Below, one piece after another: positions 1-64,000 of a stretch of 64,000 nt of DNA. The notes below the pieces were generated by a model. That model saw only the letters and a list, made by a program, of their open reading frames with translations. It ran no database searches and was not told where the DNA came from. The stretch comes from a virus. The position numbers were made by a program, and so were the translations under genes. Where the stretch lies: positions 24,839 to 88,838 of IMG/VR virus record IMGVR_UViG_3300033153_010718; one strand, written 5' to 3'. Positions within the stretch are counted from its first letter, which is position 1, and the number at the start of each line of letters is the position of its first letter.

Positions 1-187
1 GAAGCGGGATTACATGGACTCACGAATCGCTGTATAGACCCAACGGGAGTTGCACCCGTGCTGCAGGCTGACCCTGCGTGAACCTGTCGTCTCTACTGCC
101 TGTCCTTTGCCTCCTGTTACCTGTTCTCGATTTCTGCGCGGGATGCCCAGACGATGTCAGCGCCCAATGCGCGACACCCTGGAATCT

Positions 188-245
188 GCGGGGTTGGTGG
201 GTGGGTGCCGCGCTTTAGGCGCTTGTTGGCGTCCACCAACCCCGC
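188..245. repeat. 13-bp perfect inverted repeat with nested hairpin
   Basis: GCGGGGTTGGTGG at 188-200 pairs perfectly with 233-245 across a 32-nt loop that itself contains GCGC/GCGC arms. As RNA it would fold into a long stable stem. It could be a processing signal, terminator or the core of a small RNA; no direct evidence of function. Confidence 0.55.
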
Positions 246-402
246 TCGGTATCGAGCATGGGGTAGGCGAATGCGCGGCAATTCGACGAGTGAGCGGTCA
301 ACAGGGACTCGCCGCGCAACGCCTGTTCTAGGCGTCCTCGCGTGGTCTTCGGCTGTTGAATGCTTCTGGTCACTGAAAGCTCTACCTCGTCACTCACAAC
401 AC

Positions 403-427
403 TAGACGATCGAGCTGCTCGCGTCTA
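403..427. terminator. Hairpin, possible terminator of the Nudix operon
   Basis: TAGACG (403-408) pairs with CGTCTA (422-427) and CGAGC (411-415) with GCTCG (417-421), giving 11 pairs interrupted by an AT bulge. It lies 30 bp past the stop of the minus-strand gene. No T-run follows, so termination is inferred only from position. Confidence 0.4.
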
Positions 428-456
428 CAGGGGAACCAAAGAAAAGTGTGCAATCG

Positions 457-1806
457 TTAGTAAAGGCTGCTGTACGAGAGACCTGTCCCCGGCGGCTTAC
501 GCTTCTTGCCGGCTGACTGTTTCGGCGCCGGCCGGCGCGGGGCCCGCTTCCGCGGCGTACGCAACGACGACAGCGACTGCGGCTTCTGCTTCTTGCCGCC
601 CTTCGGCTTCCAGAGCTGCTCGATCGTGCGGAGCAGACCTTTGACGACCTCCGTCATGCGCGCGTTCAGGTTCGCCGCCCGGCCGAGCGGCAGCCACCTG
701 GCGTCCTGCATCTCCGCGCTCGGATGCTTGTTCGTGCACTCGGGCTTGCCGTGATCCACGTGCGACGTGTCCGGCTTGCCGCCGGTGTACTTCATGACGA
801 AGTAGTGCGTCGTGTTCCGCCACAGGAAGAACTTGCGGCAGAGCGCCTGCTTCTGATCTTCGATGAAGGCCAAGTCGTCCTTGTTGTTGCCGACTGCCTT
901 CCTGGCAGCCGCCATGACCGCGCCGATGTCGTACTTGCCGCTGTCGCCGAACGCGCTCTTGGTCACGTGCGCGTGCGAACCCGCGACCTTGGCTTTGACG
1001 CCGGCCTCCTCGCGCACCTCGCGCGCGGCCCCCTGCTTCAGCGACTCGCCCGGGTCGAGCCCGCCCTTCGGGAACACCCACTTGCCGCCGTACTTCTGCG
1101 CCGTCTTCGTCACGAGCACGGGCAGGTCCCACATGTTCTCCGACTCGAAGGTCTTGAACACGATCCCGCCAGCTGCGGTGCGGTCCAGCGACTCGCCCAT
1201 CTTCTTGATGATGCCGTAGAGCTTCGTCTCCTCGGGCGTGTACTTCTTGGGCTTGGGCTCGGGCGCCGGCGTATAGAGCGCGCTGCTCTTGCCCTTGCTC
1301 CCCCACCACGACGATGACGACGACTTCTTCTTCTTCTTCTTCTTCCAGTCGTCGTCGAAGTCGTCCCAGTCGTCGTCGCCGGCCAGCGCTGACAGCGCGA
1401 AGTTCTTGCCGCCCGGGATGTCCAGGTTCTTCGCGTGCGCGACGACCTTGCCCTGGGCGTTCACGATGTAGGCGTCCTTGATCTTGCGGTCGATCGGCTT
1501 GCCTTCCTTCGCGAGCGCGACGAGCGCGTTGTAGATGTTGGCGTCGGTCGCCGAGCCCCAGCGCTTCTTCCAGCGCGAGACGATCTCCTTGCCGACGCGG
1601 AGTCGGAGCTGCGACTTCTCCGTCTTCGTTGGCGCCTTCGGCTTGGCCCCGCCGCTGAACGAGCCGCCGGCCGCGAGCCACTTCTTCCACGACACGCCGG
1701 ACGGCTTCTTGCCCTTGTCCAGGTCCGCCTTCGTGATCTTGGGCGTCTTGAGCGGGCGGCGCGGGGTCAAGTGGCCGCGCGACTTCTTGGCTTCCAGCAT
1801 CGTCAT
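457..1806 (-). CDS. Nudix-domain protein with basic tails
   Basis: 449 aa. A full Nudix box (G-x5-E-x7-REVREEAG) sits near residues 246-268, so it probably hydrolyses a nucleoside-diphosphate-linked substrate; the substrate cannot be told. The N-terminal third is basic (KTPKITK) and is followed by an acidic D/W run and a K/S-rich linker, then the Nudix core, then a basic tail ending LSYSSLY. The tail motif SLSSLRTPRKR resembles the C-terminus of the 1305-aa protein at 5264 (SLKSLRTRKK), and RRPLKT near the N-terminus recurs at the end of the protein at 9669, so it may travel with the same virion set. Start chosen because TAGAAT lies 7 nt upstream of ATG 1806; ATG 1854 or GTG 1890 are alternatives. 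Confidence 0.85.
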   Translation of the reverse strand: MTMLEAKKSRGHLTPRRPLKTPKITKADLDKGKKPSGVSWKKWLAAGGSFSGGAKPKAPTKTEKSQLRLRVGKEIVSRWKKRWGSATDANIYNALVALAKEGKPIDRKIKDAYIVNAQGKVVAHAKNLDIPGGKNFALSALAGDDDWDDFDDDWKKKKKKKSSSSSWWGSKGKSSALYTPAPEPKPKKYTPEETKLYGIIKKMGESLDRTAAGGIVFKTFESENMWDLPVLVTKTAQKYGGKWVFPKGGLDPGESLKQGAAREVREEAGVKAKVAGSHAHVTKSAFGDSGKYDIGAVMAAARKAVGNNKDDLAFIEDQKQALCRKFFLWRNTTHYFVMKYTGGKPDTSHVDHGKPECTNKHPSAEMQDARWLPLGRAANLNARMTEVVKGLLRTIEQLWKPKGGKKQKPQSLSSLRTPRKRAPRRPAPKQSAGKKRKPPGTGLSYSSLY

Positions 1807-1813
1807 GCCCAGC

Positions 1814-1819
1814 ATTCTA
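1814..1819 (-). promoter_or_regulatory. TAGAAT -10-like element, leaderless spacing
   Basis: Minus strand reads GGCTAGAAT, then 7 nt, then ATG 1806. The match to the GGGGTAGAAC element is partial upstream of TAGAAT. Confidence 0.4.
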
Positions 1820-1966
1820 GCCGGACCGGCGCCCTGGCCGGTAGCACTCTCCATGGGAGCGCCGCGCGTGCGCCACGCCGATTGGCGCACGGCAGCGACT
1901 TGCTGTTCCGGGGGAGGGTCGCGAACCCCTAGCTGATCAGCCTAGCCGGCGCTCCCCGGGGGCGTA

Positions 1967-2305
1967 TCAGTCGTCGTCGTCGGAGTGCGGCCTGTCGTAC
2001 CCCTCGACGCCCTGGGTGGTGCGCTTGGCAGTGCGCTCGTCGTCCCACATGATCGCGTCTTCGAGGTGCCTGATGACGATGCTGTTCTCCCGGCAGCGGA
2101 AGCTCTTGTTCAACATCTTGTAACGCGCAAGGCAGATGCGCAGCACCTGCGGAAGCTGCACGCCGTTGATGCCAAACTCCTTCACCGGTCCGTTCTGGAA
2201 CTGGATCTGGAGATGGTCGCCGATGGCGACCTTGTCCCAATGACCGTTCGCATCGGCGTGCGTGTCGGGGGTGATATGAAACTCAGTCTTGAGCGTTTCG
2301 CTCAT
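1967..2305 (-). CDS. tad1: Tad1-like anti-Thoeris (cyclic nucleotide sponge) protein
   Basis: 112 aa. Residues about 28-103 carry the pattern I know from the Tad1 family: a strand IQFQNGPVKEFGINGVQ, a helix with CRENS, LEDAIMW, then ERTAKRTTQGVEGYD. The RT-x2-R-x3-GVEG ending is especially characteristic of the Acb2/Tad1 hairpin domain. Known members are small phage proteins that bind signalling molecules of Thoeris (and some CBASS cyclic nucleotides) and so block host abortive defence. This one has an extra ~20-residue N-terminus and an acidic DDDD tail. A GGAAAGG Shine-Dalgarno precedes ATG 2305. Family assignment is from memory of the motif, not from a search. Confidence 0.72.
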   Translation of the reverse strand: MSETLKTEFHITPDTHADANGHWDKVAIGDHLQIQFQNGPVKEFGINGVQLPQVLRICLARYKMLNKSFRCRENSIVIRHLEDAIMWDDERTAKRTTQGVEGYDRPHSDDDD

Positions 2306-2361
2306 GGTGAACTACCTTTCCGGCCCGTTGTTCGAGCCGGCGGGAAGGTAGCACAACCGGC

Positions 2362-2631
2362 CTACACCGTGTTGTTGTCCCGCCTGGCGTACAGCTTCAG
2401 CATCTCGCTCAGGACGCGCGCGTTCCTCACGGCGCCTACGCCCGAATCGAGTCCTGTTCGCAGGATGTGCGCCGCCACCAGCTTGATCTTGGTGTCGCCG
2501 TGCGCCCAGATCTCGCTCCGAAAGTACTCGGGCGTGCGCTTGTCCAGGTCTCGCAGTGCGTGCAGAATCTCGAAGGGCACGGGCCTCGCCGATGTGTTGA
2601 GCTGCTCTGTTGGAATGGGCGCTGCCGCCAA
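2362..2631 (-). CDS. Hypothetical helical protein
   Basis: 89 aa, mostly predicted helix, no motif I recognise. It lies immediately upstream of the Tad1-like gene on the same strand, 56 bp apart, so it may be co-transcribed. The reading frame opens at a TTG (2631), so the exact start is uncertain. Position makes an accessory or anti-defence role possible, but nothing in the sequence shows it. Confidence 0.55.
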   Translation of the reverse strand: MAAAPIPTEQLNTSARPVPFEILHALRDLDKRTPEYFRSEIWAHGDTKIKLVAAHILRTGLDSGVGAVRNARVLSEMLKLYARRDNNTV

Positions 2632-2675
2632 CCACCGGCGCCCTACAGGAGATTAGCGGCATGGTGCGCAGTGCG

Positions 2676-3203
2676 CTAGGCGTCTGGCAACCGTCCGAGC
2701 AAATCGACCGCGGATTCCAGCTCTAGCCGCAGCTTGATGATCTGCGCGTGCAGGGTCGCCGCCTCCTTCGCCGCGTCCGGCTTCCAGAACGTGCCGCACT
2801 TCGCGCAGATCTCGCCATCGATCGCGATCGATTGCCCGCCGGACATCCCGTCCACGTACGCCTTGGTAGCCCACCCGTCGCTGGCCCCGTTGTTTACGAG
2901 AGGATCGCCTTGGATGGCGTTGCCGCACTGGACGGCGCTAATGGGAACGCCGACACCGGCGCCGGTGACGGGAACGCCGACGCTGGTGCCGCCGCCACCG
3001 CTAATGCCGCCGGCCAGCTGGATCGTCTTGCTGCCCTGTACCGACAGCCCCTGCCCCGCCTGGATAGGCGGGATCTTCTTCGGCAGCCTGGCCTTCTTGT
3101 CCAGAAGCTCGTCTCGGACGCGATGGAGCTTGTCCAACGAGACCCGATACCCGCAGGACGGGCACGGCGGGCCTGGCTCCACGCGTCCGAGGGGATCGCT
3201 CAC
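2676..3203 (-). CDS. Zinc-ribbon protein with Gly-rich middle and AVD tail
   Basis: 175 aa. Two CxxC knuckles (CPSC near residue 13 and CAKC near residue 132) flank a Gly/Val-rich segment with repeated GVPV/GVPI, so the ribbon halves are split by a low-complexity insert. It ends ESAVDLLGRLPDA, an early example of the AVD tail. GTG start overlaps the stop of the previous gene by four bases. Confidence 0.75.
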   Translation of the reverse strand: MSDPLGRVEPGPPCPSCGYRVSLDKLHRVRDELLDKKARLPKKIPPIQAGQGLSVQGSKTIQLAGGISGGGGTSVGVPVTGAGVGVPISAVQCGNAIQGDPLVNNGASDGWATKAYVDGMSGGQSIAIDGEICAKCGTFWKPDAAKEAATLHAQIIKLRLELESAVDLLGRLPDA

Positions 3204-3793
3204 GCGCCGGAGAGCCTCGCGAGGCGGGTGGGCGCCATGGCCTTCTGAACGGCTTCGGGGAGTCGCCCGAGGTTGTAGTTGGCGTGGAGCTTCTCCACGT
3301 AGGCGCGCAGCGTGCCCAGGTTCTCCTCGACCGCCAGCCGGTTGGGCCGCCCCGTCGTGCGGTTCTGCCTGCAGCCGAGCGTGAAGGCCACGTTGCGAAC
3401 CGTCGTGTAACCGACCGTCCGCTCCCGCGTCTCGACGAGCTTGCGCGTTGCCGAAACGATCTGTCGCCTGTCGCGCTTGCCGAAGGTCAGCAGGAAGCCC
3501 ATCGACGACCAGCCGCCCAGCTCGTGCCAGACCACCTCCTCCGGGAACAAGATGAACGCGCGCGCCGCGCGCGAGAGCATCTTGGCCGTGGCGCCGTGGG
3601 TTCCCATGTGGCTCACGCACCACGTGCGGAACTGCATGTCGCCGCTGCCGCCCCTCGGGAACTCCTGCCGGACCTCGTGCGCGAGGCCGGCCGTCTCGAA
3701 ATCCACCTTCGTCTGGAGCTTGGACAGTTCCCGCCATCGCTTGATGAACCGCCTCGCCTTGGCCCCGTCAATCTCCTGTTGCTTCTCTGCCAC
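3200..3793 (-). CDS. Hypothetical basic helical protein (DUF3102-like layout)
   Basis: 197 aa. An N-terminal helix rich in K/R, then a region with FRTWCVSHMG and AARAFILFPEE that recalls phage proteins of the DUF3102 type, in which a helical domain precedes a helix-turn-helix-like part. This resemblance is weak. GTG 3793 is favoured by a GGAGGAG site 7 nt upstream. It is translationally coupled to the zinc-ribbon gene downstream. Confidence 0.75.
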   Translation of the reverse strand: MAEKQQEIDGAKARRFIKRWRELSKLQTKVDFETAGLAHEVRQEFPRGGSGDMQFRTWCVSHMGTHGATAKMLSRAARAFILFPEEVVWHELGGWSSMGFLLTFGKRDRRQIVSATRKLVETRERTVGYTTVRNVAFTLGCRQNRTTGRPNRLAVEENLGTLRAYVEKLHANYNLGRLPEAVQKAMAPTRLARLSGA

Positions 3794-3865
3794 GATCTCC
3801 TCCTGCCGTGTTAGTTGGTTCTGTCGTCCTGCTCCTCGCAATCGGAGCAGGCGGAATCTAGCTCC

Positions 3866-4345
3866 TTAGCTGCCGAAACGGAAGTCGGCGAAATTGCCGC
3901 CCGCGCCTTTGTGCGCTCGTAGGGCTGCGCACACCAGCTCGCCCTGCTCGGTGAGCTTGACGACTGGGTAGAGTCCGGTGCCGCCGACCTCGATCAAGCC
4001 GACGGCCTCCGCATCGTACATGGCATCCCAATCATCATGATCGGCCAGGTCCACGCCGCACGTGAGGCGCGTCGGGTACTTCGTCTCGTTGCCGTGCTCG
4101 TCCTCGAAGATTCGGAACGCGAGCCCCGGGTGCCGGTCGGCGTCGGTTCGCATGTGCTGCTTGGCCGGTACGCCCTTGTGGTCCACGGTGCGGCACTCCA
4201 GGTAGGCCAGCGTTGAGAAGTGGTCCTTCCCCCAGAGGGCCATCGGCACCGGCTTCCGGTCCGGCCACTCGCCGAGCGCGTCGGCCTGGACCTGGATTGC
4301 GGCTTTCGTGACTGCCCGAGGCTTACGCTTCTTGGTCTTTGGCAT
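3866..4345 (-). CDS. Conserved-looking hypothetical protein
   Basis: 159 aa. Starts with a basic PKTKKRKPR patch, then a compact domain with LWGKDHFSTLAYLE and a DRHPG segment, and ends with a short alpha/beta part that looks like a winged-helix wing (VKLTEQGELVCAAL). That ending hints at a DNA-binding or transcription-related role, unproven. A long GAGGAGAGGAAG Shine-Dalgarno precedes ATG 4345; the gene overlaps its upstream neighbour by 23 bp. Confidence 0.72.
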   Translation of the reverse strand: MPKTKKRKPRAVTKAAIQVQADALGEWPDRKPVPMALWGKDHFSTLAYLECRTVDHKGVPAKQHMRTDADRHPGLAFRIFEDEHGNETKYPTRLTCGVDLADHDDWDAMYDAEAVGLIEVGGTGLYPVVKLTEQGELVCAALRAHKGAGGNFADFRFGS

Positions 4346-4541
4346 CTGGCTTCCTCTCCTCATCGCACTCGACCACGAACGGTCTGCGCTCGGTGTTCTC
4401 TAACCGCTGCCAGCCCGACCACAAGCCCGACGTCACGCGGTTGAGCACGTGCGAGATCGCCTCAGCGCCGGTCTCGGCAGACGTCCTGACGACAATGCTC
4501 TCGGACACCTCGCGCTGGAGCTTAATCGCCCAAACCGGCAT
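4323..4541 (-). CDS. Hypothetical small protein
   Basis: 72 aa, beta-alpha-like (PVWAIKLQREVSESIVV then helix), ending in a charged DEERKPDAKDQEA tail. No recognised family. Overlaps both neighbours by about 20 bp, as compact phage operons do. Confidence 0.65.
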   Translation of the reverse strand: MPVWAIKLQREVSESIVVRTSAETGAEAISHVLNRVTSGLWSGWQRLENTERRPFVVECDEERKPDAKDQEA

Positions 4542-4731
4542 CTGGATTCTCCTTGTCGTTGCGCACGATCTCAGCCAATTCGTCCACCGCCGACGCCTTC
4601 GGGCACGGGAAGGCCAACCTGCCCCAACCGCCGGGCACCTGATCGGTCGCGCCGCACTTCTCGCAGATCTCGTCGAAGGAGCTGGCGCCGAACGAGAATC
4701 GCGTCTTGTGGCTCGGGTGGAGACCGCTCAC
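4522..4731 (-). CDS. Small zinc-ribbon protein with internal AVD motif
   Basis: 69 aa. A CEKC pair and a later Cys give a partial ribbon. SAVDELAEIVRND begins at residue 47 and is followed by a further polar ~12 residues, so the motif is near but not at the C-terminus. GTG start 4 bp after the dUTPase stop. Confidence 0.7.
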   Translation of the reverse strand: MSGLHPSHKTRFSFGASSFDEICEKCGATDQVPGGWGRLAFPCPKASAVDELAEIVRNDKENPDAGLGD

Positions 4732-4735
4732 GGCG

Positions 4736-5218
4736 CTAGTCCGTTCCCGTGTGACCGAAGCCGCCCTCGCCGCGGAGCGTGGTGGACAGCTTCTCGCCTG
4801 GCGCGAGCCGCGCGACGTGGGCGCGCGCGACGGGCGCGACCACGAGCTGCGCGATACGCATGCCGTGCTCGACCGCGAATGGGGTGGCGCCGTGGTTGAT
4901 CAGGATGACCTGGATTTCGCCACGGTAGTCGCTGTCGATGGTTCCCGGGGCGTTGGCCACGGTGATCCCGTGCTTGAGCGCCAGACCGCTGCGCGGCCTG
5001 ATCTGGCCCTCGAACCCGTGGGGGATCGCCATCCGCAATCCGGTCGGAATGAGTGTGCGCTCGCCGACGTAGACCTTGGGAACGAGCACGCTGAGTGGGC
5101 CTTTGGGCCTCAGAGCGGCCCGCAGGTCGAGCCCAGCTGCCCCTCCGGTCTTGTAGCTGGGCGGCTCCAGCCCCTCGGCGTGCGGCAACATCTCGATCAG
5201 CAGCTCAGGTTCGGGCAT
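4736..5218 (-). CDS. dut: dUTP diphosphatase (dUTPase)
   Basis: 160 aa, the usual length for the trimeric family. All five motifs are visible in order: AGLDLRA (I), RPRSGLA (II), [11 protein letters not shown] with the catalytic Asp (III), RIAQLVV (IV) and [10 protein letters not shown] (V, the P-loop-like C-terminal lid). It hydrolyses dUTP to dUMP and pyrophosphate, keeping uracil out of DNA and feeding dTMP synthesis. A TAGAAC promoter lies 17 bp upstream with GGAGGG between it and the start. Confidence 0.97.
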
Positions 5219-5234
5219 TGGCCCTCCGGGGTGT

Positions 5235-5240
5235 GTTCTA
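5235..5240 (-). promoter_or_regulatory. GGGGTAGAAC promoter element (dut)
   Basis: Minus strand GGGGTAGAACAC, with a Shine-Dalgarno GGAGGG between element and ATG 5218. Gives a transcript with a short ordinary leader. Confidence 0.65.
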
Positions 5241-5263
5241 CCCCGGTCGAGCGTTTCCGAGAG

Positions 5264-8200
5264 CTATTTCTTGCGTGTGCGCAGCGATTTGAGCGACCGC
5301 CGCTTGAGCCCCTCCGGTGCCTGCTCCCCAACGATCACCCGGTCGAACAGCGACTCCTCCGAGAGCTTGTCGAGGATGGTCGTCCGCCACTTGCCGGTCT
5401 TCTTGCTGCCGTAGTTGTAGGCCCCGGCGCGCTTGTGGCGATCGAACAGGGCGCCATCGCGCATGTCGCTGGCGCCGCCGGTCCCCTGGAGCGGCGTGTC
5501 GAAGTCGATGAACAGCCCGTGCGCGCCACTGAGCGGCGACACGCGGCCTGTGAACTCCTGCCCCAGGAAAACGCCCTTGATGCGGTCACCCTTGCTCAAG
5601 GTGCCCTGGTAGCCTCCCTCCTTCTCGGCCTTGATCTTCAGCTTGAGGGTCTTGAGAGCATCGGCCACGGTCTTGCCGGCCTTGCTGACCGCGAGCAGGT
5701 AGTTGGGCTCGCCTTTGGGCGAGAGCTGCACAGCCCACCGCCGCGGTCCCAGGTTCAGGACCGAGAGCACGTAGAGGTTCCCGTAGGCCAGCTTGGTCGA
5801 GCCGGTCGGCACGAGGTACGCGCTGTAGCTCGTCTTTGACCCGTAGGAGGGGTGCCCCGGCGACATCTTCATGTCGAGCTTGAGCCGCTTCTTGATGATC
5901 CCGACGATGTTCTTGTCGAGCCACGCCTTCGCGGAGTCGGGCAGGAAGTCGGTGGCCTCGGTCAGCCCGACATCCTGCTCCGACAGCCTCAGCGAGTTCA
6001 TGTAGGCGTCTGCCCATATCTCCGCAAGCTGTTCCACGACGGCGACACCCTTGGGCGTAAGAGTGAAGACCGTGTAGGTGCCTTTGTCGTCTTGAGGACC
6101 ACCAGCGAATTCTCGCGTCCCCAACCCACGTTGCTGCATCGAACTCGCGAACGTGTCGTGCACCTCGATCTTCTTGCGCTTGTGCCCCGGCTGCGTAAAC
6201 CCGCGCAGGACTGCGCGCAATTCGTAGATAGCGAGCAGGCCGGCGACCTGCTTGGCGGTCAGCTTGTGCGACTTGGCGAGCTTGCTCTTGCTCGCCGCTG
6301 CGTCGGCGATCTTCAGCGCTGCGCGCTTTGCGTTGAACGACGCTTTGACGCCTTTCGCCCTACCGTAGAGAACATCTGCCTCGGTCAGCGCTGACGCGTC
6401 GAGTTCCAGCTCCTCCATCGTGCGGTCCAGATTCGCCGGCATTGATCGTTCTCCGGTCGGTTGGTCGATGGCCGTCTTACCCAGCAGCGTGCGATACTTC
6501 TCCCAGCCCCAGACTTCAAGCTCGGTCACGCGCCAGGAGCCTTCGGGCCTCGGCCCCTTGTAGGGCAGCTCATCCGCGTCCACGTAGGCCAGCGTCGCAT
6601 GGGTCTTGAACTGCTCGGCGTAGGGCAGCTCAGCCTCTTCGGGCCCGTAGGTGTGTGCGATCGGGATTCCGGCCGCCTCCGCTGCCATGCGCAGATCAGA
6701 GTGCAGGCCGCCCAGGTTCGGCGTCGCGCCCATGTGCGGAATCGTCTGCCCGTCGTTATTCACGAACTCGCTGTAGTGCTTCATGGTCATCGTGAACGGC
6801 TCGTACCCGCGCGAGACGCGCCTGACGACCTTGACCAGCTTGTCGTAGTCCGCGGCCGACAGGTCACCGGCGAACAGCAGCGTGTAGTGCGGAACCGAGT
6901 CGTCCTCTTCGCTCTTGTCCGGGAACAGCCGGGCGATGTTGTGCGGCACCGGCAGGAAGACGCCGCAGGTCGTGTTGTCGTTGGCGTCGGCCTCGCGTTC
7001 TTCGTCCAGCACGTCCAGCTCCTCGTCTTCTTCCGACTCGCGCACCTGCCCGAACAGCCGCCGCACCATCGCCTGCAGGAACTCCGACGGCTTGCGCCCG
7101 CGCTTGCTTCTCGCGCGACGCAATAGCGTACCGGTCACGGCCTCGGGCCACGCCTCCCTCGGCGTCGCGTTGGCGTAGTTGGTCGGCAGCTCATCGGTGT
7201 GCTTCTTCTTCTCCAACCAGGCGACAAGGTAGTCGTAGTCTTGGTAGGCGTACTGGTCCTGGAACCACCAGGACAACGACCCTACGAGCGTGGCGTCGTC
7301 GCCTTTCAGGCTGTAGTCACGGCCCCAGGAAGACGGAACGGTGTCCATTACCTTGAAACGGTCGTCCTTCCGGCGTTTGGCCACGTCGGTCACGATGCCG
7401 AGCTTCATGTCTCTGGTGAGCGGCTTGCCCATCGCCCAGAGCATCTTGTTCCAGAAGTTCCGACCGTTCGCCGACAGCCCCTTGTAGTAGACCCGGTGTG
7501 CCAGCTCGTGCACGAGCGTCCAAGAGGCGTCCGCTATACCAACATCGCGAACCTTTCCGTCCGCAAGACCGATCTGGTCCGCGTAGACGATCAGCCGATT
7601 CGTACTGCTGCTGTAGCGGCCGGCTGAGCCGTCGGTCTTGTCGCGCCACATGAGCGTTACCGGACCGGCCAACCCCTTCGACCCGACGCCCGCTTGCTGG
7701 TAGAGCTTCAACGCTAACCCGCAGGCGTGGCGGAAGAAATCGTAACTCTTCCGCAACTCGTCACCGTCGGCTTCGAGCTGGCGTTGGCCGAATTCGGCGT
7801 AGAGCAGCATTGGGCCGGCGCGCCCTAGTTCCACGCGATGCCGCTTCGTATCGGCAACCTTCTTCGCGAAAAACGGATACGCCCGGTGGAGCCAGTCGAT
7901 ACCAAAGTCAACTGCGCGTCGGATTTCGTGCACGCGCTGCATGACAGTCGTCTCGACGACGTACCAGTTCAGTTTGTAGTAGGCTTTCTGCTCGCCACCA
8001 CCTACGCGGTCGCCGATTTCTCGTAGATGCTTGGAACCTTCGCCCAGCCGCTCGATAGCCCACTCCAGCGGTCCGGTGGAGTTGCTGCCGTAGCTGATAC
8101 CAATGACGCTCTGGACACCGCGGTGAAAGATCATCCACAGGTCGCTTGCGGGGCTGCCGTGCCCAGCAGCGGCCAGGACATTGCGCGGCGTTCGCATGTC

Positions 8201-9181
8201 GTAGAGCTTGACCGCCGCCGCATCAAGCGAAGCCAGCGGCGAATTGGCCTTGTCAATCACATCGGCAGCGCTGTGCGCCCACGCTTTGAATACCTGCTGC
8301 CACTTCTCCTCTGTGCCAGCTTCGTGACCGCCAAACGCATAGCCGGGAGGACTGGGAAGCGACTTGTTGAGCTTCTTGATCGCAGTCTCGAATTCGCGTG
8401 CCGCTTTCACGCCCTTGCGCGCGGGCGCGAGTATCGCCTTCCAGTCCTTCGGCAGATCGCCGGCCTTCGCGCGCGGGTATTTCTTGAGGAGCTGCTTGTC
8501 GGACTTGTCGGCCTCGATCAGCGTAGTCGGCCGCGGCTCGCCAGCTGCGCGGGCGAAGAGGTTGACCGCATCGAGCGCGGCCTCCTGCTTTGGCGAGTAG
8601 CTGTTCTGTACCCGGAGTCGGCCGGCCTTCTTCCGAACAGGCTCCTCGTAGTGAACCCAAACCACGTCGTTCGACTTCTTCGCCGCGAACGCCTGAGCAT
8701 CCTTCTTGTGCCGGAAGGCGACGATGCCGCGGCCGTCGGCCCAGAGCATGACGAACGCCTTGCCCTCCTCGGCGGTCGCCGGCCACTCCGGCTTGAAGTC
8801 GGCGCTCTCCGCGTGAATGAGCGGAGCGCCCCGCGCGAACTTCTTCTGCGTCTGCATGTCGTCCATGCGCGCCGAGATCGGGTCGGCGCACGCCTGGCAG
8901 AGGTAGGACCACCTGCCCCACGCGCCCTTACGCATCGTGGTCGCCGCAATCTGGCCCCGTCCCGCGTGCCGGCACTTCTCGCACCCCGCCCCGCTCGGCG
9001 GCACCGCCTCGACGACGCCCTCCCGCTTGACGCCGGGAATCCCTCCCCGGTGCCCCCAAAGGCGCGCGCGGACCTCTTGCCACATCTCGCTGTTGACTTC
9101 CCGGGAAGCGCCCACGATGTCATCGGCGAGCTTCTGGTCCTCGGAACTCAGATCCTCGGTCAGCCGCGCGAAGAGGCTCAC
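5264..9181 (-). CDS. Giant multidomain protein: zincin motif plus 2H phosphoesterase
   Basis: 1305 aa, from GTG 9181 (MSLFARLTE), overlapping the upstream stop by four bases. About residues 55-85 hold a four-Cys zinc site (CEKC, then CQAC). HELAH at about 558-562 is a metallopeptidase-type HExxH. Residues about 740-885 look like a 2H phosphoesterase / 2'-5' RNA ligase domain, with the paired H-x-T signatures HYT (H765) and HAT (H861). The C-terminal third is basic and repetitive and ends SLKSLRTRKK. LTE sites at residues 6-8, about 930 and 1073 match the T4-type prohead protease consensus LxE, so it may be a processed virion or ejected protein. Such 2H domains can cleave cyclic or linked nucleotides. 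Confidence 0.85.
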   Translation of the reverse strand: MSLFARLTEDLSSEDQKLADDIVGASREVNSEMWQEVRARLWGHRGGIPGVKREGVVEAVPPSGAGCEKCRHAGRGQIAATTMRKGAWGRWSYLCQACADPISARMDDMQTQKKFARGAPLIHAESADFKPEWPATAEEGKAFVMLWADGRGIVAFRHKKDAQAFAAKKSNDVVWVHYEEPVRKKAGRLRVQNSYSPKQEAALDAVNLFARAAGEPRPTTLIEADKSDKQLLKKYPRAKAGDLPKDWKAILAPARKGVKAAREFETAIKKLNKSLPSPPGYAFGGHEAGTEEKWQQVFKAWAHSAADVIDKANSPLASLDAAAVKLYDMRTPRNVLAAAGHGSPASDLWMIFHRGVQSVIGISYGSNSTGPLEWAIERLGEGSKHLREIGDRVGGGEQKAYYKLNWYVVETTVMQRVHEIRRAVDFGIDWLHRAYPFFAKKVADTKRHRVELGRAGPMLLYAEFGQRQLEADGDELRKSYDFFRHACGLALKLYQQAGVGSKGLAGPVTLMWRDKTDGSAGRYSSSTNRLIVYADQIGLADGKVRDVGIADASWTLVHELAHRVYYKGLSANGRNFWNKMLWAMGKPLTRDMKLGIVTDVAKRRKDDRFKVMDTVPSSWGRDYSLKGDDATLVGSLSWWFQDQYAYQDYDYLVAWLEKKKHTDELPTNYANATPREAWPEAVTGTLLRRARSKRGRKPSEFLQAMVRRLFGQVRESEEDEELDVLDEEREADANDNTTCGVFLPVPHNIARLFPDKSEEDDSVPHYTLLFAGDLSAADYDKLVKVVRRVSRGYEPFTMTMKHYSEFVNNDGQTIPHMGATPNLGGLHSDLRMAAEAAGIPIAHTYGPEEAELPYAEQFKTHATLAYVDADELPYKGPRPEGSWRVTELEVWGWEKYRTLLGKTAIDQPTGERSMPANLDRTMEELELDASALTEADVLYGRAKGVKASFNAKRAALKIADAAASKSKLAKSHKLTAKQVAGLLAIYELRAVLRGFTQPGHKRKKIEVHDTFASSMQQRGLGTREFAGGPQDDKGTYTVFTLTPKGVAVVEQLAEIWADAYMNSLRLSEQDVGLTEATDFLPDSAKAWLDKNIVGIIKKRLKLDMKMSPGHPSYGSKTSYSAYLVPTGSTKLAYGNLYVLSVLNLGPRRWAVQLSPKGEPNYLLAVSKAGKTVADALKTLKLKIKAEKEGGYQGTLSKGDRIKGVFLGQEFTGRVSPLSGAHGLFIDFDTPLQGTGGASDMRDGALFDRHKRAGAYNYGSKKTGKWRTTILDKLSEESLFDRVIVGEQAPEGLKRRSLKSLRTRKK

Positions 9182-9672
9182 CTGACCTCCATCCTGAAAG
9201 GCCCATCGCCGTCGATGCCGAAGCGCTTGCGATACTGCCGGTCGTCGGGGTCCACAACGACCTCGAACGAGTGGCCAACACCGGCGGTGTCGCGAATGTA
9301 CTCCAGGAGCTTCCGCAAGCCGCCCTCGTCGCCGCGCACGGAGACCTTGAAGCTCGTGTCCCACTCCTTCTCTTCGATGACGATCGGCGTACCCCGCTCA
9401 CCGCGCTTGACCTTGAACACCGCGTCGCCGCCGGTGCTGACGTAAGCGCCCTCAACGAACGGCCGACCCAACAAGCTCTTGAGCTTGGCGAAAATACGGT
9501 CACGAACCTGGCCCTGGTTGAACCCTTCCTCGGTTCGCGGCCCCAGAATCTCCGTCCACTCCTCGTGGTTGAACAGGTAGCACGGGTCCACGACGATCAC
9601 CGACCCGGTGTCCACCGGCACGTCGTACTGGCCGAACTCTCCTTCGCACAGCACGCGATCGTAGAGGCTCAT
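9178..9672 (-). CDS. Virion-set protein, DUF4241-like/unknown
   Basis: 164 aa. It begins MSLYDRVLCEGEFG, the same leader pattern as MSLFARLTE in the next gene and MNLHSRLMTEGE at 10298, and LCE fits an LxE processing site. The body is beta-rich (GSVIVVDPCYLFNHEEW, KVSVRGDEGGL), recalling proteins that coordinate a ligand in a jelly-roll-like fold; no family is assigned. Coupled to both neighbours by ATGA and GTGA overlaps. Confidence 0.75.
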   Translation of the reverse strand: MSLYDRVLCEGEFGQYDVPVDTGSVIVVDPCYLFNHEEWTEILGPRTEEGFNQGQVRDRIFAKLKSLLGRPFVEGAYVSTGGDAVFKVKRGERGTPIVIEEKEWDTSFKVSVRGDEGGLRKLLEYIRDTAGVGHSFEVVVDPDDRQYRKRFGIDGDGPFRMEVR

Positions 9673-10298
9673 TTCGCCGCCTTCTTCTTGATGGTCTTGA
9701 GCGGCCGGCGCTCTGGCCAGCTGGACTCTTGCCGGTTCCGCTTTCTGGCCCGGTTCCGCTTGGCGAGCCACTTCTCGTAGACCTTGGTGCCCGGCTTGAG
9801 CAGGCTCACGGCCACGGAACCGCAGCGCTCGGCGCGCTCCTCGGACCACTGGCGTTTCTTGGAGCCCCTCTTCTCGCGCGCGCTGATGGCCGCGTCGAGC
9901 TTGCGCCTGAGCGCCGCCGCCTGAGCCGCAGTCTCCGGTCCCTGCTTGCCGGAGTTGAGCCGCTGGAGCTGCGAAAGCACCCGACTGACGTCATCCTCAC
10001 CGAGCCGCCCGCACCCGCCGACGTCCTCAGCCAGCTTCGACGCCATCTCGATCAGCTTCACGATCGGCACCACGTAGTCGAGGCCCGTCATGTAGCGCAA
10101 GCGGTGCTTGCGGATCTCGTCGGCCAGCTTCGGGTAGTCCTTGCAGCACTCCTCGGCGGCCTCGGCCATGTGACCAACGGCGAGCCACCGGTGCGCGGGA
10201 TAGTCCTGCCGCGTCTCGGACATCAGCGCGGCGGCTTGGCCGAGGTGCTTCAAAACACAAAGGAGGCAACTTTCCCTTAGCTCCTGGAGAACCTTCAT
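9669..10298 (-). CDS. Helical protein with basic RRPLKT tail
   Basis: 209 aa. Almost all helix: a Cys-containing N-terminal helix (ESCLLCVLKHLGQ), a central bundle, then a strongly basic C-terminal third (KKRQWSEERAERC, KRNRARKRNR) ending ERRPLKTIKKKAAK. RRPLKT also occurs in the Nudix protein at 457. Probably nucleic-acid-binding or packaged with DNA; inference from charge and neighbours only. Confidence 0.75.
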   Translation of the reverse strand: MKVLQELRESCLLCVLKHLGQAAALMSETRQDYPAHRWLAVGHMAEAAEECCKDYPKLADEIRKHRLRYMTGLDYVVPIVKLIEMASKLAEDVGGCGRLGEDDVSRVLSQLQRLNSGKQGPETAAQAAALRRKLDAAISAREKRGSKKRQWSEERAERCGSVAVSLLKPGTKVYEKWLAKRNRARKRNRQESSWPERRPLKTIKKKAAK

Positions 10299-10561
10299 CA
10301 GTGCGCCCCCATGGCGGCTTTCGCGAGGTGAACGAGCGAAGCGGCAGTCTCGCTGTCCTTGTAGGTGCTCTTGGCCTGACCGGCGATGGTCGAGAGCACG
10401 GCGCGGGAGATGTAGGCGTTCTGCATCTCCGGCGTCAGGCGCGCCCAGCCTGCTCCCCACTGCGCCTTCGCGCTCTTGCGCGCCGCGCCAACGGTCTGGC
10501 CGATCCAAGCCTTGTCCGGCTGCGCTTCGCCCTCGGTCATGAGCCTGCTGTGGAGATTCAC
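10298..10561 (-). CDS. Small helical protein of the virion-like set
   Basis: 87 aa. Starts MNLHSRLMTEGEAQ, sharing the L-x-x-R-[LV]-x-x-E-G-E leader with the two genes downstream; the rest is amphipathic helix. First gene of the four-gene string ending at 5264. GTG start with GGGGGCG upstream. Confidence 0.7.
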   Translation of the reverse strand: MNLHSRLMTEGEAQPDKAWIGQTVGAARKSAKAQWGAGWARLTPEMQNAYISRAVLSTIAGQAKSTYKDSETAASLVHLAKAAMGAH

Positions 10562-10622
10562 GGGATCGCCCCCTTAGCCGCTCCCATGTTCTCTGCTGGA
10601 GGCGTCGGAGGCAAGCAAAGGC

Positions 10623-10871
10623 TCAAGCCAGCTCGCCCAGCATGTCCACGGCGCTTCTGGCCTTGACCGGCACCCAGTCGTCGTGGTCGTAGACGCCTTT
10701 GAACGGCACGCGCTGGGCCCGGTCCGCGGCCGGGTTGTCCCGGTTCCGGTTGAAGGCGCGCGCTTGGCCGCTCGACAACCGCTGTACGAAGTCGGGCTCA
10801 GGCCAAAATCCGGCCGTGCGGCGTTCAGCGCAGTTCACGGTGCTGCAGTCGCAAGCCCGGTCCCACTTCAC
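10623..10871 (-). CDS. Small Cys-containing protein with AVD tail
   Basis: 82 aa. N-terminal CDCSTVNC cluster may bind metal; the middle is Arg/Asn-rich (RAFNRNRDN). Ends ARSAVDMLGELA. Last gene of the 10.6-18.7 kb minus array. Confidence 0.75.
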   Translation of the reverse strand: MKWDRACDCSTVNCAERRTAGFWPEPDFVQRLSSGQARAFNRNRDNPAADRAQRVPFKGVYDHDDWVPVKARSAVDMLGELA

Positions 10872-11215
10872 GACAGCCGGGCCAGCCGCTCTACCGCCGA
10901 CGTCCCGACGTGCTCGTCGAGGCGGTCGATTCTGAGCTGCAGCGCCTTGCGTATCTGCATTTGCGGGCAGCAGGCGCGCGCATCGCGCAGGATGTCGCGG
11001 AGGACCACGACGTAGGACGGCGGCCACGTCGTCACGTCAATCCGAACCTCTCCGCGGCTGGTCTCGTCGCTGTCGTCCAGCGCCTTCGCGATCTGGAGCA
11101 GCGCGGCGTAGGGCGGCGGGCGGCCGAGCAGATCGCGCCAAAGTCCGGCGTCCGTGCGTTCCCGCAGGCGCGGCCGGATCTCGGCGCAGATTCGTTTGGT
11201 CAGGTGCAGCTTCAC
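10868..11215 (-). CDS. Helical protein with AVD tail
   Basis: 115 aa. Its N-terminus (MKLHLTKRICAEIRP) is paralogous to that of the next gene upstream (MKVHLATKISAIHV). Ends GTSAVERLARLS. GTG start overlaps the upstream TGA and has GAAGAG as Shine-Dalgarno. Confidence 0.75.
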   Translation of the reverse strand: MKLHLTKRICAEIRPRLRERTDAGLWRDLLGRPPPYAALLQIAKALDDSDETSRGEVRIDVTTWPPSYVVVLRDILRDARACCPQMQIRKALQLRIDRLDEHVGTSAVERLARLS

Positions 11216-11655
11216 AACTCTTCGGCGTTGTAGTAAATATCGGCGATGCGCTGGCACTTCCACTCCCGGCCCTCGCGCATGTCCAGCTCTTTCTTACGAT
11301 CCGTGATCCTGCGCTGCCGCGAGACCAGCTGGTCGTCGCCGCCGAGGTCGGCCAACATCGTGATCGGATCGCCGCGGTCCAACGGTTCCCAATCGTCCAG
11401 CTTCTTGGCCAGTACCAGAGCCATCGGAGTGCCGCTGTAGTTGTAGACGCGCGTCTCGTAGACCGGCTCGTCGGTCTCCAGATCGAACTTCACCAGGTTG
11501 CTGGCGGCGATGAACGGCTGCTCCCAGGCCCGGTGCTCTTGCTCGAACTCCGGCGTGCGGCGGTGAATGCCCCACGTCTCGTTCTTGGGGCCCAGCAGGA
11601 ACGGCCTGATCGCAACGTGGATCGCGCTTATCTTGGTCGCCAAATGCACCTTCAT
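11212..11655 (-). CDS. Hypothetical protein with internal tail-like motif
   Basis: 147 aa. Beta-strands in the middle (VKFDLETDEPVYETRVYNY) and a variant motif DPITMLADLGGDD near residue 95, followed by ~40 charged residues. DPIT-x-LADL closely matches the DPITRLGDLA endings at 58.2 kb, so the motif here is internal. Confidence 0.7.
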   Translation of the reverse strand: MKVHLATKISAIHVAIRPFLLGPKNETWGIHRRTPEFEQEHRAWEQPFIAASNLVKFDLETDEPVYETRVYNYSGTPMALVLAKKLDDWEPLDRGDPITMLADLGGDDQLVSRQRRITDRKKELDMREGREWKCQRIADIYYNAEEL

Positions 11656-11909
11656 GCCACAACTCGCACGAGATCGCCCATGGTCGAGATGACATCACCG
11701 TCCTCTAGCTCGACCTCTGTGCAACCAATCGGCCGATCGGGGTCGGAAACCGGGGCGACGACGATGACCGGCGCAAGGTCCAGCCGTTTCGGGTCGCCGA
11801 TGATCTTCACCACAAACCCGTTCTGGCCCACGACGTTCGGCCGAATCGGCCGCGGCCACGCCTTCTGCAACTTCCTGATCCGCACGAGCGAGCCAATCTC
11901 GATCTTCAT
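11652..11909 (-). CDS. SH3-like small barrel protein
   Basis: 85 aa. Reads as a KOW/SH3-like barrel (IGSLVRIRKLQ, NGFVVKIIGD, CTEVELEDGD) and ends DVISTMGDLVRVVA, a divergent AVD tail. TAGAAC sits 6 nt before its ATG, so the mRNA could start at the A of the start codon. Confidence 0.72.
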   Translation of the reverse strand: MKIEIGSLVRIRKLQKAWPRPIRPNVVGQNGFVVKIIGDPKRLDLAPVIVVAPVSDPDRPIGCTEVELEDGDVISTMGDLVRVVA

Positions 11910-12262
11910 ACGGTTGTTCTACCCAGGTCGATCGAACCCAGCCGCTCAACACCGCCCATCCCCTCCAGCATCTCGGCGCGTTCGCGCAGCGCCTTGCCGG
12001 TGCCGGAGAGCGCCGGAAACTCCGACACCAGCCGAAAGGCGCGCGCGTAGGCGTCGTGCATGAGCACCGGCACGCGGATCGTGCGAACCTTGATCCCGTC
12101 GAGGTGGATGCGCGGCGATTCCAGCGGCGGGCGCGGCAGCGCTCGCATGACGGAGGCCAGCTCCTCATCGTCCGGGTTCTCCCACAGGATGTGAGCCAGC
12201 CCGCAGCGCAGCATCATGAGCTGAACACCGGTCAGCTTGATCGGTGTGCCGGATTTCTTCAC
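11906..12262 (-). CDS. Helical protein, divergent tail
   Basis: 118 aa. Starts at GTG 12262, 6 nt after TAGAAC. Helical N-terminus (LTGVQLMMLRCGLAHIL), and near the end GGVERLGSIDLG resembles a weak AVD tail. No family. Confidence 0.68.
   Translation of the reverse strand: MKKSGTPIKLTGVQLMMLRCGLAHILWENPDDEELASVMRALPRPPLESPRIHLDGIKVRTIRVPVLMHDAYARAFRLVSEFPALSGTGKALRERAEMLEGMGGVERLGSIDLGRTTV
11916..11921 (-). promoter_or_regulatory. GGGTAGAAC element, 6 nt from ATG
   Basis: Minus strand GGGTAGAAC, 6 nt, ATG 11909. It lies inside the last codons of the upstream gene (LGRTTV), so an internal promoter. Confidence 0.65.
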
Positions 12263-12268
12263 GACCCT

Positions 12269-12274
12269 GTTCTA
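12269..12274 (-). promoter_or_regulatory. GGGGTAGAAC element, 6 nt from GTG
   Basis: Minus strand GGGGTAGAAC, 6 nt, GTG 12262, showing that the spacing also holds for GTG starts. Confidence 0.65.
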
Positions 12275-12310
12275 CCCCGGCTCTTGCCCATCACCGGCCG
12301 ATCTGTGAGC

Positions 12311-12823
12311 CTAACCACAGGAAGAGTCGTCGCTACCGTCGTCTGGCGCCAGCGCGGCCAAAGCGTCGATCACGGACACGTGCGCCAGGATCGCGGCACA
12401 GACCGCCTCGAACGCACGACCTTCCCACTTGGCAATGCGCTTCACCGCCGCTCGTCCCATCTCCACGAAGTTCTCGCCGCTGTTGAATTGCTCCTTCAGG
12501 ATGACGCAGACGTACGGCTTGTATCGGTAGCGCTTGCCTTTGGGTGGATAGTACTGGTGATAGCCGCCGGAGCCGCAAGAGCGCCGCCAGTCGGTGGCGA
12601 GCATGTAGCTCTTGATCCACGTCCAGTCCAGGCTCTCGATGAGCTGCGCTCGGCGGTCGTCGCGGTAGACATCCGCGAGCCACTCGGCAACATCGTCCTT
12701 CGAGTGCGCCTTCTCGTCCGAGAACGCGAGCATTAGCTTGCGAACGATCGGCACGAGCGCCGGCCGCAGATCGATCTCGGTCGCGCCAGCTGGAACTTGC
12801 ACAACGAACGGATCCCCGGTCAC
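12311..12823 (-). CDS. Hypothetical protein with AVD tail variant
   Basis: 170 aa. Contains a Tyr/Gly/Lys-rich middle (GGYHQYYPPKGKRYRYK) and a helical C-terminus with VSVIDALAALAPDD near the end. Coupled by GTGA to the gene before it. Unknown role. Confidence 0.72.
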   Translation of the reverse strand: MTGDPFVVQVPAGATEIDLRPALVPIVRKLMLAFSDEKAHSKDDVAEWLADVYRDDRRAQLIESLDWTWIKSYMLATDWRRSCGSGGYHQYYPPKGKRYRYKPYVCVILKEQFNSGENFVEMGRAAVKRIAKWEGRAFEAVCAAILAHVSVIDALAALAPDDGSDDSSCG

Positions 12824-13113
12824 GTCCCCCACGCCTCCTCGGACAGCCGCGCCTTTTCGCGCAGCCAACGCCAGTAGCCGTCCTCCGTTCGCTTGCCGAT
12901 CATCATGTAGTGCGGCGCGTGCGTCCCGTCGATGACCTTCTGCTCCATCGCGGTCAGGCCCATCACACAATCGCCTTCGTGGTCTCTCGCGCGTACGCAA
13001 CGCGACCACGCGGGCGAGCCGACGTAAAAGGCAAGAGACGTCGCGCTGCCGTCCCCGCACCGGAAGAGGTGGGCCAGGCGATCGACAGCGCTCTTGACCT
13101 CCTCAGTCATCAT
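12820..13113 (-). CDS. Small protein with the AVD motif at its N-terminus
   Basis: 97 aa. The motif is at the start (EEVKSAVDRLAHLFRCGDG, residues 4-22) instead of the end, followed by a Cys-containing domain (SRCVRARDHEGDC) and WRWLREKARL. A relocated copy of the motif is strong evidence that it is a portable module. Confidence 0.75.
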   Translation of the reverse strand: MMTEEVKSAVDRLAHLFRCGDGSATSLAFYVGSPAWSRCVRARDHEGDCVMGLTAMEQKVIDGTHAPHYMMIGKRTEDGYWRWLREKARLSEEAWGT

Positions 13114-13315
13114 CCTCCCGCACCAGGTCCCCGAGTTGATCTACGGCCGAGCGCGGCGGGCCGAACGCCGTCACGGTAATCTCGTCGTGGATAGTGGAGA
13201 ACACCGGGCCGAGCTTCGTGACCCCGGCCGTCGCGATCTTCATCGAGGCGGCTAGGCGCTTGAAGGCCGGGAGCAACTGCGCGAAGGCGTCGGAGGTGTT
13301 GGTCTGCCGGCTCAT
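13103..13315 (-). CDS. Small protein with canonical AVD tail
   Basis: 70 aa; helical N-terminus and a short beta part (DEITVTAFGPP) then RSAVDQLGDLVREDDD. Start overlaps the upstream stop (ATGA). Confidence 0.75.
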   Translation of the reverse strand: MSRQTNTSDAFAQLLPAFKRLAASMKIATAGVTKLGPVFSTIHDEITVTAFGPPRSAVDQLGDLVREDDD

Positions 13316-13584
13316 GGTTCCACCACCCGCGCCAGCCGGTCTACCGCAGACCAGGGCTCGTAGACCGGCTCCAGATGCGAGTCCAGCATGCCCTCCCCGA
13401 GCCGGAACGTGATGTTGAACCGCTGCACCAACGAGGGGCACGTCTCGCGCAATCGTAGGATCGTGCCGAACGCGACGCGCTGCCAGTCCCAGGGCGCCAA
13501 GCCGTCCGCCGGCTCCAAGCACTCGCACTCCTCGATCGTTCGGGCCACCAGAACTTTCTCGGCGTGGGTCGGTTCTTCGGTCAC
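13312..13584 (-). CDS. Small protein with AVD tail
   Basis: 90 aa from GTG 13584 (GTGA overlap). CECLEP segment, then a beta-rich part, ending WSAVDRLARVVEP. No family. Confidence 0.73.
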   Translation of the reverse strand: MTEEPTHAEKVLVARTIEECECLEPADGLAPWDWQRVAFGTILRLRETCPSLVQRFNITFRLGEGMLDSHLEPVYEPWSAVDRLARVVEP

Positions 13585-13868
13585 GGTACGACCCGCCACG
13601 GCAAGCGCGGAGGCGAGGGCGCGCCGGGCCGCACCAGATCTGCGAGCCGGTCTACCGCCGAGCGCCGGTCCTGGTAACAGGCCATGGCCATGGCCGTCGC
13701 CATGTAGTTGACCGCGTCGTTCGCCTCCCGCCGCATCCTGTCAACACGGGTCTCGAAGTGTTGGAGTTCGGCGGCGAAACTGGGGGACGCCGGCTCCATG
13801 AAATGCGCCGGCACCACGAGCGCCTTGCTCATCATCAGATTGCGCAGGCGCTCGTATTCCTCCCTCAT
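13581..13868 (-). CDS. Coiled-coil-like protein with AVD motif
   Basis: 95 aa. Long helices (EEYERLRNLMMSK, ETRVDRMRREANDAV) then RRSAVDRLADLVRPG, followed by a Pro-rich 12-residue extension. ATG start in an ATGA overlap. Confidence 0.75.
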   Translation of the reverse strand: MREEYERLRNLMMSKALVVPAHFMEPASPSFAAELQHFETRVDRMRREANDAVNYMATAMAMACYQDRRSAVDRLADLVRPGAPSPPRLPWRVVP

Positions 13869-14212
13869 GGTTCGTTCCTCCCAACATCGCCCAGCAGGTC
13901 CACCGCGCTGATGCCGATAAGATCGGCCACGTCTCGCGCGATCCGCGCCATCTCGGCGCGGTGCTCATCCGGGCCGTGCACCACAGCGAAGCGCGCGAGC
14001 CAGTAGAGCGGTTCGACGAACGACGCGCGCTTGACCATCGTCCCCTCCGCGCGCCCTTGGCCCTGGAACAGCAGAAGTTCTGCGTCGGCGAGCGAGTAGA
14101 CCATCAGATGGCCGGGAACCGCCTCGCGAATCTGCTCCTCCCGGCAGACGGACATCAGGTCGAGCAGGTAGGCGCAGGCGGCAGCGCTGACCGGCACTCC
14201 ATCAGTCGGCAT
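13865..14212 (-). CDS. Helical protein with AVD tail
   Basis: 115 aa, hydrophobic helices in the first half, ends GISAVDLLGDVGRNEP. Unknown. Confidence 0.74.
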   Translation of the reverse strand: MPTDGVPVSAAACAYLLDLMSVCREEQIREAVPGHLMVYSLADAELLLFQGQGRAEGTMVKRASFVEPLYWLARFAVVHGPDEHRAEMARIARDVADLIGISAVDLLGDVGRNEP

Positions 14213-14465
14213 CGGCTAGCCCTCCCAGCAGGTCAACCGCGCTAGCCTCCAAGTACTCCTTCAGCATCCAATCGGCGTCTCGGTGCGCGAACGAGCGCAT
14301 CAGCTGTTTGTTGATCCGCGCCATGCGCTCCTCTGGGCACACGATCTCGAACAACTCCTGCCGTACCTTGGTATCGCCCGAGCGGGCGCGCTCGGTCAGT
14401 TCTGGATTCTCCTCGCACGCGGCGCACACACGCGCGGACCACGGCTCGCCCTTCCGCCAGGTCAC
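14202..14465 (-). CDS. Small protein with CxxC and AVD tail
   Basis: 87 aa. CAAC near residue 14 and a lone Cys, then helices, ending EASAVDLLGGLADAD. GTG start in a GTGA overlap. Confidence 0.74.
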   Translation of the reverse strand: MTWRKGEPWSARVCAACEENPELTERARSGDTKVRQELFEIVCPEERMARINKQLMRSFAHRDADWMLKEYLEASAVDLLGGLADAD

Positions 14466-14701
14466 GACACCAGCTCGCCGAGTTGATCCACCACGGAAAC
14501 GAGCACCAGACCGCCAGAGCGCCGATTGCCGGGCACGTGGCTCGCCACGCGTCCGTTATCGTCCCTGCGCGCACTCACGACAACCCTGTGCGGTTGAACA
14601 TCGACCGCGGTCACCGTTCCCATGCGCCGCCCGTAGGTTTCCCTGTGAACCTCCCCGGACCAGTAACACCAGGACACGCGGTCTCCAACGCGGAAGGTCA
14701 C
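14462..14701 (-). CDS. SH3-like barrel with AVD tail
   Basis: 79 aa. VGDRVSWCYW, then GTVTAVDVQPHRVVVSAR looks like the strands of a small barrel, ending SVVDQLGELVS. This barrel-plus-tail plan recurs through the window. Confidence 0.77.
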   Translation of the reverse strand: MTFRVGDRVSWCYWSGEVHRETYGRRMGTVTAVDVQPHRVVVSARRDDNGRVASHVPGNRRSGGLVLVSVVDQLGELVS

Positions 14702-14934
14702 ACCAGCTCCCCCAGCTTGTCCACAACGCCGAGCGGCCGGAGCAGGCCGACCACCTCGTGCGCGGGGTGGTCCGGCGTATCGTCGAAGCGGACTACGCAC
14801 GTCGCGCCCGCCTTCTCGGAGTAGCCGAGCACCGTGCCGCGCCGCCCGCCGAGAGACGCCGACTCTGGAATGCCCTCGACGCGGTCGCCGATCTTGAAGC
14901 GGTACCAGTAGTCGTCGCTGGGACGATCTTTCAT
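14698..14934 (-). CDS. SH3-like barrel with AVD tail
   Basis: 78 aa. FKIGDRVEG, GGRRGTVLGYSEKAGATCVVRFD (barrel strands), ending RPLGVVDKLGELV. Same layout as its downstream neighbour. Confidence 0.77.
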   Translation of the reverse strand: MKDRPSDDYWYRFKIGDRVEGIPESASLGGRRGTVLGYSEKAGATCVVRFDDTPDHPAHEVVGLLRPLGVVDKLGELV

Positions 14935-15338
14935 CGAGGCAGCGCCAGACTACCGAGCGCATCCACGGCCTGCAGACCGGTCGCGTTGATCATCTCCGTG
15001 ATGCGCCGCTCCAGGGCCGCGCGCACCTGCGGATTGGTCACCGGCTTCCGGTGCTGCGTCGGGCAGTCGTGCGAGTGGTCCGGCTCGTCCAGCGTGGACC
15101 TGATCAGCGAGAGCAAGAGCCGCACGCTCGGCAACGGCCACCCGTCGATGTCCTTGTAGACGCTGCCGCCGTACGTGCCCTTGTGAGAGCCGCTCATGAT
15201 GAAGCTGCTGACCCGCTGATAGTGCTCGTCGCCGGAGCGGGTATCGGTCGGACGTCCGTGCCAGTCCCATGAGCCGAACGTGCGCTTGAGCGCGCGACAC
15301 TGCGTCTTGCTGAACCGGACCTCGGTCTTAGGTCTCAT
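14931..15338 (-). CDS. Hypothetical protein with AVD tail
   Basis: 135 aa. Ser/Gly/Tyr-rich centre (MSGSHKGTYGGSVYKD), a Cys-His patch (DHSHDCPTQH), and GLQAVDALGSLALPR at the end. Unknown. Confidence 0.74.
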   Translation of the reverse strand: MRPKTEVRFSKTQCRALKRTFGSWDWHGRPTDTRSGDEHYQRVSSFIMSGSHKGTYGGSVYKDIDGWPLPSVRLLLSLIRSTLDEPDHSHDCPTQHRKPVTNPQVRAALERRITEMINATGLQAVDALGSLALPR

Positions 15339-15543
15339 CGACCAGCTCCGCCAGTTGATCGACCGCGGGCGCGGGCGCGAGACGATCGGGCGAGAAGACC
15401 CCGCCCTCTCCGTTGTTGAACTTCACGAACCAGCCGCCAGGTCCGTCACCGCCGCGGCTCGTGTCGCGGAGGATCCGACCGAGCATGCTCTGGTACTTCC
15501 CGCGCCGGCCGGTGTAGATGACCAGATCGCCCTCTTTCAGCAT
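15328..15543 (-). CDS. SH3-like barrel with AVD tail
   Basis: 71 aa. EGDLVIYTGRRGKYQSMLGRIL and GGWFVKFNNGEGGVF form barrel-like strands; ends APAVDQLAELVDET. Start taken at ATG in a TGATG overlap. Confidence 0.77.
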   Translation of the reverse strand: MLKEGDLVIYTGRRGKYQSMLGRILRDTSRGGDGPGGWFVKFNNGEGGVFSPDRLAPAPAVDQLAELVDET

Positions 15544-15755
15544 CACGCCTCCTCCCGAACGATGTTGGCCAGCTGGACCACGGCGGGCTCCGGCTCCAGC
15601 ACTTCCTCATCGAGTGTGTACGTCCACGACGCGTCGCACGCGACGCGATAGGCGTGAGCGGCTCCCCAGTCGTAACAGTCAACGACGGTTCCCGGACCGG
15701 CGACCGGCTCCACCACGCGGTCACCGACCTTGAATCTTCCCTTGCGCTTACTCAC
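15543..15755 (-). CDS. SH3-like barrel with divergent tail
   Basis: 70 aa. FKVGDRVVEPVAGPGTVVDCY, ends EPAVVQLANIVREEA, where Asp is replaced by Val. GTG start. Confidence 0.75.
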   Translation of the reverse strand: MSKRKGRFKVGDRVVEPVAGPGTVVDCYDWGAAHAYRVACDASWTYTLDEEVLEPEPAVVQLANIVREEA

Positions 15756-15975
15756 GGGCCAACCTGGCGAGCCGGTCTATGGCCGGCTCCGGCCACAGGG
15801 CCTCCTCGACGAGGGTAATCCGCTCCTCGAAGAAGGGGGCGGTGATGGGGAGATCGAGCAGGAGTTGGTAGCTCCAGCCGATGTTCTGGTCCAGGTAGAA
15901 GAACTCGATGACCGCGGCACCGTAGAGGTAAGTCACTACGCGGTCGCCGATCTTGAAGCGCGCCGGCTCAGGCAT
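15748..15975 (-). CDS. SH3-like barrel with AVD tail
   Basis: 75 aa. FKIGDRVVTYLYGAAVIEFFY, ends EPAIDRLARLARE. Overlaps both neighbours by eight bases. Confidence 0.76.
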   Translation of the reverse strand: MPEPARFKIGDRVVTYLYGAAVIEFFYLDQNIGWSYQLLLDLPITAPFFEERITLVEEALWPEPAIDRLARLARE

Positions 15976-16183
15976 CGTCCCCCACGATCGCGGCGAGCTG
16001 GACTACAACCGATTCCGGCTCCAACGCCCCCTGAACGTACTGGACCAAGGGCGCCGGGCGGTCGAGCGCGACCGTGTAGATCGGGCCGATAACACGGCCC
16101 TGGTAGTAGGTCTTGATCTTGCCGGAGCCGTGATGCGCGGTCACCACGCGGTCGCCGACCGCAAAGTGTGCCGGGCTAGGCAT
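15968..16183 (-). CDS. SH3-like barrel with divergent tail
   Basis: 71 aa. VGDRVVTAHHGSGKIKTYY, ends ESVVVQLAAIVGDDA. Paralogue of the two barrels downstream, sharing the V-V-Q-L variant with the one at 15543. Confidence 0.76.
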   Translation of the reverse strand: MPSPAHFAVGDRVVTAHHGSGKIKTYYQGRVIGPIYTVALDRPAPLVQYVQGALEPESVVVQLAAIVGDDA

Positions 16184-16388
16184 CGGCCAGCTCCCCGAGC
16201 AGATCGATCGCGGATCTCGGCACGACCTTCTCGACCGGCACCTCCTTGAGAATCCCGTTCGTGAACGAGAGATCGTAGGACGCGCGTCCGCGCACATTCC
16301 CGCGCACGGCCCAGATCGTCGCCCGCCAGCGCTCCTGCGCGCCTTCCACAGTCTCGTGCAGGTAGTAGACCTTGTCGCCAACCTTCAT
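16176..16388 (-). CDS. SH3-like barrel with AVD tail (operon head)
   Basis: 70 aa. VGDKVYYLHETVE, WRATIWAVRG, ends PRSAIDLLGELADA. First gene after a TAGAAC element 6 nt before ATG 16388. TNGILKEVPVEKV is close to NSLLKEVPLSHI in the plus-strand gene at 20414, so the two arrays share ancestry. Confidence 0.78.
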   Translation of the reverse strand: MKVGDKVYYLHETVEGAQERWRATIWAVRGNVRGRASYDLSFTNGILKEVPVEKVVPRSAIDLLGELADA

Positions 16389-16394
16389 ACCTAC

Positions 16395-16400
16395 GTTCTA
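16395..16400 (-). promoter_or_regulatory. GGGGGTAGAAC element, 6 nt from ATG
   Basis: Minus strand GGGGGTAGAAC, 6 nt, ATG 16388; upstream 63 bp to the previous stop, so a clear operon boundary. Confidence 0.7.
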
Positions 16401-16451
16401 CCCCCGCTCTTGCGCTGCGGTGCACACGCATAGACCATGAAAGCGGAAGAG

Positions 16452-17045
16452 TCAGTCGCTACCCCGCTCGCGCGGCGCCAGCTTCGCGAGCAGCTCCACC
16501 ACGCTCGGCATGCCGGCCTCGTTCAGGTCCACGTAGATGCTGGACGCCATGCCGTCGGCCTCGAACACGACTAGCCGCAGGCAGTTCAGGTGCGCCCTCG
16601 GCTCGCACGCGCACACCCAGTGCTTTGCCCGGCGCCTCCAGCGGCGATAGCCGGCGCCCGATTCCATGCCCTCGGGCGGGTCCGTGCTGTTCCAGTAGGG
16701 GTAGTCCTCCACGAAGTCGGGCAGCTCCAGCTCGTGCCGCGTCAGGTACTCGCCCCAGGGCACCGTGTAGGCCCATCTGCCCCGCGGCCACCAGATCCGC
16801 CAGCCGCACTCCAGATCGAGAAGCGGGGTCCGGTGGGACTCTGCCGCCACCTTCCTGAAGATGTCGGTGATCTTCCGCGTGCGCGCGTGCCAGGTATTCT
16901 TGTCCAGCACCTCCGGCTTGATCGCCGCGGCCAGGTGCCGCGCCTGCTCCAGGATGAACGCGTAATGCGCCGGCCGCACGGTGTCTACGAATTCGCCGAG
17001 CTTCGTCTTGGGGAAGCGCTTGCCCTCGAAGATCTTGGTACTCAC
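16452..17045 (-). CDS. Hypothetical protein with AVD motif near end
   Basis: 197 aa. Trp-rich centre (CGWRIWWPRGRWAYTV, YPYWNSTDPP), a CACEP patch, and MPSVVELLAKLAPRERGSD at the end. GTG start in a GTGA overlap. The largest protein of the array carrying the tail. Confidence 0.75.
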   Translation of the reverse strand: MSTKIFEGKRFPKTKLGEFVDTVRPAHYAFILEQARHLAAAIKPEVLDKNTWHARTRKITDIFRKVAAESHRTPLLDLECGWRIWWPRGRWAYTVPWGEYLTRHELELPDFVEDYPYWNSTDPPEGMESGAGYRRWRRRAKHWVCACEPRAHLNCLRLVVFEADGMASSIYVDLNEAGMPSVVELLAKLAPRERGSD

Positions 17046-17266
17046 CCGACAACCTCCGCGAGTAGATCGACAGCCGACATCGGACGTATATGGTCTGGGC
17101 GCACCCCGATGATGCGGGCCCGACCGACGCCGCGCGTGACCAAAGCGAGGATGGTGTAGCCGGCGTAGTTGGGCGGCGGGCAGCGCTCGATGGTCGCGTA
17201 GAGCCGGCGACCGGACTTCCAGCGCGGATCGTACATCACCCGGTCGCCGGTCTCGAACCCGCTCAT
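17042..17266 (-). CDS. SH3-like barrel with AVD tail
   Basis: 74 aa. FETGDRVMYDPRWKSGRRLYATIE, ends RPMSAVDLLAEVVG. DPRWKSG matches DPRQWHG in the next gene upstream: adjacent paralogues. Confidence 0.77.
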   Translation of the reverse strand: MSGFETGDRVMYDPRWKSGRRLYATIERCPPPNYAGYTILALVTRGVGRARIIGVRPDHIRPMSAVDLLAEVVG

Positions 17267-17490
17267 CGGACGATGTCCGCAAGAAGCTCTACGGCCGACA
17301 GCGGCTCCAGCTGGCCGACCAACGCGCGCCTGGGCTGCCGCGGCACGCCCCCTAAACCGGGCCCGTCCATTCGGATGACGTAGCCTCCGTCATGGCACGG
17401 CCCGCTCACGGTTGCCCGCTCACGGTTGCCGTGCCACTGGCGCGGGTCGTAGATCACCCTGTCTCCAGGCTCATACGAGGTCAGGCTCAT
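17263..17490 (-). CDS. SH3-like barrel with AVD tail
   Basis: 75 aa. YEPGDRVIYDPRQWHGNRERATVSG, ends EPLSAVELLADIVR. A 14-bp tandem duplication (CCCGCTCACGGTTG) lies in its coding sequence near 17401. Confidence 0.77.
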   Translation of the reverse strand: MSLTSYEPGDRVIYDPRQWHGNRERATVSGPCHDGGYVIRMDGPGLGGVPRQPRRALVGQLEPLSAVELLADIVR

Positions 17491-17864
17491 AGGAGGCCGG
17501 GCTCGCGCGCGACCATGGCCAGCGCCGTGACTGCGTCCATGGTCTTGAGCATCTCCTTGCGCATCGCTTTGGCGAAGAACGCCTGCGCAACCTTGAGCCC
17601 TTCGGCGTGTGCGGTCTCGGCGGCGGCGGCCTCGGCGTTCTTGTACACCACGCGATGCTCCTCGCAGCAGAACAGCCGCGGGAGCACGTCCGCGTCGTAG
17701 TGTCCGTGCTGCCACTCTGTGTAGAGCTTCGCAACCGAGTCGCCGACGTGGACGCTGCGCGCAACCCACGGGGCCGGCAGCTCGATCTTATCGCGCAGCG
17801 CGGCCCCGATCTCGTGAACCGTGAAGCAGAGCTGGCAGCGGAGCACGAGCGCCAGGCCCTTCAT
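17487..17864 (-). CDS. Cys-rich helical protein with divergent tail
   Basis: 125 aa. CQLC and CCEEH patches suggest metal binding; long Ala-rich helix; MDAVTALAMVAREPGLL at the end resembles the DAVT form of the tail. Leaderless-type promoter upstream. Confidence 0.72.
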   Translation of the reverse strand: MKGLALVLRCQLCFTVHEIGAALRDKIELPAPWVARSVHVGDSVAKLYTEWQHGHYDADVLPRLFCCEEHRVVYKNAEAAAAETAHAEGLKVAQAFFAKAMRKEMLKTMDAVTALAMVAREPGLL

Positions 17865-18184
17865 GACGCCGTTCTACCCAGGTCCGCGAGACGGTCCACG
17901 GCGCTCCGCTGCTCCTCAAGAAGCTCGTCCAGATCCGAGAAGCCCGCCTCCTCGATCTTCTCTTCGGCGTCGAGCGCCCCTTTGGCGATCTCCAGCAGCT
18001 CGAACAGCGTGCTGTCGGTCAGCGCTTCAAAGAGGTTGGCCTCGTCATCGTCGGTAGTGCGTGCCAACAGCTGGTCGTGTACGTCGGTGATCTCCCACGA
18101 ACCGTAGCGCAGCCTGCTGAACCGCTTGCCGCCGGCCATGCGCGCTGCGAGCAGCTCCAGCGCGGCGATCTTGCCTCTAGTCAT
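17861..18184 (-). CDS. Acidic helical protein with AVD tail
   Basis: 107 aa. Acidic helices (EANLFEALTDSTLFELLEIAK), ends QRSAVDRLADLGRTAS. Start ATG 18184 overlaps the previous stop by eight bases. Confidence 0.74.
   Translation of the reverse strand: MTRGKIAALELLAARMAGGKRFSRLRYGSWEITDVHDQLLARTTDDDEANLFEALTDSTLFELLEIAKGALDAEEKIEEAGFSDLDELLEEQRSAVDRLADLGRTAS
17871..17876 (-). promoter_or_regulatory. GGGTAGAAC element, 6 nt from ATG
   Basis: Minus strand GGGTAGAAC, 6 nt, ATG 17864; overlaps the last codons of the upstream gene (ADLGRTAS), so transcription can restart inside the array. Confidence 0.65.
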
Positions 18185-18428
18185 CGTCGGCAACCTCCCC
18201 GAGCAATGTCACCGCGTCCAGCGGCACCAGGCAGAACACAAACGTCCTCAACGGCGGCGCGCCGCCACTGTCGTCGTAGTCCACCGAGACTTGGGCCACG
18301 AGCTTGCCGTCCATCCAGGTCCCGAAGAAGGGCACCGAGACCACAGTCCCAACGCGACCCGAGCGCGGCCCTCGGAACGCCCGCACGCGCACGCCCTCCT
18401 GCGCCCACGTGTCGATCGAAACGAGCAT
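18177..18428 (-). CDS. Beta-rich small protein with AVD tail
   Basis: 83 aa, barrel-like strands (GRVGTVVSVPFFGTW, KLVAQVSVDYDD), ends VPLDAVTLLGEVADDD. TGATG overlap. Confidence 0.74.
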   Translation of the reverse strand: MLVSIDTWAQEGVRVRAFRGPRSGRVGTVVSVPFFGTWMDGKLVAQVSVDYDDSGGAPPLRTFVFCLVPLDAVTLLGEVADDD

Positions 18429-18739
18429 CAGACCAGATCCGCCAGGCGGTCCACCGCCGGCAGCGCCACCAGGTAGCGCTCCTCCGTGCCGAGGAGCCGC
18501 TCGGTCGTGCGCGGAAGCGGGCGCAGGTTGTAGGTCCACCAGCCAAAGCCGAAGTGGGCGCGCTCCTTCAGCGACGAGTAGAGGTTCACCTCCTCGACCT
18601 CGAACCGCCGGCCGTAGCAGTATTTGCGCAAGACCACGTCGCCAACGGCGAACAGCGGGTAGCCGGCTTCCTCGGGAACGCGAACGCTCCCGCGCGTTCC
18701 GGCGTGCCACCGCCACCCCGCTTTTCCGACGTCGTTCAT
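18428..18739 (-). CDS. SH3-like protein with AVD tail (array head)
   Basis: 103 aa. LFAVGDVVLRKYCYGRRFEVEEV then a Trp-rich strand, ends LPAVDRLADLV exactly at the stop. First gene of the minus array, 6 nt after TAAAAC. Confidence 0.76.
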   Translation of the reverse strand: MNDVGKAGWRWHAGTRGSVRVPEEAGYPLFAVGDVVLRKYCYGRRFEVEEVNLYSSLKERAHFGFGWWTYNLRPLPRTTERLLGTEERYLVALPAVDRLADLV

Positions 18740-18745
18740 ACAGCT

Positions 18746-18751
18746 GTTTTA
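18746..18751 (-). promoter_or_regulatory. GGGGTAAAAC promoter of the minus array
   Basis: Minus strand GGGGGGTAAAAC, 6 nt, ATG 18739. Back to back with the plus-strand element 27 bp away, making a divergent promoter pair. Confidence 0.7.
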
Positions 18752-18777
18752 CCCCCCTCGTGCGCCGGCAGCGGGGG

Positions 18778-18783
18778 TAGAAC
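18778..18783 (+). promoter_or_regulatory. GGGGGTAGAAC promoter of the plus array
   Basis: Followed by a 19-nt leader with AGGAG and GTG 18803. This member uses a conventional Shine-Dalgarno, unlike its divergent partner. Confidence 0.7.
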
Positions 18784-18802
18784 AACACCAGGAGCAACCG
18801 CC

Positions 18803-19186
18803 GTGACGATCATCACGACCAAAAGCGACATTGACGTCCTCGACCTGTTCGTCCACGACCGCTACGACGCCGGCAACCTGGACGAGCGCGAACTGGCCGC
18901 AGCGCTCACCGCGCACATCCAGACAGCACTGACCAAGCACCTGAATTCCTGCCCGATGGACGAATGGGAACGGCTCACCAACCTCAAGGTCCAGGCGCCG
19001 GACGAGACCAACCTCGACCGCTTCGTGTTGGGCAACATCGCCGAACGCTGCAGCTCGTGGGACGCGGTCGAGGCGACGTGGGCAAGAGCCGGACTACCTG
19101 AGACGATCTCCAATTCGCTAGCGAGCCTGCAGCAGAGCGGCGCGACCTGGCGGCTGGTGGACGGAAAGCTGAAGAGGATTCGATGA
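18803..19186 (+). CDS. Hypothetical protein (plus-array head)
   Basis: 127 aa. Helical, acidic (DIDVLDLFVHDRYDAGNLDERELAAALTAHI) with a C-terminal basic patch. No AVD tail. Unknown. Confidence 0.75.
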   Translation: MTIITTKSDIDVLDLFVHDRYDAGNLDERELAAALTAHIQTALTKHLNSCPMDEWERLTNLKVQAPDETNLDRFVLGNIAERCSSWDAVEATWARAGLPETISNSLASLQQSGATWRLVDGKLKRIR

Positions 19187-19545
19187 CCGACCACAAGTTC
19201 GAGCCGGGCGACCGGGTGCGCACGAGCTTCGAGGGCGAGGAGTTCCCCGGCGTCTACGAGATCGTGGGCTTCGACGCCGGCAACGGACCGGGCGCGCTGC
19301 TCGAATCCGCCGATGGCGATAAGACCTGGTGCCCGATCTCCGATCTGCACCTGGTCACAGAGCCGCAGCCCGCGCTCTCGCCCCGGCAGAAACGGAAGGT
19401 GCTCGACTTCGCCACCTTCTTCGCCAACCTGAAGCTGGCGCCCGCCGAAGCAGCGCTGACCTTGCTCAAAAGCCTGCTCTGCCTCGCCTGCGGCACTCCG
19501 CTCACAGAGAAGCACCCCGTCTGCTACTGCGAGAGGGACGATTGA
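19183..19545 (+). CDS. SH3-like domain plus zinc knuckle
   Basis: 120 aa. N-terminal barrel (FEPGDRVRTSFEGEEFPGVYEIVGF) fused to a helical linker and a C-terminal CLACGTPL...CYC ribbon. ATGA overlap. Confidence 0.75.
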   Translation: MTDHKFEPGDRVRTSFEGEEFPGVYEIVGFDAGNGPGALLESADGDKTWCPISDLHLVTEPQPALSPRQKRKVLDFATFFANLKLAPAEAALTLLKSLLCLACGTPLTEKHPVCYCERDD

Positions 19546-19655
19546 CCTCAGAACCAAGCCCCTACGCGCCCAAGTTCCCCTGCTGCCGGTGCGGCAAGCC
19601 GGTGCACGTCAAAGGCGCCTACTGCGACGAGTGCTACCGCGCGAGGAACAAATGA
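19542..19655 (+). CDS. 37-aa zinc-ribbon miniprotein
   Basis: Starts at TTG 19542, overlapping the previous TGA (TTGA). CCRCGKPV...CDEC gives a complete four-Cys knuckle in 37 residues. Part of the coupled string; too short to be listed by most gene finders. Confidence 0.65.
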   Translation: MTSEPSPYAPKFPCCRCGKPVHVKGAYCDECYRARNK

Positions 19656-19984
19656 CAGCGCCCAGCTACTCAACGAACGACCCCAAGGGTTGGTGCGGCG
19701 ACCCGCGCCGCGGCGCTGCGATGGGGCGTCCGACGGTCCAGGATGGCCAGCCCGAGGGCGAGCTGTTCCTGCGCCGCGTCCACCTGCGCGACGGCTACGA
19801 CACCAACGGGACCTACTTCGGAGCGTGCATCAACGGCGTGCCGCCCCTCTGGTGGTACGCGGACGAGAACGGCAACGTGGACGCCATGCTGCGGGCGCGC
19901 AGCGCGGAAGACGCCATCGCCCAGCTGATCAAGCTCTACCCCAACGCCAGGATCAAGGTCGCCACCGCGGTAAGGCACAAGTGA
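19652..19984 (+). CDS. Conserved-type phage hypothetical protein
   Basis: 110 aa. GWCGDPRRGAAMGR near the N-terminus and a C-terminal alpha/beta part (PPLWWYADENGNVD, EDAIAQLIKLYP) are patterns seen in many phage proteins of unknown role. ATGA overlap. Confidence 0.75.
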   Translation: MTAPSYSTNDPKGWCGDPRRGAAMGRPTVQDGQPEGELFLRRVHLRDGYDTNGTYFGACINGVPPLWWYADENGNVDAMLRARSAEDAIAQLIKLYPNARIKVATAVRHK

Positions 19985-20214
19985 GCTTCGCCGCTGGCGA
20001 CCGCGTGATGTGGATTGACCCGGAGACCTCCGTGCCGCCGGTCATTCGCCTTCCGGGCACGATCGTGTGGGTTGCCCCAGACGAAGGCCCCGGCCGGCAT
20101 TGGCGACGCGTGCGCATTCGGCTCGATGAGAACCACCGGCCCTTCACGGTCACCGTTGACGAGATCGAGCCGATGTCGGCGGTCGAGCAGCTCGGCGACT
20201 TGGTCCACGAATGA
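19981..20214 (+). CDS. SH3-like barrel with AVD tail
   Basis: 77 aa. FAAGDRVMWIDPE, LPGTIVWVAPDEG, WRRVRIRLD, then EPMSAVEQLGDLVHE. GTG start in a GTGA overlap. Codons used for SAVEQLGDLV differ from those in other copies. Confidence 0.78.
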   Translation: MSFAAGDRVMWIDPETSVPPVIRLPGTIVWVAPDEGPGRHWRRVRIRLDENHRPFTVTVDEIEPMSAVEQLGDLVHE

Positions 20215-20417
20215 GCGGCAGCCCGACGAGCAAGTACCAGTGCGTGTCGCGCCCAGGCAAGTGCAAGTTCGAGTGGACCTGCGGACCGTGCTGCGCGTGC
20301 CACGTCCCCAGCTCGCCCAAGTCCAAGGCGAACGAAGCGGAGGCCGAACGTAGGCAGGCGCGGTGGCGGGCGAAGGATGCCGTGACGAAGCTCGGCAACG
20401 TGGTGAGTCCGCCGTGA
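20211..20417 (+). CDS. Cys-rich small protein with AVD tail
   Basis: 68 aa. CGPCCACHVP and two further Cys look like a compact metal site; basic helix; ends KDAVTKLGNVVSPP. Confidence 0.74.
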   Translation: MSGSPTSKYQCVSRPGKCKFEWTCGPCCACHVPSSPKSKANEAEAERRQARWRAKDAVTKLGNVVSPP

Positions 20418-20632
20418 CCGCCAACGAAGCGCTCGCGCTCAAGAACGGCGACACCGTGATGATGCGCGGGCTAGCCGATTGGCGTCGCGTCCGGGTGGCC
20501 CACAAGCGCCTCCGCAAAGACGGCTCGGTCCGCGCTATCGACCTGACCTGGCCGAACTCGCTCCTCAAGGAAGTGCCGCTGTCGCACATCGCCGCACTGT
20601 CGGCGATCGATCGCCTCGGAGATCTGGCGTGA
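20414..20632 (+). CDS. SH3-like barrel with AVD tail
   Basis: 72 aa. LKNGDTVMMRGLADWRRVRVAHK, ends LSAIDRLGDLA at the stop. NSLLKEVPLSHI parallels the minus-strand gene at 16176. Confidence 0.77.
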   Translation: MTANEALALKNGDTVMMRGLADWRRVRVAHKRLRKDGSVRAIDLTWPNSLLKEVPLSHIAALSAIDRLGDLA

Positions 20633-20859
20633 TGGCGAAGGCGAGATCGGCCCCCTTCTTCAAGCGCGGCGACCGTGTGCTGCTCCTGACCAAGCACTGG
20701 CGCGGCAAGGACCAGCGCGGAACAGTGAAGAAACACGGGTGGTGTGTCGGCGCTTGGCGCTACGCCGTACGGCTCGATGGCCGGCGGGGGCTGACCCGCT
20801 ACAACCGCACGTCGCTCCGCTTGCTGAACGCCATCGAACTGCTGGGGGAGCTGACATGA
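20632..20859 (+). CDS. SH3-like barrel with AVD tail
   Basis: 75 aa. FKRGDRVLLLTKHWRGKDQRGTVKK, ends LLNAIELLGELT. GGGGGAG inside the tail codons serves as Shine-Dalgarno for the next gene. Confidence 0.77.
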   Translation: MAKARSAPFFKRGDRVLLLTKHWRGKDQRGTVKKHGWCVGAWRYAVRLDGRRGLTRYNRTSLRLLNAIELLGELT

Positions 20860-21095
20860 CCGAGCCCGACTACGGCAAGCCCATCACCCGCTACGACCTC
20901 CTGCTGTCCCGCCCGCACCGAGCGTTTCTCGATGCGTTGGACGACGCCTTTGATGAGCCCGGCGCCTTCACGGCCGAACACGCAGACGACGAGTTCTGGC
21001 TGGAGACCAAGAAGGGGACTCGCGTGCTCCTGATCGCGCACGCGGTCTACCCGCCAGCGCCACCAAAGCCCAAGAAGCCGGAGAGCCTGACATGA
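20856..21095 (+). CDS. Hypothetical protein
   Basis: 79 aa, acidic helix (FLDALDDAFDEPGAF), short beta part and Pro/Lys-rich C-terminus (PPAPPKPKKPE). No tail. Confidence 0.72.
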   Translation: MTEPDYGKPITRYDLLLSRPHRAFLDALDDAFDEPGAFTAEHADDEFWLETKKGTRVLLIAHAVYPPAPPKPKKPESLT

Positions 21096-21487
21096 AGTTC
21101 GGAGAATACGACGACGGCTACGACGAGCAGCCAGAGATCGACGGCCGCGTCACGCTCTACGTCATGGGAGCAATCGACGAGCTGCGGGCCATCGGCATCA
21201 TCGAGACGATCGCCGGCGACCCGCCGCTCACGAACCACAAGCAGCGGAAGCTCTACCGCGAGCTGAAACTGGACGGCTTCAAGCCAACGCTTGACGAGGC
21301 CGAGGCGGTGCTCAGCAGGTCCGTGTGCGCCGACGACCAGGCCCTCTTCCTGCGCCTGTTCCAAGGCATCATCGAGGACGGCTGGAGCAAGATCCGCCGG
21401 ATCCACGCCGAGCAGAAGGTGCAGGAGGCCCGCGATGACGAGGTCCGTCGCACCTACGGCTGGCCGGACAACTGGATTCCGCTATGA
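21092..21487 (+). CDS. Hypothetical helical protein
   Basis: 131 aa, helical with Asp/Tyr-rich N-terminus (GEYDDGYDEQPE) and basic C-terminal helices. No family or tail. Confidence 0.74.
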   Translation: MKFGEYDDGYDEQPEIDGRVTLYVMGAIDELRAIGIIETIAGDPPLTNHKQRKLYRELKLDGFKPTLDEAEAVLSRSVCADDQALFLRLFQGIIEDGWSKIRRIHAEQKVQEARDDEVRRTYGWPDNWIPL

Positions 21488-21768
21488 CCCGCTCTCCCAA
21501 GCACTCCGGTGTTCCCCAACGGGTGGCGATTGAGCTGCTAACAACGCGGAAGAAGAACAGGTTCAAGGCTCTTTCGCGCTACAAGCAAGACGGCTGGCGG
21601 ATCATCGCCGGAGCAATAATGGTCGTTCCTCAGAAGAACGGCCGCTACAGCATCGTAGACGGCGCGCTTCGCTACTACGCAGCAAAGAGATTCAAGATGC
21701 CGACGATGATGTGTCTGGTGTTCCCCTCCCGAGCACTGGCGCTGGAGTACTTGAGCGTATGGACATGA
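21484..21768 (+). CDS. ParB/Srx-like N-domain protein (possible)
   Basis: 94 aa. GRYSIVDGALRYYAAKRFKMP reads like the core of a ParB/sulfiredoxin-type domain (strand, DG-x2-R, helix). Whole ParB proteins are longer and have an HTH; this is a free-standing domain, so role uncertain (nucleotide binding or DNA nicking are known for relatives). Confidence 0.6.
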   Translation: MTRSPKHSGVPQRVAIELLTTRKKNRFKALSRYKQDGWRIIAGAIMVVPQKNGRYSIVDGALRYYAAKRFKMPTMMCLVFPSRALALEYLSVWT

Positions 21769-21974
21769 CGGTGCGCGGATTCTTCGACGGCCACTGCACC
21801 AAGTGCGGCGCCCGGATCGGCTGGGCCGGAACGGTAGCGGACAGGCCGCCCTGCCACGCCTGCGGGTTCCAGCAGGATCCGAAGGAACTGGCCGCCGCCC
21901 AGAAGGCGATGGACGACGCTCGGAAGGCGATGACCAAGGCGATAGAGGCGCGCGCGAAGGAGCCCGATGACTGA
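21765..21974 (+). CDS. Zinc-ribbon protein
   Basis: 69 aa. CTKCGARI...CHACGF is a full ribbon, then a long Ala/Lys helix. ATG 21765 is the ATGA-overlap start; ATG 21759 is an alternative. Confidence 0.73.
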   Translation: MTVRGFFDGHCTKCGARIGWAGTVADRPPCHACGFQQDPKELAAAQKAMDDARKAMTKAIEARAKEPDD

Positions 21975-22185
21975 GCCGGATTACAAGATCGGCGATCGGG
22001 TCGTGGTAGCTGTTCATCAGCCGGGGCACCGCCGGGAAGGAAAGATCGAAAAGCTGCCCACCGAATGGCCACAGCTCTACGGGACGTGCTACCTGGTGCG
22101 GTTCCCGTCCGGCGCGACGGCTATGCTCACTGCGAGCGAAATCAACCACGTCGATGTCGTGACGCGTCTCGCGGAGCTGGCATGA
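21967..22185 (+). CDS. SH3-like barrel with AVD tail
   Basis: 72 aa. YKIGDRVVVAVHQPGHRREGKIEKL, ends HVDVVTRLAELA. Overlaps the previous gene by eight bases. Confidence 0.77.
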   Translation: MTEPDYKIGDRVVVAVHQPGHRREGKIEKLPTEWPQLYGTCYLVRFPSGATAMLTASEINHVDVVTRLAELA

Positions 22186-22487
22186 GTCTGCTCGGAACCA
22201 AAGACAAACGAGAGGGACTGTGGAAGTGGGCGCGCGGGCAGCAGCACAAGCTCAAGAACGAGCGCGGCAAGCTCGAAGATCGGATCAAGGCCATCGACTT
22301 CGACCTGGAGCGCTTCGCGCAGATCGAGTACGCGGCCAAGCCGAACCCGTGCAAGGCGTGCGACGGGCTCGGCAAGATCCGTCACTGGATCGCTCAGGAT
22401 GAGAGCGAGGTCAAGGACTGCCGCACCTGCAGAGGCTCCGGCGAAGGCCCGGATGTGGTGACTCAGCTGGGCAAGGTGGTGTCGTGA
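22182..22487 (+). CDS. DnaJ-type zinc knuckle protein with tail
   Basis: 101 aa. Coiled-coil helix, then CKACDGLGK and CRTCRGSGE, the CxxCxGxG repeats of DnaJ zinc centres, then GPDVVTQLGKVVS. Such pairs stabilise protein-protein or nucleic-acid contacts. Confidence 0.77.
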   Translation: MSLLGTKDKREGLWKWARGQQHKLKNERGKLEDRIKAIDFDLERFAQIEYAAKPNPCKACDGLGKIRHWIAQDESEVKDCRTCRGSGEGPDVVTQLGKVVS

Positions 22488-22768
22488 ACCACGACCCCGG
22501 CCTGTGGGGACCGCCGATGCCCTTCTACGAGGCGGTCGGGTTAAGCCGGGATGGCGTAGCCGGCCTGTTCGATGAGCTGCCCGACGACTACCCCGAGGAT
22601 GCCCCGGGCACCGTGCTGAACGTCACGCTCCACGAGGGCGAGCCGCGCGCGATCAACGGCAACCACTACCAAGCCCTGTGGCTCGACGAGCACGTCCGCG
22701 AGTGCAAGGACTGGCGCGCCTTTCACCCCAAGGATGCCGTAACCCGGCTCGGCGAGGCAGCACCATGA
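22484..22768 (+). CDS. Hypothetical protein with AVD tail
   Basis: 94 aa from GTG. Acidic middle (FDELPDDYPEDAP), ends HPKDAVTRLGEAAP. No family. Confidence 0.73.
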   Translation: MNHDPGLWGPPMPFYEAVGLSRDGVAGLFDELPDDYPEDAPGTVLNVTLHEGEPRAINGNHYQALWLDEHVRECKDWRAFHPKDAVTRLGEAAP

Positions 22769-23193
22769 AGCGCGGCGATCTGGTCCGGGTCAGGCAGGAC
22801 TGTGGCTTCACCAACGACGGGTTCTTCAGGCGCGGTCAGACCGGCAGGCTCGTGACGACCCCCGAGGAAGTTTGCGTTGACTGGCACAAGGGCCACTTCG
22901 AGACGAGCTGCCAGGTCCGCTTCGGCCCAGGCGACACCGCCACGATCGACAAGGACGATCTGGAGCCGATCGACGACGTCGTCTCGGCGCTCGCGCAGCT
23001 CGGGCACTTCCTGCCGACCGACGCTGACATCGGCCGCGGCGTGATCTACACCCCGCCGCACGGCGGACCGTCTGAGGACGGCGCGATCACCGGCTTCAAC
23101 GATCAGTACGTGTTCGTGCGCTACCAGGACCAGCACCCGAGCGCGTCCGGCAAGGCCACGCTCCACGCGGATCTGAGGTGGCTGTCCCAATGA
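22765..23193 (+). CDS. Tandem SH3-like protein with internal motif
   Basis: 142 aa. Two barrel-like halves, KRGDLVRVRQDCGF and GVIYTPPHGGPSEDGAITGF, with EPIDDVVSALAQLGHF between them at about residue 72. It looks like a fusion of two barrel genes in which the first tail became a linker. Confidence 0.74.
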   Translation: MKRGDLVRVRQDCGFTNDGFFRRGQTGRLVTTPEEVCVDWHKGHFETSCQVRFGPGDTATIDKDDLEPIDDVVSALAQLGHFLPTDADIGRGVIYTPPHGGPSEDGAITGFNDQYVFVRYQDQHPSASGKATLHADLRWLSQ

Positions 23194-23438
23194 AATACGA
23201 AGGCCCGCCCTACTACGTCGGCGACATAGTGAACTGGCTCGGCTGGAAGAACAAACTCAACGGCTTCCCGCGCGTGCGCCGCGGGCACGTGTGGCGCATC
23301 AAACCGGCGCGATCGATGCACGGTCCGACGCTCTACGTGCGCGCACTAGACGGGTTCGGCAACGCGACGCTGCTGCCCGGCCTGCACGGCGTCAGCAAGG
23401 TCTCGGCCGTGGACGCGCTCGCGGAGCTGGGACGATGA
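23190..23438 (+). CDS. SH3-like barrel with AVD tail
   Basis: 82 aa. YYVGDIVNWLGWKNK, RRGHVWRIKPARSM, ends SKVSAVDALAELGR. Confidence 0.77.
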   Translation: MKYEGPPYYVGDIVNWLGWKNKLNGFPRVRRGHVWRIKPARSMHGPTLYVRALDGFGNATLLPGLHGVSKVSAVDALAELGR

Positions 23439-23569
23439 CCGTCGTAGACACGCTGCTCGCGATCATCGCCGCCACGCAGTCCGGCATTGAGACCATGCCC
23501 ATCGCGCGGGCGCTTCGCCAAGCGGCGATCCGGCGTCTGGCAGAGGAGCTGGCGAATGAAACTCCCTGA
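23435..23569 (+). CDS. 44-aa helical miniprotein
   Basis: Single helical hairpin (VVDTLLAIIAATQSGIE, IARALRQAAIRRLAEEL). ATGA start and a 14-bp overlap with the next gene. VVDTLLAIIA at the N-terminus weakly resembles a relocated tail. Confidence 0.6.
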   Translation: MTVVDTLLAIIAATQSGIETMPIARALRQAAIRRLAEELANETP

Positions 23570-23798
23570 CCTCAAGCCTGGCGATTGGCTGCGGTGCACG
23601 CTGCCCGAACTCACCTCGATCTACGGCACCTACTGCCGGGTCATTCGCCTGCCGGACCCGGTCGCGCGGCGGGGAGCGTTCGTCGCGTTCCCGCCCATGC
23701 GCGAGGGCTGGAAGCCTTACCGCACTGCGCTGGACGACGGGCATTGGGTAAGACCCGACGACGCCGTGACGCTGCTGGGATGGGTCGCCGCACGATGA
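23556..23798 (+). CDS. SH3-like barrel with AVD tail
   Basis: 80 aa. LKPGDWLRCTLPELTSIYGTYCRVIRL, ends RPDDAVTLLGWVAAR. Confidence 0.76.
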   Translation: MKLPDLKPGDWLRCTLPELTSIYGTYCRVIRLPDPVARRGAFVAFPPMREGWKPYRTALDDGHWVRPDDAVTLLGWVAAR

Positions 23799-24244
23799 AG
23801 ACCGTCGAGCGCGTCCTCTGTCTCTTCGGTCACCACGACTGGCACGTGGACAAAGAGGAAGACCGGTTCGACCCCGACCACTTCGCCGACAACCACGACA
23901 GCCCCAACTGGTGGGGTATTGTCGGTGTCGGCGTTGCGGTGTTGCTCGCCTTCGTCGGCCTGATCGGGACCATCGTCATTGTGGCCAAGCCCGCCGACGG
24001 CCCGCACAACCTCTTCCTCGGGTTCCTCGTGCTCGGCGCCGTCTGGGGCTGGGTCGCCTCGTTCATCTACCGCCACAGGAAACGGCGCGACGCCGTCTGC
24101 ATTCGGTGCGGCAAGAAGCGCATGGAGTTCACCGACCGTCAGCAGCAGTTGAAGAACGCAAAGCTGTTCTTCACAAGCCTGCGCGAAGTGGAGGATTGGG
24201 ACGACGATGACGCCCGCCAGAGGCCACCGAAGGTGAAGGCGTGA
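23795..24244 (+). CDS. Membrane protein, DUF1660-like
   Basis: 149 aa. CLFGHHDW at the N-terminus and CIRCGKK after the membrane part resemble DUF1660-type prophage proteins. Two strong transmembrane helices (WWGIVGVGVAVLLAFVGLIG and LFLGFLVLGAVWGWVASF) joined by a short loop; both ends would lie on the same side. Confidence 0.75.
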   Translation: MKTVERVLCLFGHHDWHVDKEEDRFDPDHFADNHDSPNWWGIVGVGVAVLLAFVGLIGTIVIVAKPADGPHNLFLGFLVLGAVWGWVASFIYRHRKRRDAVCIRCGKKRMEFTDRQQQLKNAKLFFTSLREVEDWDDDDARQRPPKVKA

Positions 24245-24720
24245 ACAAGACCAAGGTACGCCTCTTCGCGGACTGGTCCCGTCCCAACAACAACAACGGG
24301 GTCGGATTCGCCGCCATCGGACGGCCCAATCCCGGCGGCGTCGAGTTCCACATCGACTTCGCGGACTGGACCCGTAGCGACGACAAGATCTCGATCGGTT
24401 TCACCATCATTCAGGAGCCCGTCAACGAGCCCAGCGACGACCTGTTCATCGTGAAGCTCGTCATCCCGGACGACCCCGAGGAGGACGGCGCGGTGAACCA
24501 GCTGGGCGAGCTGGCCGGCGGTAACGCCTGGCACCGGGTCCAACGCGTGATCGGGCAGCAGGCTCCCGGCGGCTCCAAGCTCGAACGCGGCGTGCTCTAC
24601 AACGTGATGCCCAACGTGCAGTGCATCGTCGAGCTGGACCCGCGCGGTCTCATCGAAACCGGCGTAGCCGATGGAGGGCTCACGATCATCCCGACCGTCT
24701 ACAAGGTCGTGGAGCCGTGA
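24241..24720 (+). CDS. Beta-rich protein with internal AVD motif
   Basis: 159 aa from GTG. N-terminal beta domain (FADWSRPNNNNGVGF, repeated as FADWTRSDDKISIGF, an internal duplication), then EDGAVNQLGELAGG at about residue 84, then a second barrel-like half. Probably a tail-linked fusion. Confidence 0.74.
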   Translation: MNKTKVRLFADWSRPNNNNGVGFAAIGRPNPGGVEFHIDFADWTRSDDKISIGFTIIQEPVNEPSDDLFIVKLVIPDDPEEDGAVNQLGELAGGNAWHRVQRVIGQQAPGGSKLERGVLYNVMPNVQCIVELDPRGLIETGVADGGLTIIPTVYKVVEP

Positions 24721-24980
24721 AGCGCTACAAGCTGGCCGCGGGACTGCTCAAGCTCACCAGCGCCCTCGCCCGCGCCCTGCCAAAGAAGTGGTCGCTGACC
24801 ATCCTCAACGGCCAGGTCTACGCCTACAAGGACGACCAGTACTGGGTCTACCTGGACGACCCCGTCTCCAGGCTGGCGAGCGTCCTCGACGAATCGTCGC
24901 GGGCCGGCGCGCCGGACATCACGCACCTACCCGACAGGGGCGCCTGGCGCCGGGCCGAGTCGCTGCCGGAACGGCGATGA
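24717..24980 (+). CDS. Small protein with internal tail motif
   Basis: 87 aa. Basic helix, YVY-type strands, DDPVSRLASVLDESS at about residue 45, and a basic end. GTG start, GTGA overlap. Confidence 0.73.
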   Translation: MKRYKLAAGLLKLTSALARALPKKWSLTILNGQVYAYKDDQYWVYLDDPVSRLASVLDESSRAGAPDITHLPDRGAWRRAESLPERR

Positions 24981-25360
24981 TCTGCAAGTGGTGCAAGCGC
25001 AACCGCGCGCCCGCAAAGAGCGGCGGGCTGGGCTGCGCGGCATGTTTGCGCCAACGCGGGCGCCACCCGCGCTGTGCGCTATGCGACGGCCCAACCTACG
25101 GCACCGCCCCCGATCCGCGCTATCGGTTCTGCCCAACCTGCTCGCCGCGGAAACCAGCCCGTGCCCCCAGAGCCGACGAAATCGCCATCGTCCTGGTCAA
25201 TCCGGTCGGCGAGGAGCGCGAAGTCTACCGCACCAGGAAAAGCACGCTCCCAACCCATTTCCGCGACGGCGCGCTGGTTCGCAACAAGTCGGTCTCCGGG
25301 CTTACCCCGCAGGTACTCGACACGACTTGGCAAGCCTGGGCCACAGCGCGAGCGCTTTGA
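24977..25360 (+). CDS. Double zinc-ribbon protein
   Basis: 127 aa. CKWCKR, CAAC, CALCDG and CPTC make two four-Cys sites; the C-terminal half is beta-rich and lacks the tail. Nucleic-acid contact is a fair guess. Confidence 0.75.
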   Translation: MICKWCKRNRAPAKSGGLGCAACLRQRGRHPRCALCDGPTYGTAPDPRYRFCPTCSPRKPARAPRADEIAIVLVNPVGEEREVYRTRKSTLPTHFRDGALVRNKSVSGLTPQVLDTTWQAWATARAL

Positions 25361-25383
25361 TAGCCTGGGGACAGGAGGGCGCC

Positions 25384-25584
25384 ATGAACACCATCAGGCT
25401 ATACACGCGCGACGGCCGCATGGTCACCGAGGTCCAGGTACCGCCGTGGAATTCCGCGCCCGAGGTCTACGTGTGGGGCGAGCGAATCTTCGTCCTGCAC
25501 ACCAATGGCCGTTACGAAGAGGCGGCCGGCGTCTTCTTCATCCCGCCACAGATCGCCGAGCCCGACGCGCCGACACCGGGGTAG
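25384..25584 (+). CDS. Small beta-rich protein
   Basis: 66 aa; strands (IRLYTRDGRMVTEVQV, IFVLHTNGRYEEA). An ACAGGAGGG Shine-Dalgarno lies 5 nt upstream, and TTTGATAGCCTGGGGA before it resembles the TTTGAAACCTGGGGTA elements at 44.6-45.2 kb. Confidence 0.72.
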   Translation: MNTIRLYTRDGRMVTEVQVPPWNSAPEVYVWGERIFVLHTNGRYEEAAGVFFIPPQIAEPDAPTPG

Positions 25585-25587
25585 AAC
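25582..25587 (+). promoter_or_regulatory. GGGGTAGAAC promoter element
   Basis: 21-nt spacer with AGGAGGA before ATG 25609; overlaps the stop of the previous gene. Confidence 0.65.
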
Positions 25588-25608
25588 CAGAGGGCCAGGA
25601 GGAACACC

Positions 25609-25899
25609 ATGGCCCTGACGCCTAAAGAGCTGCTCAAGCCGGACCCCGAGCAGGTAGAACTGCTGAAGACGATCGAAACGCTCATCGACTGCAAGCTGAG
25701 CACGTACGAGATGGAGCAGGGCAAGGTGCTCTCGTTTTCCTTCGAGGACGTGAAGCCTCGCGCAAACCCGGCCACCATCAAAGCGCTCAAGCGGCTCTAC
25801 ACGAAGGCCGGCTGGCGCGACGTTCAGATCAACACCACGCACAGCATCATCACCATGACCTGTCCGCGTTACCGGGGCGGCCGTGGCCCCTGCGTCTGA
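25609..25899 (+). CDS. Hypothetical protein
   Basis: 96 aa. Helical N-terminus, then an alpha/beta end (ATIKALKRLYTKAGWRDVQI, SIITMTCP). Strong Shine-Dalgarno. No tail. Confidence 0.73.
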   Translation: MALTPKELLKPDPEQVELLKTIETLIDCKLSTYEMEQGKVLSFSFEDVKPRANPATIKALKRLYTKAGWRDVQINTTHSIITMTCPRYRGGRGPCV

Positions 25900-26212
25900 G
25901 CCCAAGTTCAAGATCGGCGACCGCGCCACGGCTTTTGGCCATATCGGGACCGTTGTCGCCGTCGGCTGGACGCCAATGGCCGAGCCAACCGCCGTCTACC
26001 GGTTGAAGCTGGAGTACGAGAACCCGTGGGCGACGGACCCGTGGCCGCGCCCGATCAGCAGCGGTCCGTACGGCGAGACCGTGCTCCCTGGTCTGCTAAA
26101 GAACGGCGAGCGCGACTTTCACGAGACGTATCTCACAGCCTACGGCTCTGCCGTAGACCGACTCGGCGATCTCGTCCGGCCGGGGCAAGACCTGGGTAGA
26201 ACAAGGGCATGA
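25883..26212 (+). CDS. SH3-like barrel with AVD tail
   Basis: 109 aa from GTG. FKIGDRATAFGHIGTVVAVGW, Pro-rich loop, YGSAVDRLGDLVRPG, then QDLGRTRA encoded by DNA that also contains the next TAGAAC element. Confidence 0.76.
   Translation: MAPASEPKFKIGDRATAFGHIGTVVAVGWTPMAEPTAVYRLKLEYENPWATDPWPRPISSGPYGETVLPGLLKNGERDFHETYLTAYGSAVDRLGDLVRPGQDLGRTRA
26197..26202 (+). promoter_or_regulatory. GGGTAGAAC element, 6 nt from ATG
   Basis: GGGTAGAAC, 6 nt, ATG 26209; inside the 3' end of the previous gene. Leaderless spacing. Confidence 0.68.
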
Positions 26213-26589
26213 TCCACGAGCCGCACCGACACCGGGTCCGCTTCAAGAAGGTCAAGCACACCGGCAGCCACCAGGACTACCGGATCCTGCTGAACGACAC
26301 GCACGTCGGCAACATCCGCGCCGGGTTCAAGAACGCGCGCGGGCGTGGGCGCACCAAGAACTGGACAGCGCGCAGCGATGTAGAGGGCGTCGAGATCACC
26401 GTCCGCGGCGCCGGACCGCGCTGGTCCATCGCGCAGAAGCTCATCCGGTGCCTGAGCGAGCTGGGCGCGTTCCGCGCCTACCCGCCGCCCAAGTTCATGC
26501 AGACGACGCGGGATGTCGGCGCCGACGAGAAACCGCAGCGGACACCGGTCTCGGCCGACTACCTGGCCAAGTGCAAAGCGAGGCGCTAA
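26209..26589 (+). CDS. Basic hypothetical protein
   Basis: 126 aa. His/Lys/Arg-rich, beta then helix; ends YLAKCKARR. Probably nucleic-acid-contacting by charge; no family. Confidence 0.73.
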   Translation: MIHEPHRHRVRFKKVKHTGSHQDYRILLNDTHVGNIRAGFKNARGRGRTKNWTARSDVEGVEITVRGAGPRWSIAQKLIRCLSELGAFRAYPPPKFMQTTRDVGADEKPQRTPVSADYLAKCKARR

Positions 26590-27212
26590 TGAGCTTCCAG
26601 CTGGAGATCGAAGCCTGGTTCGAGCATACCGATTTCGACGTCGTCGCCCCGCTCATCAGCTCGGGCTCGGAGTTCCACATCGACGTGAACGTCCGCACCG
26701 AGTTCCGCGGCGAGCACAACATCAAGCTCCAGCTCAACGAGACGAACGCGCGCGCCTTGCGCGACGATCTGACCGAAGCGCTCAAGAAGTGCTACTACGA
26801 GCACGAGCGGGTGCACAGCGAGGAGCCGCCGCTCGTAGACCGGTCGCCGCAGAAGGCTGACGGTCTCGTTCAGCGGAATCCGGGCCCCGGCCCTGGCACC
26901 AGCTGCAGAATGCTGCCCTGGCACCAAGAGGCCCACTCGCTCGGCTCGACGTGCCCGTCTTGCGGGGGCAGCCATTGGGATACGGAGGAGGCCGACATCG
27001 CCTGCAGTACCCCGAGCTGCGGAAACGCGCGGGCTCCTGGCGGCGGCTACTGCCGGATCTGCATAGCGGACGCCGAGGCGCGCCGCGCGCCGCCGGCCGA
27101 TGGCCTGCCGCAGTGCTTCCGGCACCCGGAGTTCGGCGCAGGCGACTGCCCGCTCTGCGATGTCGGAGAACCGCCCAGCGACGGCGACACCGCCCCGGAC
27201 GTCCCGTTTTGA
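26589..27212 (+). CDS. Beta domain fused to zinc ribbons
   Basis: 207 aa. An alpha/beta N-domain (FHIDVNVRTEFRGEHNIKLQL) is followed by Cys pairs CPSCGG, CSTPSC, CRIC and CPLC: two or three ribbons. Shares TAATG stop/start with the previous gene. Confidence 0.75.
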   Translation: MSFQLEIEAWFEHTDFDVVAPLISSGSEFHIDVNVRTEFRGEHNIKLQLNETNARALRDDLTEALKKCYYEHERVHSEEPPLVDRSPQKADGLVQRNPGPGPGTSCRMLPWHQEAHSLGSTCPSCGGSHWDTEEADIACSTPSCGNARAPGGGYCRICIADAEARRAPPADGLPQCFRHPEFGAGDCPLCDVGEPPSDGDTAPDVPF

Positions 27213-27409
27213 TCACCGCAATCATCGTCTGGCTAATCCTGCTCACCATCGCGTGGATGGTCCTCTTCTGCTGGGTAATCTCGGGCTTCGCCCGGTGCCT
27301 CGGCGTCCACCGCGAGGTGCGCATAGTGCGCGAAGACCTGCTCGAACTGGCCAAGCTCTGCGCCGAAACGGACGCGGGGTGCGGCGGAAAGAAGTGTGGC
27401 GATGTCTGA
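27209..27409 (+). CDS. Single-pass membrane protein
   Basis: 66 aa from TTG (TTGA overlap). Residues 3-27 form a transmembrane helix (AIIVWLILLTIAWMVLF), then a charged helix and a CGGKKC end. Type I/II orientation uncertain. Confidence 0.66.
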   Translation: MITAIIVWLILLTIAWMVLFCWVISGFARCLGVHREVRIVREDLLELAKLCAETDAGCGGKKCGDV

Positions 27410-27707
27410 CCTCGATCAACACGATCTCCAAGTAGGCAGGTGCCTTCTCCATCCGCAGCAGCAGGCGCACGGCTGCCCGGAGTGCGCCAGGATGCGCGCC
27501 TACCCGGTCACGCCCTGCCCGCGATGTAAGCAGCCCATGCTGCAACCGTGGGACGGCATCTGCACCCGCTGCCACAAGATGCAGGACAAGCAAAAGCGCC
27601 TCAACTACGACAGGCGCTACCGCGATCTGGTCTGGAAGAACCGAGACGTGATCGACTTTGCCGGCTACGAGGACATCCGCGCCGATCTCAAGGAAGCTCG
27701 CGGATGA
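27402..27707 (+). CDS. Double zinc-ribbon protein
   Basis: 101 aa. C-x7-H, CPEC, CPRCKQPM and CTRCHKM; the second is a clean rubredoxin-like knuckle. C-terminal basic helix. Confidence 0.75.
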   Translation: MSDLDQHDLQVGRCLLHPQQQAHGCPECARMRAYPVTPCPRCKQPMLQPWDGICTRCHKMQDKQKRLNYDRRYRDLVWKNRDVIDFAGYEDIRADLKEARG

Positions 27708-27805
27708 GGCGCTTCCGGTTCGACTGGGACAGCGACAACTGCGGCGACAACAACGGCCACTGCGAGTGCAACCCGCCCTGGGCCGCCTACAGGATCAAGG
27801 CATGA
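27704..27805 (+). CDS. 33-aa Cys-containing miniprotein
   Basis: ATGA-linked at both ends. FDWDSDNCGDNNGHCEC is acidic and Cys-rich. Kept because of its coupling; function unknown. Confidence 0.55.
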   Translation: MRRFRFDWDSDNCGDNNGHCECNPPWAAYRIKA

Positions 27806-28779
27806 GCTTCGTGCTGCAAGGCATCGACTTCGGGCCAGTCCACTGCGCCTCGGGCGCCCAGGGCTGGTTCGGCGAGGGCTACTGGTTCCACCGGTGGGTT
27901 CCCGGCCTCGACTGGACGAACTGCGCATTCGTCGCCAAGACGACGACCCTCGCCGCGTGCGCGGGGAACATGCCGCTCGCGCACGTGCCGCCGCCCTCGC
28001 GCTACTACGAGCCGCGGGAGCTGTTCCCCAAGTGCATCGTGGTCAAGCTCCTCCGCGGCGTCATCCTCAATTCCGTGGGCCTGTCTGGACCCGGAGCGTA
28101 CGCCCTGTTCGAGACGGGGCGGTGGCAGAAGCGCACCGAACCGTTCTTCCTGAGCTTCATGTCCGTCGCCGATTCGGCTGAGGAGCGCTACAACGAGGCC
28201 GCCGCGTTCGCCATAATGCTGGAGATCCGCCGCCCTTGGTTCGCGGCCCCGTTCGGGCTCCAGGTCAACCTCTCCTGTCCCAACGCCGGCCATGCGCCAG
28301 CTGAGATCGCGGCCGAGGCCGAGAGCATCCTCGGCGTCTTCCAGCAGCTCCGCGCGTCCGGCGTCCCCATCGTTCCCAAGTTCAACGTGCTGTCCTCGCC
28401 AGACGCCGTGCAGCGCCTCCAAGGACTCTGCGATGCGGTCTGCGTGAGCAACACGATCCCGTGGGGCATGCTGCCCGAACGGATCCGCTGGTCGAGCCTC
28501 TTTCCGGGAAGTCAGATCTTCGGCTCGCCGCTCGCGCACCTGGGCGGCGGCGGGCTCTCCGGCCGTCCGCTGCTACCGCTCGTTGCCGAGTGGGTGCGGG
28601 AAGCCAAGCGGGCCGGCCTTGTAGTCCCGGTCAGCGCTGGCGGCGGCATTCTGCACCCGATGGACGTGGACTTCCTGGTCAACGCTGGCGCCGACAGCGT
28701 CTTCCTGGGGTCGATCGCGATGCTGCGCGGCTGGAGACTGTCGCGAACGATCCAACGCGCACACGAAAGGTTGACATGA
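27802..28779 (+). CDS. Dihydroorotate dehydrogenase-like flavoprotein
   Basis: 325 aa. Class hallmarks visible: NLSCPN at 156-161 (FMN/substrate loop; usual N-x-S-C-P-N), VPKFNVLSSPD with the phosphate-region Lys, GGLSG (FMN phosphate loop) and SAGGGI...DVDFLVNAGADSVFLGS near the end (GGI plus second phosphate site). The family oxidises dihydroorotate in pyrimidine synthesis, so with dUTPase it may feed nucleotide pools; other FMN TIM-barrel dehydrogenases (dihydrouracil type) are possible. No tail. By far the largest gene in this array. Confidence 0.82.
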   Translation: MSFVLQGIDFGPVHCASGAQGWFGEGYWFHRWVPGLDWTNCAFVAKTTTLAACAGNMPLAHVPPPSRYYEPRELFPKCIVVKLLRGVILNSVGLSGPGAYALFETGRWQKRTEPFFLSFMSVADSAEERYNEAAAFAIMLEIRRPWFAAPFGLQVNLSCPNAGHAPAEIAAEAESILGVFQQLRASGVPIVPKFNVLSSPDAVQRLQGLCDAVCVSNTIPWGMLPERIRWSSLFPGSQIFGSPLAHLGGGGLSGRPLLPLVAEWVREAKRAGLVVPVSAGGGILHPMDVDFLVNAGADSVFLGSIAMLRGWRLSRTIQRAHERLT

Positions 28780-29000
28780 GTCTCAAGAGACACGAGCTGT
28801 CCGTGATCGCCGACCTCCTGGAGTTCGCGTCCGGCGACTTCTGCTCGAAGGGCTGTTCCGACTACCTCATCGAGTCGAAAGCCGAGAAGCTGGTGGCCCG
28901 CGACATGGGCCAGGCCGGCGAGGACATCCTGCTCGGCGAGGACATCGCCGATCACCTGGAGAAGCGGGTCAGGCGGGAGCTGAAGAAGGCGAAGACATGA
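28776..29000 (+). CDS. Helical small protein
   Basis: 74 aa, all helix (ELSVIADLLEFASGDF, AEKLVARDMGQAGEDIL), two Cys. ATGA overlap with the DHODH-like gene, which suggests a partner. Confidence 0.73.
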   Translation: MSLKRHELSVIADLLEFASGDFCSKGCSDYLIESKAEKLVARDMGQAGEDILLGEDIADHLEKRVRRELKKAKT

Positions 29001-29155
29001 ACGGCTCCAATCTGCGGCACTGGCTCGGCGACCTGAACAACGAATTCATGCCGGTCGTCGTGCGCGTCGGCGACAAGAACATCGCGGTCGTGGACGCCAA
29101 GGAAGAGGGCGGGAAGATCATCCTGCTCGTCAAGCCGGAGGACCCCGATGCCTGA
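28997..29155 (+). CDS. 52-aa beta-rich protein
   Basis: Reads as strands (FMPVVVRVGDKNIAVVDAKE, GKIILLVKP). ATGA overlap upstream and an eight-base overlap downstream. Confidence 0.62.
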   Translation: MNGSNLRHWLGDLNNEFMPVVVRVGDKNIAVVDAKEEGGKIILLVKPEDPDA

Positions 29156-29474
29156 CCCCGACGGACTGCCCCCCGAGCTGCTCGCCCAAATCGAGGCCAA
29201 CTGCGAGGCCGAGACCGTGATCCACAGGATTCGCGTCATCCTGGGCAGTACGACCCGCCCGGGGTGCTTCGGCGGCCTGCCCGCCCCCGGCATGGACTAC
29301 TCCGAGGCCCTGGCGAAGATCCGAGCCCTCTTCCCGGCCGCCCGCACCCCGCTTGAGGCTTACCTGCGGCGCGCGCTCCTGCCGGGCAAGTGCGCGGAGT
29401 GCGGCGAGGAGCGCTTCAGGACAGCCGAAGGCGCGATCTGTGCCCTCGGGCACGAGGACACCGGACCGACGTGA
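29148..29474 (+). CDS. Helical protein with C-terminal zinc knuckle
   Basis: 108 aa. Helices, then CAECGEERF and a lone Cys. No tail. Confidence 0.73.
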   Translation: MPDPDGLPPELLAQIEANCEAETVIHRIRVILGSTTRPGCFGGLPAPGMDYSEALAKIRALFPAARTPLEAYLRRALLPGKCAECGEERFRTAEGAICALGHEDTGPT

Positions 29475-30133
29475 GCGACGACGAGCTGCGCGAGGCCGAG
29501 CGTCACCGCAACGACAACCAGGCGCGGTACCTCAAGGCTCGCCTCCGCGCCGGCACCCTGACGCGCGGCCAGCTGGCCATCGCCGCCTACGTCGGCCACG
29601 AGCCCGCGGGCGAGGTCATCGGCGAGATGCCGGACCGGTCGCTGCCGCAGAGCGCCACCAAGTGGCATCCGACCTCGCGCTTCCACGCGTTCGTGAAAGA
29701 CCTTCCCGCGCCGGCAGCGCTGACCGCCGCCATCGCCGCGGCGCGCGCCGTCCAGCTCGCGACCTGCTTCGAGCACCGGCGCGACTGCACGCGCTCGCGC
29801 TGCGTCCCGATCCGCGCCGTCATCGATGCCGCAACGCGTTATCGCGACGACCAGACGGACGATGCCCAGACCGAGTGGGACACGGTGTGCACGGACATCG
29901 GCAACGACATGGCCCTGTGGCTGCCCGTGCCCTATTGCACCGAGAAGCTCTACCGGGCGAACGTCCTGACGGCCTGCGATGAGGCCGGGGTCTACCCGGT
30001 CCGCCGCGAGGTGTGCCGCCAGATCATCGAGTGGGTGCTGGGTGACCCCGGACCGTGCCGCCAGGCGGTCAGGTGGGCGCTGCATGGTGTCCCTGAGCCA
30101 CACACGGCCGTCAGGAGCGACGATCCTGTCTAA
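29471..30133 (+). CDS. Conserved helical protein, paralogue of 54571
   Basis: 220 aa. RLRAGTLTRGQLAIAAYVGHEPA is a helical repeat seen in many proteins of myxobacteria-like genomes; the same unit plus EWLPVPY/LWLPVPY and the C-terminal layout recur in the gene at 54571. Contains CFEHRRDCTRSRC. This copy lacks the N-terminal AVD motif of its paralogue. GTG start. Confidence 0.76.
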   Translation: MSDDELREAERHRNDNQARYLKARLRAGTLTRGQLAIAAYVGHEPAGEVIGEMPDRSLPQSATKWHPTSRFHAFVKDLPAPAALTAAIAAARAVQLATCFEHRRDCTRSRCVPIRAVIDAATRYRDDQTDDAQTEWDTVCTDIGNDMALWLPVPYCTEKLYRANVLTACDEAGVYPVRREVCRQIIEWVLGDPGPCRQAVRWALHGVPEPHTAVRSDDPV

Positions 30134-30375
30134 GTCGGCCGCCTGACCCCGGTCGGCGGGGTCAGGGCATCCGATCCCCTAACTCCAGTCGGCGGCGCAG
30201 GGGGCTCCAGGGCTCGGCGACGGTACGGAAAGACCAGCAGCTCCTGGATCTCGCCCGGAACAGCGGACAGGATAATCGAGACGCCTTCCCGGCCGCCCTC
30301 GTGGCAGCGCACCACGGCTTCCGCCGGCAGCTTCGAGAGAGTATCACCTTCGTGCGCGCGCCCGTAGACTTCCAC
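30130..30375 (-). CDS. Hypothetical protein, PPTGVR repeat
   Basis: 81 aa from GTG 30375, chosen because TAGAAT lies 7 nt upstream. Strands VVRCHEGGREGVSIIL, and two copies of PPTGVR at the end encoded by the terminator stem. Unknown. Confidence 0.58.
   Translation of the reverse strand: MEVYGRAHEGDTLSKLPAEAVVRCHEGGREGVSIILSAVPGEIQELLVFPYRRRALEPPAPPTGVRGSDALTPPTGVRRPT
30142..30166. terminator. Bidirectional terminator hairpin
   Basis: CCTGACCCC (30142-30150) pairs with GGGGTCAGG (30158-30166) over a 7-nt loop, between convergent genes whose stop codons overlap. No T-run; stem lies in the last codons of the minus-strand gene. Confidence 0.6.
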
Positions 30376-30382
30376 AGGCCCG

Positions 30383-30388
30383 ATTCTA
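30383..30388 (-). promoter_or_regulatory. TAGAAT element, 7 nt from GTG
   Basis: Minus strand GGATAGAAT, 7 nt, GTG 30375. Independent case of the spacing rule with a better -10 hexamer. Confidence 0.5.
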
Positions 30389-30739
30389 TCCGACGTGTGC
30401 CGCCGACCCGGACACCGGATTTTGAGGAAGCGCGGCGATGTACGTCTGCAGCGCCTCCAGCAGGTCGCCGTCCCTGGTGCAGGGGACCATGAGGTACTGC
30501 TCCGCGCCGAGGCCCTCGGCCTCGCGGCAGGTGTCGCAAAGGAAAGCGCCCAGCCGGAGCGGGAACTTCCTCGGGTACTTGAAGCCCGGCTTCCAGAGCA
30601 CGAGCACCCCGAGCCGGATCTCGTCCATCTCGGCTTCGCAGATGTTGCAGTAGGGCAGTTCAAGCTCGACGCCGCCTTGGCCTTTGACCGTGCGCGTCTT
30701 GATGGGGTGCGATCCGTCTCGTGCGAACGCTCGTGCCAT
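30386..30739 (-). CDS. Zinc-site hypothetical protein
   Basis: 117 aa. CNIC near residue 31 and CDTC near residue 68 form one four-Cys site. GGGAGGA Shine-Dalgarno before ATG 30739. Confidence 0.75.
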   Translation of the reverse strand: MARAFARDGSHPIKTRTVKGQGGVELELPYCNICEAEMDEIRLGVLVLWKPGFKYPRKFPLRLGAFLCDTCREAEGLGAEQYLMVPCTRDGDLLEALQTYIAALPQNPVSGSAAHVG

Positions 30740-30754
30740 GATTCCTCCCCGCAG

Positions 30755-31012
30755 CTACAGCATAGCCGAGATGTTCTTGGCGGCCGACGCGATCTCGCTG
30801 AGAGCGACCTCGCGCGCCTTCCAACGCGCGACACGCCCGGCCGCTTCCCCGTCAGGATCGCCGAGGGCGGCCAGCTGGTCCACGGCAGACGGCTCGTACG
30901 GCTCGAAACAGCTCGACTGGCGCAACGCCTTCCTGTGCTTCGCGCTGTCCATCATCGGCTTGATGCTCATGAGCACGTTCCACAGGCCCGACATCAGCCG
31001 CAGCAGCGTCAC
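30755..31012 (-). CDS. SAVDxLAALxDPxG-family protein A
   Basis: 85 aa. PSAVDQLAALGDPDGEAAGRVARW at about residues 41-64, then a helical end. The motif is internal and extended by a conserved D-[PS]-x-G-x-A-A-x4-[RL]-W block. First of three tandem relatives. Confidence 0.74.
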   Translation of the reverse strand: MTLLRLMSGLWNVLMSIKPMMDSAKHRKALRQSSCFEPYEPSAVDQLAALGDPDGEAAGRVARWKAREVALSEIASAAKNISAML

Positions 31013-31329
31013 TCGTCACCGCCGAAGCCGCCCATGAAACTGATCGACCATCGCATCTCCTCCTGGTGCTCGTCCCACAGCTTGATGTTCTCGGCCGCGG
31101 CCCCGTCGGGATCGACCAGCGCGGCCAAGCGATCGACCGCGGACGGCTCCCGAGCCGCGAACATCGCCCGTCTGTGGGCCGCCTTCGCCGCCCGTTCCGC
31201 CTTCCGCGCCTTCCGCTCGTCGCGGATGGCCTTCCGCCGGTCGTACTCGGCCTTCTGCGCCGCCGATCTCGCCTTCGCCGACCGCGACTTGGGCGTCTTG
31301 GTCGCTTGCCGGCGCGATCGGCCTCTCAC
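31009..31329 (-). CDS. SAVDxLAALxDPxG-family protein B, basic
   Basis: 106 aa from GTG. Very basic N-half (KTPKSRSAKARSAAQK, RKARKAERAAKAAHRR), then PSAVDRLAALVDPDG and IKLWDEH. The basic arm suggests nucleic-acid binding. Confidence 0.74.
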   Translation of the reverse strand: MRGRSRRQATKTPKSRSAKARSAAQKAEYDRRKAIRDERKARKAERAAKAAHRRAMFAAREPSAVDRLAALVDPDGAAAENIKLWDEHQEEMRWSISFMGGFGGDE

Positions 31330-31517
31330 GACAGCCACCCATCGAACCACCGGGCGCGGTCCGAAGCCTCCGCAGCCTGGTACTCCTCCCAGCGCGCGAC
31401 TTTCTTGGCAGCCGCGCCGCAGGAATCCTCCAGAGCGGCCAGCCGGTCAACCGCGGAAGGCTCGGGCACCGGCCGCGAGAGAATCCTGTCGTCGTCGTAG
31501 ATCTTGTCGTCGATCAC
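31326..31517 (-). CDS. SAVDxLAALxDPxG-family protein C
   Basis: 63 aa. Acidic start, PSAVDRLAALEDSCG and VARWEEY, Trp-rich end. A fourth relative lies at 58809. Confidence 0.73.
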   Translation of the reverse strand: MIDDKIYDDDRILSRPVPEPSAVDRLAALEDSCGAAAKKVARWEEYQAAEASDRARWFDGWLS

Positions 31518-31723
31518 GGCAGGTTGTCGTCCAGGATCTGCACAGCAGCGCTGACCGTCGCCGTAGCCTGCGCCTTCGCCTTGCCGATGCCGGCCTGCAG
31601 AACCGTGCGCGCCGCTCGCATCGCCGTGTGCGCCTTGGTCAGCTCCAGCGCGAGCATCTGCTCGCCGTCGCCGTCCCGCACGATGGAATTCATGAGCCCC
31701 GCGTCGGCCTTCTTCGCGGTCAT
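31514..31723 (-). CDS. Ala-rich helical protein
   Basis: 69 aa, one long helical hairpin (MLALELTKAHTAMRAARTVL, AKAQATATVSAAVQIL). ATGA overlap. Confidence 0.7.
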   Translation of the reverse strand: MTAKKADAGLMNSIVRDGDGEQMLALELTKAHTAMRAARTVLQAGIGKAKAQATATVSAAVQILDDNLP

Positions 31724-32031
31724 CGTTCCCCGAGCGCCTTCAGCGCCTTTCGGATCCTGGTGTCCCCGCTCATGGTCATGTCGCACGTGAACTGGAACCG
31801 GCCGGTGGGGAGAAAGTGGGCCGACCACGTCCCGTGCCGCGGACTGCCGTCTACTCGAACGCCGCCGCGGATCGTGGCGAACGCCTCTACGCCGTCCTCG
31901 TACTTGAGACCGTCGAGGAATTTGAGCGCCCTCTTGATGCTCGACTTGGCCACCGCGCCCCACTCGAACACGGGCTCCTGCAACGCCGTCTCAAGCTCGG
32001 CCATGACCGCGTCTACGCTGCGCCTGGTCAT
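31720..32031 (-). CDS. Hypothetical protein
   Basis: 103 aa. Helical start (TRRSVDAVMAELETAL), then strands with GTWSAHFLPTGRFQFTCDM. Directly downstream of the barstar-like gene and coupled to it. Confidence 0.73.
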   Translation of the reverse strand: MTRRSVDAVMAELETALQEPVFEWGAVAKSSIKRALKFLDGLKYEDGVEAFATIRGGVRVDGSPRHGTWSAHFLPTGRFQFTCDMTMSGDTRIRKALKALGER

Positions 32032-32405
32032 TCGAGGCGCAGCTCGATCAGCGGGTGCTCGCGGATGATGTTCACCAGCCAGTCGAAGACCGTCGGTCCA
32101 ATCCTGGCCTCTGCCGCCGCCAGATCGTGGCTCACCGCCGACCGCGACCCCGGGTGACACCGCCGCAGCCGCAGCTTGAGGCGCCACACGGTCTCCTCGT
32201 AGCCCAACCGCTTGGCCGATTCGATGGCGTTCTTCCACACGAGCACGAAACCGCCGGACGGCGTGCCCCATTCACCCCGCAGGACATCGTTGAACGCGTC
32301 GAGGTTGCGGCCCCACGCGGCAGGCTCGATCTCCAGCACGCGCTCGATCTCGTCGTAGAAGCCGTTGAGGCCCTGGAACCGTGCGCCGTCGATCTCGTAC
32401 ACCAT
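32028..32405 (-). CDS. Barstar-like ribonuclease inhibitor
   Basis: 125 aa. YEIDGARFQGLNGFYDEI, then AWGRNLDAFNDVLRG-x-WGTPSGGFVLVW, and a C-terminal FDWLVNIIREH-x-LIELRLE: the whole barstar pattern, with a ~25-residue polar insert before the last helix. Barstars bind and block barnase-type RNases; in a phage it may neutralise a host toxic RNase or the RNase of a rival element. GGAG is 6 nt before ATG 32405. No barnase gene is visible here. Confidence 0.85.
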   Translation of the reverse strand: MVYEIDGARFQGLNGFYDEIERVLEIEPAAWGRNLDAFNDVLRGEWGTPSGGFVLVWKNAIESAKRLGYEETVWRLKLRLRRCHPGSRSAVSHDLAAAEARIGPTVFDWLVNIIREHPLIELRLE

Positions 32406-32433
32406 CAGTCGCTCCAGCGTTGTTGGGCCATGC

Positions 32434-32619
32434 CTACCCTCCCGCCTCCTCAACCTCTGCCGTGTTCATGCCAAACGCCTCGGCAATCACGATCGCGCCC
32501 TGACGAGCAAAGTGCCCCGCCCGGTCCGCCGCGTCACAGTGCACGGACGTTAGTAGGAACAAAGTGGCGTCAATGAGGGCCTCGGCCTGATCACGCGACA
32601 GCTCCACGTGCTTGCTCAT
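32434..32619 (-). CDS. Small helical protein
   Basis: 61 aa, helical hairpin with SRDQAEALIDATLFLLTS; single base gap from the upstream stop. Unknown. Confidence 0.68.
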   Translation of the reverse strand: MSKHVELSRDQAEALIDATLFLLTSVHCDAADRAGHFARQGAIVIAEAFGMNTAEVEEAGG

Positions 32620-32620
32620 C

Positions 32621-33100
32621 TCAGTCGCTCCATCGCTTGCCGCAGTCGAGGCAGAGGAGGTGCTCGACAGACCCTTGGCTCCAGCCGGTCGTCTCGCGGT
32701 TGAGGTGCCGGCAGCGCGCCTGCACGTCGCGCGTCGCGAGCTGCTCGGGCAAGCCGCGCATCGGTGTCAGGAGATCGTGCCGCCACAGATGCGGCCAGCC
32801 CAGTGACGAGCGCTCGCTGGAGAAGCTCATGGTCACGATCTCACCGTCGGGCCGCTCCAGGCTCCAGCTCTCGCTCTCCCAGACCACGTGATAGCGCCAG
32901 TGGTTGCGCGACTCGCTCTCGGCCTGACCGTAGTTGACGCCTCCCACGACACCTACGACACACACCCCGGAACCGCGCCACGGGTTCGGATCGTCGCTCT
33001 CGCGGAAGCGCTCCATCGTCATGGCCACGACGGTCACCGGCTCGATGGGGATCTCGGGCGGCAGCGGCAGCGTGGGGTGCAGTTGGTGCGGCACCGTCAC
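32621..33100 (-). CDS. Paralogue of 34173 with added zinc ribbon
   Basis: 159 aa from GTG. GVVGGVNYGQAESESRNHWRYHVVW matches GVVAGVNYGRAEGEPRNYWRYRVVW in the gene at 34173. Unlike that gene it has a C-terminal C-x-H...CLDCGKRW ribbon. The homology extends upstream of this GTG (YDDERTAV), into DNA read in another frame by the next gene, so the true N-terminus may be encoded there. Confidence 0.72.
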   Translation of the reverse strand: MTVPHQLHPTLPLPPEIPIEPVTVVAMTMERFRESDDPNPWRGSGVCVVGVVGGVNYGQAESESRNHWRYHVVWESESWSLERPDGEIVTMSFSSERSSLGWPHLWRHDLLTPMRGLPEQLATRDVQARCRHLNRETTGWSQGSVEHLLCLDCGKRWSD

Positions 33101-33743
33101 CGCGGTCCGCTCGTCGTCGTAGCCAACCCAGCCGCTCGATCGCGCTAGCGCTCTCGGCGATGTACTCGGCGTTGTCGAAGGTGAGGAACCCCGAGTCCAC
33201 GCCCGAGTAGTGCCGCGCCGCGACCTCCTCCCCCGTCAGCCGCCTGGGCCCGGCCGGCTCGGGGCCGTAGATGAGCAGCGTGTTGGCCCGGTTCGGCGCG
33301 TGAGCGATCAGCTCCCGCCGACCGAGGCACTCGAAGAGGCCGGGCCACCCGCACGCCGACCCGTCGGTGTTCTGCCCCAGGTAGATGACGACCTCGGCGC
33401 GGTCCAGGATCCCCAGCAGCCCAGGCATCGGGCGGTTGGCTGGCCAGCTGAGGAACGCGACGCTGGGCACGGGACCGTCGTAGTGCTCGAAGTAGCTCTG
33501 GACGAACTGAATCTTGTCGGGCACGGGATTGCTCCCTACCAGCCAGACGGCCCCGCCTTCGAGATCAACGTCGAGGCGTTCCGGCGGATTGCGGTCCACC
33601 GCGATGACGCGCCCAACGTCGCAGTGCGCCACGAGGAACTTCGACCAGCCCAGGTCCCCGCATCCCAGGTCGATCACCTCGCAACCGCGCACCGCCACCT
33701 TCACGTGGTCCCGCTGATAGGCGCTCAAGCGGCCGTAGGTCAT
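32841..33743 (-). CDS. Class I SAM methyltransferase-like ORF, frame disturbed at end
   Basis: ORF of 300 aa; residues 1-205 are convincing. VIDLGCGDLG (motif I, SAM binding) and VIAVDRNP (acidic motif II end) identify a Rossmann methyltransferase; substrate unknown. Near residue 205 SASAIERLGWL, an AVD-like motif, appears where the protein ought to end, yet the frame stays open 260 bp further through the next gene as Arg-rich junk. A one-base indel near 33130 would either terminate it or join it to the next gene. Confidence 0.7.
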   Translation of the reverse strand: MTYGRLSAYQRDHVKVAVRGCEVIDLGCGDLGWSKFLVAHCDVGRVIAVDRNPPERLDVDLEGGAVWLVGSNPVPDKIQFVQSYFEHYDGPVPSVAFLSWPANRPMPGLLGILDRAEVVIYLGQNTDGSACGWPGLFECLGRRELIAHAPNRANTLLIYGPEPAGPRRLTGEEVAARHYSGVDSGFLTFDNAEYIAESASAIERLGWLRRRADRGDGAAPTAPHAAAAARDPHRAGDRRGHDDGALPRERRSEPVARFRGVCRRCRGRRQLRSGRERVAQPLALSRGLGERELEPGAARR

Positions 33744-33961
33744 GGCGCGCGGTCCGAGCCTTTTCGGTAAGGCCCGGGGTGCTGGTCGTAGCGGTCGCGC
33801 ACGCGAAGGCCGTCCGCCTCGCTCGCCTTCATGGAGTCGAACCGCAGGCCGCTCATGCCGTGCTCGCCGTGGCAACGGAAAGCCACGCCAGACTCGGTAA
33901 CGGTCACGCGAACGGCGGGTCCTCCACAGTAAGGGCAGTCTACGTTCATGCGCTTGGCCAT
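33740..33961 (-). CDS. Zinc-ribbon protein
   Basis: 73 aa. CPYCGGPAVRVTVTESGVAFRCHGEHG is a ribbon of the topoisomerase/primase type (CxxC, strands, C-x2-H). ATGA into the methyltransferase. Confidence 0.75.
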   Translation of the reverse strand: MAKRMNVDCPYCGGPAVRVTVTESGVAFRCHGEHGMSGLRFDSMKASEADGLRVRDRYDQHPGPYRKGSDRAP

Positions 33962-34176
33962 CACGCCTCCGGGTGCACGCGGCAGTGAACCCGCTTCTTC
34001 AGGAGCTTCTTGCACGTCTTGCAGGTGACCTTCTTCGCGTCCCGCGTCGCGTTGCCCTCGCGCTTGATCTTCCGAGCCCGATCTCCCGAGCAGCACGCCG
34101 CCCAGCCGCCGATGATGTGCGTCGTCGAGCGCACCGCGGCGTAACAGATCGCGCCGGAGTAGTGGATTGCGCTCAC
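33961..34176 (-). CDS. Basic Cys protein related to 49216 N-terminus
   Basis: 71 aa. ICYAAVRSTTHI and VTCKTCKKLLKKRVHC parallel MNSTTVVGDVTCKNCKK in the gene at 49216. GTG start in a GTGA overlap. Likely a small nucleic-acid-binding knuckle. Confidence 0.72.
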   Translation of the reverse strand: MSAIHYSGAICYAAVRSTTHIIGGWAACCSGDRARKIKREGNATRDAKKVTCKTCKKLLKKRVHCRVHPEA

Positions 34177-34622
34177 GCCTGCGCCGCCCCCGGCAACCCC
34201 CGCATGACCACCAGCATGTCGTGCCGCCACGGATGCGGCCAGCCCGGCAGCCCAGGCTCGCTGGAGAAAGCCATCGTGATGACCTCGCCGTCCGGCCGCG
34301 TCATCTCCCAGCCCTCGAACTGCCAGACCACGCGGTACCGCCAGTAGTTCCTCGGCTCGCCCTCGGCCCTGCCGTAGTTGACGCCGGCCACGACGCCCAC
34401 CGCCGACACGCCGGAGTCCCGCCACAGTTCGCGGCTCTCGTCGTCGTGCTGGAAGTAGAGCGCCATCGGCATGGCCACCGTAGCCCCCGGCGGAATCGGC
34501 ACCTCGGGCGGCAGCTGAGCAGTCACCGCATGCGGGTGCGGGCACGCAGCCCGCTCCGCGTCGTATTGCCGCAGCGCGTTGATCACGGCGGAACTCAAAC
34601 CAGGTTCGTCTTCGTATTTCAT
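34173..34622 (-). CDS. Paralogue of 32621
   Basis: 149 aa. Starts MKYEDEPGLSSAVINALRQYD, where SSAVINALRQ looks like an N-terminal form of the AVD motif, then the shared GVVAGVNYG and RPDGEVITMAFSSEP blocks. Leaderless-type promoter upstream. Confidence 0.75.
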   Translation of the reverse strand: MKYEDEPGLSSAVINALRQYDAERAACPHPHAVTAQLPPEVPIPPGATVAMPMALYFQHDDESRELWRDSGVSAVGVVAGVNYGRAEGEPRNYWRYRVVWQFEGWEMTRPDGEVITMAFSSEPGLPGWPHPWRHDMLVVMRGLPGAAQA

Positions 34623-34831
34623 GTCTCTGTTCTACCCAGCTCTGCCAACGCGAGCACCGCAGGCTGCTCGATGTAGCAGCCGTCGGCGTGACGACTCAGG
34701 CGATGGCCCTCGCACGTGTGCCACGCCCAGACCTCGCCGTCGCCTCCCAAGATCAGCTCGCCCCAGCACGGCCTGCCCGAAGCACCGCGGTCGCTGAGCG
34801 TGCTTACCCAGCACTCGGGCTGCTCAGGCAT
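34619..34831 (-). CDS. CWG/CEGH tandem family, copy 1
   Basis: 70 aa. C-x7..., RPCWGELI, HTCEGHRL, YIEQPAVLALAELGRTET. The three Cys plus His probably form one metal site; PAVLALAELA is a variant tail. Last of five consecutive paralogues. Confidence 0.75.
   Translation of the reverse strand: MPEQPECWVSTLSDRGASGRPCWGELILGGDGEVWAWHTCEGHRLSRHADGCYIEQPAVLALAELGRTET
34629..34634 (-). promoter_or_regulatory. GGGTAGAAC element, 6 nt from ATG
   Basis: Minus strand GGGTAGAAC, 6 nt, ATG 34622; inside the last codons (AELGRTET) of the upstream paralogue. Confidence 0.66.
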
Positions 34832-35060
34832 CAGCCAACTCCGCAAGCGCGAGGACAGCAGGCTGTTCGACGTAGACCTGCTGGTCGTAGAGCAGCCGGT
34901 GACCCTCGCACGCGTAGACCGCGTGCGAGGAGAAGGGCTTCCCCGACTTCCAGTTCGTCCTGATCGTCGCTGCGACCTTCACCACTCCCCAGCACGGTCC
35001 GCCGAGCTGCCCGCTGACCAGCGAGTTGTCCACGTCCCTCGTCCAGCACTTCTCAGTCAT
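34824..35060 (-). CDS. CWG/CEGH tandem family, copy 2
   Basis: 78 aa. GPCWGVV, YACEGHRLLY, YVEQPAVLALAELADA. Eight-base overlap with copy 3. Confidence 0.75.
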   Translation of the reverse strand: MTEKCWTRDVDNSLVSGQLGGPCWGVVKVAATIRTNWKSGKPFSSHAVYACEGHRLLYDQQVYVEQPAVLALAELADA

Positions 35061-35256
35061 CGACAAGATCCGACAGCGCGATGACGGCCGGCTTCTCGAC
35101 GTAGGGTCCGCCGCTGTAGACCAGCCGATGGCCCTCGCACGCGTAGATCGGATCGAGAGCTTCGACGATGAGGATGCGGCGAGCCTCCCCGATCGCGCCC
35201 CAGCACGCCCCCAGCTTGTCATCAGCCGCCCGGCACCCGCGCCCCGGCTCAGTCAC
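35053..35256 (-). CDS. CWG/CEGH tandem family, copy 3
   Basis: 67 aa. GACWGAIGEA, YACEGHRLVY, YVEKPAVIALSDLVDD; the tail here is closest to the canonical D-L-V form. Confidence 0.75.
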   Translation of the reverse strand: MTEPGRGCRAADDKLGACWGAIGEARRILIVEALDPIYACEGHRLVYSGGPYVEKPAVIALSDLVDD

Positions 35257-35446
35257 GGGCTAGCTCCGCGAGAGCGAGCACAGCCGGCTGTTTGATGTAG
35301 TCGTCGCCGCGCCACGTGTTCCGGTGACCCTCGCACGCGCAGAGAACCTCCTCGTCGAGCCGGACCGGATCCACGCGTGTCACCGCGCCCCAGCACGGCC
35401 CCCCGTAGCGGCCCCCGTACACGCAGCACTCGGGCTTCTCAGGCAT
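35249..35446 (-). CDS. CWG/CEGH tandem family, copy 4
   Basis: 65 aa. GPCWGAV, CACEGHRNTW, YIKQPAVLALAELARD. Confidence 0.75.
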   Translation of the reverse strand: MPEKPECCVYGGRYGGPCWGAVTRVDPVRLDEEVLCACEGHRNTWRGDDYIKQPAVLALAELARD

Positions 35447-35789
35447 CAGCCAGCTCGGCCAAAGCCACGACCGCGGGCTTCTCGATGTAGGCGCCCTGCT
35501 CGTAGAACAGCTGGTGCCCCTCGCACGCGTAGATCTCGTGCGCGACGTCGCGATCCCCCTCCTCGTAGTCGCAGTAGGGCTCCGAGACCAGTCGATCGAT
35601 CTTGACCGTAGCCACGCACCGCGTCGCGCCCCAACACGGCCCACCGATCACGGTCAGGTCCAGGTCCCGGTCCGACCAAGCGCACTCCGGCGCGCAAGGC
35701 TCGCGGTGGACAGCGTAGAGGTCAGGCCATTTTGGGTATTTTGCCAGCCCTTCCACACCGCCCTCCCGCGTTACAGAACCGTTACTCAC
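35439..35789 (-). CDS. CWG/CEGH tandem family, copy 5 (long)
   Basis: 116 aa. An extra N-terminal segment (PDLYAVHREPCAPECAW) precedes GPCWGATR, YACEGHQLFY and YIEKPAVVALAELADA. Probably the parent copy of the tandem expansion. Confidence 0.74.
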   Translation of the reverse strand: MSNGSVTREGGVEGLAKYPKWPDLYAVHREPCAPECAWSDRDLDLTVIGGPCWGATRCVATVKIDRLVSEPYCDYEEGDRDVAHEIYACEGHQLFYEQGAYIEKPAVVALAELADA

Positions 35790-35991
35790 CAGCCCCAGCC
35801 GCCGTCCGACAGCTCGCACACATGGCCGTCAACACCGGACCCGGCGGCCCGATGGTAATCCCCTGTCCCGGAACCGCCTCGATCTTCAATCTCGGCACGT
35901 TCGGATCCTCGCACGGCACCCATCGCCACCCTTCCGGCAGCTCGGCACCCTCGTGCTCGACCTCCCGCCGACACGGCCCGCCGCAGCGCAC
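35782..35991 (-). CDS. Cys-rich small protein
   Basis: 69 aa from GTG overlapping the ATPase stop. CGGPC at the start, CASC at the end, beta strands between. CGGPCRREVEHEGAELP recalls the GGPCWG core of the tandem family downstream. Confidence 0.68.
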   Translation of the reverse strand: MRCGGPCRREVEHEGAELPEGWRWVPCEDPNVPRLKIEAVPGQGITIGPPGPVLTAMCASCRTAAGAGE

Positions 35992-37268
35992 TACTTGCCG
36001 GTCTTCGGGACCTTCATGAGATCCAGGCACGCCAGCGGGAAGATCGCCTCACCCGCGCCACCGTTCTCGCGGAACCACGCCACGTCCGCGGTCGCCGACG
36101 CTCGGCAGTTGTCCGTCGCCGTGGTCCGCGTCACGCTCGTCACCGTCATGAACGGCCCGCCCGACTTCAGCCGCACGATGTCGCCAGCCTTGATCTCGGG
36201 AGTCGCATCAGCGCCCGGCCCCTGACCGCACGTGTGCGGCGCGTTGTCGCCAGCGCAACCGCGGCACAGCCCGCCCCCCGAGAGCATCTTACCCAGGCCG
36301 GTCAAGCCGGCCTCGCGTTCCTCTGCCATTGCACTCTCCTCGGTCTTCTTGGGCTTCTTCGCCTTCTTGGTCTTGGCGTTGTCCACGTTCGTCTCGTCCA
36401 CCGCCACGCCGGCCATGTCGCGCAGCGACCCGCGCAGGTCCGCCTCGAAATCCCGCCGCAGCTCCTCGGGCACGGCGATGATCTTCAGGCCGGGATCGTC
36501 CGCCGGACCCTCGCCACCTTCCAGGATCCTGCTGACCTTGATCCTTACCGGCGTAGCGCCCTTGGGGTAAATGGCCACGCGAAAGTTCTTCTTGGACCAC
36601 GCCGCCGGGTTCGCGTCCCACGCGGCCATGGACACGTAGGTCGCACCGTTCTCCGCAATAGCGCGCGTGTTCCTGTACCCCGACCCGGTCACGACTATCG
36701 CGCCCGGCAGCGGAACGCAGCCGACGTTGGCCACGGTGCTGCGCCGATGCAGGTCGTGCGCGGTCGCGGCCAGCCTCTTGCCGTCAATGCCGGAATCGTT
36801 GGCGTTGTCCACGATCAGCCCCACCACGTTGAGCCCCATGATCGCCGGATCGTCAGCCGGCGCCGCGATCACGACGACGTTGTCGGGAAACTCCAGCGTG
36901 TTCTTGGTCGCGACGTACCTGCCGTTGAAGTAGGGCGCGGTGCGCAACAGCGCGTCCAGGAGCTGCACCATGTTGTTGCCGCACAGGACCACGTGCAGCT
37001 TCTCGCTCTTGCTGATCCCGTAGGCCCGCGCCCCGCCGACCTCCATCAGCTCGTACAGCAGGCGCAGAGCGACCAGCTGGCAGAACGTGGTCTTGCCGGT
37101 CGCCAGCGCACCGTCCACGACGAGCGGTTGGTGCCTGTAGGGCTGGCCGAATACCACGGCGAAGAGGTCAATCCAGCCGGGGTAGACCGTGCCCGCCAGC
37201 TTTCCGCTGAACTCGGACAGCGACAGGAACTCCCCGAGGCTCGCCAAATCGCGCTCGATCTTCAACAT
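35991..37268 (-). CDS. Terminase-like ATPase fused to a YodC-like domain
   Basis: 425 aa. Walker A G-x4-GKT (GALATGKT, 53-60) and NTLEFPDNVVVIAAPADDPAIMGLNVVGLIVDN (about 123-155) match the ATPase core of large terminases (strand, target-recognition loop, Walker B). The Walker B acidic pair is D-N instead of D-E, which would impair hydrolysis. No nuclease domain follows; instead a K/E-rich linker, a CRGC/C site and a C-terminal AGDIVRLKSGGPFMTV segment of the YodC/DUF2158 type. So a packaging-like motor derivative, not a complete terminase. Confidence 0.72.
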   Translation of the reverse strand: MLKIERDLASLGEFLSLSEFSGKLAGTVYPGWIDLFAVVFGQPYRHQPLVVDGALATGKTTFCQLVALRLLYELMEVGGARAYGISKSEKLHVVLCGNNMVQLLDALLRTAPYFNGRYVATKNTLEFPDNVVVIAAPADDPAIMGLNVVGLIVDNANDSGIDGKRLAATAHDLHRRSTVANVGCVPLPGAIVVTGSGYRNTRAIAENGATYVSMAAWDANPAAWSKKNFRVAIYPKGATPVRIKVSRILEGGEGPADDPGLKIIAVPEELRRDFEADLRGSLRDMAGVAVDETNVDNAKTKKAKKPKKTEESAMAEEREAGLTGLGKMLSGGGLCRGCAGDNAPHTCGQGPGADATPEIKAGDIVRLKSGGPFMTVTSVTRTTATDNCRASATADVAWFRENGGAGEAIFPLACLDLMKVPKTGK

Positions 37269-37287
37269 GTTCTGCCTCTTCTCTCTT

Positions 37288-37548
37288 CTAGCTGTTAATG
37301 ATCAGGCACGCGCGCGGGAACGTGTGCGTCTGTACCAGCCCGTCGTCGTTGATCCAGACCACGTCCACGCGCGGTGGCAGAGACGGCCCCGGGCCGTCGG
37401 CCAGCGTTCGGGCCAACTGCATCACGCCCGTCACCGTCATGATCGGTCCGCCGCTTTTGAGCCTCACGGTGTCGCCGACGAAGACAGGCTCCAGCTTCTC
37501 GGGCGGCTTGTCGGCAGGCTTCTCGGTCTCTTCGGACACGTTGTCCAT
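37288..37548 (-). CDS. YodC-like (DUF2158) protein
   Basis: 86 aa. Pro/Lys-rich start, then VGDTVRLKSGGPIMTVTGV and a VDVVW...TFPRACL end, nearly the same as the C-terminus of the ATPase next door. One probably arose from the other by duplication and fusion. Confidence 0.82.
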   Translation of the reverse strand: MDNVSEETEKPADKPPEKLEPVFVGDTVRLKSGGPIMTVTGVMQLARTLADGPGPSLPPRVDVVWINDDGLVQTHTFPRACLIINS

Positions 37549-38435
37549 CAGTCCCTCAGTTCCGCCACGCAGATGCTCTTGGGATTGGTGATGACAACCT
37601 TCTGCCGCAGGACCATGCTCATGCCGTTCTTCTTCACAGCGTCGTTCGGCAGGAACTGGAACACGTAGGGCACCCACGCGATACTGCCGAACAGCGCCGC
37701 GTGCGCGCCCTTGTTCAAGAGCAGCAGCCGATCGCCCGGGAAGTGGTGCTGCGGCATGACGCGCACGATCTGCTGATTCTGCAGCCCCGCAGCCCGCGCG
37801 TGACTGCACACCGCGACATTCGGCAGGAGACCCGAACGACTGAAGCCCTTCTGCCGCTCCAGCTCGGCAATGTCAACCAGCGTCTGGCCCATGGTGACAC
37901 GGGTGTTCGGCTCCTCCACCACCTCCAGAGCTTGGGCCAGCGCGCTGTGCATGCAGAAGGTGATCGCCTCGTCGAACAGGTACTCCAGGATCGGGGCGTG
38001 CAGCTCACTCAGGTAGGTCGGCAGCCACGTGAGCCTGGTCGGCAGATCGAGCGGGTCCACGGACACCGCCTCGGTCTCCACGCGGAACGCGAGATCGAGA
38101 CGCGCATCACCAGTCGGCTTCGCGGCCGGATCGTCCGGGTCCAGCCGCGTCAGCAGCGGCAACCCGTAGCACGGCTGCGAAGCAGGGTGTACTGCGAAGA
38201 GATCGTGCACCTGGTGCCTGGCGAAGGCGAAGCCCAGGCCCTTCATGATCAAGTTCTTCCAATCCCCGCCGAGCAGCTCCTCCAAGGGATCGGTCGAGCG
38301 CTCGTCGAGCCGCCCGAAGTAGGCGAACTGGCTCGACAGGAGCCGCGCTGTTGCTGCGGCCCTCGTCACCGATGTATCGCGCGGGATGCAATGCTCCCAC
38401 GCGTCCGCTTCGTTGCCCCAGTAGCTCGGTCGCAT
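37548..38435 (-). CDS. Hypothetical structural-like protein
   Basis: 295 aa. Helical N-half, then beta-rich C-half (FPGDRLLLLNKGAHAALFGSIAWVPYVFQ and GMSMVLRQKVVITNPKSICVAEL). The ending recalls capsid- or sheath-like beta domains but no family is certain. Good GAGGAGGG Shine-Dalgarno and a TAGAAC promoter: head of the ATPase operon. Confidence 0.72.
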   Translation of the reverse strand: MRPSYWGNEADAWEHCIPRDTSVTRAAATARLLSSQFAYFGRLDERSTDPLEELLGGDWKNLIMKGLGFAFARHQVHDLFAVHPASQPCYGLPLLTRLDPDDPAAKPTGDARLDLAFRVETEAVSVDPLDLPTRLTWLPTYLSELHAPILEYLFDEAITFCMHSALAQALEVVEEPNTRVTMGQTLVDIAELERQKGFSRSGLLPNVAVCSHARAAGLQNQQIVRVMPQHHFPGDRLLLLNKGAHAALFGSIAWVPYVFQFLPNDAVKKNGMSMVLRQKVVITNPKSICVAELRD

Positions 38436-38458
38436 GTCGGCCCTCCTCGCCTGGCGCT

Positions 38459-38464
38459 GTTCTA
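38459..38464 (-). promoter_or_regulatory. GGGTAGAAC promoter element
   Basis: Minus strand AGGGTAGAAC, leader with GAGGAGGG, ATG 38435. Confidence 0.66.
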
Positions 38465-38649
38465 CCCTGGTTCGCGGACTCTGCGCAGTCCTCGGTTCCC
38501 GGATCTGGACTTGGTGTTGATGTGAAGGCGGGCTCTTAGGAGTCCCGATGTTGCCGAGGCGGCGGGGTAGGGGGTCGGCGTGGCGGACCTCGACAGCAGC
38601 CACCATTCTGTGCAGGAGCTTGCGCAGTCCGCCGTGCTACTCTGGATGG

Positions 38650-39015
38650 ATGGCCGACGATCGAGACAGGCTGTCTAAACTGAAGATCCTCCGGGACAGG
38701 ACCGACAACGCTGGCGAAAGAGCTGCAGCAGAGGCTGCACTCCAGCGCGGACTCCGTCGAGCTGGCTTGGTCGAGGCAGACCTGGTGCCGCCCACACCAG
38801 CTCGGCCTCCTGGCGCTCCCCCCGTTGGCGCGCGAGTGATGACGCCGTTCGGGGTCGGGACGATGATGCCTGATGGTCGGATCCGGCTGGACGGCCCGCC
38901 ACCAATGCCGCAGCCGATCATCCAGGTGCGGGTGTTCGGTGGCGGCTTCGGCGGCTTCAGCGCGACGTCGGCGAGTACCGACACCGGCACGAGCGGATTC
39001 AGCTTCAACTTCTAA
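38650..39015 (+). CDS. Hypothetical protein with DUF2786-like N-terminus
   Basis: 121 aa. DRDRLSKLKILRDRTDNAGERAAAEAALQRGL resembles the helical DUF2786 segment; the rest is Pro-rich then Gly/Phe/Ser-rich (FGGGFGGFSATS). ATG choice weak; GCTACTCTGGATGG just before it shares the CTCTGGA core of the operators at 42.8 and 43.7 kb. Confidence 0.6.
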   Translation: MADDRDRLSKLKILRDRTDNAGERAAAEAALQRGLRRAGLVEADLVPPTPARPPGAPPVGARVMTPFGVGTMMPDGRIRLDGPPPMPQPIIQVRVFGGGFGGFSATSASTDTGTSGFSFNF

Positions 39016-39064
39016 GGCCCGGCGTTGGCGTCTGCCCCAGCTTCCGGTTCTGCCCCGCAGCGTT

Positions 39065-39105
39065 GGTATCCGATGTATCCGAACGGGGGCCGGATTTCGG
39101 ATACC
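39065..39105. repeat. Nested inverted repeat
   Basis: GGTATCCGA (39065-39073) pairs with TCGGATACC (39097-39105), and inside it ATCCG (39077-39081) with CGGAT (39091-39095). Looks like a folded RNA or a protein-binding site after the previous gene. Confidence 0.55.
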
Positions 39106-39265
39106 TTCGGCGCTGGTGCACCTACTGTCGGGGCAGCCGGCGCCCCGAACTGCGAACTGCGCACCATCTGGGAAATCCAACATCCAGGTCACACCTGCCC
39201 CTCACGCCTTTCACAGCGTCACAGCCCGGTGCAACGCAGGAAGGGGGCGGCCTCCAGCCCCCTCT

Positions 39266-39277
39266 CCCCCGCTAGGG
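39266..39277. repeat. CCCCGCTAGGGG family, copy 1
   Basis: CCCCCGCTAGGG. CTAG is rare in much high-GC DNA, so recurrence is notable. Confidence 0.6.
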
Positions 39278-39316
39278 TAGGGCCTTGCTCACCCCTGCTC
39301 CTGCCAGCCGAAAACG

Positions 39317-39328
39317 CCCCGCTAGGGG
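39317..39328. repeat. CCCCGCTAGGGG family, copy 2
   Basis: Exact 12-mer, 51 bp from copy 1. Confidence 0.65.
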
Positions 39329-39378
39329 CCTATGCAGGAGGGGACTGGGGCCCGGTAGGCCGGGGCGCACAGTCGGGA

Positions 39379-39402
39379 GTCGCCGAGCCGTAGCTCGGCG
39401 AC
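39379..39402. terminator. 10-bp hairpin with CGTA loop
   Basis: GTCGCCGAGC pairs perfectly with GCTCGGCGAC. No T-run, so intrinsic termination would be atypical. Confidence 0.5.
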
Positions 39403-39445
39403 GTCCCCATGCCAGCTGCGGTGACGGTGGCCCGCTCCGGCCCCC

Positions 39446-39469
39446 GGACCGGCGGATCGCCGCCGGTCC
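39446..39469. terminator. 10-bp hairpin with ATCG loop
   Basis: GGACCGGCGG pairs perfectly with CCGCCGGTCC. Second of a close pair; 97 bp before the gene at 39566. Confidence 0.5.
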
Positions 39470-39565
39470 GCCAGGTCGGCCCCACCTGCACCTGCGCCTG
39501 CATGTCAGACCCGGCTGCTACGGTAGGCGCGCCTGTTCCCTCACTACCAACCCGGAGCCCATGCC

Positions 39566-39937
39566 ATGCTCGACGTCACCACCTACGATCCCCGCGTCCA
39601 CGGCTCGCCCGTGTGCGACGGCTGCGGTCGCCCTCACCTTCTGCCCGGCAACCACCTCTACGTGCTCGACACGCGGCTCATGATCTCGTGTGGCTGCGTG
39701 ATCGAGCCCAGCGTACGGCTCACTCGTGTCGTGTGCTCGGCCCTGTCAGCCGCAGACTTCGCCCTGCTGATCGGCGCCCTGTGCAGTGACGCGCACCTGA
39801 CGCGTGCGATCACCGCGCGGCAGGGGGTCGTGGTCGTGCAGGCGTGCGGCCTGTGCAACGCCCCGCTCGGCCGCGCCATCGGTGACGATGGCAACGACCT
39901 CTGCGAGTTCTGCGCGGCTGCACTGCGCGGCTGGTAG
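39566..39937 (+). CDS. Double-knuckle zinc protein
   Basis: 123 aa. CDGCGRPHLLPGNHLYVLDTR at the start and CGLCNAPLGR...CEFC at the end; helix between. A nucleic-acid or protein adaptor by look. Converges with the minus-strand gene 3 bp away. Confidence 0.72.
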   Translation: MLDVTTYDPRVHGSPVCDGCGRPHLLPGNHLYVLDTRLMISCGCVIEPSVRLTRVVCSALSAADFALLIGALCSDAHLTRAITARQGVVVVQACGLCNAPLGRAIGDDGNDLCEFCAAALRGW

Positions 39938-39940
39938 CGG

Positions 39941-41140
39941 CTACGCCTCGGCCGTCTCCTCGTCGGCGTCACCGTCGTCGGCGTCGGAGGCGGACGCCTC
40001 CTCCTGCTCCTCCGTCTCCGTCTCCTCGTCCCCGGTCGCGTCGTCATGCACTGCCGCCGCCCACTCGTCCAGGCAGTCACGTGGTGCGTCCAGGGCCAGG
40101 TCGATGTGCACGTGTCGTGGCGCGTCGGGGTCGAGCGCTGTTGGCAGCAGCCCGGCCTCGATCATGGCATCCGCCTGCTCGGTCAGCTCCGCGAGCTGCT
40201 CGGCCAGCGCTGACTCGCCGTCTTCGCCTTCAACCACGAACGACCCGCCGCCCTTCACGAATGGGCTCGTCGCCTTGCTCATCTGCCAGGCGTGGGCGTC
40301 ACCCTTCGCGCGGAACGCTGCGACCAGACCGACCTGGTCGTCGGCCGACAGCATCCAGACCTTGTGCTTGAGCTGCGTCAGCGAGCCCTTCTTCTTCTTC
40401 TTGGCCTCGGTCAGCGCGGACTCGTCGTCCTCGTCTGCGTCCTCGCTGTTGATGTTGATGGTCGCGAACTCCACGAACCGATCGACGAACTTGGTCCACG
40501 CCTTCGCGACGCTAGTGTGACTCGCGAACGCTCGCAGTACTACCTTGCGTGCGCCACCCGAGTAGACCGTGCTCAATGGCTTCGCAAACCTGTTCACGAG
40601 CCCATCGTTGAGCGCCTGCCGAATGGCGTCGGGCGCCGGCGACGGCACCGGCGTAGCCTCGGTCAGACCGGCCAGCTTCTCGAAGCGGCTCGTGGCCTCG
40701 ACTACGTCCCCGCTAGGGGCCTCTTCGTCTTCGCCCAGCTTCATGATGTTGGCGACGGCCTTCTGTGCCTTGGCCAGCAGCTTCTTCGTGTAGGGCGCGA
40801 GCGGCGGCCCTCCTATCGACCCGGACTGAAGCTCCTTCGCCAGATCACGGAGCGCCGTGCTGGCGGCCATCGCGTGCTGGTGCAGTGGGCTGTCGCGGCC
40901 TTCGGTCAGCGCGGACTCGGCGGCTTCGTCTTCGGTCACCAGCGCGCCCATCGCATGGCGCTTCACCCCGATGTTCTTCACGCCGTTCCGCCGAAGGTAG
41001 CGTTCGACGGTGAGCGGGTTGTCGTTGACGACGAAGCCCTTCTCTCGCTCGTCCCAGTCGAACTCCGACTTCGCCAGCGCCGAGCGCACGGCACTGCCCT
41101 TGGCTTCCACCAACCCGCTCATCTCGTCGAAGCGTCCCAT
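39941..41140 (-). CDS. Acidic protein with repeated LTE sites
   Basis: 399 aa. Starts MGRFDEMSGLVEAKGS and carries SALTEG, AGLTEA, SALTEA, ESALAE and ELTEQA, each fitting LxE before a small residue, as cut by T4-type prohead proteases. Helical between sites, with a very acidic C-terminus (EETETEEQEEASASDADD). This is the profile of a scaffold/core or ejected internal head protein. Promoter TAGAAT with GGAGGA upstream. Confidence 0.78.
   Translation of the reverse strand: MGRFDEMSGLVEAKGSAVRSALAKSEFDWDEREKGFVVNDNPLTVERYLRRNGVKNIGVKRHAMGALVTEDEAAESALTEGRDSPLHQHAMAASTALRDLAKELQSGSIGGPPLAPYTKKLLAKAQKAVANIMKLGEDEEAPSGDVVEATSRFEKLAGLTEATPVPSPAPDAIRQALNDGLVNRFAKPLSTVYSGGARKVVLRAFASHTSVAKAWTKFVDRFVEFATININSEDADEDDESALTEAKKKKKGSLTQLKHKVWMLSADDQVGLVAAFRAKGDAHAWQMSKATSPFVKGGGSFVVEGEDGESALAEQLAELTEQADAMIEAGLLPTALDPDAPRHVHIDLALDAPRDCLDEWAAAVHDDATGDEETETEEQEEASASDADDGDADEETAEA
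40708..40719. repeat. CCCCGCTAGGGG family, copy 3 (inside a gene)
   Basis: Exact 12-mer encoding A-P-S-G-D in the acidic protein, showing the element is not limited to intergenic DNA. Confidence 0.6.
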
Positions 41141-41165
41141 CGTGTCCTCCGTGTGTGTGCCCGCG

Positions 41166-41171
41166 ATTCTA
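41166..41171 (-). promoter_or_regulatory. TAGAAT promoter element
   Basis: Minus strand GAGTAGAAT, then a leader with GGAGGA before ATG 41140; overlaps the stop of the upstream gene. Confidence 0.55.
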
Positions 41172-41378
41172 CTCGGCGGCCGGCGGCGACTCCACATCTT
41201 GGACGCGAATCGTGAACGGCCCGCGGCACATCACGCAGACCAGACTGCCGTGCGACATGCGCGCGAAGTGGAACTTGAGCAGCCACGCGGTCGCCGCGCT
41301 TCGCGCTACCAGCGCGCTGTCAGCCGGGTGCGGGCAGCTTGTCCTACCGCACTCGCAGTGCGCGAAGGCTCTCATCAT
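41169..41378 (-). CDS. Cys/His small protein
   Basis: 69 aa. CECGRTSCPH and CVMC flank a helix (VARSAATAWLLKFHFARM). ATGATGA start overlap with the upstream stop. Confidence 0.68.
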   Translation of the reverse strand: MMRAFAHCECGRTSCPHPADSALVARSAATAWLLKFHFARMSHGSLVCVMCRGPFTIRVQDVESPPAAE

Positions 41379-41644
41379 GTTGGCTCGCCTGCGCCAGGGC
41401 TCTGTGTGGCAGGCGGCCTGCCGGCGATCCAGAAGCCCGCCGCCTTGAGGCACCACGAGCAGATCCACTTGTTGTCGTAGGTCAGCTCGATCTCGCCGCG
41501 CTTCGCGAAGACTTTCGTGACGGTCTCCAGCGCGAGGTTCAGCGGCACGCCGTGCAGGTTGATAGTCCGATTACGATCGCACTCGCACGTGACGCCGCCT
41601 TCCCAAACGGTCTCGGTCTCGGCGTCTTCGACGTGGTCAGTCAA
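41375..41644 (-). CDS. Cys-pair hypothetical protein
   Basis: 89 aa. TCECDRNR...ICSWCLKAAG: a CxC plus CxxC site with a helix between (LNLALETVTKVFAK). TTG start (TTGA overlap). Confidence 0.68.
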   Translation of the reverse strand: MTDHVEDAETETVWEGGVTCECDRNRTINLHGVPLNLALETVTKVFAKRGEIELTYDNKWICSWCLKAAGFWIAGRPPATQSPGAGEPT

Positions 41645-41865
41645 CGCTGACCTCCGTCACGATACGCGAGCAGCTCGCCCTCGCACGTCTCGCAGATCAG
41701 CTTGCCCTCCACCTCGTAGTACGACCGGCTGTCGCCGACCGCGCTCTTGAGGATCGCGAGCGGCCCGACCTCGCGCGTGCCGATCAGGACGATGTCGTCA
41801 ACAGTCCCGCAGCCGCACTCGACCCGCCCGCTCCACGACCCCGTGATCCGCTCGCTCTCGCCCAT
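41641..41865 (-). CDS. Cys-pair hypothetical protein, paralogue of 41375
   Basis: 74 aa. VECGCGTVDDIVLIG...ICETCEGELLAYRD, the same CxC/CxxC layout as the next gene. ATG 41865 chosen because TACAAT lies 7 nt upstream; ATG 41874 is an alternative. Confidence 0.66.
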   Translation of the reverse strand: MGESERITGSWSGRVECGCGTVDDIVLIGTREVGPLAILKSAVGDSRSYYEVEGKLICETCEGELLAYRDGGQR

Positions 41866-41872
41866 GGCCGCC

Positions 41873-41878
41873 ATTGTA
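41873..41878 (-). promoter_or_regulatory. TACAAT element, 7 nt from ATG
   Basis: Minus strand CCTACAAT, 7 nt, ATG 41865. CCCCTAGCGGGG lies 10 bp upstream, a possible operator. Confidence 0.45.
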
Positions 41879-41888
41879 GGACCGCAGT

Positions 41889-41900
41889 CCCCGCTAGGGG
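41889..41900. repeat. CCCCGCTAGGGG family, copy 4
   Basis: Exact 12-mer just upstream of the TACAAT element at 41873. Confidence 0.65.
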
Positions 41901-41960
41901 AGGACGCTCCTGGGCGCGTACGATGCCAACCGTGCAAGAATTCGCATGGTCAGCGCCGGC

Positions 41961-41977
41961 GCCCCGACCGTAGGGGC
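41961..41977. repeat. GCCCC-GACCATA-GGGGC palindrome, copy
   Basis: GCCCCGACCGTAGGGGC, 5-bp arms around a 7-nt loop, 10 bp before the next TAGAAC. Confidence 0.6.
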
Positions 41978-41986
41978 AGCTCCGGG

Positions 41987-41992
41987 TAGAAC
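41987..41992 (+). promoter_or_regulatory. GGGTAGAAC element, 6 nt from ATG
   Basis: GGGTAGAAC, 6 nt, ATG 41999, in genuine intergenic DNA, so no coding explanation for the element. Confidence 0.72.
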
Positions 41993-41998
41993 GTAGGC

Positions 41999-42211
41999 AT
42001 GAGGATCTTCGAGAAGGGCGACCGCGTCTGGTTCCGCCGCGACCGCGACCGTGAGCGGCGGCCACCGCGGCTCGCCACGGTCGTGCGCGCCAGCCACGTA
42101 CTCGTCGAGATCCAGCTCGACGAGGGCGGCGGCGTCGATCACAAGATCCTCGCCCGCGAGTACGAGGTCTGGCCCCTGTCCGCAGTCGAGCTGCTGGCCG
42201 AGCTGGCCTAA
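41999..42211 (+). CDS. SH3-like barrel with AVD tail
   Basis: 70 aa. FEKGDRVWFRRDRDRERRPPRLATVVRAS, ends WPLSAVELLAELA at the stop. A lone example outside the arrays with its own promoter: here the tail cannot be explained by a following coupled gene. Confidence 0.8.
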   Translation: MRIFEKGDRVWFRRDRDRERRPPRLATVVRASHVLVEIQLDEGGGVDHKILAREYEVWPLSAVELLAELA

Positions 42212-42223
42212 CGACCCCCGCAA

Positions 42224-42261
42224 GTGCCCCGATCACAGGGGCACCAGCAGGCCCTGTGATC
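42224..42261 (+). promoter_or_regulatory. Two mutually exclusive hairpins
   Basis: Stem A: GTGCCCC (42224-42230) with GGGGCAC (42238-42244). Stem B: GATCACAGGG (42231-42240) with CCCTGTGATC (42252-42261). They share 42238-42240 and cannot form together, like an attenuator downstream of the barrel gene. Confidence 0.5.
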
Positions 42262-42292
42262 TGACGCTTAAATAAGGAGCTGGCCGGCCCAC

Positions 42293-42315
42293 GGATCCGA
42301 TTGGCATTCGGACCC
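42293..42315. repeat. GGATCCGATTGG repeat, copy 1
   Basis: GGATCCGATTGGC then ATTCGGACCC, an imperfect dyad (CCGA/TCGG). Confidence 0.55.
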
Positions 42316-42354
42316 CTCGCCAGCGCCTCTACCACGGGGGCGGCAGCCCGCCAT

Positions 42355-42379
42355 GGATCCGATTGGCTGATTCGGACCC
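42355..42379. repeat. GGATCCGATTGG repeat, copy 2
   Basis: Same as the copy 62 bp upstream with TG inserted in the middle. Confidence 0.55.
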
Positions 42380-42436
42380 ATCAGCCCTGCTGGTGCACCT
42401 ACCACAGGGGCACTTCGCGGGTCGATCGGTGTGGCA

Positions 42437-42459
42437 GGTGCCCCGACCATAGGAGCACC
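42437..42459. repeat. GCCCC-GACCATA-GGGGC palindrome, copy
   Basis: GGTGCCCCGACCATAGGAGC and ACC; one mismatch in the right arm. Confidence 0.55.
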
Positions 42460-42547
42460 AGCAGCCAAACCGTCAGCAGCTGCATCCGCCGCGGTCTACC
42501 CTAAGAGGGCCGCCCGGAATCCCCTAACCGCTGTCTGCAGACCCGGG

Positions 42548-42553
42548 TAGAAC
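42548..42553 (+). promoter_or_regulatory. GGGTAGAAC promoter element
   Basis: Leader of 26 nt containing GGAAGA before GTG 42580. Confidence 0.6.
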
Positions 42554-42579
42554 AGTGGGCGCGGAAGACTCGGGGTACC

Positions 42580-42786
42580 GTGGACGGCGGACGTCGGCAA
42601 CTCAACCTGGCCCAACAAGCGCGCGTCGCCACCAGCCTCTCCCAGCGCAGGTTCGCCAAGCTCCTCGGCGTCTCGGCCTCGGTGGTCTCCCGATGGGAGT
42701 CCGGCGCGGCCCCGAGCGGGCCTGCTCTAGCCCTGCTCAGGGTCATCCGGGACCACCCTGGGCGCGTCCTCGATACGCTCGGGTAG
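42580..42786 (+). CDS. XRE-type HTH regulator (short)
   Basis: 68 aa from GTG. RVATSLSQRRFAKLLGVSASVVSRWESGAAPSG is a standard helix-turn-helix (LSQ...LLGVS...V-x-RWE-x-G). Nearly the whole protein is the DNA-binding domain. Related to the larger regulator at 42900. Confidence 0.88.
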   Translation: MDGGRRQLNLAQQARVATSLSQRRFAKLLGVSASVVSRWESGAAPSGPALALLRVIRDHPGRVLDTLG

Positions 42787-42828
42787 TGCCGTCCGCGGCC
42801 CTGCATGGTTGTGGGCCTGCAGCCGGCC

Positions 42829-42864
42829 CATACTCTGGAGTATGTCGTTATACTCCCAGAGTAT
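42829..42864. promoter_or_regulatory. Paired operator ATACTCTGG(G)AGTAT
   Basis: Site 1 CATACTCTGGAGTATG (42829-42844) and, inverted, site 2 ATACTCCCAGAGTAT (42850-42864), about 20 bp centre to centre (two helical turns). They abut the TATAAC promoter of the XRE gene at 42900, as expected of autorepression. Confidence 0.75.
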
Positions 42865-42876
42865 GGATGTCGGGGG

Positions 42877-42882
42877 TATAAC
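42877..42882 (+). promoter_or_regulatory. GGGGGTATAAC promoter
   Basis: GGGGGTATAAC, then GGAGG and ATG 42900. A variant of the GGGGTAGAAC element placed just after the operators. Confidence 0.62.
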
Positions 42883-42899
42883 GCTGAACTGGAGGTCTT

Positions 42900-43313
42900 A
42901 TGTTCGCCACGAACCTCGCGAAACGCGCCCGCAAGGCGATCGGGCTGTCCCAGGCCAAGCTGGCGCGCCTGCTGGGCGTCAAGCAGCCGCTGCTCTCCAA
43001 GTGGGAGGGCGGCTCCAAGATGAGCAAGCTGGCGGTGACCCTCATGAAGATCATCGAGCGGGAGCCCGAGGCGGCGCTCCGGGCCCTAAAGGCCGACGGC
43101 GCCACACCAGGCTACGCCGGGGACGGCGGCCCACCACCCCAGCGTACAAGCACCCACGCCCACGGCCCGATGGTGGACGAGCACGGCTTCGTCATGGCCG
43201 AGGGTGAGCGCCCCGAGGAGGGCCTCGGCTTCGACGCCGGCGAGCTGGACCTGCCCGAGGCCGACTTCGAGTTCGACGAGGACGATCCCCTCGCCTACCG
43301 GCCGGTGTTCTAG
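42900..43313 (+). CDS. XRE-type HTH regulator with acidic C-terminus
   Basis: 137 aa. RARKAIGLSQAKLARLLGVKQPLLSKWEGGSKMSK is a helix-turn-helix closely similar to the gene at 42580; a Pro/His linker follows, then an acidic stretch (EADFEFDEDD). Could act as repressor through the paired operators in front of it; the acidic part could contact polymerase or a partner. Confidence 0.88.
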   Translation: MFATNLAKRARKAIGLSQAKLARLLGVKQPLLSKWEGGSKMSKLAVTLMKIIEREPEAALRALKADGATPGYAGDGGPPPQRTSTHAHGPMVDEHGFVMAEGERPEEGLGFDAGELDLPEADFEFDEDDPLAYRPVF

Positions 43314-43410
43314 CGACAGCGCTCGGCGTTGGCGCCAACACCCAGCATCGGGGGCCCGGTCGGCAACATCGTGGCTGAGCTAAGCCCTGCAGCAGCAGGG
43401 GCTATGGACT

Positions 43411-43441
43411 AGTTAAGCTCGAAGCGAGTCCGAGCTTAACT
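43411..43441. terminator. 11-bp hairpin after XRE gene
   Basis: AGTTAAGCTCG pairs perfectly with CGAGCTTAACT over a 9-nt loop. AT-rich relative to its surroundings; plausible terminator or binding site. Confidence 0.5.
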
Positions 43442-43585
43442 AAGGAATACGGCCCGCGCAACCCTCAGCGCATCGAGAAGCTGCGATGTCAGCGGCTGCA
43501 CCGATGAAGCAGCACGCGACTGCTTGACCCGGCTGACCCAACTCACACAGGCGTGCTCGAAATTCCCCGGCCGCGGCCGTTTCCA

Positions 43586-43620
43586 CTCTGGAGCGGATTG
43601 GCGTCCGCTCTGGAGCGGAT
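43586..43620. repeat. CTCTGGAGCGGAT tandem pair
   Basis: Copies at 43586 and 43608, 22 bp apart, share CTCTGGAG with the operators at 42829 and 43737; may be weak operator sites. Confidence 0.45.
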
Positions 43621-43736
43621 CGGCCTGCCAGTGCCCCTATGGTGGGGGCGCCAGGGGCGCCGTCACGATGTCCAGGTGCACGTCAGCCGCGGTCGGGTCA
43701 GCGACAAGCCCCGCCGTTGCAGCCCTGCGGCCGGCC

Positions 43737-43773
43737 TATACTCTGGAGTAACACACTATACTCTGGGAGTATG
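43737..43773. promoter_or_regulatory. Second paired operator
   Basis: TATACTCTGGAGTA (43737-43750) and ATACTCTGGGAGTAT (43758-43772), both on the plus strand, about 20 bp apart. Preceded by CCGGCC as at 42825, so the region is a partial duplicate. It overlaps the 3' end of the HTH gene at 43756 (HTPRV codons). Confidence 0.68.
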
Positions 43774-43938
43774 CAAGCGCTTGAACCTGGGATGCACGGG
43801 CTTCGACAGAGCGCGGGCTACCGTCTGGCCGCGGGCCAGGCGGTAGCGCAGAGTGCTCTCGCGCATGCCAAGCTCCCGGGCCCACGCCCGCAGCGACTGA
43901 ATCCGACCTCGGTACTCGATGTTCTTCGCGGCGGCCAT
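43756..43938 (-). CDS. HTH protein, paralogue of 57631
   Basis: 60 aa. SLRAWARELGMRESTLRYRLARGQTVARAL is the same helix-turn-helix unit as MTMAEWARQTGIQKRTIRERL at 57631. Such units accompany phage and homing-endonuclease proteins. GGAGAGGAGCG Shine-Dalgarno and a TAGAAC promoter upstream. Confidence 0.78.
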   Translation of the reverse strand: MAAAKNIEYRGRIQSLRAWARELGMRESTLRYRLARGQTVARALSKPVHPRFKRLHTPRV

Positions 43939-43956
43939 GCTCTCGCTCCTCTCCCT

Positions 43957-43962
43957 GTTCTA
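43957..43962 (-). promoter_or_regulatory. GGGGTAGAAC promoter element
   Basis: Minus strand CGGGGTAGAAC, leader GGGAGAGGAGCGAG, ATG 43938. Confidence 0.65.
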
Positions 43963-43987
43963 CCCCGCGCCGCGCCCCGCGAACAGG

Positions 43988-43999
43988 CCCCGCTAGGGG
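43988..43999. repeat. CCCCGCTAGGGG family, copy 5
   Basis: Exact 12-mer, 26 bp upstream of the TAGAAC element at 43957 on the minus strand, again near a promoter. Confidence 0.65.
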
Positions 44000-44217
44000 T
44001 ACTAGACAGCGGCCTACAGAGGCTCTGGATGGCGGGGTGCGCAGTCCCCAGGTCCCCGTCTGGCGCGGCGGCCGAAAATCTCGTCCCGCTAGCGCGATTT
44101 GGGGGTGGTGGGGTAGTGATTTGGGGGGTGGCGGGGGTCGATCTCACCACCCGATTTGGGAGTGGCGGGGGCTCGGGGCGGGGGCTCGGAGGGCGGCCCC
44201 GGCACCGCGATGCTGGA

Positions 44218-44237
44218 GTGCCCCTATGGTCGGGGCA
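44218..44237. repeat. GCCCC-GACCATA-GGGGC palindrome, copy
   Basis: GTGCCCCTATGGTCGGGGCA, the opposite orientation of the copies at 42437 and 45318. Confidence 0.6.
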
Positions 44238-44419
44238 GATGCACCGCTGAATCTTGCATCTCGATGATCATAACCCCTTGCCCTGTAAGGCCCACCATAA
44301 CCCCTTCATCGTAGCCAACGTGATTGCTTGACTTATGATTGCCGCGACGCCGATGCTTGCTGCGAAACGACTTGCAGAACCTGTGTGCTGGTAGCAGGAC
44401 TTACGCCGCCATAACACCT

Positions 44420-44442
44420 GGACGTTGCCGGAGGCAACGTCC
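44420..44442. terminator. 10-bp hairpin with GGA loop
   Basis: GGACGTTGCC pairs perfectly with GGCAACGTCC. Isolated from genes; role open. Confidence 0.45.
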
Positions 44443-44602
44443 CGCTCACGGGCACACGCCGAGGTCGAACGGCGGCCCTGCGGCAGGTGATCGAGGGGTG
44501 CGTCGAAGCGCCTGGGTGTGCGGGGGATGGGAGCGGAATGGGAGTGGATCTGAACGGGATTGGCTTCCCCTTCCTTCCCCCCTTCGGCCTCGGACCTGAC
44601 AG

Positions 44603-44631
44603 GTGGATTTGAAACCTGGGGTAAGGATTGG
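44603..44631 (+). repeat. 29-bp direct repeat, promoter-like, copy 1
   Basis: Contains TTTGAAACCTGGGGTAAGG; identical to 44884-44912. GGGGTA followed by purines makes it a relative of the GGGGTAGAAC element. Confidence 0.65.
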
Positions 44632-44689
44632 CCGGTGGACGCCCACATCGGCAGCCGGCCGGGAGGGATAGGGAGAGGTGGAGGCCCCC

Positions 44690-44893
44690 ATGAATGACCC
44701 GCACGACCGGCTGCACGACCGGCTCGCCTACGGCTTCGAGCTGCTCTCCGACGACCCTCCCGATGAGCCGAGCCTGGAGCGCCGACCCGACCCTCTCCCT
44801 CCTGACCCTCGGGGAGTACCGGCAGCTCCTACCTGGTCGAGGTGGTGGCGGACTGCTGGGGGGCGTTGGCTCCCTCTTGAGTCGTGGATTTGA
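44690..44893 (+). CDS. Hypothetical protein, possibly frameshifted
   Basis: 67 aa. MNDPHDRLHDRLAYGFELLSDD is protein-like, but after about residue 35 this frame becomes Pro/Arg-rich while the +1 frame gives TLGEYRQLLPG, which looks more like a real continuation. Perhaps a decayed gene between two copies of the repeat. Confidence 0.4.
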   Translation: MNDPHDRLHDRLAYGFELLSDDPPDEPSLERRPDPLPPDPRGVPAAPTWSRWWRTAGGRWLPLESWI

Positions 44894-44912
44894 AACCTGG
44901 GGTAAGGATTGG
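44884..44912 (+). repeat. 29-bp direct repeat, promoter-like, copy 2
   Basis: Identical to 44603-44631; both are followed a few bases later by GGTGGACG. Confidence 0.65.
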
Positions 44913-44977
44913 ATGGTGGACGGGCGGTGATGACATTGGCCTGGACCTGGCCCGCCGGGGGTGCCACGGTCGGGGGC

Positions 44978-45220
44978 ATGGACGACCTCGACGACCTCTT
45001 GGGACGAGTACCCGAAGCGCTCCGCGTGGAGCTTGAAGCCGTGGACTGCGGTCGCGCGCTCGACCTGGCCCGCCAGTTCGTCTCCAGCAACGAAGAGGAC
45101 CAGGCCGGCATGATGGCCTTCATCGAGAGCGCTGGCCCGCGGCGGGTTCACGAGCTGAAGGTCAACCACCGGGACGGGACGCCGACTTCGGCTGATCTGG
45201 CAAGTTGGCCGTGCGTTTGA
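44978..45220 (+). CDS. Small acidic protein
   Basis: 80 aa. DDLDDLLGRVPEALRVELEAVDCG is acidic helix. GGGGG Shine-Dalgarno before ATG 44978; ATG 44930 is an alternative. A third TTTGAGACCTGGGGTA copy overlaps its stop. Confidence 0.55.
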   Translation: MDDLDDLLGRVPEALRVELEAVDCGRALDLARQFVSSNEEDQAGMMAFIESAGPRRVHELKVNHRDGTPTSADLASWPCV

Positions 45221-45443
45221 GACCTGGGGTAGAGCGCGCCAGCCAGCTGGTCCGCGCCCGCGCGGCGGGAGTCCGCGCTGACCTGCGAGTTAAGCTGTGG
45301 CTTACGAGACCGCTGGCGCCCCGACCATAGGGGCACCAGCAGGGTGGGATGGCCCGTACGGGGTAGTGGCCGGACCGGTCGGTGGTTACTCTGCTGCTGC
45401 TACAACGAGCGGGGTCGGCGTCGTGGCTTGACTGCGGCGCCGA
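45221..45443. other. Gene-free stretch
   Basis: Holds one palindrome-family copy (45318-45334) and nothing else recognised; separates the sparse region from the next minus array. Confidence 0.55.
45318..45334. repeat. GCCCC-GACCATA-GGGGC palindrome, copy
   Basis: Perfect GCCCCGACCATAGGGGC followed by ACCAGCAGG, as at 42238-42250 and 42457. Confidence 0.62.
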
Positions 45444-45713
45444 CTACGCCAGCTCCGCGAGCCGATCGATCGCCGAGCGGTGCCTGACGGCGACCAGCTC
45501 GAAGGTCCAGACCTTCTTGGCGGTGTCGTAGATCGAGCCTGCGCTCAGCCAGCAGCGGACCGGGGCATCGTTGGTCACGTCGATACCGACTACCGTGGCC
45601 GGGTGCCAGCCGACGCCACCGCCCCGGAGCGAGGTGTGCACCTCGACGCGGTCTCCGATCTCGTAGGGCGGAAGCTCGAAGGTCTCGTCGTCGATCGTGA
45701 TCGTGCGGCTCAT
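45444..45713 (-). CDS. SRTITI-type SH3-like barrel with AVD tail
   Basis: 89 aa. MSRTITIDDETFELPPYEIGDRVEV, HPATVVGIDV, RCWL, ends RHRSAIDRLAELA. Member of a paralogous set sharing the short N-terminal hairpin, YEIGDRV and ATVVG-[VI] (also at 45710, 45997, 46323, 47745, 51689, 54075, 59031). Confidence 0.8.
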   Translation of the reverse strand: MSRTITIDDETFELPPYEIGDRVEVHTSLRGGGVGWHPATVVGIDVTNDAPVRCWLSAGSIYDTAKKVWTFELVAVRHRSAIDRLAELA

Positions 45714-46000
45714 GCCAGCTCCGCGAGCTGGTCGATGGCTGGCAGGGGCCGGACGGCGGTCAGCGCGAAGTCCCAGACCGTGCGGCCGTCCGCGTCGTCC
45801 AGCCAGCATCGGAGCATGGGAGAGGCGTCGTTGGTGACTGCGATGATGCCGCCGTTGCCGACCGCGCTGACTCCGACGACCGTGGCCCGGCACCAGCCGA
45901 GGTGCGGGATGCCGAGGCCGGCCAAGACCTCGACACGGTCACCGATCTGGTAGGGCGGGACGGGAATGACCCTGTTGCCGATCGTGATCGTGCGGCTCAT
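45710..46000 (-). CDS. SRTITI-type SH3-like barrel with AVD tail
   Basis: 96 aa. VPPYQIGDRVEVLAGL, CRATVVGVSAV, RCWLDD, ends RPLPAIDQLAELA. ATGA-coupled on both sides. Confidence 0.8.
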   Translation of the reverse strand: MSRTITIGNRVIPVPPYQIGDRVEVLAGLGIPHLGWCRATVVGVSAVGNGGIIAVTNDASPMLRCWLDDADGRTVWDFALTAVRPLPAIDQLAELA

Positions 46001-46326
46001 GCCAGCATCGCGAGCTGCTCGACCGCCGGCATGGGCCGGAGCCGGTCGGGCGGCACCGTCTGGACGCGGTCGATGTATCGGTCGCCCACGCCTCGCCCCG
46101 CCACCACGTGCGTGTTGCCGATCGCGACCACGCTGATTCCGCCGCCGCTCCCGTGCACGGGGAGTACGACGCCGACCACCATGGCCGGCGACCAGCCTGT
46201 GACCAGCTGGTCGCACGAGCTGTTACCGGCGTCCTCGAACCATTCGCGGTAGTGAAGCTGCACCCAGTCGCCGACCTCGTAGGGCACCTCGAAGGTCTTG
46301 TCCAGCAGCTTGATCGTGCGGCTCAT
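45997..46326 (-). CDS. SRTITI-type SH3-like barrel with AVD tail
   Basis: 109 aa. VPYEVGDWVQLHYREW, a longer central loop with GSGGG, ends RPMPAVEQLAMLA. Confidence 0.8.
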   Translation of the reverse strand: MSRTIKLLDKTFEVPYEVGDWVQLHYREWFEDAGNSSCDQLVTGWSPAMVVGVVLPVHGSGGGISVVAIGNTHVVAGRGVGDRYIDRVQTVPPDRLRPMPAVEQLAMLA

Positions 46327-46580
46327 GCCAGCTCCCCGAGCCGGTCGATCGCGGACCTCGGCCGAACATCGCGGGGAGCGAGGTCGATCTGCCGTGCTCC
46401 CGGGCCGTCCAGCCAGACGCGGACGTGGTTCAGGGAGACGCCGATGACGACGCCCGGCAGCCAGCCGAGCACCTTGCGCGCGGCGGCGTCGCTGTAAGCG
46501 TGGTGGACCTCAACCTGGGCGCCGAGGTCATAGCCCGGCGCCTCGTAGGTCTCGCCGCGGAGCGTGATCGTGCGGGTCAT
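46323..46580 (-). CDS. SRTITI-type SH3-like barrel with AVD tail
   Basis: 85 aa. APGYDLGAQVEVHHAY, LPGVVIGVSLNHVRVWLDG, ends RPRSAIDRLGELA; the cleanest example of RVWLDG preceding the tail. Confidence 0.8.
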   Translation of the reverse strand: MTRTITLRGETYEAPGYDLGAQVEVHHAYSDAAARKVLGWLPGVVIGVSLNHVRVWLDGPGARQIDLAPRDVRPRSAIDRLGELA

Positions 46581-46798
46581 GGGACCAGGTCCGCCAGCCG
46601 ATCGATCACCGAGCGGGGTCGGATCTCGACCGCGAGGTCACGAGCGTAGACAGTGCAGTACGTGCCGTCGTCGAGCAGAACCTCTGCGCCCAGTCCTGGG
46701 GTCTCGGGGTAGACGTTGCTGATCGTGGCGCGCCGCGGCGGCTGGGGGGCTGGCCACGTGCGGCAGAACCAGACGGGGTCGCCGATCGCGTGGCTCAC
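46577..46798 (-). CDS. SH3-like barrel with AVD tail
   Basis: 73 aa from GTG. IGDPVWFCRTW, PRRATISNVYP, AEVLLDDG, ends RPRSVIDRLADLVP. Confidence 0.79.
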   Translation of the reverse strand: MSHAIGDPVWFCRTWPAPQPPRRATISNVYPETPGLGAEVLLDDGTYCTVYARDLAVEIRPRSVIDRLADLVP

Positions 46799-47031
46799 GA
46801 GACCAGGTCCGCGAGCCGCTCGACAGCCGACAGTGGGTAGACCTGGTCCTCGGCCAAGGTCATCAGGAGATCGTGGGCGAGGTCAGGCCGCACGTGGTAG
46901 TAGCGGCCCTGGTGGTCCGGGTCCAGGCGCTTCATGATCTGGCCGCGGTGCCGGCCGGCCAGCAGGTTGCTGCCGCCGCTGTCCCAGGTCGGGACGTGGA
47001 ACACGACGCGGTCGCCGACCTCGTAGCTCAT
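46795..47031 (-). CDS. SH3-like barrel with AVD tail
   Basis: 78 aa. YEVGDRVVFHVPTW, RGQIMKRLD, YYHVRPD, ends YPLSAVERLADLVS. Confidence 0.79.
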   Translation of the reverse strand: MSYEVGDRVVFHVPTWDSGGSNLLAGRHRGQIMKRLDPDHQGRYYHVRPDLAHDLLMTLAEDQVYPLSAVERLADLVS

Positions 47032-47249
47032 CGCACCAGCTCGCCGAGCTGGTCAATCACGGGCAGGGGGCGGATCTGGTTCCCGGACACGGTCGTCCAG
47101 CGCCCGGTGGCGTTGTCGAGCCGTACCTTGTAGTAGACGTAGCTCCAGCCGCTCCCCAGGACCCGCATGACCGTGGCCCGGAACCAGGCCGGCCGGTTCC
47201 GCCACAGCGTTCGGAACAGGACGCGGTCGCCGACGTAGTAGATCTCCAT
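47028..47249 (-). CDS. SH3-like barrel with AVD tail (array head)
   Basis: 73 aa. YYVGDRVLFRTLWRNRPAWFRATVMRV, YYKVRLDN, ends RPLPVIDQLGELVR. Head of a seven-gene barrel string behind a leaderless-type promoter. Confidence 0.8.
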   Translation of the reverse strand: MEIYYVGDRVLFRTLWRNRPAWFRATVMRVLGSGWSYVYYKVRLDNATGRWTTVSGNQIRPLPVIDQLGELVR

Positions 47250-47255
47250 GCCTAC

Positions 47256-47261
47256 GTTCTA
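47256..47261 (-). promoter_or_regulatory. GGGTAGAAC element, 6 nt from ATG
   Basis: Minus strand CGGGTAGAAC, 6 nt, ATG 47249; its TAG is also the stop of the small membrane protein upstream. Confidence 0.7.
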
Positions 47262-47363
47262 CCCGGGGATGAAGAGGTAGCTGATCCCAACCGCCCAGAT
47301 CGCCGCGACTACGACGGCGAAGACGCAGAGGGCCAACACGTCGCTCTTGGTGTCGGGGTGCAC
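47259..47363 (-). CDS. 34-aa single-pass membrane miniprotein
   Basis: GTG start, then HPDTKSDVLALCVFAVVVAA and IWAVGISYLFIPG: one transmembrane helix with a short polar N-terminus. GAGG lies 6 nt upstream. Holin-accessory or membrane-anchor roles are possible but unsupported. Confidence 0.5.
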   Translation of the reverse strand: MHPDTKSDVLALCVFAVVVAAIWAVGISYLFIPG

Positions 47364-47401
47364 GCCTCGATCTTCGCGCAGCGGAGCCGCGCAGGCCAGG
47401 G

Positions 47402-47407
47402 TAGAAC
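47402..47407 (+). promoter_or_regulatory. GGGTAGAAC promoter element
   Basis: 18-nt spacer containing GGGAG before ATG 47426. Confidence 0.66.
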
Positions 47408-47425
47408 AGCTGGCGGGAGCACACC

Positions 47426-47737
47426 ATGCACGACCGCAAGCTGACGTTCGGCGAGCTGGCAGTCGGCGAGCGGTTCATCTGCTGGCCGTCGTCTGGCGAC
47501 AACTCCGGCCACGGCGGCTACAAGATCGCCATGCGCGTGTTCACCAAGATCTCGCCGGTCAGGCCGGCGCGAGCGCACCTCTACCGCGCCGACTACTTCG
47601 AGAACGGCGCGCGTGAAGGCGACGGCGTCCTCTCGCGCTTCACCGACGGCATGAAGGTCATCAAGCTCTGTCCGCCGGCGGGCGCCCGGGATGCAGTAAC
47701 CCGGCTCGGGCGGCTGGCCGGCTCAGGCCAGCGCTGA
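47426..47737 (+). CDS. Barrel-like protein with AVD tail
   Basis: 103 aa. GELAVGERFICWPSSGDNSGHGGYKIAMRVF and ARAHLYRADYF are strands; GARDAVTRLGRLAGSGQR ends it. Monocistronic plus-strand gene inside a minus array; again the tail has no following coupled gene on its strand. Confidence 0.77.
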   Translation: MHDRKLTFGELAVGERFICWPSSGDNSGHGGYKIAMRVFTKISPVRPARAHLYRADYFENGAREGDGVLSRFTDGMKVIKLCPPAGARDAVTRLGRLAGSGQR

Positions 47738-47744
47738 CCGCGGT

Positions 47745-48050
47745 CTAGTCGCGAACCAGGTCGGCCAGCTGCTCGACCGCGGACATCGGCCTGACCGCGT
47801 CGGCGCTGACGTAGTAGCCGTGCCACGTGTGCAGCTCGCAGTCCGGCAGAACGCACAGGCGCTTGGCGCGCGCCTCGCCGATGTTGACGCCAACGACCGT
47901 GGCAGGCTCCTCGTCGGCAAGACCAACGATCGTGCCCACCGCCGGATCACCGTGGCCGGCGCGGATCGCGACTTCCGTGAGCATGACCACGCGGTCGCCG
48001 ATCTCGTACGGCACCTCCAGCGTCTCCCCGGCGATCCTGACCGTTCGCAT
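47745..48050 (-). CDS. SRTITI-type SH3-like barrel with AVD tail
   Basis: 101 aa. RTVRIAGETLEVPYEIGDRVVML, two ATVVG/GTIVG strands, ends RPMSAVEQLADLVRD. Confidence 0.79.
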   Translation of the reverse strand: MRTVRIAGETLEVPYEIGDRVVMLTEVAIRAGHGDPAVGTIVGLADEEPATVVGVNIGEARAKRLCVLPDCELHTWHGYYVSADAVRPMSAVEQLADLVRD

Positions 48051-48055
48051 GGCGC

Positions 48056-48316
48056 CTAGTCCTTCAGCTCCAGCTTGCGTACAAACACGTAGGACGGCCA
48101 GCTGGCGCCCCGGTCCTCGCGCCGGCACCAGGCGAACACGTCCGGGGCTGGTCCGTGAGGGTAGCTTGGCGGGATCTCGGTGAAACCGCCGCCGCGCTTC
48201 TCGCCCTCGGTCAGCGCTGCCTCGCGCGCCGAAGCCTCGGCCCGTCGCAGTCCGAGCAGCGTGGTGCGCGCGCCACGCTCGTGGAACACGCCGTAGACGT
48301 GGGTCAGCTCAGCCAT
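48056..48316 (-). CDS. Hypothetical protein with LTEG site
   Basis: 86 aa. Strand MAELTHVYGVFHE, helix, AALTEGEKRGGGF (an LxE-type site), then CRREDRGASWPSYVFVRKLELKD. Its start and end look like a small alpha/beta fold. No tail. Confidence 0.7.
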   Translation of the reverse strand: MAELTHVYGVFHERGARTTLLGLRRAEASAREAALTEGEKRGGGFTEIPPSYPHGPAPDVFAWCRREDRGASWPSYVFVRKLELKD

Positions 48317-48569
48317 CCGCGCTCTCCTCTGCTAGTGCGGCCAGCCTACCGACCGCCGAGTCGTCCACCCAGCCCAATGGATCGACGTAGACGGTGGCTC
48401 TGGGGCAGGAGCTGGTCGCCGGTCGCGGCTCCTGTTCGTGGATGCACACGGTGCGCGGTCCGCCGAAGCGGACGCCGCACGAACGAATGTAGGCATCGAC
48501 GGCCAAGGCCAGCTCGTCGCCGGTCAGCCGAATGTACACCAGGCCATCGCCGCGGCGCTCAACATCCAT
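48309..48569 (-). CDS. Alpha/beta small protein with AVD tail
   Basis: 86 aa. GLVYIRLTGDELALAVDAYIRS, then RTVCIHEQE, ends DDSAVGRLAALAEESADG, where Asp of the motif is Gly. Confidence 0.72.
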   Translation of the reverse strand: MDVERRGDGLVYIRLTGDELALAVDAYIRSCGVRFGGPRTVCIHEQEPRPATSSCPRATVYVDPLGWVDDSAVGRLAALAEESADG

Positions 48570-48846
48570 CGGTCGCCTCCGCGAGAGCGGCCAGCGCATC
48601 GACGGCGCTGACCGGTTCCGTGCGCTTGAACCGCGGGTGCCGGTCCACCTGGGAACCGTCGTCCGCCCGTATGCGCGCGGTCCCGTCGTTGAAGACGTAG
48701 CGCACCCAGCCGTAGATCCACGGGTTGTCGTCGTCGTCGTCGGTGACCACGTACCAGCACCCATCCGGTCCGCGCACCCGGTCCCCCGCCTGGAACGGTA
48801 CCGGCGTGTCCTGCTCGCGCCAGCGCACTCGATCGCCCGGCTTCAA
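48559..48846 (-). CDS. Double SH3-like barrel with AVD tail
   Basis: 95 aa from TTG (TTGA overlap). KPGDRVRWREQ then QAGDRVRGPDGCWYVVTD: two GDRV repeats, ends EPVSAVDALAALAEATDGC. D-rich loop DDDDDN. Confidence 0.74.
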   Translation of the reverse strand: MKPGDRVRWREQDTPVPFQAGDRVRGPDGCWYVVTDDDDDNPWIYGWVRYVFNDGTARIRADDGSQVDRHPRFKRTEPVSAVDALAALAEATDGC

Positions 48847-49076
48847 CTGAACGCCGCCCAGCCGCACGAGCAGGCCCTGGTGCCGCGCATGATCCCACCG
48901 CCCGTGCGGGCGAACGTCGGTCGCCCGCACCGGGGGCACGGGGCGCTTGAGGAGCGTCGGCGTCGGCGAGGCTTGGGCTGGTGATGGTGGCAGTAGCGCC
49001 CGTGGACCAGGCGTCGGCAGCGCCGACCTGAGCCGGCGGCGGTGCCCGCGCATTGGGTCGGGAGCTGGGTCCTCAT
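48843..49076 (-). CDS. Basic Cys/His-rich zinc protein
   Basis: 77 aa. CAGTAAGSGRRC, RYCHHHQPKPRRRRR, CPRCGRP and CSC: one or two zinc sites embedded in a very basic chain. Likely nucleic-acid contact. Confidence 0.68.
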   Translation of the reverse strand: MRTQLPTQCAGTAAGSGRRCRRLVHGRYCHHHQPKPRRRRRSSSAPCPRCGRPTFARTGGGIMRGTRACSCGWAAFS

Positions 49077-49219
49077 GACCACCAACCCGCCCACGCGCCG
49101 AGCATCGAGAACAGGACGAGAGCCAGAAGACAGCCGCCGCAGCAGCCGAAGCCGATGACCGTCGTCGCCCGCTCGTCGTCGCTCGACTCAGGCGGGGTAC
49201 CGTCGGGCTGCTCGCTCAC
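49073..49219 (-). CDS. 48-aa Cys-rich membrane miniprotein
   Basis: GTG start (GTGA overlap with the gene at 49216), acidic N-terminus (EQPDGTPPESSDDE), then CCGGCLLALVLFSMLGAWAGWW, one membrane helix with a Cys cluster that could be acylated. Confidence 0.6.
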   Translation of the reverse strand: MSEQPDGTPPESSDDERATTVIGFGCCGGCLLALVLFSMLGAWAGWWS

Positions 49220-50073
49220 CGTCGCGCACCGTGCAGCGCCCGCTTCTTCTCGCGGTTCTCCCTGTAGATCTTGAGCATACCGTTGGCCGACTCCAGGTCG
49301 ATCTTCAGCCGGTCCCGCTCCAGGGTGAGCTGCCGGATCTCCTCATCGCGCGGGTCCTTGAGCGCGCCGTCGTTGTTGAACCGCTCCAGCCCGGCCGTCG
49401 CGCCGTCCCAGCCGTCCGCGCCTTCGTGCGTCATGCGCAGGCTGCGGTAGAGCGTGACGAGCGAGATCGGCCGCGCGGCGAGCCAGTCTGCGCGCGCCTC
49501 GTATGACCGGAGTCGGCCCTCCGCTGCAGCCGTGTTCGGCGTGACGACGCCCGACCGCGCGAGCGCGATCAGTGCCGCCTTGAGGTCGTCCTTGATCGTC
49601 CGGCGTCGATCGTTGGCGTAGGACATGCCGCCCATCGCGTGCACGAACACCTTGCCGTGCGCGTCGGGCAGCACCTCGCGAGTCCAGAACGCGCACTCGA
49701 CGAGGTCGTCCCAGACCATCTGGAACAGCTTGTTGAACGACGTGGGCTTCGTCGGGCTCAAGTAGCGCAGCGCCAGCGCCTGTAGGGCGCCTTTGGGCTC
49801 GTACTGGATCTCCCAGCTGCGCTTCGGGCCTGCGGGCAGCTTGGCCGGCGGCTTAGCGGCCCTCTTCTTCTTCTTCTTCGTGGCCTTCTCGGCGGCCTTC
49901 TTCCTCTTCTTCGCCAGCAAGAACGCTTGGTGCTTCTTGCAGTTCTTGCACGTGACGTCGCCCACGACCGTCGTCGAGTTCATGGCGTACGCGTTGGCGC
50001 ATCCGAACACCATCGGCACCGTCGCCGACTTGTAGTGCACCTTCAGTCCGTTCGGCCTTCCAGTGATGCTCAT
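49216..50073 (-). CDS. Modular protein: zinc knuckle, Lys-rich linker, helical domain, coiled coil
   Basis: 285 aa. VTCKNCKKHQAF (about 40-51) is the knuckle shared with 33961; a KKRKKAAEKATKKKKK linker; an alpha-helical domain of about 120 residues with TIKDDLKAALIALARSGVV, winged-helix-like; and a coiled coil EEIRQLTLERDRLKIDLESANGML at the end. Looks like a DNA- or RNA-binding factor. No tail. Confidence 0.75.
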   Translation of the reverse strand: MSITGRPNGLKVHYKSATVPMVFGCANAYAMNSTTVVGDVTCKNCKKHQAFLLAKKRKKAAEKATKKKKKRAAKPPAKLPAGPKRSWEIQYEPKGALQALALRYLSPTKPTSFNKLFQMVWDDLVECAFWTREVLPDAHGKVFVHAMGGMSYANDRRRTIKDDLKAALIALARSGVVTPNTAAAEGRLRSYEARADWLAARPISLVTLYRSLRMTHEGADGWDGATAGLERFNNDGALKDPRDEEIRQLTLERDRLKIDLESANGMLKIYRENREKKRALHGARR

Positions 50074-50074
50074 G

Positions 50075-50374
50075 CTATTCCTTCTCTCGTGCCAGATCGC
50101 CCAGCCGCTCGATCGCGTCCATCGGCCGGACGTCGATCACGCCGCAGGTAAAGCTGCGCTTCGGCAGAGCGTCCAGCACGATGCGCAGAAGCTGGTGTGG
50201 AGGCTTGATCAGGTCAATGCCGATGATGGTGGCCGGTCCGCCTATCGCCGACGCCGGTCGCCCATCGCCCATGCGCGGCATGAATATGCGCTTGTTGGTC
50301 AGGACCACGCGTTCGAGTAGCGCGACGAGAGGCAGCTCGTAGAGATTGCCTTGGACCGTGACCGCGCGCGACAT
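50075..50374 (-). CDS. SH3-like barrel with AVD tail
   Basis: 99 aa. SRAVTVQGNLYELP hairpin, GGPATIIGIDLIKPP, RIVLDAL, ends VRPMDAIERLGDLAREKE. Confidence 0.78.
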   Translation of the reverse strand: MSRAVTVQGNLYELPLVALLERVVLTNKRIFMPRMGDGRPASAIGGPATIIGIDLIKPPHQLLRIVLDALPKRSFTCGVIDVRPMDAIERLGDLAREKE

Positions 50375-50376
50375 CT

Positions 50377-50613
50377 TCACGCCACATCGCCCAGCTGATC
50401 GATCGCCGACTCGGGGCTCGCCCACGGGCCGCGCGTGGCCGGCGGCACGAACGTCAGCCCGCTCGGGCTTCCGGTGTCGGTGCTCACCTCCAGCAACCAG
50501 CCGTGCCCGATCCACGTCCGGTGGATGCAGCCATCGCCATCGGATGCGATCTGCTCCCAGTCCTTGCTGTCGATCCAAGGTGGCGGGCGCGGTGGCGTCG
50601 CCGGTATGGTCAC
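50377..50613 (-). CDS. Small protein with AVD tail
   Basis: 78 aa from GTG. WIDSKDWEQIASDGDGCIHRTWIGHGWLLEVS, ends SPESAIDQLGDVA. Beta-rich, no family. Confidence 0.74.
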   Translation of the reverse strand: MTIPATPPRPPPWIDSKDWEQIASDGDGCIHRTWIGHGWLLEVSTDTGSPSGLTFVPPATRGPWASPESAIDQLGDVA

Positions 50614-50777
50614 CCGCGGCACCTGAGCTGGAGCCCGAGCAGGACCAGCGCAACGCCAGTCGTGAAGAACGAGATGTGCGCGTCTCTGAACTGACCGCCC
50701 ACCGTGTAGCAGCAGATGAGCAACCAGCCGAGGCCGAGCAGCGGATAGACGGCCGGGTTGCGCCGCTCGTCGCTCAT
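50610..50777 (-). CDS. 55-aa two-helix membrane protein
   Basis: YPLLGLGWLLICCYTVGG and FFTTGVALVLLGLQL are two membrane helices with a short hydrophilic turn. ATGA/GTGA coupled. Size and topology fit a holin- or spanin-accessory, unproven. Confidence 0.63.
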   Translation of the reverse strand: MSDERRNPAVYPLLGLGWLLICCYTVGGQFRDAHISFFTTGVALVLLGLQLRCRG

Positions 50778-51250
50778 TCCGACCACCGCTCCAGGCCGCC
50801 GATGACCGCGCTGATCCGAGCGAGGTCGGCCTGCCCAGCCGCGACGACGTTGCGGATGGCCTCTTCGGCAGTGTCCCCGTGCTCTGCCCACCGGCCGCCG
50901 GACGAGTCAGGGTCGCCCAAGTACGCCGAGTAGTAGTCCGGCACCAGCTCGGCCAGCTGGTCGATGATGTCCGCCTCTTCGTCGGCGCGGCGCCAGTCCT
51001 CGTGCAGCTTGATCCGGCCACACGGCGAGACGACGTTGTAGTGCCAGCCCATGTTCTCGTGCACTCGGATCGTCCAGCCCTTGCCCATGCGCTTGGCGAG
51101 CGCGTTAGCCCGGCGCTTGGCGAGCTTGTACGCGGCCCAGGTGCAGTCGGCGCCGCACGCCGGCGCGCAGTAGATCTTGCCCTTGCGCCTGGCCTTCCAG
51201 GAGAGCTTCTTGGGCTTGGTCTTCTTCGGCCTGGTCTTCGTCGCTGGCAT
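50774..51250 (-). CDS. Basic Cys protein with internal AVD motif
   Basis: 158 aa. KTRPKKTKPKKLSWKARRKGK, then CAPACGADC, a helix-strand middle (WTIRVHENMGWHYNVV), EADIIDQLAELVPDYY at about residue 92, and a C-terminal helix RISAVIGGLERWSE. SAV-x-GL is a second echo of the motif. Confidence 0.74.
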   Translation of the reverse strand: MPATKTRPKKTKPKKLSWKARRKGKIYCAPACGADCTWAAYKLAKRRANALAKRMGKGWTIRVHENMGWHYNVVSPCGRIKLHEDWRRADEEADIIDQLAELVPDYYSAYLGDPDSSGGRWAEHGDTAEEAIRNVVAAGQADLARISAVIGGLERWSE

Positions 51251-51275
51251 GGTCTCGCGTCCCTTCGCTCTCTTG

Positions 51276-51281
51276 GTTCTA
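51276..51281 (-). promoter_or_regulatory. GGGGGTAGAAC promoter element
   Basis: Minus strand GGGGGTAGAAC, 25-nt leader containing GAAGGGA, ATG 51250. Confidence 0.64.
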
Positions 51282-51362
51282 CCCCCGTCGCTGGCTGGCG
51301 GATTTGAAATCAGGGGTAAATCTCAGAAATCACACTTGGTTCGGGGACAGACGACGCCCTAG

Positions 51363-51381
51363 TGATCAGGAGACCTGATCA
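51363..51381 (+). promoter_or_regulatory. Hairpin enclosing the Shine-Dalgarno
   Basis: TGATCAGG pairs with CCTGATCA around AGA; the stem ends on the A of ATG 51381 and GGAG is partly in the stem. Ribosome access would need melting or binding of a factor. Confidence 0.6.
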
Positions 51382-51581
51382 TGACCGACTACTTCGAGGA
51401 CGAGCCGACCGCGTGCGCGAGCTGCGAGACCTACCTCCCCAAGAGGCACATCGAACGCCGCAGCATCTGCGAGGGGTGCCGCCGCCTCTTCTGCCTCGCG
51501 TGCTTCCCGCGGCAGCGCGCTTGGCCGCCGCGGCGAGCGGATCTGTGCTGGGACTGCCGGGAGGCCGCCGGCCGAGGGTAG
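51381..51581 (+). CDS. Zinc-ribbon protein under hairpin control
   Basis: 66 aa. CASCETYL, CEGCRRLFCLAC, CWDC give six to eight Cys in two knuckles (RING/DnaJ-like spacing is not clear). Upstream lies TTTGAAATCAGGGGTAAAT, a relative of the 44.6 kb repeat, then the RBS hairpin. Confidence 0.75.
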   Translation: MTDYFEDEPTACASCETYLPKRHIERRSICEGCRRLFCLACFPRQRAWPPRRADLCWDCREAAGRG

Positions 51582-51688
51582 GCGAGGGTTGGCCGGGGCA
51601 GGGGCTGCCAGTCCCCGGTGGCGGCCGTTGGCTTGGTCCACCCGAGCACGACCCCGGCTTCACCCTCTCAGGTACCTGTCTCTACGTT

Positions 51689-51943
51689 CTACCCCGGTGC
51701 CAGCTCCGCGAGCTGGTCAATCACCGAGAGCGGCGCGACGTCCTCGACACCGCAGTGCCAGGCGCCAAGCCACGGGCCCGTGTCGAACCAGACGCACAGG
51801 CGGCGGTAGCGGTCGCCGGCGACGATGTTGACGCCAACGACCGTGGCCAGCGCCGCCTTGCCGTTGTGCGTCGCCATCACCCGGTCGCCGATCTCGAACG
51901 GCGGCACCCCGAACTCTCTCCCGCGAATCGTGACCGTCTTCAT
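51689..51943 (-). CDS. SRTITI-type SH3-like barrel with AVD tail
   Basis: 84 aa. KTVTIRGREFGVPPFEIGDRVMA, LATVVGVNIVAG, LCVWFDTG, ends APLSVIDQLAELAPG. Its TAG stop is part of a GGGGTAGAAC element that has no start codon 6-7 nt away, perhaps a relic of a lost downstream gene. Confidence 0.79.
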   Translation of the reverse strand: MKTVTIRGREFGVPPFEIGDRVMATHNGKAALATVVGVNIVAGDRYRRLCVWFDTGPWLGAWHCGVEDVAPLSVIDQLAELAPG

Positions 51944-52245
51944 CTGTCCAGCCTCCCGAGCCGCGAGACGGCATCGGGCGCGAAGTCGCCGCGCGCCACG
52001 GTGACCACGCCACGGCCACGACCGCCGCACTTGGGGCACGGCGCCACGGTGACGGTCAAGTAGCCGCGGCGCTCCAGCGCGCGCATGGTCGCGGGGAGGG
52101 TGTGAACCCAATCGCAACAGCCGCCAGCTGGGAAGTATTCCTCGTCCCGCCCCGAGCCCTCCAGCCCGGCGTTGGCCATCTTCTGCCACTTGGCGATCCG
52201 CCCGGCGGCTACCCGCATGGACTGCGAGAGCTGCTGAACGCTCAC
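51940..52245 (-). CDS. Zinc-knuckle protein with AVD tail, paralogue of 54326
   Basis: 101 aa from GTG. LPATMRALERRGYLTVT and CPKCGGRGRG, ends FAPDAVSRLGRLDR. The gene at 54326 shares the helix ARALERRGIVTIT and FHPDAISRLGAL but lacks the Cys. Confidence 0.75.
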   Translation of the reverse strand: MSVQQLSQSMRVAAGRIAKWQKMANAGLEGSGRDEEYFPAGGCCDWVHTLPATMRALERRGYLTVTVAPCPKCGGRGRGVVTVARGDFAPDAVSRLGRLDR

Positions 52246-52403
52246 GGCATTGCCGCGGCGTTGGCGCGATCGAGCGCGTCCCAGACCTCGTCCCAAGGAA
52301 TCGTGATGATCCGGCCGTCCACAACCACGACCATGCCCGTCTTCTCCTCGTACCACCAGGCGTTCTCGTCAACGTGATGTGGTTCGCGCTGGAGCGGATC
52401 CAT
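52242..52403 (-). CDS. 53-aa beta-helix miniprotein
   Basis: Starts ATG 52403, 6 nt after TAGAAC. WWYEEKTGMVVVVDGRIITIPWDEVWDALDRAN: strands followed by a helix. Coupled to the next gene by GTGA. Short but both signals support it. Confidence 0.65.
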   Translation of the reverse strand: MDPLQREPHHVDENAWWYEEKTGMVVVVDGRIITIPWDEVWDALDRANAAAMP

Positions 52404-52409
52404 GCCGTG

Positions 52410-52415
52410 GTTCTA
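52410..52415 (-). promoter_or_regulatory. GGGTAGAAC element, 6 nt from ATG
   Basis: Minus strand TGGGTAGAAC, 6 nt, ATG 52403, in front of a 53-aa ORF too short to be found by length alone. Confidence 0.66.
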
Positions 52416-52448
52416 CCCAAGTAGCGCCTAGCTTGGGCAGACATCTTC

Positions 52449-52511
52449 CGTTACCCCCCATGAGCACACCCATAAGGCTTTCGCGTCCCGATTCGTTACC
52501 CCACATGAGCA
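52449..52511. repeat. 18-bp direct repeat CGTTACCCC-CATGAGCA
   Basis: Copies at 52449-52466 and 52494-52511, one mismatch, 45 bp apart, between divergent genes. On the minus strand they read GGGGTAACG, near the promoter element. Confidence 0.55.
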
Positions 52512-52527
52512 ACTACGGGGAGACGAA

Positions 52528-52761
52528 GTGAACAACGAACGACCGAAGCTCGCGTGGACGTCCGACTGCGACTGCTCGCGGTGCCGGGACATGCTCCAGC
52601 GCGTCCACCGGGAGTGGGTCTGCCGCTTTCGCATGCCGGCCGTGGACTTCCTCACGGAAGAGTTCGGCCTGGAGCGGGTCGCGCGCATGATGGCCAACGA
52701 GCGCGACGCGTTCGAGGCCGCCGTCCGCGACATGATCGCCGGAGTCGTCTCCAGGCAGTGA
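52528..52761 (+). CDS. Hypothetical Cys-containing helical protein
   Basis: 77 aa from GTG with GGGGAG upstream. CDCSRCRDML then helices (VDFLTEEFGLERVARMM). Converges with 52762 without a gap. Confidence 0.72.
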   Translation: MNNERPKLAWTSDCDCSRCRDMLQRVHREWVCRFRMPAVDFLTEEFGLERVARMMANERDAFEAAVRDMIAGVVSRQ

Positions 52762-53010
52762 CTACCGCTTCATCACGACAATCGTGTCCAGCTCCCAGGG
52801 CTTCTCGCCGACGGGGTTCTTCAACCAGGCGCACAGCTCCTCGACTCGCTCGGCCAGCGTGCAGCCGTCCGCGTGCACGAACTCGTCCTGCTCGCAGTCG
52901 GGGCACCAGGTGAGGTCAAACGCGTGGCGCTCTAGGATCAGGCCAAGGCCGGTGTCGCGTGCCACGGCGACGCTCAAACGGATGGCTTCCTGTCGGTTCG
53001 GTGTGCTCAT
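52762..53010 (-). CDS. Cys-pair hypothetical protein
   Basis: 82 aa. CPDCEQDEFVHADGC and helices; ELDTIVVMKR at the end. Leaderless-type promoter; single-gene operon. Confidence 0.74.
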   Translation of the reverse strand: MSTPNRQEAIRLSVAVARDTGLGLILERHAFDLTWCPDCEQDEFVHADGCTLAERVEELCAWLKNPVGEKPWELDTIVVMKR

Positions 53011-53016
53011 GACCCC

Positions 53017-53022
53017 GTTCTA
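53017..53022 (-). promoter_or_regulatory. GGGGTAGAAC element, 6 nt from ATG
   Basis: Minus strand CGGGGTAGAAC, 6 nt, ATG 53010; intergenic, not overlapping any coding sequence. Confidence 0.72.
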
Positions 53023-53096
53023 CCCCGACCGCGGCAGAGCGGGCCGACCGCCGCCCCGCCAGAGGACAAAGGCCGTTAGTAATCCCGCACGCGGGG

Positions 53097-53102
53097 TAGA
53101 AC
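53097..53102 (+). promoter_or_regulatory. GGGGTAGAAC element, 6 nt from ATG
   Basis: GCGGGGTAGAAC, 6 nt, ATG 53109; intergenic and divergent from the element at 53017. Confidence 0.72.
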
Positions 53103-53108
53103 GAGGGC

Positions 53109-53609
53109 ATGCGCGCGATCCAGCTGACCCCCGGCCCTCTTCGCAAGTCCGGCCCCGGTTGCCGCACCAAGCGGTGCACGATCGAGCTGGACCTGGGGGC
53201 GTTCGACGCGCGACTGCGTAAGGCAGCGCTGACTGCGGCCGACTGGCACATCAACACGCTTGCGGCTGAACCGGGAGCGCACGGCGCCGCGCTGTCCGAG
53301 CGCGACCGCCTGAGCACGTGGTGGTGGCGGCACCTGGCCATCGGCATCGCCGACCCGAGCGGCTGCACGGTGATCTGGCACGGCTGGTACTTCCTCACCG
53401 CCTCGCCGGGCTCGCGCAAGATCTGCGCAATCCTTCTCGGCGAGGAGACGGACGACGCCATCCTTGACCTGTTCGACGGGCGCGTCTCTCGCGAGGGGCG
53501 GTTGGCTCGGGCGCGAGATGCGCTGAAGGCTGCGTGGGACTCACGCTCGACGGTAGTCGATAGGCTGGGCTCCCTGCTTTCGGAATCGGGGGTAGAACAA
53601 GGGACATGA
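53109..53609 (+). CDS. Hypothetical protein with AVD tail
   Basis: 166 aa. RKSGPGCRTKRCTIELDLGAFD, Trp-rich middle (STWWWRHLAIGIAD), then SRSTVVDRLGSLLSESGVEQGT. Head of the last plus array. Confidence 0.75.
   Translation: MRAIQLTPGPLRKSGPGCRTKRCTIELDLGAFDARLRKAALTAADWHINTLAAEPGAHGAALSERDRLSTWWWRHLAIGIADPSGCTVIWHGWYFLTASPGSRKICAILLGEETDDAILDLFDGRVSREGRLARARDALKAAWDSRSTVVDRLGSLLSESGVEQGT
53593..53598 (+). promoter_or_regulatory. GGGGTAGAAC element, 7 nt from ATG
   Basis: GGGGGTAGAAC, 7 nt, ATG 53606; read in a different coding frame from the other intragenic copies, so the DNA and not the peptide is conserved. Confidence 0.66.
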
Positions 53610-53959
53610 CCAACCTCGACTACTGCAAGCTCGGCTGCTGCTCTTGCGCGAAGTGCTCCGAGTGCGAGCAGCCCGTGCACGGACACGCCACCGGTCCCGC
53701 GAAGCACGAGGACGGCGAGTGCCCCGACTGGATGGACGTGCCGATGCCGTTCGCGTTCCCGCTCCAGTGCGCGAACGGACGTTGGGAAACGAACGAGCAG
53801 GGGGGCAAGGTAAAGCGCGGGTGCACCGTAATGGGGATGCACGGCGGCCCGTTCCCCAAGACGCCGCGCCAGTACGTCAAGGAAGCCGAGGAGATGGGCT
53901 GGACCTGCGAGCTGATCGGCAAGAAGGCGAAGTTCACCTGCAAGAAGTGCCAGGCATGA
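53606..53959 (+). CDS. Cys-rich zinc protein
   Basis: 117 aa. CCSCAKCSECEQPVHGH cluster, a central loop, and CKKC at the end. At least two metal sites. ATGA into the next gene. Confidence 0.75.
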   Translation: MTNLDYCKLGCCSCAKCSECEQPVHGHATGPAKHEDGECPDWMDVPMPFAFPLQCANGRWETNEQGGKVKRGCTVMGMHGGPFPKTPRQYVKEAEEMGWTCELIGKKAKFTCKKCQA

Positions 53960-54078
53960 GCGAAATCGACGAGCGCATCGAACGCCTGCTCGCCGCCGCC
54001 GAGCGCCTGGAGCGGCGCGCGGCCGAGATCCCCGCGTGGCAGAAGGGGACCATCGTGTTCGCAGAGCTGGACCAATGA
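53956..54078 (+). CDS. 40-aa coiled-coil miniprotein
   Basis: ERIERLLAAAERLERRAAE is a heptad-like helix, then GTIVFAEL. ATGA-linked on both sides. Possibly an oligomerisation partner. Confidence 0.58.
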   Translation: MSEIDERIERLLAAAERLERRAAEIPAWQKGTIVFAELDQ

Positions 54079-54329
54079 GCCGCACGCCGCGCACGGTTCG
54101 CCTGCTCGGAGTGGACATGCCGGTCCCGTACTACGAGATCGGCGAGCGCGTCGAGGTGCGCAGCTACCAGGGGTGGACGCCGGCCCTGGTCATCGGCATC
54201 AACCTCCTACCGACGATACGCGACCAGCACCTGAGCATCCTGCTCGATGGCCGGGTCACGCCTATGGGCGTGCCCATGAGTGCCGTGAGACCACTGTCCG
54301 CCGTTGAACAGCTGGCGGGGCTGGCATGA
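54075..54329 (+). CDS. SRTITI-type SH3-like barrel with AVD tail
   Basis: 84 aa. RTVRLLGVDMPVPYYEIGERVEV, TPALVIGINLL, LSILLDG, ends RPLSAVEQLAGLA. Confidence 0.79.
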   Translation: MSRTPRTVRLLGVDMPVPYYEIGERVEVRSYQGWTPALVIGINLLPTIRDQHLSILLDGRVTPMGVPMSAVRPLSAVEQLAGLA

Positions 54330-54574
54330 GCACCAAGCTCTCGCCGGCCATGCAGCGGGCCATCGACTTCCTGCCGCAGTTCTTCGACCACCAGCCCTAC
54401 CCGGCGGTCGTCGGCCTCGACATCATCGAGAGCACTGCGCGCGCCCTGGAGCGCCGCGGGATCGTCACGATCACCTACCAGCAGCTGGCCGCGTCCCGCC
54501 GGCCCGTCATCCGCCCCGAGAACTTCCACCCGGACGCCATCTCGCGCCTGGGCGCGCTGTCGGAGCGGACATGA
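54326..54574 (+). CDS. Helical protein with AVD tail
   Basis: 82 aa. IESTARALERRGIVTITYQ is a winged-helix-like segment; ends FHPDAISRLGALSERT. Paralogue of 51940. Confidence 0.75.
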   Translation: MSTKLSPAMQRAIDFLPQFFDHQPYPAVVGLDIIESTARALERRGIVTITYQQLAASRRPVIRPENFHPDAISRLGALSERT

Positions 54575-55239
54575 AAGCCGCCCGCTCGTCGGTGGACCAG
54601 CTAGCCGACATCGGCCGACGCGAGATCGCAATCGCCGCGCTGCTCGCCCGCGTGAAGACCGGCGAGCTGACCAGGGAACGGCTAGAGCTGGCCGCCTACC
54701 TGGGCGACCCGATCGCGCGCGGGGCGCTCGGTAACGTCATCGACCGCGAACGCGACTCTCTCGACGTCTGGTGCCAAGAGTTCCGCCGCCTGGCCACCGC
54801 TTGCGGGTTCGAGTGGATGGCGGCCATGCGGGCTTCGCTGGCCGCGGCGCACGAGGTGTTCGATGCGTGGCACGACTCACCTGCCCGCGACTGCGGCTGC
54901 CCGGCTGACCCCGGCATCCACGGGTGCATACCGCAGCCCGAGACCGTGAGGGACGTCTCGCGCGTACTGGACGCTGCCGAGTGCTACGCCGACGAACCAA
55001 GCAGAGTGGCCGAGAGAGTGTGGAGCAACGCCTGCAACCAACTGGAGTACGAGGATCTGTCCGAGTGGTTGCCGGTGCCCTACGTCAACGCGCGGCGCTA
55101 CATGACAGACGTCGTGTCGTCTGCTGACCTGGCCTACGAGCCGCACGTGCGCTTGGCCATTCGGAAGGATCTTGTGCCGTGGGTGCTCAACGCCTGGGTG
55201 GGCCCAGGATTCGAGATCAGGGGTAGAACAGGACCATGA
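54571..55239 (+). CDS. Conserved helical protein with N-terminal AVD motif
   Basis: 222 aa. ARSSVDQLADIGRRE at residues 4-18, then ARVKTGELTRERLELAAYLGDP, then Cys patches and EWLPVPYVNARRYM. Same architecture as 29471, but with the motif added at the front: a clear gain of the module in one paralogue. Confidence 0.78.
   Translation: MKAARSSVDQLADIGRREIAIAALLARVKTGELTRERLELAAYLGDPIARGALGNVIDRERDSLDVWCQEFRRLATACGFEWMAAMRASLAAAHEVFDAWHDSPARDCGCPADPGIHGCIPQPETVRDVSRVLDAAECYADEPSRVAERVWSNACNQLEYEDLSEWLPVPYVNARRYMTDVVSSADLAYEPHVRLAIRKDLVPWVLNAWVGPGFEIRGRTGP
55224..55229 (+). promoter_or_regulatory. GGGGTAGAAC element, 6 nt from ATG
   Basis: TTCGAGATCAGGGGTAGAAC, 6 nt, ATG 55236; upstream bases match the TTTGAAATCAGGGGTA at 51303. 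Confidence 0.7.
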
Positions 55240-55427
55240 GACTCTCGACCGCGGATCGCGGACTCACTCACCTCATCGTTCGCAGAGACCACATCCTCTG
55301 CACGATCTGCAAGACGGCCATACCGATCCACCCCGGCGACGGGACTCCTTTGGGCTCCTACCTGATGGCGCTCAAGGGGGCGATACTCGGCCACCCCGTC
55401 AAAGAGCACACATGCCCAAGGCCCTGA
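55236..55427 (+). CDS. Small Cys protein
   Basis: 63 aa. LCTICKTAIPIHPGD (CxxC, strand) and a final HTCPRP; one zinc site with an insert. ATG 55236. Confidence 0.72.
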   Translation: MRLSTADRGLTHLIVRRDHILCTICKTAIPIHPGDGTPLGSYLMALKGAILGHPVKEHTCPRP

Positions 55428-55831
55428 CCGAAGGCATGAAGTACAGCCTGCGCAAGCTGTCCAAGGCCGACCCGAAGAGAGGCCGCACCGCGCGCGGCAT
55501 GGGCGCGAAGTCATCGATTGCCCAAGCGCTAGTGCACCGCGGCCTCGCCGAACGCTCCTGCCTGGACGGCGACCGCGACACCTACTGGATCACCGCGAAG
55601 GGGCGCAAGGCGGCCAACGCCCTGCTCGGGATCGGCGAGCGCTGGGAGCAAGGCATCCCCCACGATCCGCGCTCGGAGGAGATCATCAGGGCCATGGCCA
55701 AGATCGACTTCGAGGAATGCGACGACTCGTTGCAGATCAACGTCGGCGGCGACGGGGACAACGGCGAGACGATGATGTACATCCTCGACTGCTACTTCGC
55801 CCGGCGCGACTGCGAGGGGGGATCCGGTTGA
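55412..55831 (+). CDS. Winged-helix-like protein
   Basis: 139 aa. SLRKLSKADPKRGRT, then SIAQALVHRGLAERSCLDGDRDTYWITAKGRKA reads as helix, helix, wing. An acidic C-terminal part follows. Possible regulator. Confidence 0.72.
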   Translation: MPKALTEGMKYSLRKLSKADPKRGRTARGMGAKSSIAQALVHRGLAERSCLDGDRDTYWITAKGRKAANALLGIGERWEQGIPHDPRSEEIIRAMAKIDFEECDDSLQINVGGDGDNGETMMYILDCYFARRDCEGGSG

Positions 55832-56469
55832 GCGACACCTCCCTCAAGCGCGCCATGCTCCAGTTCTGCGCCGGCGGCGCGTCCGGGTTCTCGGTCGATG
55901 AGCTGGAGCGGATCGCCGACGCGGCCCGGGGCACGCGCCAGGCAAAGGAGAATGCCGACAAGACGCGCGAGGCCGAGGCCGACGCCGAAGAAGCGCAGCG
56001 CCACATGGGCAAAGGCTGGACACACGTCCGCCTCGTGCTCAACAAGCGCGACGAGGACACAACCTTGTGGGAGTACCCGGTCACGGTCGCCCTCTTCGCC
56101 CCGCCGCGCGGTTACCTGCTGCACGTCTTCGAGGGCCCGACCGAGCACGGGACTGCCCAAGCGCTCTGCGGAGAACTGCGAAGCGCGACGCTGGAGCACG
56201 TGCGCGACACCTTCGTGGCGGTGACCGCGCCGGTGCGCCGTCTCGGCCGTGGGCGCTACGGCTTTGGCCTGAACTTCTGCGAAGCCTGCGTTCGCAGCCG
56301 CGCGCCCTACACGCTGCGCTGGCTCCCGCCGCAGCCGAAACCGGTTGATGACTTCCTCGCGCGGCAAGCGGCAGCGGCCGACCCGGACTGCGACATCTGC
56401 GATGGCGTCGGACTCGTCGGCGATGACGGTACAGCGTGCGCGTGCGTTCGGATGAGGAGCAGCTCGTGA
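55828..56469 (+). CDS. Hypothetical protein with coiled coil and zinc pair
   Basis: 213 aa from TTG (TTGA overlap). Coiled coil (KENADKTREAEADAEEAQR), a beta domain, then CEAC and CDICDG...CAC at the end. No tail. Confidence 0.73.
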   Translation: MSDTSLKRAMLQFCAGGASGFSVDELERIADAARGTRQAKENADKTREAEADAEEAQRHMGKGWTHVRLVLNKRDEDTTLWEYPVTVALFAPPRGYLLHVFEGPTEHGTAQALCGELRSATLEHVRDTFVAVTAPVRRLGRGRYGFGLNFCEACVRSRAPYTLRWLPPQPKPVDDFLARQAAAADPDCDICDGVGLVGDDGTACACVRMRSSS

Positions 56470-56753
56470 GTTACTTCTGGGAGCACGGCGGCGACCTGTC
56501 GCGTCCGCCCGAGCAGAACGAGCTGAAGCGCCGTCGCCCTTGGGGCGACTACTGGGAATCGGGCGCGCCGAACGCGGAGACGGCCCTGGAACTCTTCTGG
56601 CTCAAGTGGCATCGCAAGACCGGCAAGGAGTACCCGCGCACGCCGCCCAAGGGCAAGGCGGCACCGGCCGTCGGGTTCGTCGGCAACCGGGTGAGCGTAT
56701 CCCGGCGGCCCGATCACCACGGCGAGAAGAAGAAACAGGACGCGAACGAATGA
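56466..56753 (+). CDS. Hypothetical protein
   Basis: 95 aa from GTG (GTGA overlap). Trp/Arg-rich centre (RRPWGDYWES, ELFWLKWHRKTG) and a basic end. Unknown. Confidence 0.7.
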   Translation: MSYFWEHGGDLSRPPEQNELKRRRPWGDYWESGAPNAETALELFWLKWHRKTGKEYPRTPPKGKAAPAVGFVGNRVSVSRRPDHHGEKKKQDANE

Positions 56754-57079
56754 CGCCCAAGCAGCAGCTCGTAATCGAGGAGCTGGCGACTGGCGCTGTC
56801 CTGCACCCGCCGAACTACACCTTCTACGCGACCGGGTTCCTGACCAGCGCGTCCGACACGTGGAAGAACAGATCGAGGGCAGCGCAGCGCATCGCGGACA
56901 CGACGCGAGATGCCATTCGTCAGCGGCTCTGCGCCCTGTGCCGGCCAGGCGCGCGCCTGTCGGACGTGGTCTTCGTCCACCCGGCCACCGTAAGCGCCCG
57001 CCTCGCCGCGGGCTGGGTCAAGGCTCACCACACCGATCGCGACGTGAAGCGCTACGAAGAAGCGCGGCGGGAATCGTGA
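56750..57079 (+). CDS. Helical protein
   Basis: 109 aa. Helices with a CALCRPG pair and basic ends. Unknown; ATGA coupled. Confidence 0.72.
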   Translation: MTPKQQLVIEELATGAVLHPPNYTFYATGFLTSASDTWKNRSRAAQRIADTTRDAIRQRLCALCRPGARLSDVVFVHPATVSARLAAGWVKAHHTDRDVKRYEEARRES

Positions 57080-57252
57080 ACGCTAACCAAGTGGCCGCAG
57101 AAGCGCTGGGCGTGGCCCACCAACAGGTCCAAGCCCGCAAGCTGCTCGGGTATCCAGCTGCTGTGCTCACCCTGCAAGAGCTGCTGGCGCACGCTTGGCT
57201 GTGCGGCGCCATCGACGTGCTCACGGCGCAGGCCAAGGCGCCCCAGCCGTGA
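57076..57252 (+). CDS. 58-aa helical miniprotein
   Basis: GTG start. NQVAAEALGVAHQQVQARKLLGYP is helix-turn-helix-like, then a hydrophobic helix. Could bind DNA; unproven. Confidence 0.62.
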   Translation: MNANQVAAEALGVAHQQVQARKLLGYPAAVLTLQELLAHAWLCGAIDVLTAQAKAPQP

Positions 57253-57494
57253 CCGCACTAAAGGCCGGTCTCATGTGGTCTACGCGCCACCGCACGGATC
57301 GGAAGACGCACGTCTACCTGAATGACGCGTCCGTCAATCCGATCTGCAACGCGCCGGGCGCAGACCGGCTTCTGTGGGACGCGGACGAGGCGACCGAGAC
57401 GCCGGCCGAGCTGATAGAACGAATCGAGCGCACCGACGCGGACCGGCTCGTCTGCCGGACGTGCCTGCGATCACTGAAGGCGCGGTTGCGATGA
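57249..57494 (+). CDS. Knuckle-ended small protein
   Basis: 81 aa from GTG. HVYLNDASVNPICN and CRTCLRSLKARLR; relative of 57945, 58268 and 58534 by the C-terminal C-x-TC helix, but it has lost the tail. Confidence 0.7.
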   Translation: MTALKAGLMWSTRHRTDRKTHVYLNDASVNPICNAPGADRLLWDADEATETPAELIERIERTDADRLVCRTCLRSLKARLR

Positions 57495-57640
57495 CCACAA
57501 GCGAACGGTGGGGCGGATTCAGCAAGCGGGGCATGGGGAAGCTCAGGCTGGGCTGGTGGCGCCTGCTACTGCCGGCGGTCGCGGCCCTGCTGATCCTTGC
57601 GATAGCTGCCATCGTGAATGCGGTCTGGCCATGCACCTGA
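57491..57640 (+). CDS. 49-aa single-pass membrane protein
   Basis: Basic, Trp-rich N-terminus, then LLLPAVAALLILAIAAIVNAV. N-in topology by the positive-inside rule. Confidence 0.64.
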   Translation: MTTSERWGGFSKRGMGKLRLGWWRLLLPAVAALLILAIAAIVNAVWPCT

Positions 57641-57948
57641 TCACCTTCGGGAACCGCACGCTGTCGCTGCGCCAGTGGAGTCAAGAGACCGGCATCAACG
57701 TAAGCACGCTCTACTCGCGCGTGAAGGCCGGCTATTCGGCCAAGGAGCTACTCGACCCGAACTCTGGGCGGCGTCGCCAGCTGGCCGCGCTCGCCGAGGG
57801 GCGCGTTGCGTCCGAGAAGCTGCTGACCTGCGGCGGCGAGACCATGACGATGGCCGAGTGGGCGCGGCAGACCGGCATCCAGAAGCGAACGATCCGCGAG
57901 CGGTTGCGCGCCGGCTGGACGGTAGAGAAAGCGCTCGGTCGCGCGTGA
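57631..57948 (+). CDS. Double HTH protein
   Basis: 105 aa. Two tandem units: LSLRQWSQETGINVSTLYSRV...SAKELLDP and MTMAEWARQTGIQKRTIRERL...VEKALGRA. Each is a short HTH common beside HNH endonucleases and phage regulators. Paralogue of 43756. Confidence 0.82.
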   Translation: MHLITFGNRTLSLRQWSQETGINVSTLYSRVKAGYSAKELLDPNSGRRRQLAALAEGRVASEKLLTCGGETMTMAEWARQTGIQKRTIRERLRAGWTVEKALGRA

Positions 57949-58271
57949 GCGTCCTGACCGTCACGGTACGGCGATCCGACCACGCCATCGTGGACGCGTG
58001 CCCGAGGTCATGGGATGGCCCTGTGGTGATGAGCCTGCGCCTGCCGGACGACGACCACGTTCACGTCGGCAAGCGGCACGTCTCTTCCCGCCTCTACGAA
58101 AACCGCTTCTCTTCACTGTGCGGCAAGTTCTGGCGCGGCATCTGGGGATTCCCCACCAACATCGAGCCAGCTGTCCGAACGCTCGCGGAATGCAATGACC
58201 CCTGCCCGACCTGCGCGGAGAAGCTGGCCGAGCTGCGCGATCCGATCACGCGCTTGGGGGACCTGGCATGA
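57945..58271 (+). CDS. Cys-knuckle protein with DPITRLGDLA tail
   Basis: 108 aa. Beta strands with HVHVGKRHVSSRL, then CNDPCPTCAEKLAELRDPITRLGDLA. First of three tandem paralogues whose knuckle runs straight into the tail. Confidence 0.77.
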   Translation: MSVLTVTVRRSDHAIVDACPRSWDGPVVMSLRLPDDDHVHVGKRHVSSRLYENRFSSLCGKFWRGIWGFPTNIEPAVRTLAECNDPCPTCAEKLAELRDPITRLGDLA

Positions 58272-58537
58272 CCGCGCCGTGCGAGGACACGAAAGTCACG
58301 TTGGGCTACCTGCAACCAGACCACCATAGGCTGCACGTAGGCCAGTGGCAGCACGGCGTGGGGAACGTCGCGTTGTGCAAGCGCTACCCCATCGAGGGGA
58401 CCTGGGGCTCGCCCGTCACTCCCAAGGTGGCGTGGCGCAACATGCAGCAGCGCAGCACGCGACCGGTCTGCGCGACCTGCCGCGACCTGCTCGTCGCCAT
58501 GCTCGACCCGGTCACCAGACTCGGGAACCTGACGTGA
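58268..58537 (+). CDS. Cys-knuckle protein with DPVTRLGNLT tail
   Basis: 89 aa. HHRLHVGQWQHG, VALCKRY, PVCATCRDLLVAMLDPVTRLGNLT. Confidence 0.77.
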   Translation: MTAPCEDTKVTLGYLQPDHHRLHVGQWQHGVGNVALCKRYPIEGTWGSPVTPKVAWRNMQQRSTRPVCATCRDLLVAMLDPVTRLGNLT

Positions 58538-58812
58538 ACGTCGCGCTGGGCATCCCCTTCCGCTACAGCGAGGACGACGCGAGCCTGCACGCGGGCTTGC
58601 GTACACAGGGCGGCTACGTGGCGCTCTGCAACGACATGGACGAGATCGACTTGCGTTACGGCGGCTGGGGCACCTGGGCAGCCGAGATCTCCGTCGAGGT
58701 GGCGGCGCGACGACTGCGCGAAGCCGATGAGGCGAGGCCGATCTGCCGGACCTGCCTCGCGCGCCTGCAAGACCTGCGCGATCCGGTCACGCGGCTGGGC
58801 GAGCTGTCATGA
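58534..58812 (+). CDS. Cys-knuckle protein with DPVTRLGELS tail
   Basis: 92 aa from GTG. DASLHAGLRTQGG, VALCNDM, RPICRTCLARLQDLRDPVTRLGELS. Third of the tandem set. Confidence 0.77.
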   Translation: MNVALGIPFRYSEDDASLHAGLRTQGGYVALCNDMDEIDLRYGGWGTWAAEISVEVAARRLREADEARPICRTCLARLQDLRDPVTRLGELS

Positions 58813-59012
58813 ACCGGCCACCGCGCGACCGCTACAACGACTGGCGAGCCAACACGGCAGCGCACGTACCCGGGCCGCCCTCGGCCGTAGAACGCCTGGC
58901 CGCTCTCGAAGATCCTGTGATCGCAGCGCGCATCAAGGCGTGGGACGAGCACGTCAACTTCGGAAGCCTGTACCGCGCCGAGTTCCCGCAGCGGCGCACC
59001 GGCCAGCGCTGA
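58809..59012 (+). CDS. SAVDxLAALxDPxG-family protein D
   Basis: 67 aa. PPSAVERLAALEDPVIAARIKAWDEH in the middle, like the three tandem minus-strand genes at 30755-31517; GSLYRAEF at the end. Confidence 0.75.
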   Translation: MNRPPRDRYNDWRANTAAHVPGPPSAVERLAALEDPVIAARIKAWDEHVNFGSLYRAEFPQRRTGQR

Positions 59013-59018
59013 CCAGGG

Positions 59019-59024
59019 TAGAAC
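59019..59024 (+). promoter_or_regulatory. GGGTAGAAC element, 6 nt from ATG
   Basis: AGGGTAGAAC, 6 nt, ATG 59031; just downstream of the previous stop, not inside coding sequence. Confidence 0.7.
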
Positions 59025-59030
59025 ACACGC

Positions 59031-59285
59031 ATGAACCGCACGATCGACATCGACGGCGAGCCTCACGAGATACCGCCGTACGCGTTGGGCGACCGCGTGC
59101 TGTACCACGGCCGACCGGCCACGATCGTCGGCGTCAACCTGCTCGGGCTGTCGGCGCAGCGGTTGCGCGTCTGGCTCGACGCCAATCGACGGGGAGCGCG
59201 GCCCTACTCCAACGGCTTCACCTGCAGCATCGAATCGGTCGCGCCCATGCCGGCGGTGGACCAGCTCGGGAGCCTGGCGACATGA
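59031..59285 (+). CDS. SRTITI-type SH3-like barrel with AVD tail
   Basis: 84 aa. RTIDIDGEPHEIPPYALGDRVLY, ATIVGVNLLG, LRVWLDAN, ends APMPAVDQLGSLAT. Confidence 0.79.
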   Translation: MNRTIDIDGEPHEIPPYALGDRVLYHGRPATIVGVNLLGLSAQRLRVWLDANRRGARPYSNGFTCSIESVAPMPAVDQLGSLAT

Positions 59286-59575
59286 GTCCTGCCAAGCTAC
59301 GCGCGGCTCTGAGCGTCGTGAAGCGGCTGGCCCAAGCGGCTGCCGCCGGCGCCCCGGTCGATCAACTGGACAACCTCGCCGGCCGCGCCATCCAGCACCT
59401 CGGCGCCTTCCGCAACTCGATCCGGGTGAGCCTGGTGCACCGGCGCTCGGTCCTGGCCGAGATGGGCTACGACGGCTCGGCGTGCCTCGACACGGGCGGC
59501 GAGCTGACCGAGGACGCGGCCCGGGTTACCTGTCCTAAGTGCAAGTCCCACAATGATTCTGGGAATTCCGTGTAG
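59282..59575 (+). CDS. Helical protein with N-terminal AVD-like motif
   Basis: 97 aa. APVDQLDNLAGRAIQHLG at about residues 23-40 is a variant AVD motif inside a helix; CPKCKSHND at the end with an earlier Cys. Its stop overlaps the next promoter. Confidence 0.73.
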   Translation: MSPAKLRAALSVVKRLAQAAAAGAPVDQLDNLAGRAIQHLGAFRNSIRVSLVHRRSVLAEMGYDGSACLDTGGELTEDAARVTCPKCKSHNDSGNSV

Positions 59576-59609
59576 AACTTTGGGCCAGCGTTGTTGGCGG
59601 GGTTGGAAA
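59571..59609 (+). promoter_or_regulatory. TGTAGAACTT leader, copy 1
   Basis: TGTAGAACTT followed by GGCCAGCGTTGTTGGC (imperfect dyad GCCA/TGGC) and a GGAAAGAGAGAA Shine-Dalgarno before ATG 59621. Same block at 62268 and 62558. Confidence 0.72.
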
Positions 59610-59620
59610 GAGAGAACCCC

Positions 59621-60229
59621 ATGACCGAGACCATGACCGAGACCAACCTGCTGATGATCGACGGCTGCTACGTTGTCCCCGGCCGCGCGGCCGTCACCGG
59701 CGCGCGTCCCATGCGCGACCAGGTGTACCGCCTGCCCACCAGGATCGAGCTGCATCTCAGCAGCGCCCCGCTCAAGGGCTTCGCCAAGAAGATCAAGGCC
59801 GCGGGCGGACGCTACAGCGAGTGCCGTGGCGACAGCAACTTCAAGCGCTTCGTGACCATCCCGACCGCCGAGGTCGAGCTGGCCGACGCTCTGATCTCCG
59901 CTGTTGGCCACAAGCGGACGACTGCGGTAGTGCGCTGCGGCTACAAGGATCACGTGCTCAGGATCGGCTCGATGGCCGAGGCTCAGGAAAAGCTCGACGC
60001 CCTGCACCGCGCCTGGGCCACGATGCGCGGTCGTCTGGTCACCGAGGCCGATCTGGTCGCCGACGACGAGCGCGTCGAGCGCGAGAAGCACAACCGCACC
60101 TGCGAGCGCCTGAAAGACGCGCTCGACCGGTCACTGGGGCTGATCGCGGATACCGGCGTCGCCTTCTCCTGCGAGGAGCGCAAGGTCATCGACGCCTTGA
60201 TCGCACGCGCCGGGAAGGCCAAGCGCTAA
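59621..60229 (+). CDS. Hypothetical protein (long-leader class)
   Basis: 202 aa. Alpha/beta N-half (RIELHLSSAPLKGFAKKIKAAGG, ELADALISAVGHKR) and a helical C-half (ERVEREKHNRTCERLKDALDRS). First of the genes driven by the shared TGTAGAACTT leader. No tail. Confidence 0.76.
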   Translation: MTETMTETNLLMIDGCYVVPGRAAVTGARPMRDQVYRLPTRIELHLSSAPLKGFAKKIKAAGGRYSECRGDSNFKRFVTIPTAEVELADALISAVGHKRTTAVVRCGYKDHVLRIGSMAEAQEKLDALHRAWATMRGRLVTEADLVADDERVEREKHNRTCERLKDALDRSLGLIADTGVAFSCEERKVIDALIARAGKAKR

Positions 60230-60258
60230 GAAGACATGGGTTGTTTCTTTCCAAGCGC

Positions 60259-60285
60259 GGGCGGTCAGGATGGTCCTGGCCGCCC
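60259..60285 (+). terminator. Terminator hairpin after 59621
   Basis: GGGCGGTCAGGA pairs with TCCTGGCCGCCC (12 pairs, one G-U) over a 3-nt loop, followed by GTGTCTCCTT. Confidence 0.65.
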
Positions 60286-60306
60286 GTGTCTCCTTCGGAG
60301 CCCCGC

Positions 60307-60498
60307 GTGAACGAGACCGATCGCAACACGCGCCGTCAGATCAAGCGCTGTCACGTCATGGGGCTGAAGTCGGTTTGCAAGGCGACGGGCCTGACCGAGG
60401 AAGAAGCTCTGGCCAGCCTGAAGAGGCTGATCAAGGCGGGCGAGGCGTTCAAGAAGAAGCGTAAGGGCGGCTACGTCGTCTACAGCGCGTACAGGTAG
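60307..60498 (+). CDS. Winged-helix-like small protein
   Basis: 63 aa from GTG. CHVMGLKSVCKATGLTEEEALASLKRLIKAGEAFKKKRKGGYVVY reads as helix-turn-helix then wing. Short regulator. Confidence 0.72.
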   Translation: MNETDRNTRRQIKRCHVMGLKSVCKATGLTEEEALASLKRLIKAGEAFKKKRKGGYVVYSAYR

Positions 60499-60505
60499 GA
60501 GCAGC

Positions 60506-60874
60506 ATGGACAGCCGCACGTTTCGCCTCTACGTCATGAGAACCCAGCAGGCCATGCAACAAGTGGCCGACGAGTTCGAGGTCGGGGGTTTGGAATTCGA
60601 TGACCACCTGACCTTCTTTCTGGCAGAGCACGTCGAGGTCACGGGCGACTCCCCGCCCGAGGTCGAGCCGCTGCCCGATCAGGCCCTCGCGATTCTGGAG
60701 TCGCTGCTGAGAGCCGGGCCCCGCATCATCGACTCGGCCTGGGCCCAGGCGGACATCTCCTACCTGCACGAACGCCAGCTGATCCGGCCGATGGAGGGCA
60801 CGACCGGAGCTACCGTATGGCAGCTCACGCGCGCCGCGCAGAACTACGTCACCGTCGCGCCCAAGGAGGGCTAA
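60506..60874 (+). CDS. Hypothetical protein
   Basis: 122 aa. Helical, acidic; the C-half (ADISYLHERQLIRPMEGTTGATVWQLT) looks like a winged helix. AGGAG before ATG 60506. Confidence 0.72.
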   Translation: MDSRTFRLYVMRTQQAMQQVADEFEVGGLEFDDHLTFFLAEHVEVTGDSPPEVEPLPDQALAILESLLRAGPRIIDSAWAQADISYLHERQLIRPMEGTTGATVWQLTRAAQNYVTVAPKEG

Positions 60875-60875
60875 C

Positions 60876-61580
60876 GTGGCAACGCTACTGGAGAAGGCCG
60901 AGAAGCTCGGCGCGAAGATCGGCAAGAGAAAGCTGTGCGGTTACGCGGTCTACCGCATCATCTGTTCAGCGTGCCCGAAGCTAGGCACACGGGAAGGGCA
61001 GGTCGGCACCAACTACTCCAGCGCGGACATCCGCACCGCCATGAATGATCACGCGCGCGGCCACATCGACGGCGCGAAGGCGTTCAGGAAGCCGGAGCCG
61101 CTCAAGCGCGAGTGCACGCTCAAGCACTACCAGGTGGCGATCACGCCCGACCAGTACCTCGCAATCGAAGCCTACGACCGGGCCAAGGGCAACTACGTTT
61201 TCCAGCGCACCGGACTGGCTGCCGAGCTGGACGAGCTGGATGGCGTGAACGACGCCGACTACAACGGCCACTTCGGCGCGTTCGTTTTCCTGCAGATCGA
61301 GACGGAGCATGACACGCCGGCGCGCTGGGAGGAGATCGAGAAGCTGATCCGGCAAGCCGTTGCGCACAGGGAACCGAAGGTCGGCGATGTCCTCCCGCTG
61401 CGCATTCGGCCGGCGTGGGAGAAGGGACACCGGCCAGCTGGCGGGGGCGATGTAGGAACGCTCGTGAAGGTGACCGAGGTCCGCCCAGGCGACACCGACA
61501 AAGCCAGGTTCGTCGTCACGACCGAGGACGGCGGACAGACGTGCGTTCCTCTCGCGTTCCTCGTGGACCTGGAAGCATGA
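60876..61580 (+). CDS. Hypothetical zinc/beta protein
   Basis: 234 aa from GTG. Basic start with CSACPKLG, an alpha/beta middle, and a C-terminal barrel-like part (GGGDVGTLVKVTEVRPG, KARFVVTTEDGG). The end resembles the SH3-like proteins but has no tail. Confidence 0.74.
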   Translation: MATLLEKAEKLGAKIGKRKLCGYAVYRIICSACPKLGTREGQVGTNYSSADIRTAMNDHARGHIDGAKAFRKPEPLKRECTLKHYQVAITPDQYLAIEAYDRAKGNYVFQRTGLAAELDELDGVNDADYNGHFGAFVFLQIETEHDTPARWEEIEKLIRQAVAHREPKVGDVLPLRIRPAWEKGHRPAGGGDVGTLVKVTEVRPGDTDKARFVVTTEDGGQTCVPLAFLVDLEA

Positions 61581-61846
61581 ACCTCACGACCTTCGGCGCG
61601 CTCCCGCGCGGGGCGATCTTCTTCTACCGCTCGCGCTTCTACGAGAAGCGCCTCATCGGCTGGCTGCACGGCGAGAACGAGCGAACCGTCGGCGCGCGCG
61701 CCCTGCGCGGTCCGATGATGCGCGACCTGAGCCCGGACGCGCCCGTCTGGATCGAGCCGGGCGAGGCTGATCGGCAGGAATACGACCGCGGCCGGGACGA
61801 GAAGCGGGGCCGGGGCTGGCCATCATCCACCCCCGCGCAGCCGTGA
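61577..61846 (+). CDS. Hypothetical beta-rich protein
   Basis: 89 aa. LTTFGALPRGAIFFYRSRFYEKRLIGWL then a charged end. TFGALPRGAIFF resembles the LTFGELAVGERFI start of 47426. Confidence 0.71.
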   Translation: MNLTTFGALPRGAIFFYRSRFYEKRLIGWLHGENERTVGARALRGPMMRDLSPDAPVWIEPGEADRQEYDRGRDEKRGRGWPSSTPAQP

Positions 61847-61953
61847 GGGCCGCTCCAGCGCGTTAGCACGACACGCGGCCCCTCCAAGCGCCGTTAGCGC
61901 GCTGGCGGGGCCCCCGCGACGCCCAGGACCCGTTTCCTGCGCACGACCGGCGC
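61847..61953. other. Intergenic, convergent ends
   Basis: GC-rich, with a GAGGGCCGC/GCGGCCCCTC inverted repeat that may terminate both flanking genes. Confidence 0.4.
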
Positions 61954-62202
61954 CTAAAGCGCCCTGTACAGCCGCAACGTCTCGCGACCGCGCCCGTACC
62001 GCTCCAGGAACACCGGCAGCAGCCTCCCGATGGCTGACTGATCCCGGCTGTGCTTGGCGTCGGCTAGCGCAGCCACCAACGGATCCTCAATCGAGAACTG
62101 GATGGCGTCCAGCAGCGCCTCGGCGCGGCTGCGCCGGATGTTCTGCAGCCGGGCCCCCTCCATCGCGTGTGTCCCCTGCGGCGGACGCTTGTGCTTCTTC
62201 AT
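61954..62202 (-). CDS. Small helical basic protein
   Basis: 82 aa. KKHKRPPQG start, then helices (AEALLDAIQFSIEDPLVAAL). AGGAGGTG gives the start. Divergent from the HicA-like gene. Confidence 0.72.
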   Translation of the reverse strand: MKKHKRPPQGTHAMEGARLQNIRRSRAEALLDAIQFSIEDPLVAALADAKHSRDQSAIGRLLPVFLERYGRGRETLRLYRAL

Positions 62203-62267
62203 GAGCACCTCCTACTGGGTAAGGGGGGTCGGGATCAGCCCGCGGAACCAGAAATCTGGGATTCACC

Positions 62268-62306
62268 TGTAGAACTTCCGGCCAGCGTTGTTGGCGCAGT
62301 TGGAAA
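62268..62306 (+). promoter_or_regulatory. TGTAGAACTT leader, copy 2
   Basis: TGTAGAACTT then GGCCAGCGTTGTTGGC, AAGGAGG and ATG 62317 (HicA-like gene). Confidence 0.72.
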
Positions 62307-62316
62307 AGGAGGTCCC

Positions 62317-62541
62317 ATGAAGCTGAAGACTCTCAAGATTCGCGAGCTGCGACGTATCCTGCGCAAGCACGGCCTTGTCATTGCCGCCACCGGCAAGGGC
62401 AGCCACCGCGCGGTGCTGGACAAGAGCGGCAAGCGCGTCGCGACCATCACGGCGCACGGCAACGCGACCGAGATGTCTAAGTCGGTGCTCCGGCAGTTCT
62501 TCCGCAACGTGGGGATCGACCCCGAGGCGGTGCTCGGGTGA
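62317..62541 (+). CDS. hicA: HicA-family mRNA interferase-like protein
   Basis: 74 aa, the usual HicA size. IRELRRILRKHGLVIAATGKGSHRAVLD with the conserved G-SH and a TAHGN-x-TEM segment, then VLRQFFRNVGI; a dsRBD-like fold with catalytic His. HicA toxins cleave mRNA and normally pair with HicB; no HicB is adjacent. It may be a standalone toxin, a remnant, or an RNA-binding protein repurposed by the phage. Confidence 0.85.
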   Translation: MKLKTLKIRELRRILRKHGLVIAATGKGSHRAVLDKSGKRVATITAHGNATEMSKSVLRQFFRNVGIDPEAVLG

Positions 62542-62557
62542 GCGTTACGGAAAGGTG

Positions 62558-62596
62558 TGTAGAACTTTCGGCCAGCGTTGTTAGCGCGGGTAGAAG
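62558..62596 (+). promoter_or_regulatory. TGTAGAACTT leader, copy 3
   Basis: TGTAGAACTTTCGGCCAGCG, TTGTTAGC, then GGAAAGAGA and ATG 62610. Confidence 0.72.
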
Positions 62597-62609
62597 GAAA
62601 GAGACAACC

Positions 62610-63107
62610 ATGACAACCACCACGATCGCCGACCTGTTCGCCATCGAACCGACCTACAAGTCCAAGTCGGGCACCGGCCGCACCTGCAAGACCGTCCAAG
62701 GCTACAAGCTGGTCGGTCCCGTGCCCGCCGGCATCTTCAATCGGTACTCCGGCAAGAAGTCGCCCTGGTCCGACCTGAACAAGTGGCAGTGCTGGGCAAC
62801 GGGCAACGAGTCCGATCTGCCCCAAGGCTGGCGCGGCTACTACCGTTGCCAGACGCCAATCGACGCCGCGCCGGCCCAGACGCTCGATTGGCTCGTGCGA
62901 ATCCTCGGCGCGGACGGCGCCCCCGCAGCCGCGGCCGAGTTGGCCCGCCGACAGGACAATTCCGAGACCGCGACCAAGGCGCAGGCTGCGAGCGAAGCCG
63001 AGCAGGCAGCGCTGACCAAGCGCGTTCGCGAGACGCTCGCCGCCGCCGGCTTCACGCAAGCCGAGCTGACCCGCGTGTCGGTCTCGCTGAGGGCGGAACA
63101 GGCATGA
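62610..63107 (+). CDS. Hypothetical protein
   Basis: 165 aa. Thr-rich start, WQCWATG and YYRCQ in a beta part, and a long Ala-rich C-terminal helix. Third gene of the leader regulon. No family. Confidence 0.74.
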   Translation: MTTTTIADLFAIEPTYKSKSGTGRTCKTVQGYKLVGPVPAGIFNRYSGKKSPWSDLNKWQCWATGNESDLPQGWRGYYRCQTPIDAAPAQTLDWLVRILGADGAPAAAAELARRQDNSETATKAQAASEAEQAALTKRVRETLAAAGFTQAELTRVSVSLRAEQA

Positions 63108-63376
63108 TCTTCTCAACCCTGGACTTCTCGACGCCCGGTGACGCGGTTCCCAAGCTCAGGCTGGGCTCGCCCGCGCAGTTCCACAACAGCGTCTCCACCT
63201 ACACCGTCGTCAAGGTCACCCCGAAGGGCGGCACGGCCGTACTCCGGCGCGACCGCGACGGCAAGGAGGTCAAGGTGAAGCGGGCGCGCGTCAGCCGGCG
63301 CAGCATCCCGGCCGAGCTGGGCCTCTCCGACGTCACGCCGCGCTACCACGACCACCTGGGGAGGCAGGTACGATGA
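63104..63376 (+). CDS. SH3-like hypothetical protein
   Basis: 90 aa. SPAQFHNSVSTYTVVKVTPKGGTAVLRRDRDGK are barrel-like strands, basic. No tail. Confidence 0.72.
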   Translation: MIFSTLDFSTPGDAVPKLRLGSPAQFHNSVSTYTVVKVTPKGGTAVLRRDRDGKEVKVKRARVSRRSIPAELGLSDVTPRYHDHLGRQVR

Positions 63377-63636
63377 GCCGACTGCGCTCGCGCGACCCGG
63401 TCCACTTCTGCCCCGTCTGCGGCGTCAACTGGAACAAGCACCCGCGCGCCGCCGACAGCACCAAGGATCTGCGCAACGGACCGTGCAACCCCTCCGTGCT
63501 GCGGGGCATCGACGCGGCCAACACACGCGCCGCGCGCAGCGACGACATCGCCAGTGACAAGGCGTGGTACCCGGAACCGCGCGACTACCACGTCAGGCTC
63601 CGCGACGGGTTCCGCATGATGGGGGCAGGCGCGTGA
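63373..63636 (+). CDS. Cys-pair small protein
   Basis: 87 aa. FCPVCGVNWNKHP and a single later Cys; basic; ATGA/GTGA coupled. Confidence 0.72.
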   Translation: MSRLRSRDPVHFCPVCGVNWNKHPRAADSTKDLRNGPCNPSVLRGIDAANTRAARSDDIASDKAWYPEPRDYHVRLRDGFRMMGAGA

Positions 63637-64000
63637 AGAAGCCCAACAAGCCCTGGCGACGCGGACAACGCCTCGGTCCCGGCCTGATCGATCTGAGCGA
63701 GGGCACGCTGCCCGCGCACCAATACACCTGGAACTGCTGCCTCTGCGGCAGCAGCAACAAGGCGGCCTTCAAGGGCGTGAGGCCGCTGCCCGGAATATCG
63801 CGGAACAGCGAACCGGCCATCTGCCCGACCTGCCTGGCCGAGCGGGGCACCGGCCACTACTGCGCCGGCTGCGACAAGCCCCTGGTTGACTACAACAAGA
63901 AGACCGAGCCCGTGGGACTACCGGACGGCGCTGGCTGGAAAGCCGAGCTGGAGGTCGGCGGTCGCTTCACGGTTCATGTCTGCGCTGGCAGCGTTGAGTG
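63633..64000 (+). CDS. Zinc-ribbon protein (truncated by window end)
   Basis: At least 122 aa from GTG 63633, no stop before the window ends. CCLCGSSN, CPTCLA, CAGCDKP: three CxxC pairs, so at least one full ribbon and probably two. Confidence 0.75.
   Translation, partial: MKKPNKPWRRGQRLGPGLIDLSEGTLPAHQYTWNCCLCGSSNKAAFKGVRPLPGISRNSEPAICPTCLAERGTGHYCAGCDKPLVDYNKKTEPVGLPDGAGWKAELEVGGRFTVHVCAGSVE

Follow-up and report, generated by a model that had tools for sequence, protein, structure and literature searches.

A nearly invariant nine-nucleotide element with the features of a promoter for leaderless and leadered transcripts in T4-like phages

Results

The element and its copies in the window

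The window analysed here is a stretch of 64,000 nt of IMG/VR record IMGVR_UViG_3300033153_010718, a 120-kb fragment of an uncultured T4-like phage. A search of the window for known RNA families returned none. Distributed along it are copies of a short element (Table 1) with the nearly invariant 9-mer core GGGTAGAAC, preceded by a weakly conserved RnCCn. Exact copies of the core number 23 in the window; GGGGTAGAAC, with at most one mismatch allowed, was found 31 times against 2.05 expected from dinucleotide shuffles, a count reached by none of 100 shuffles, and TAGAAC occurs 32 times where the shuffles predict 7.2. No copies lie in the structural blocks, and the element avoids the genes for head and tail. 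Directly upstream of the GGGTATAAC copy that precedes an HTH_3 regulator lie inverted repeats, CATACTCTGGAGTATG, operator-like in look.

Table 1. Copies of the element in the window, with predicted class and distance to the start codon

Sequence	Position	Strand	Context
GGGTAGAAC	5235..5243	-	leadered: GGAGG then ATG 5218
GGGTAGAAC	11916..11924	-	6 nt to ATG 11909, leaderless type
GGGTAGAAC	12269..12277	-	6 nt to GTG 12262, leaderless type
GGGTAGAAC	16395..16403	-	6 nt to ATG 16388, leaderless type
GGGTAGAAC	17871..17879	-	6 nt to ATG 17864, leaderless type
GGGTAAAAC variant	18746..18754	-	6 nt to ATG 18739; divergent partner of 18775
GGGTAGAAC	18775..18783	+	leadered: AGGAG then GTG 18803
GGGTAGAAC	25579..25587	+	leadered: AGGAGG then ATG 25609
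GGGTAGAAC	26194..26202	+	6 nt to ATG 26209, leaderless type
GGGTAGAAC	34629..34637	-	6 nt to ATG 34622, leaderless type
GGGTAGAAC	38459..38467	-	leadered: GAGGAGG then ATG 38435
GGGTAGAAC	41984..41992	+	6 nt to ATG 41999, leaderless type
GGGTAGAAC	42545..42553	+	no clear downstream start
GGGTATAAC variant	42874..42882	+	leadered: GGAGG then ATG 42900; precedes HTH_3 regulator
GGGTAGAAC	43957..43965	-	leadered: GAGGAG then ATG 18 nt downstream
GGGTAGAAC	47256..47264	-	6 nt to ATG 47249, leaderless type
GGGTAGAAC	47399..47407	+	leadered: GGGAG then ATG 47426
GGGTAGAAC	51276..51284	-	leadered: AGGGA then ATG 51250
GGGTAGAAC	51686..51694	-	no clear downstream start
GGGTAGAAC	52410..52418	-	6 nt to ATG 52403, leaderless type
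GGGTAGAAC	53017..53025	-	6 nt to ATG 53010, leaderless type; divergent partner of 53094
GGGTAGAAC	53094..53102	+	6 nt to ATG 53109, leaderless type
GGGTAGAAC	53590..53598	+	7 nt to ATG 53606; within upstream gene's 3' end
GGGTAGAAC	55221..55229	+	6 nt to ATG 55236, leaderless type; within upstream gene's 3' end
GGGTAGAAC	59016..59024	+	6 nt to ATG 59031, leaderless type

An earlier, sequence-only reading of this DNA had treated GGGG upstream of TAGAAC as an extended -10-like part, of which GGG proved conserved and the fourth G did not. Its proposal that TTTGAAA-C-x-GGGGTA variants at 44.6, 44.9, 45.2 and 51.3 kb represent a fuller form of the element had to be abandoned, as none of the four sites has TAGAAC at 6 nt. 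The first three belong to a separate direct repeat of 39 nt, whose copies are 95% and 62% identical and have TAAGGA or TAGAGC after them; the site at 51.3 kb, unrelated to that repeat, is followed by TAAATC.

Spacing to start codons

The same reading had placed TAGAAC or a variant 6-7 nt before a start codon in 13 cases; its own list holds 15 starts, and every one of them has the element, spaced by 6 nt in 14 cases and by 7 nt at 53606; the start at 12262 is GTG and the other 14 are ATG. For exact GGGTAGAAC copies, RTG lies precisely 6 nt away in 13/23 in the window (binomial P about 3e-15 at an RTG frequency of 0.026), and a fixed-spacing search over the whole 120-kb record found 17 such cases among 34 copies.

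The element is also repeated in two T4-like relatives, contigs of 159.7 kb (G002) and 275.1 kb (G008), in which reversed-pattern controls gave 0 or 1 matches. Together with the 120-kb record they form a three-record set of 114 copies, in which the counts from the two contigs are not fully independent because these are related to each other (81% DNA identity across aligned parts). A start codon follows at exactly 6 nt in 56 of the 114 copies (49 ATG, 7 GTG, no TTG and no CTG). The element is thus not found equally often at random distances from starts: ATG stands at distance 6 in 49 copies and in 0-8 at each of the other distances from 0 to 40, and the best of the other permutations of the 9-mer has 5 starts at 6 nt, compared with 56 for GGGTAGAAC. 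The base at -1 before these start codons is a pyrimidine in 55/56 cases, against 197/398 elsewhere (P 2e-14). When hexamers at -12 to -7 of ATG were ranked, TAGAAC came first (56 occurrences for 2.2 expected; z 36), ahead of TAAAAC and TAGAAT, which gives a -10-like pattern TA(G/A)AA(C/T); the GGGTAAAAC variant is likewise enriched at 6 nt from a start.

A second class with Shine-Dalgarno sites

Another 45 of the 114 copies have no start at 5-9 nt, and 24 of these are followed at 16-26 nt by a start with a strong Shine-Dalgarno site, an arrangement seen at 1.6% of random positions and at 4 of the 69 copies that do have a near start. At the position equivalent to that of the leaderless start, A is enriched in leadered copies (14/31), which we count in favour of the promoter reading. 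That leaves 21 of the 114 copies with no start at 5-9 nt and no strong Shine-Dalgarno start at 13-27 nt.

These two classes bear on the idea that the element acts in translation, as a start-associated sequence (SAS) within the mRNA that recruits the ribosome or a phage factor. Its close and conserved position before non-structural gene starts recalls SAS, but the latter has a Shine-Dalgarno core 3-9 bp from the start and GGGTAGAAC has none, the copies lying 16-26 nt upstream are accompanied by a separate Shine-Dalgarno site, and a role in translation offers no reason for a pyrimidine at -1 in 55/56 cases. We regard a translational role as very improbable.

Recurrence on unrelated genes

The 92 proteins encoded downstream of the element fall into 76 families, so that the element recurs on unrelated genes, and those bearing it in the relatives are mostly unrelated to those in the window's phage. 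Across IMG/VR, a spacing of 6 gave 22 matches, mostly relatives, and a control spacing of 10 gave 4.

A repeated, short, asymmetric site found mostly by gene starts might equally be an operator for a phage repressor or activator, like the stoperators of Cluster A phages, and adjacent inverted copies, GTTCTACCC-n-GGGTAGAAC, are present in G008. Operator function, however, leaves unexplained the exact 6-nt spacing to ATG and GTG alone, the two leader classes and the TA(G/A)AA(C/T) substitution pattern, and we give it little credence as the primary role. The element could be bound by a regulator in addition to serving as a promoter.

Discussion

A predicted -10-type promoter

The spacing, the pyrimidine at -1, the two leader classes and the recurrence in relatives make it very likely that the element is a -10-type promoter giving leaderless or leadered RNAs, about half of them leaderless. 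The leaderless promoters suggested by the sequence-only reading are further supported, at the level of sequence, by the confinement to ATG and GTG and by the non-homologous genes of the relatives. In the mechanism we propose, RnCCn-GGGTAGAAC would be an extended -10 promoter without a -35 element, with GGG at -15 to -13 and TAGAAC at -12 to -7, and transcription would start about 7 nt past the final C, on a purine preceded by a pyrimidine. For roughly half of the copies this purine would be the first base of the ATG or GTG, so that the mRNA would be leaderless and the ribosome would begin on its 5' end; most of the remaining copies would yield an RNA with a 10-20-nt leader bearing a Shine-Dalgarno site. 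A single transcription start 7 nt past TAGAAC would thus account for both classes. The genes so driven are small and non-structural, and are probably early or host-takeover genes.

The putative promoter departs from common forms. The -35 motifs TTGACA, GTTT, GGAAC and TTGCTT fared no better than at control positions, giving no -35 signal. Sigma-70-type -10 elements usually end in T and this one ends in C; the hexamer does not follow TAnnnT, TAGAAC being dominant and TAGAAT accounting for just 5 cases at the 6-nt spacing. Canonical TTGACA-TATAAT promoters (at most 2 mismatches) number zero in the 120-kb record and one orthologous pair in the relatives; no family was found for the 190-aa protein behind this lone promoter. 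Leaderless translation differs between hosts, and a search for a near phage record that might point to the host found none; G002 encodes a tmRNA tag.

Which factor reads the element

Far less surely than it is a promoter, the element is probably read by the host RNA polymerase with its specificity altered by a phage factor, since the 9-mer hardly varies and in none of the sampled host genomes is it a common promoter. A scan of genome_contigs gave 37 scattered single matches, with a high density of the element in no organism, and in 395 genomes of one phylum the element matched 46 times and the reversed control 37 times. The competing view shares the promoter reading and differs in the reader alone: the host housekeeping sigma would recognise GGGTAGAAC unaided, in a host that prefers this sequence and leaderless genes. 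TAGAAT-like -10 elements are typical of high-GC actinobacteria, one conserved TTGACC-N17-TAGAAT promoter is present in both G002 and G008, and, if the genes are early, the host polymerase has to read them unaided. Against this stand the near invariance of the 9-mer, the lack of a detectable -35 and the finding of the element at high density in no sampled genome, although the true host may be unsampled. We hold unaided reading to be a real possibility, somewhat short of an even chance, and our confidence in it overlaps that in the best explanation.

The only candidate reader found is an ECF-like sigma protein of the relatives. It has a Sigma70_r2 match above cut-off in G008, an 84% identical copy in a contig (G020) joined to G002, and, on a model of low confidence, a fold that weakly matches sigma-E region 2; its gene is lacking from the 120-kb fragment that holds the window. 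Recognition by ECF sigmas normally depends on a -35 element, and the GGAAC-like -35 of ECF promoters does not accompany copies of the element. That these T4-like jumbo phages encode an ECF-like factor reading GGGTAGAAC without a -35, and so command a dedicated regulon with about half of its transcripts leaderless, is a doubtful proposal; if true, it would separate early phage translation from Shine-Dalgarno use. Other searches for a phage-encoded reader gave no candidate. Gp55-family sigma factors (phrog_234) had no match in G000, G001, G002 and G008, the 120-kb record and G002 being fragments, and T4 gp55 itself as query found no relative. Among the best Pfam hits of G008 proteins of at least 300 aa, no RNA polymerase family was seen in the 25 of 47 families listed, and smaller or diverged polymerases may be encoded. 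A sigma region 4 match in G001/G002 proved to be the HTH of an HNH endonuclease.

Implications

Predicted phage promoters are for the most part loose matches, unlike GGGTAGAAC, in which one nearly invariant element would fix promoter, transcription start and start codon jointly for tens of genes per genome. It indicates gene starts where callers based on Shine-Dalgarno sites fail, as at 53010 and at 34622, for which a caller favouring such sites chose 34472 instead. It also marks small genes of unknown role as one putative expression class, or regulon, makes a large phage regulon built on leaderless translation a testable idea, and serves as a search pattern, one that found relatives in metagenomes.

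Comparison with known systems

Our literature search found no paper describing the GGGTAGAAC element, which has likenesses to several known systems. T4 late promoters, read with gp55, consist of one nearly invariant -10-region element without a -35. The present element shares this design and occurs in T4-like phages, but it has another sequence and stands at non-structural genes, and no gp55 relative was detected. Promoters of Group 3 sigma factors (SigB/SigF type), GTTT-N15-GGGTAT, have a GGGTA core. This core is common to both, whereas GTTT at -35 is not above control here. In Cluster K mycobacteriophages and EF Microbacterium phages, SAS are short conserved sequences directly before non-structural gene starts, and the ESAS of EF phages has a GTAGAG core, with the promoter held separately and having its own -35 and -10 (PMC3203893, PMC7302621, PMC11373665). 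Here too a short conserved sequence lies close before non-structural gene starts; SAS, however, overlaps the Shine-Dalgarno site, whereas the present element itself occupies the -10 position and many of its genes have no such site. The SAS consensus, GGGATAGGAGCCC or GGGAAAGGACCCC with a Shine-Dalgarno core, differs from the core found here, GGGTAGAAC, which contains no AGGAG.

In actinobacterial leaderless genes, 6 nt separate the end of the -10 element from the start codon. The RNA start of leaderless genes in mycobacteria and other actinobacteria is the ATG or GTG itself, TTG and CTG being unused (PMC4633059). The predicted leaderless genes of these phages are alike in using ATG and GTG only and in having a -10-like element 6 nt away; the actinobacterial -10 is, however, a loose housekeeping form, whereas the element of these phages is a nearly invariant 9-mer that includes GGG and recurs on unrelated genes.

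Distribution of the element and spacing to start codons

The sequence-only reading had placed TAGAAC or a variant of it 6-7 nt before a set of start codons, and a repeated 9-nt element containing it (GGGTAGAAC) was indeed present at all 15 of the starts listed, at 6 nt in 14 cases and 7 nt in one. The element was counted 31 times against 2.05 in shuffled sequences, far over chance. Over three records (the source record and its IMG/VR relatives G002 and G008; 34, 29 and 51, respectively) there were 114 exact copies, with ATG at distance 6 on 49 occasions and only 0-8 times at each other distance from 0 to 40. Among the 2,520 permutations of the nine letters, the runner-up to GGGTAGAAC had five RTG (ATG or GTG) at distance 6. 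TAGAAC ranked first of all hexamers at -12 to -7 of ATG, followed by TAAAAC and TAGAAT. A may replace G both at the first position and at -10 and, in rare copies, T replaces C at -7, the remaining positions being nearly invariant. An IMG/VR-wide pattern search returned 22 matches at 6-nt spacing, mainly in these relatives, and four scattered ones at 10-nt spacing.

We called genes by a simple codon-usage method in which Shine-Dalgarno sites raise the score; it is therefore biased against leaderless starts, several of which, including 34622, 53010 and 55236, were missed or shifted. The RTG at 6 nt opens a frame of fewer than 30 codons in 6 of 56 cases, possibly encoding leader peptides.

Promoter or translation signal

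In aligned copies, RnCCn lies at about -20 to -16, GGG at -15 to -13 and TAGAAC at -12 to -7, with a pyrimidine at -1 and a purine at +1; none of four known -35 words tested in the -35 region exceeded control positions. From this sequence evidence the element is very probably a -10-type promoter, many copies of which would yield leaderless transcripts. Transcription starts favour a pyrimidine at -1 and a purine at +1; at 55 of the 56 predicted leaderless start codons the preceding base is C or T (197 of 398 for the remaining ATG starts), the bias that a transcription start would produce, which points to a promoter rather than a translation signal. Its 92 downstream proteins fall into 76 families, so that the element precedes unrelated genes, which also argues for a promoter. 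Start codons at distance 6 are exclusively ATG and GTG, the only codons at which leaderless translation begins in mycobacteria (PMC4633059).

The 45 copies lacking RTG at 5-9 nt provide the test to rely on: a strong Shine-Dalgarno start lies at 16-26 nt in 24 and at 13-15 nt in none, the controls being 1.6% of 20,000 random positions and 4 of 69 near copies. Transcription starting 7 nt past TAGAAC would give these copies leaders of 10-20 nt, just enough for a Shine-Dalgarno site. Accepting any short Shine-Dalgarno word gave 31 leadered and 14 unassigned copies, a looser leadered class defined by the site itself; A is enriched at the predicted transcription start in 14 of these 31.

Features associated with the element and other repeats (L009-L012, further DNA stretches; G008, relative of the source record)
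Feature	Location	Remarks
Putative divergent promoter pair	window 18746/18775	
Putative divergent promoter pair	window 53017/53094	
Putative divergent promoter pair	G008 163192/163194	copies one base apart
GGGTATAAC variant, leadered	window 42874	before HTH_3 regulator; inverted repeats CATACTCTGGAGTATG immediately upstream
Inverted repeats CATACTCTGGAGTATG and ATACTCCCAGAGTAT	window 42829-42899	directly upstream of the GGGTATAAC promoter
Second start-associated leader	window 59571-59620, 62267-62316, 62558-62609	
Second start-associated leader	L009 12628-12677, 13078-13126; L012 ~6522-6571	
39-nt direct repeat with TGGATTTGAAACCTGGGGTAAGGATTGG	window 44603-44641, 44884-44922, 45211-45249	second and third copies 95% and 62% identical to first
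Four tandem small proteins	window 34824-35756 (minus strand)	similar tails (..KPAVIALSDLVDD and alike)
SAVDRLAELA-type tail genes (examples)	window 10623-10871, 13312-13584, 16176-16388, 41999-42211	
SAVDRLAELA-type tail genes (examples)	window 45444-45713, 46795-47031, 54117-54329, 58268-58537	also L011, L012
28 tRNA genes	L010 (whole), L009 19830-19902	within ~5 kb beside window

The inverted repeats before the HTH_3 regulator are likely to form an autoregulatory operator, which would make this a self-regulated promoter. A second start-associated leader, GTAGAACTTnnGGCCAGCGTTGTTRGCGGGG...GGAG, lies a fixed 48-51 nt upstream of ATG, with a possible hairpin (GCCAGC-GTT-GTTGGC); its counterpart in G002 and G008 is TGTGAGAAC...GGTTGTTGAGAGGGG...AAGGAG. 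The four tandem small proteins are probably recent duplicates.

Source record, relatives and genes served

The window (positions 24839-88838) belongs to a 120,043-bp virus record encoding a T4-type major capsid protein (Gp23), an S77 prohead protease and an intein-bearing T4-type portal, with an array of 28 tRNA genes adjoining the window on the left. The array of G002 (stretch L051) is larger still, and G002 also carries a tmRNA whose tag, ANAPVRLAA, is a possible lead to the host. Megablast of 51-60 kb found no match and no close isolated phage, and capsid protein identity to INPHARED records was at most ~31%. The IMG/VR relatives are G002 (159,664 bp), G005 (62 kb; its motif sites are those in part of G002), G001 (51.7 kb) and G008 (275,101 bp). 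G002 and G008 share 81% identity over 121 kb of aligned DNA, and the source record and G008 ~72% over 17 kb; G+C is near 0.65 in all three. The records are fragments, and the G002 and G008 counts are partly correlated by descent.

Considering functional copies only, the longest copy-free stretch is 66 kb in G008 (200.2-266.6 kb, with tail sheath, tape measure and baseplate genes) and 48.5 kb in G002; the first 30 kb of the source record, with capsid and portal genes and tRNAs, are also copy-free. As the copy-free stretches of G008 and the source record hold structural genes, the element serves regions of small non-structural genes, a location from which we infer early timing.

A common C-terminal peptide such as SAVDRLAELA closes about a quarter of the proteins called in the source record (62 of 238), 43 of 372 in G008 and 12 of 194 in G002; the peptide occurs in 0.7% of internal windows. 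Minus the tail, the source-record proteins form ~50 families. Because its codons vary, the tail looks selected as protein, possibly as a docking or targeting tag.

Candidate readers of the element

No relatives of Sigma70 region 2, region 4 or gp55 were found in the source record or G002, the only match being the HTH of an HNH endonuclease, outside the sigma factors. In G002 near 84.0 kb (near 4.4 kb of stretch L054), an HNH endonuclease gene runs in the opposite direction to the genes around it, and its ATG is preceded at exactly 6 nt by TATGAT. This reads as a canonical -10 placed for a leaderless transcript and differs from GGGTAGAAC.

A Sigma70 region 2 domain scoring over the Pfam cut-off is present in a 299-aa protein of G008, and contig G020 encodes a protein 84% identical to this one; since G020 and G002 overlap by 788 identical bases, they are probably the same phage. 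A low-confidence model of the protein (mean pLDDT 57) gave weak sigma-E region 2 matches (E ~0.75) that carry little weight alone. No RNA polymerase appeared in the top Pfam hits of large G008 proteins, among the matches listed.

Alternatively, a host sigma factor may read the copies as plain host promoters, which concerns the reader and leaves the promoter reading itself intact. Against this, RnCCn-GGGTAGAAC-N5-CATGA gave 37 single matches across 84,980 species genomes, and a set of 395 genomes from a single phylum contained the element at 6-nt spacing little more often than its reversed control (46 against 37), with four matches against none in G037, the centre genome of this set; yet the true host may be unsampled, and we therefore keep a host reader as a tentative possibility, at somewhat less than even chances.

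Comparison with known systems

Leaderless -10 promoters are already known; our literature search found no description of a nearly invariant, -35-less leaderless promoter that is repeated within each phage genome before tens of unrelated genes. T4 late promoters have a single-element architecture, a layout common to GGGTAGAAC, whereas sequence and gene class differ and no gp55 is detectable here. Among phages, the nearest parallel is the SAS/ESAS pair found in Cluster K and EF phages, in which SAS overlaps a Shine-Dalgarno site and ESAS forms a promoter of its own, with both -35 and -10; for Adephagia gene 90, the transcript is predicted to be leaderless (PMC11373665). Unlike SAS/ESAS, the GGGTAGAAC element occupies the -10 position and is the sole conserved part.
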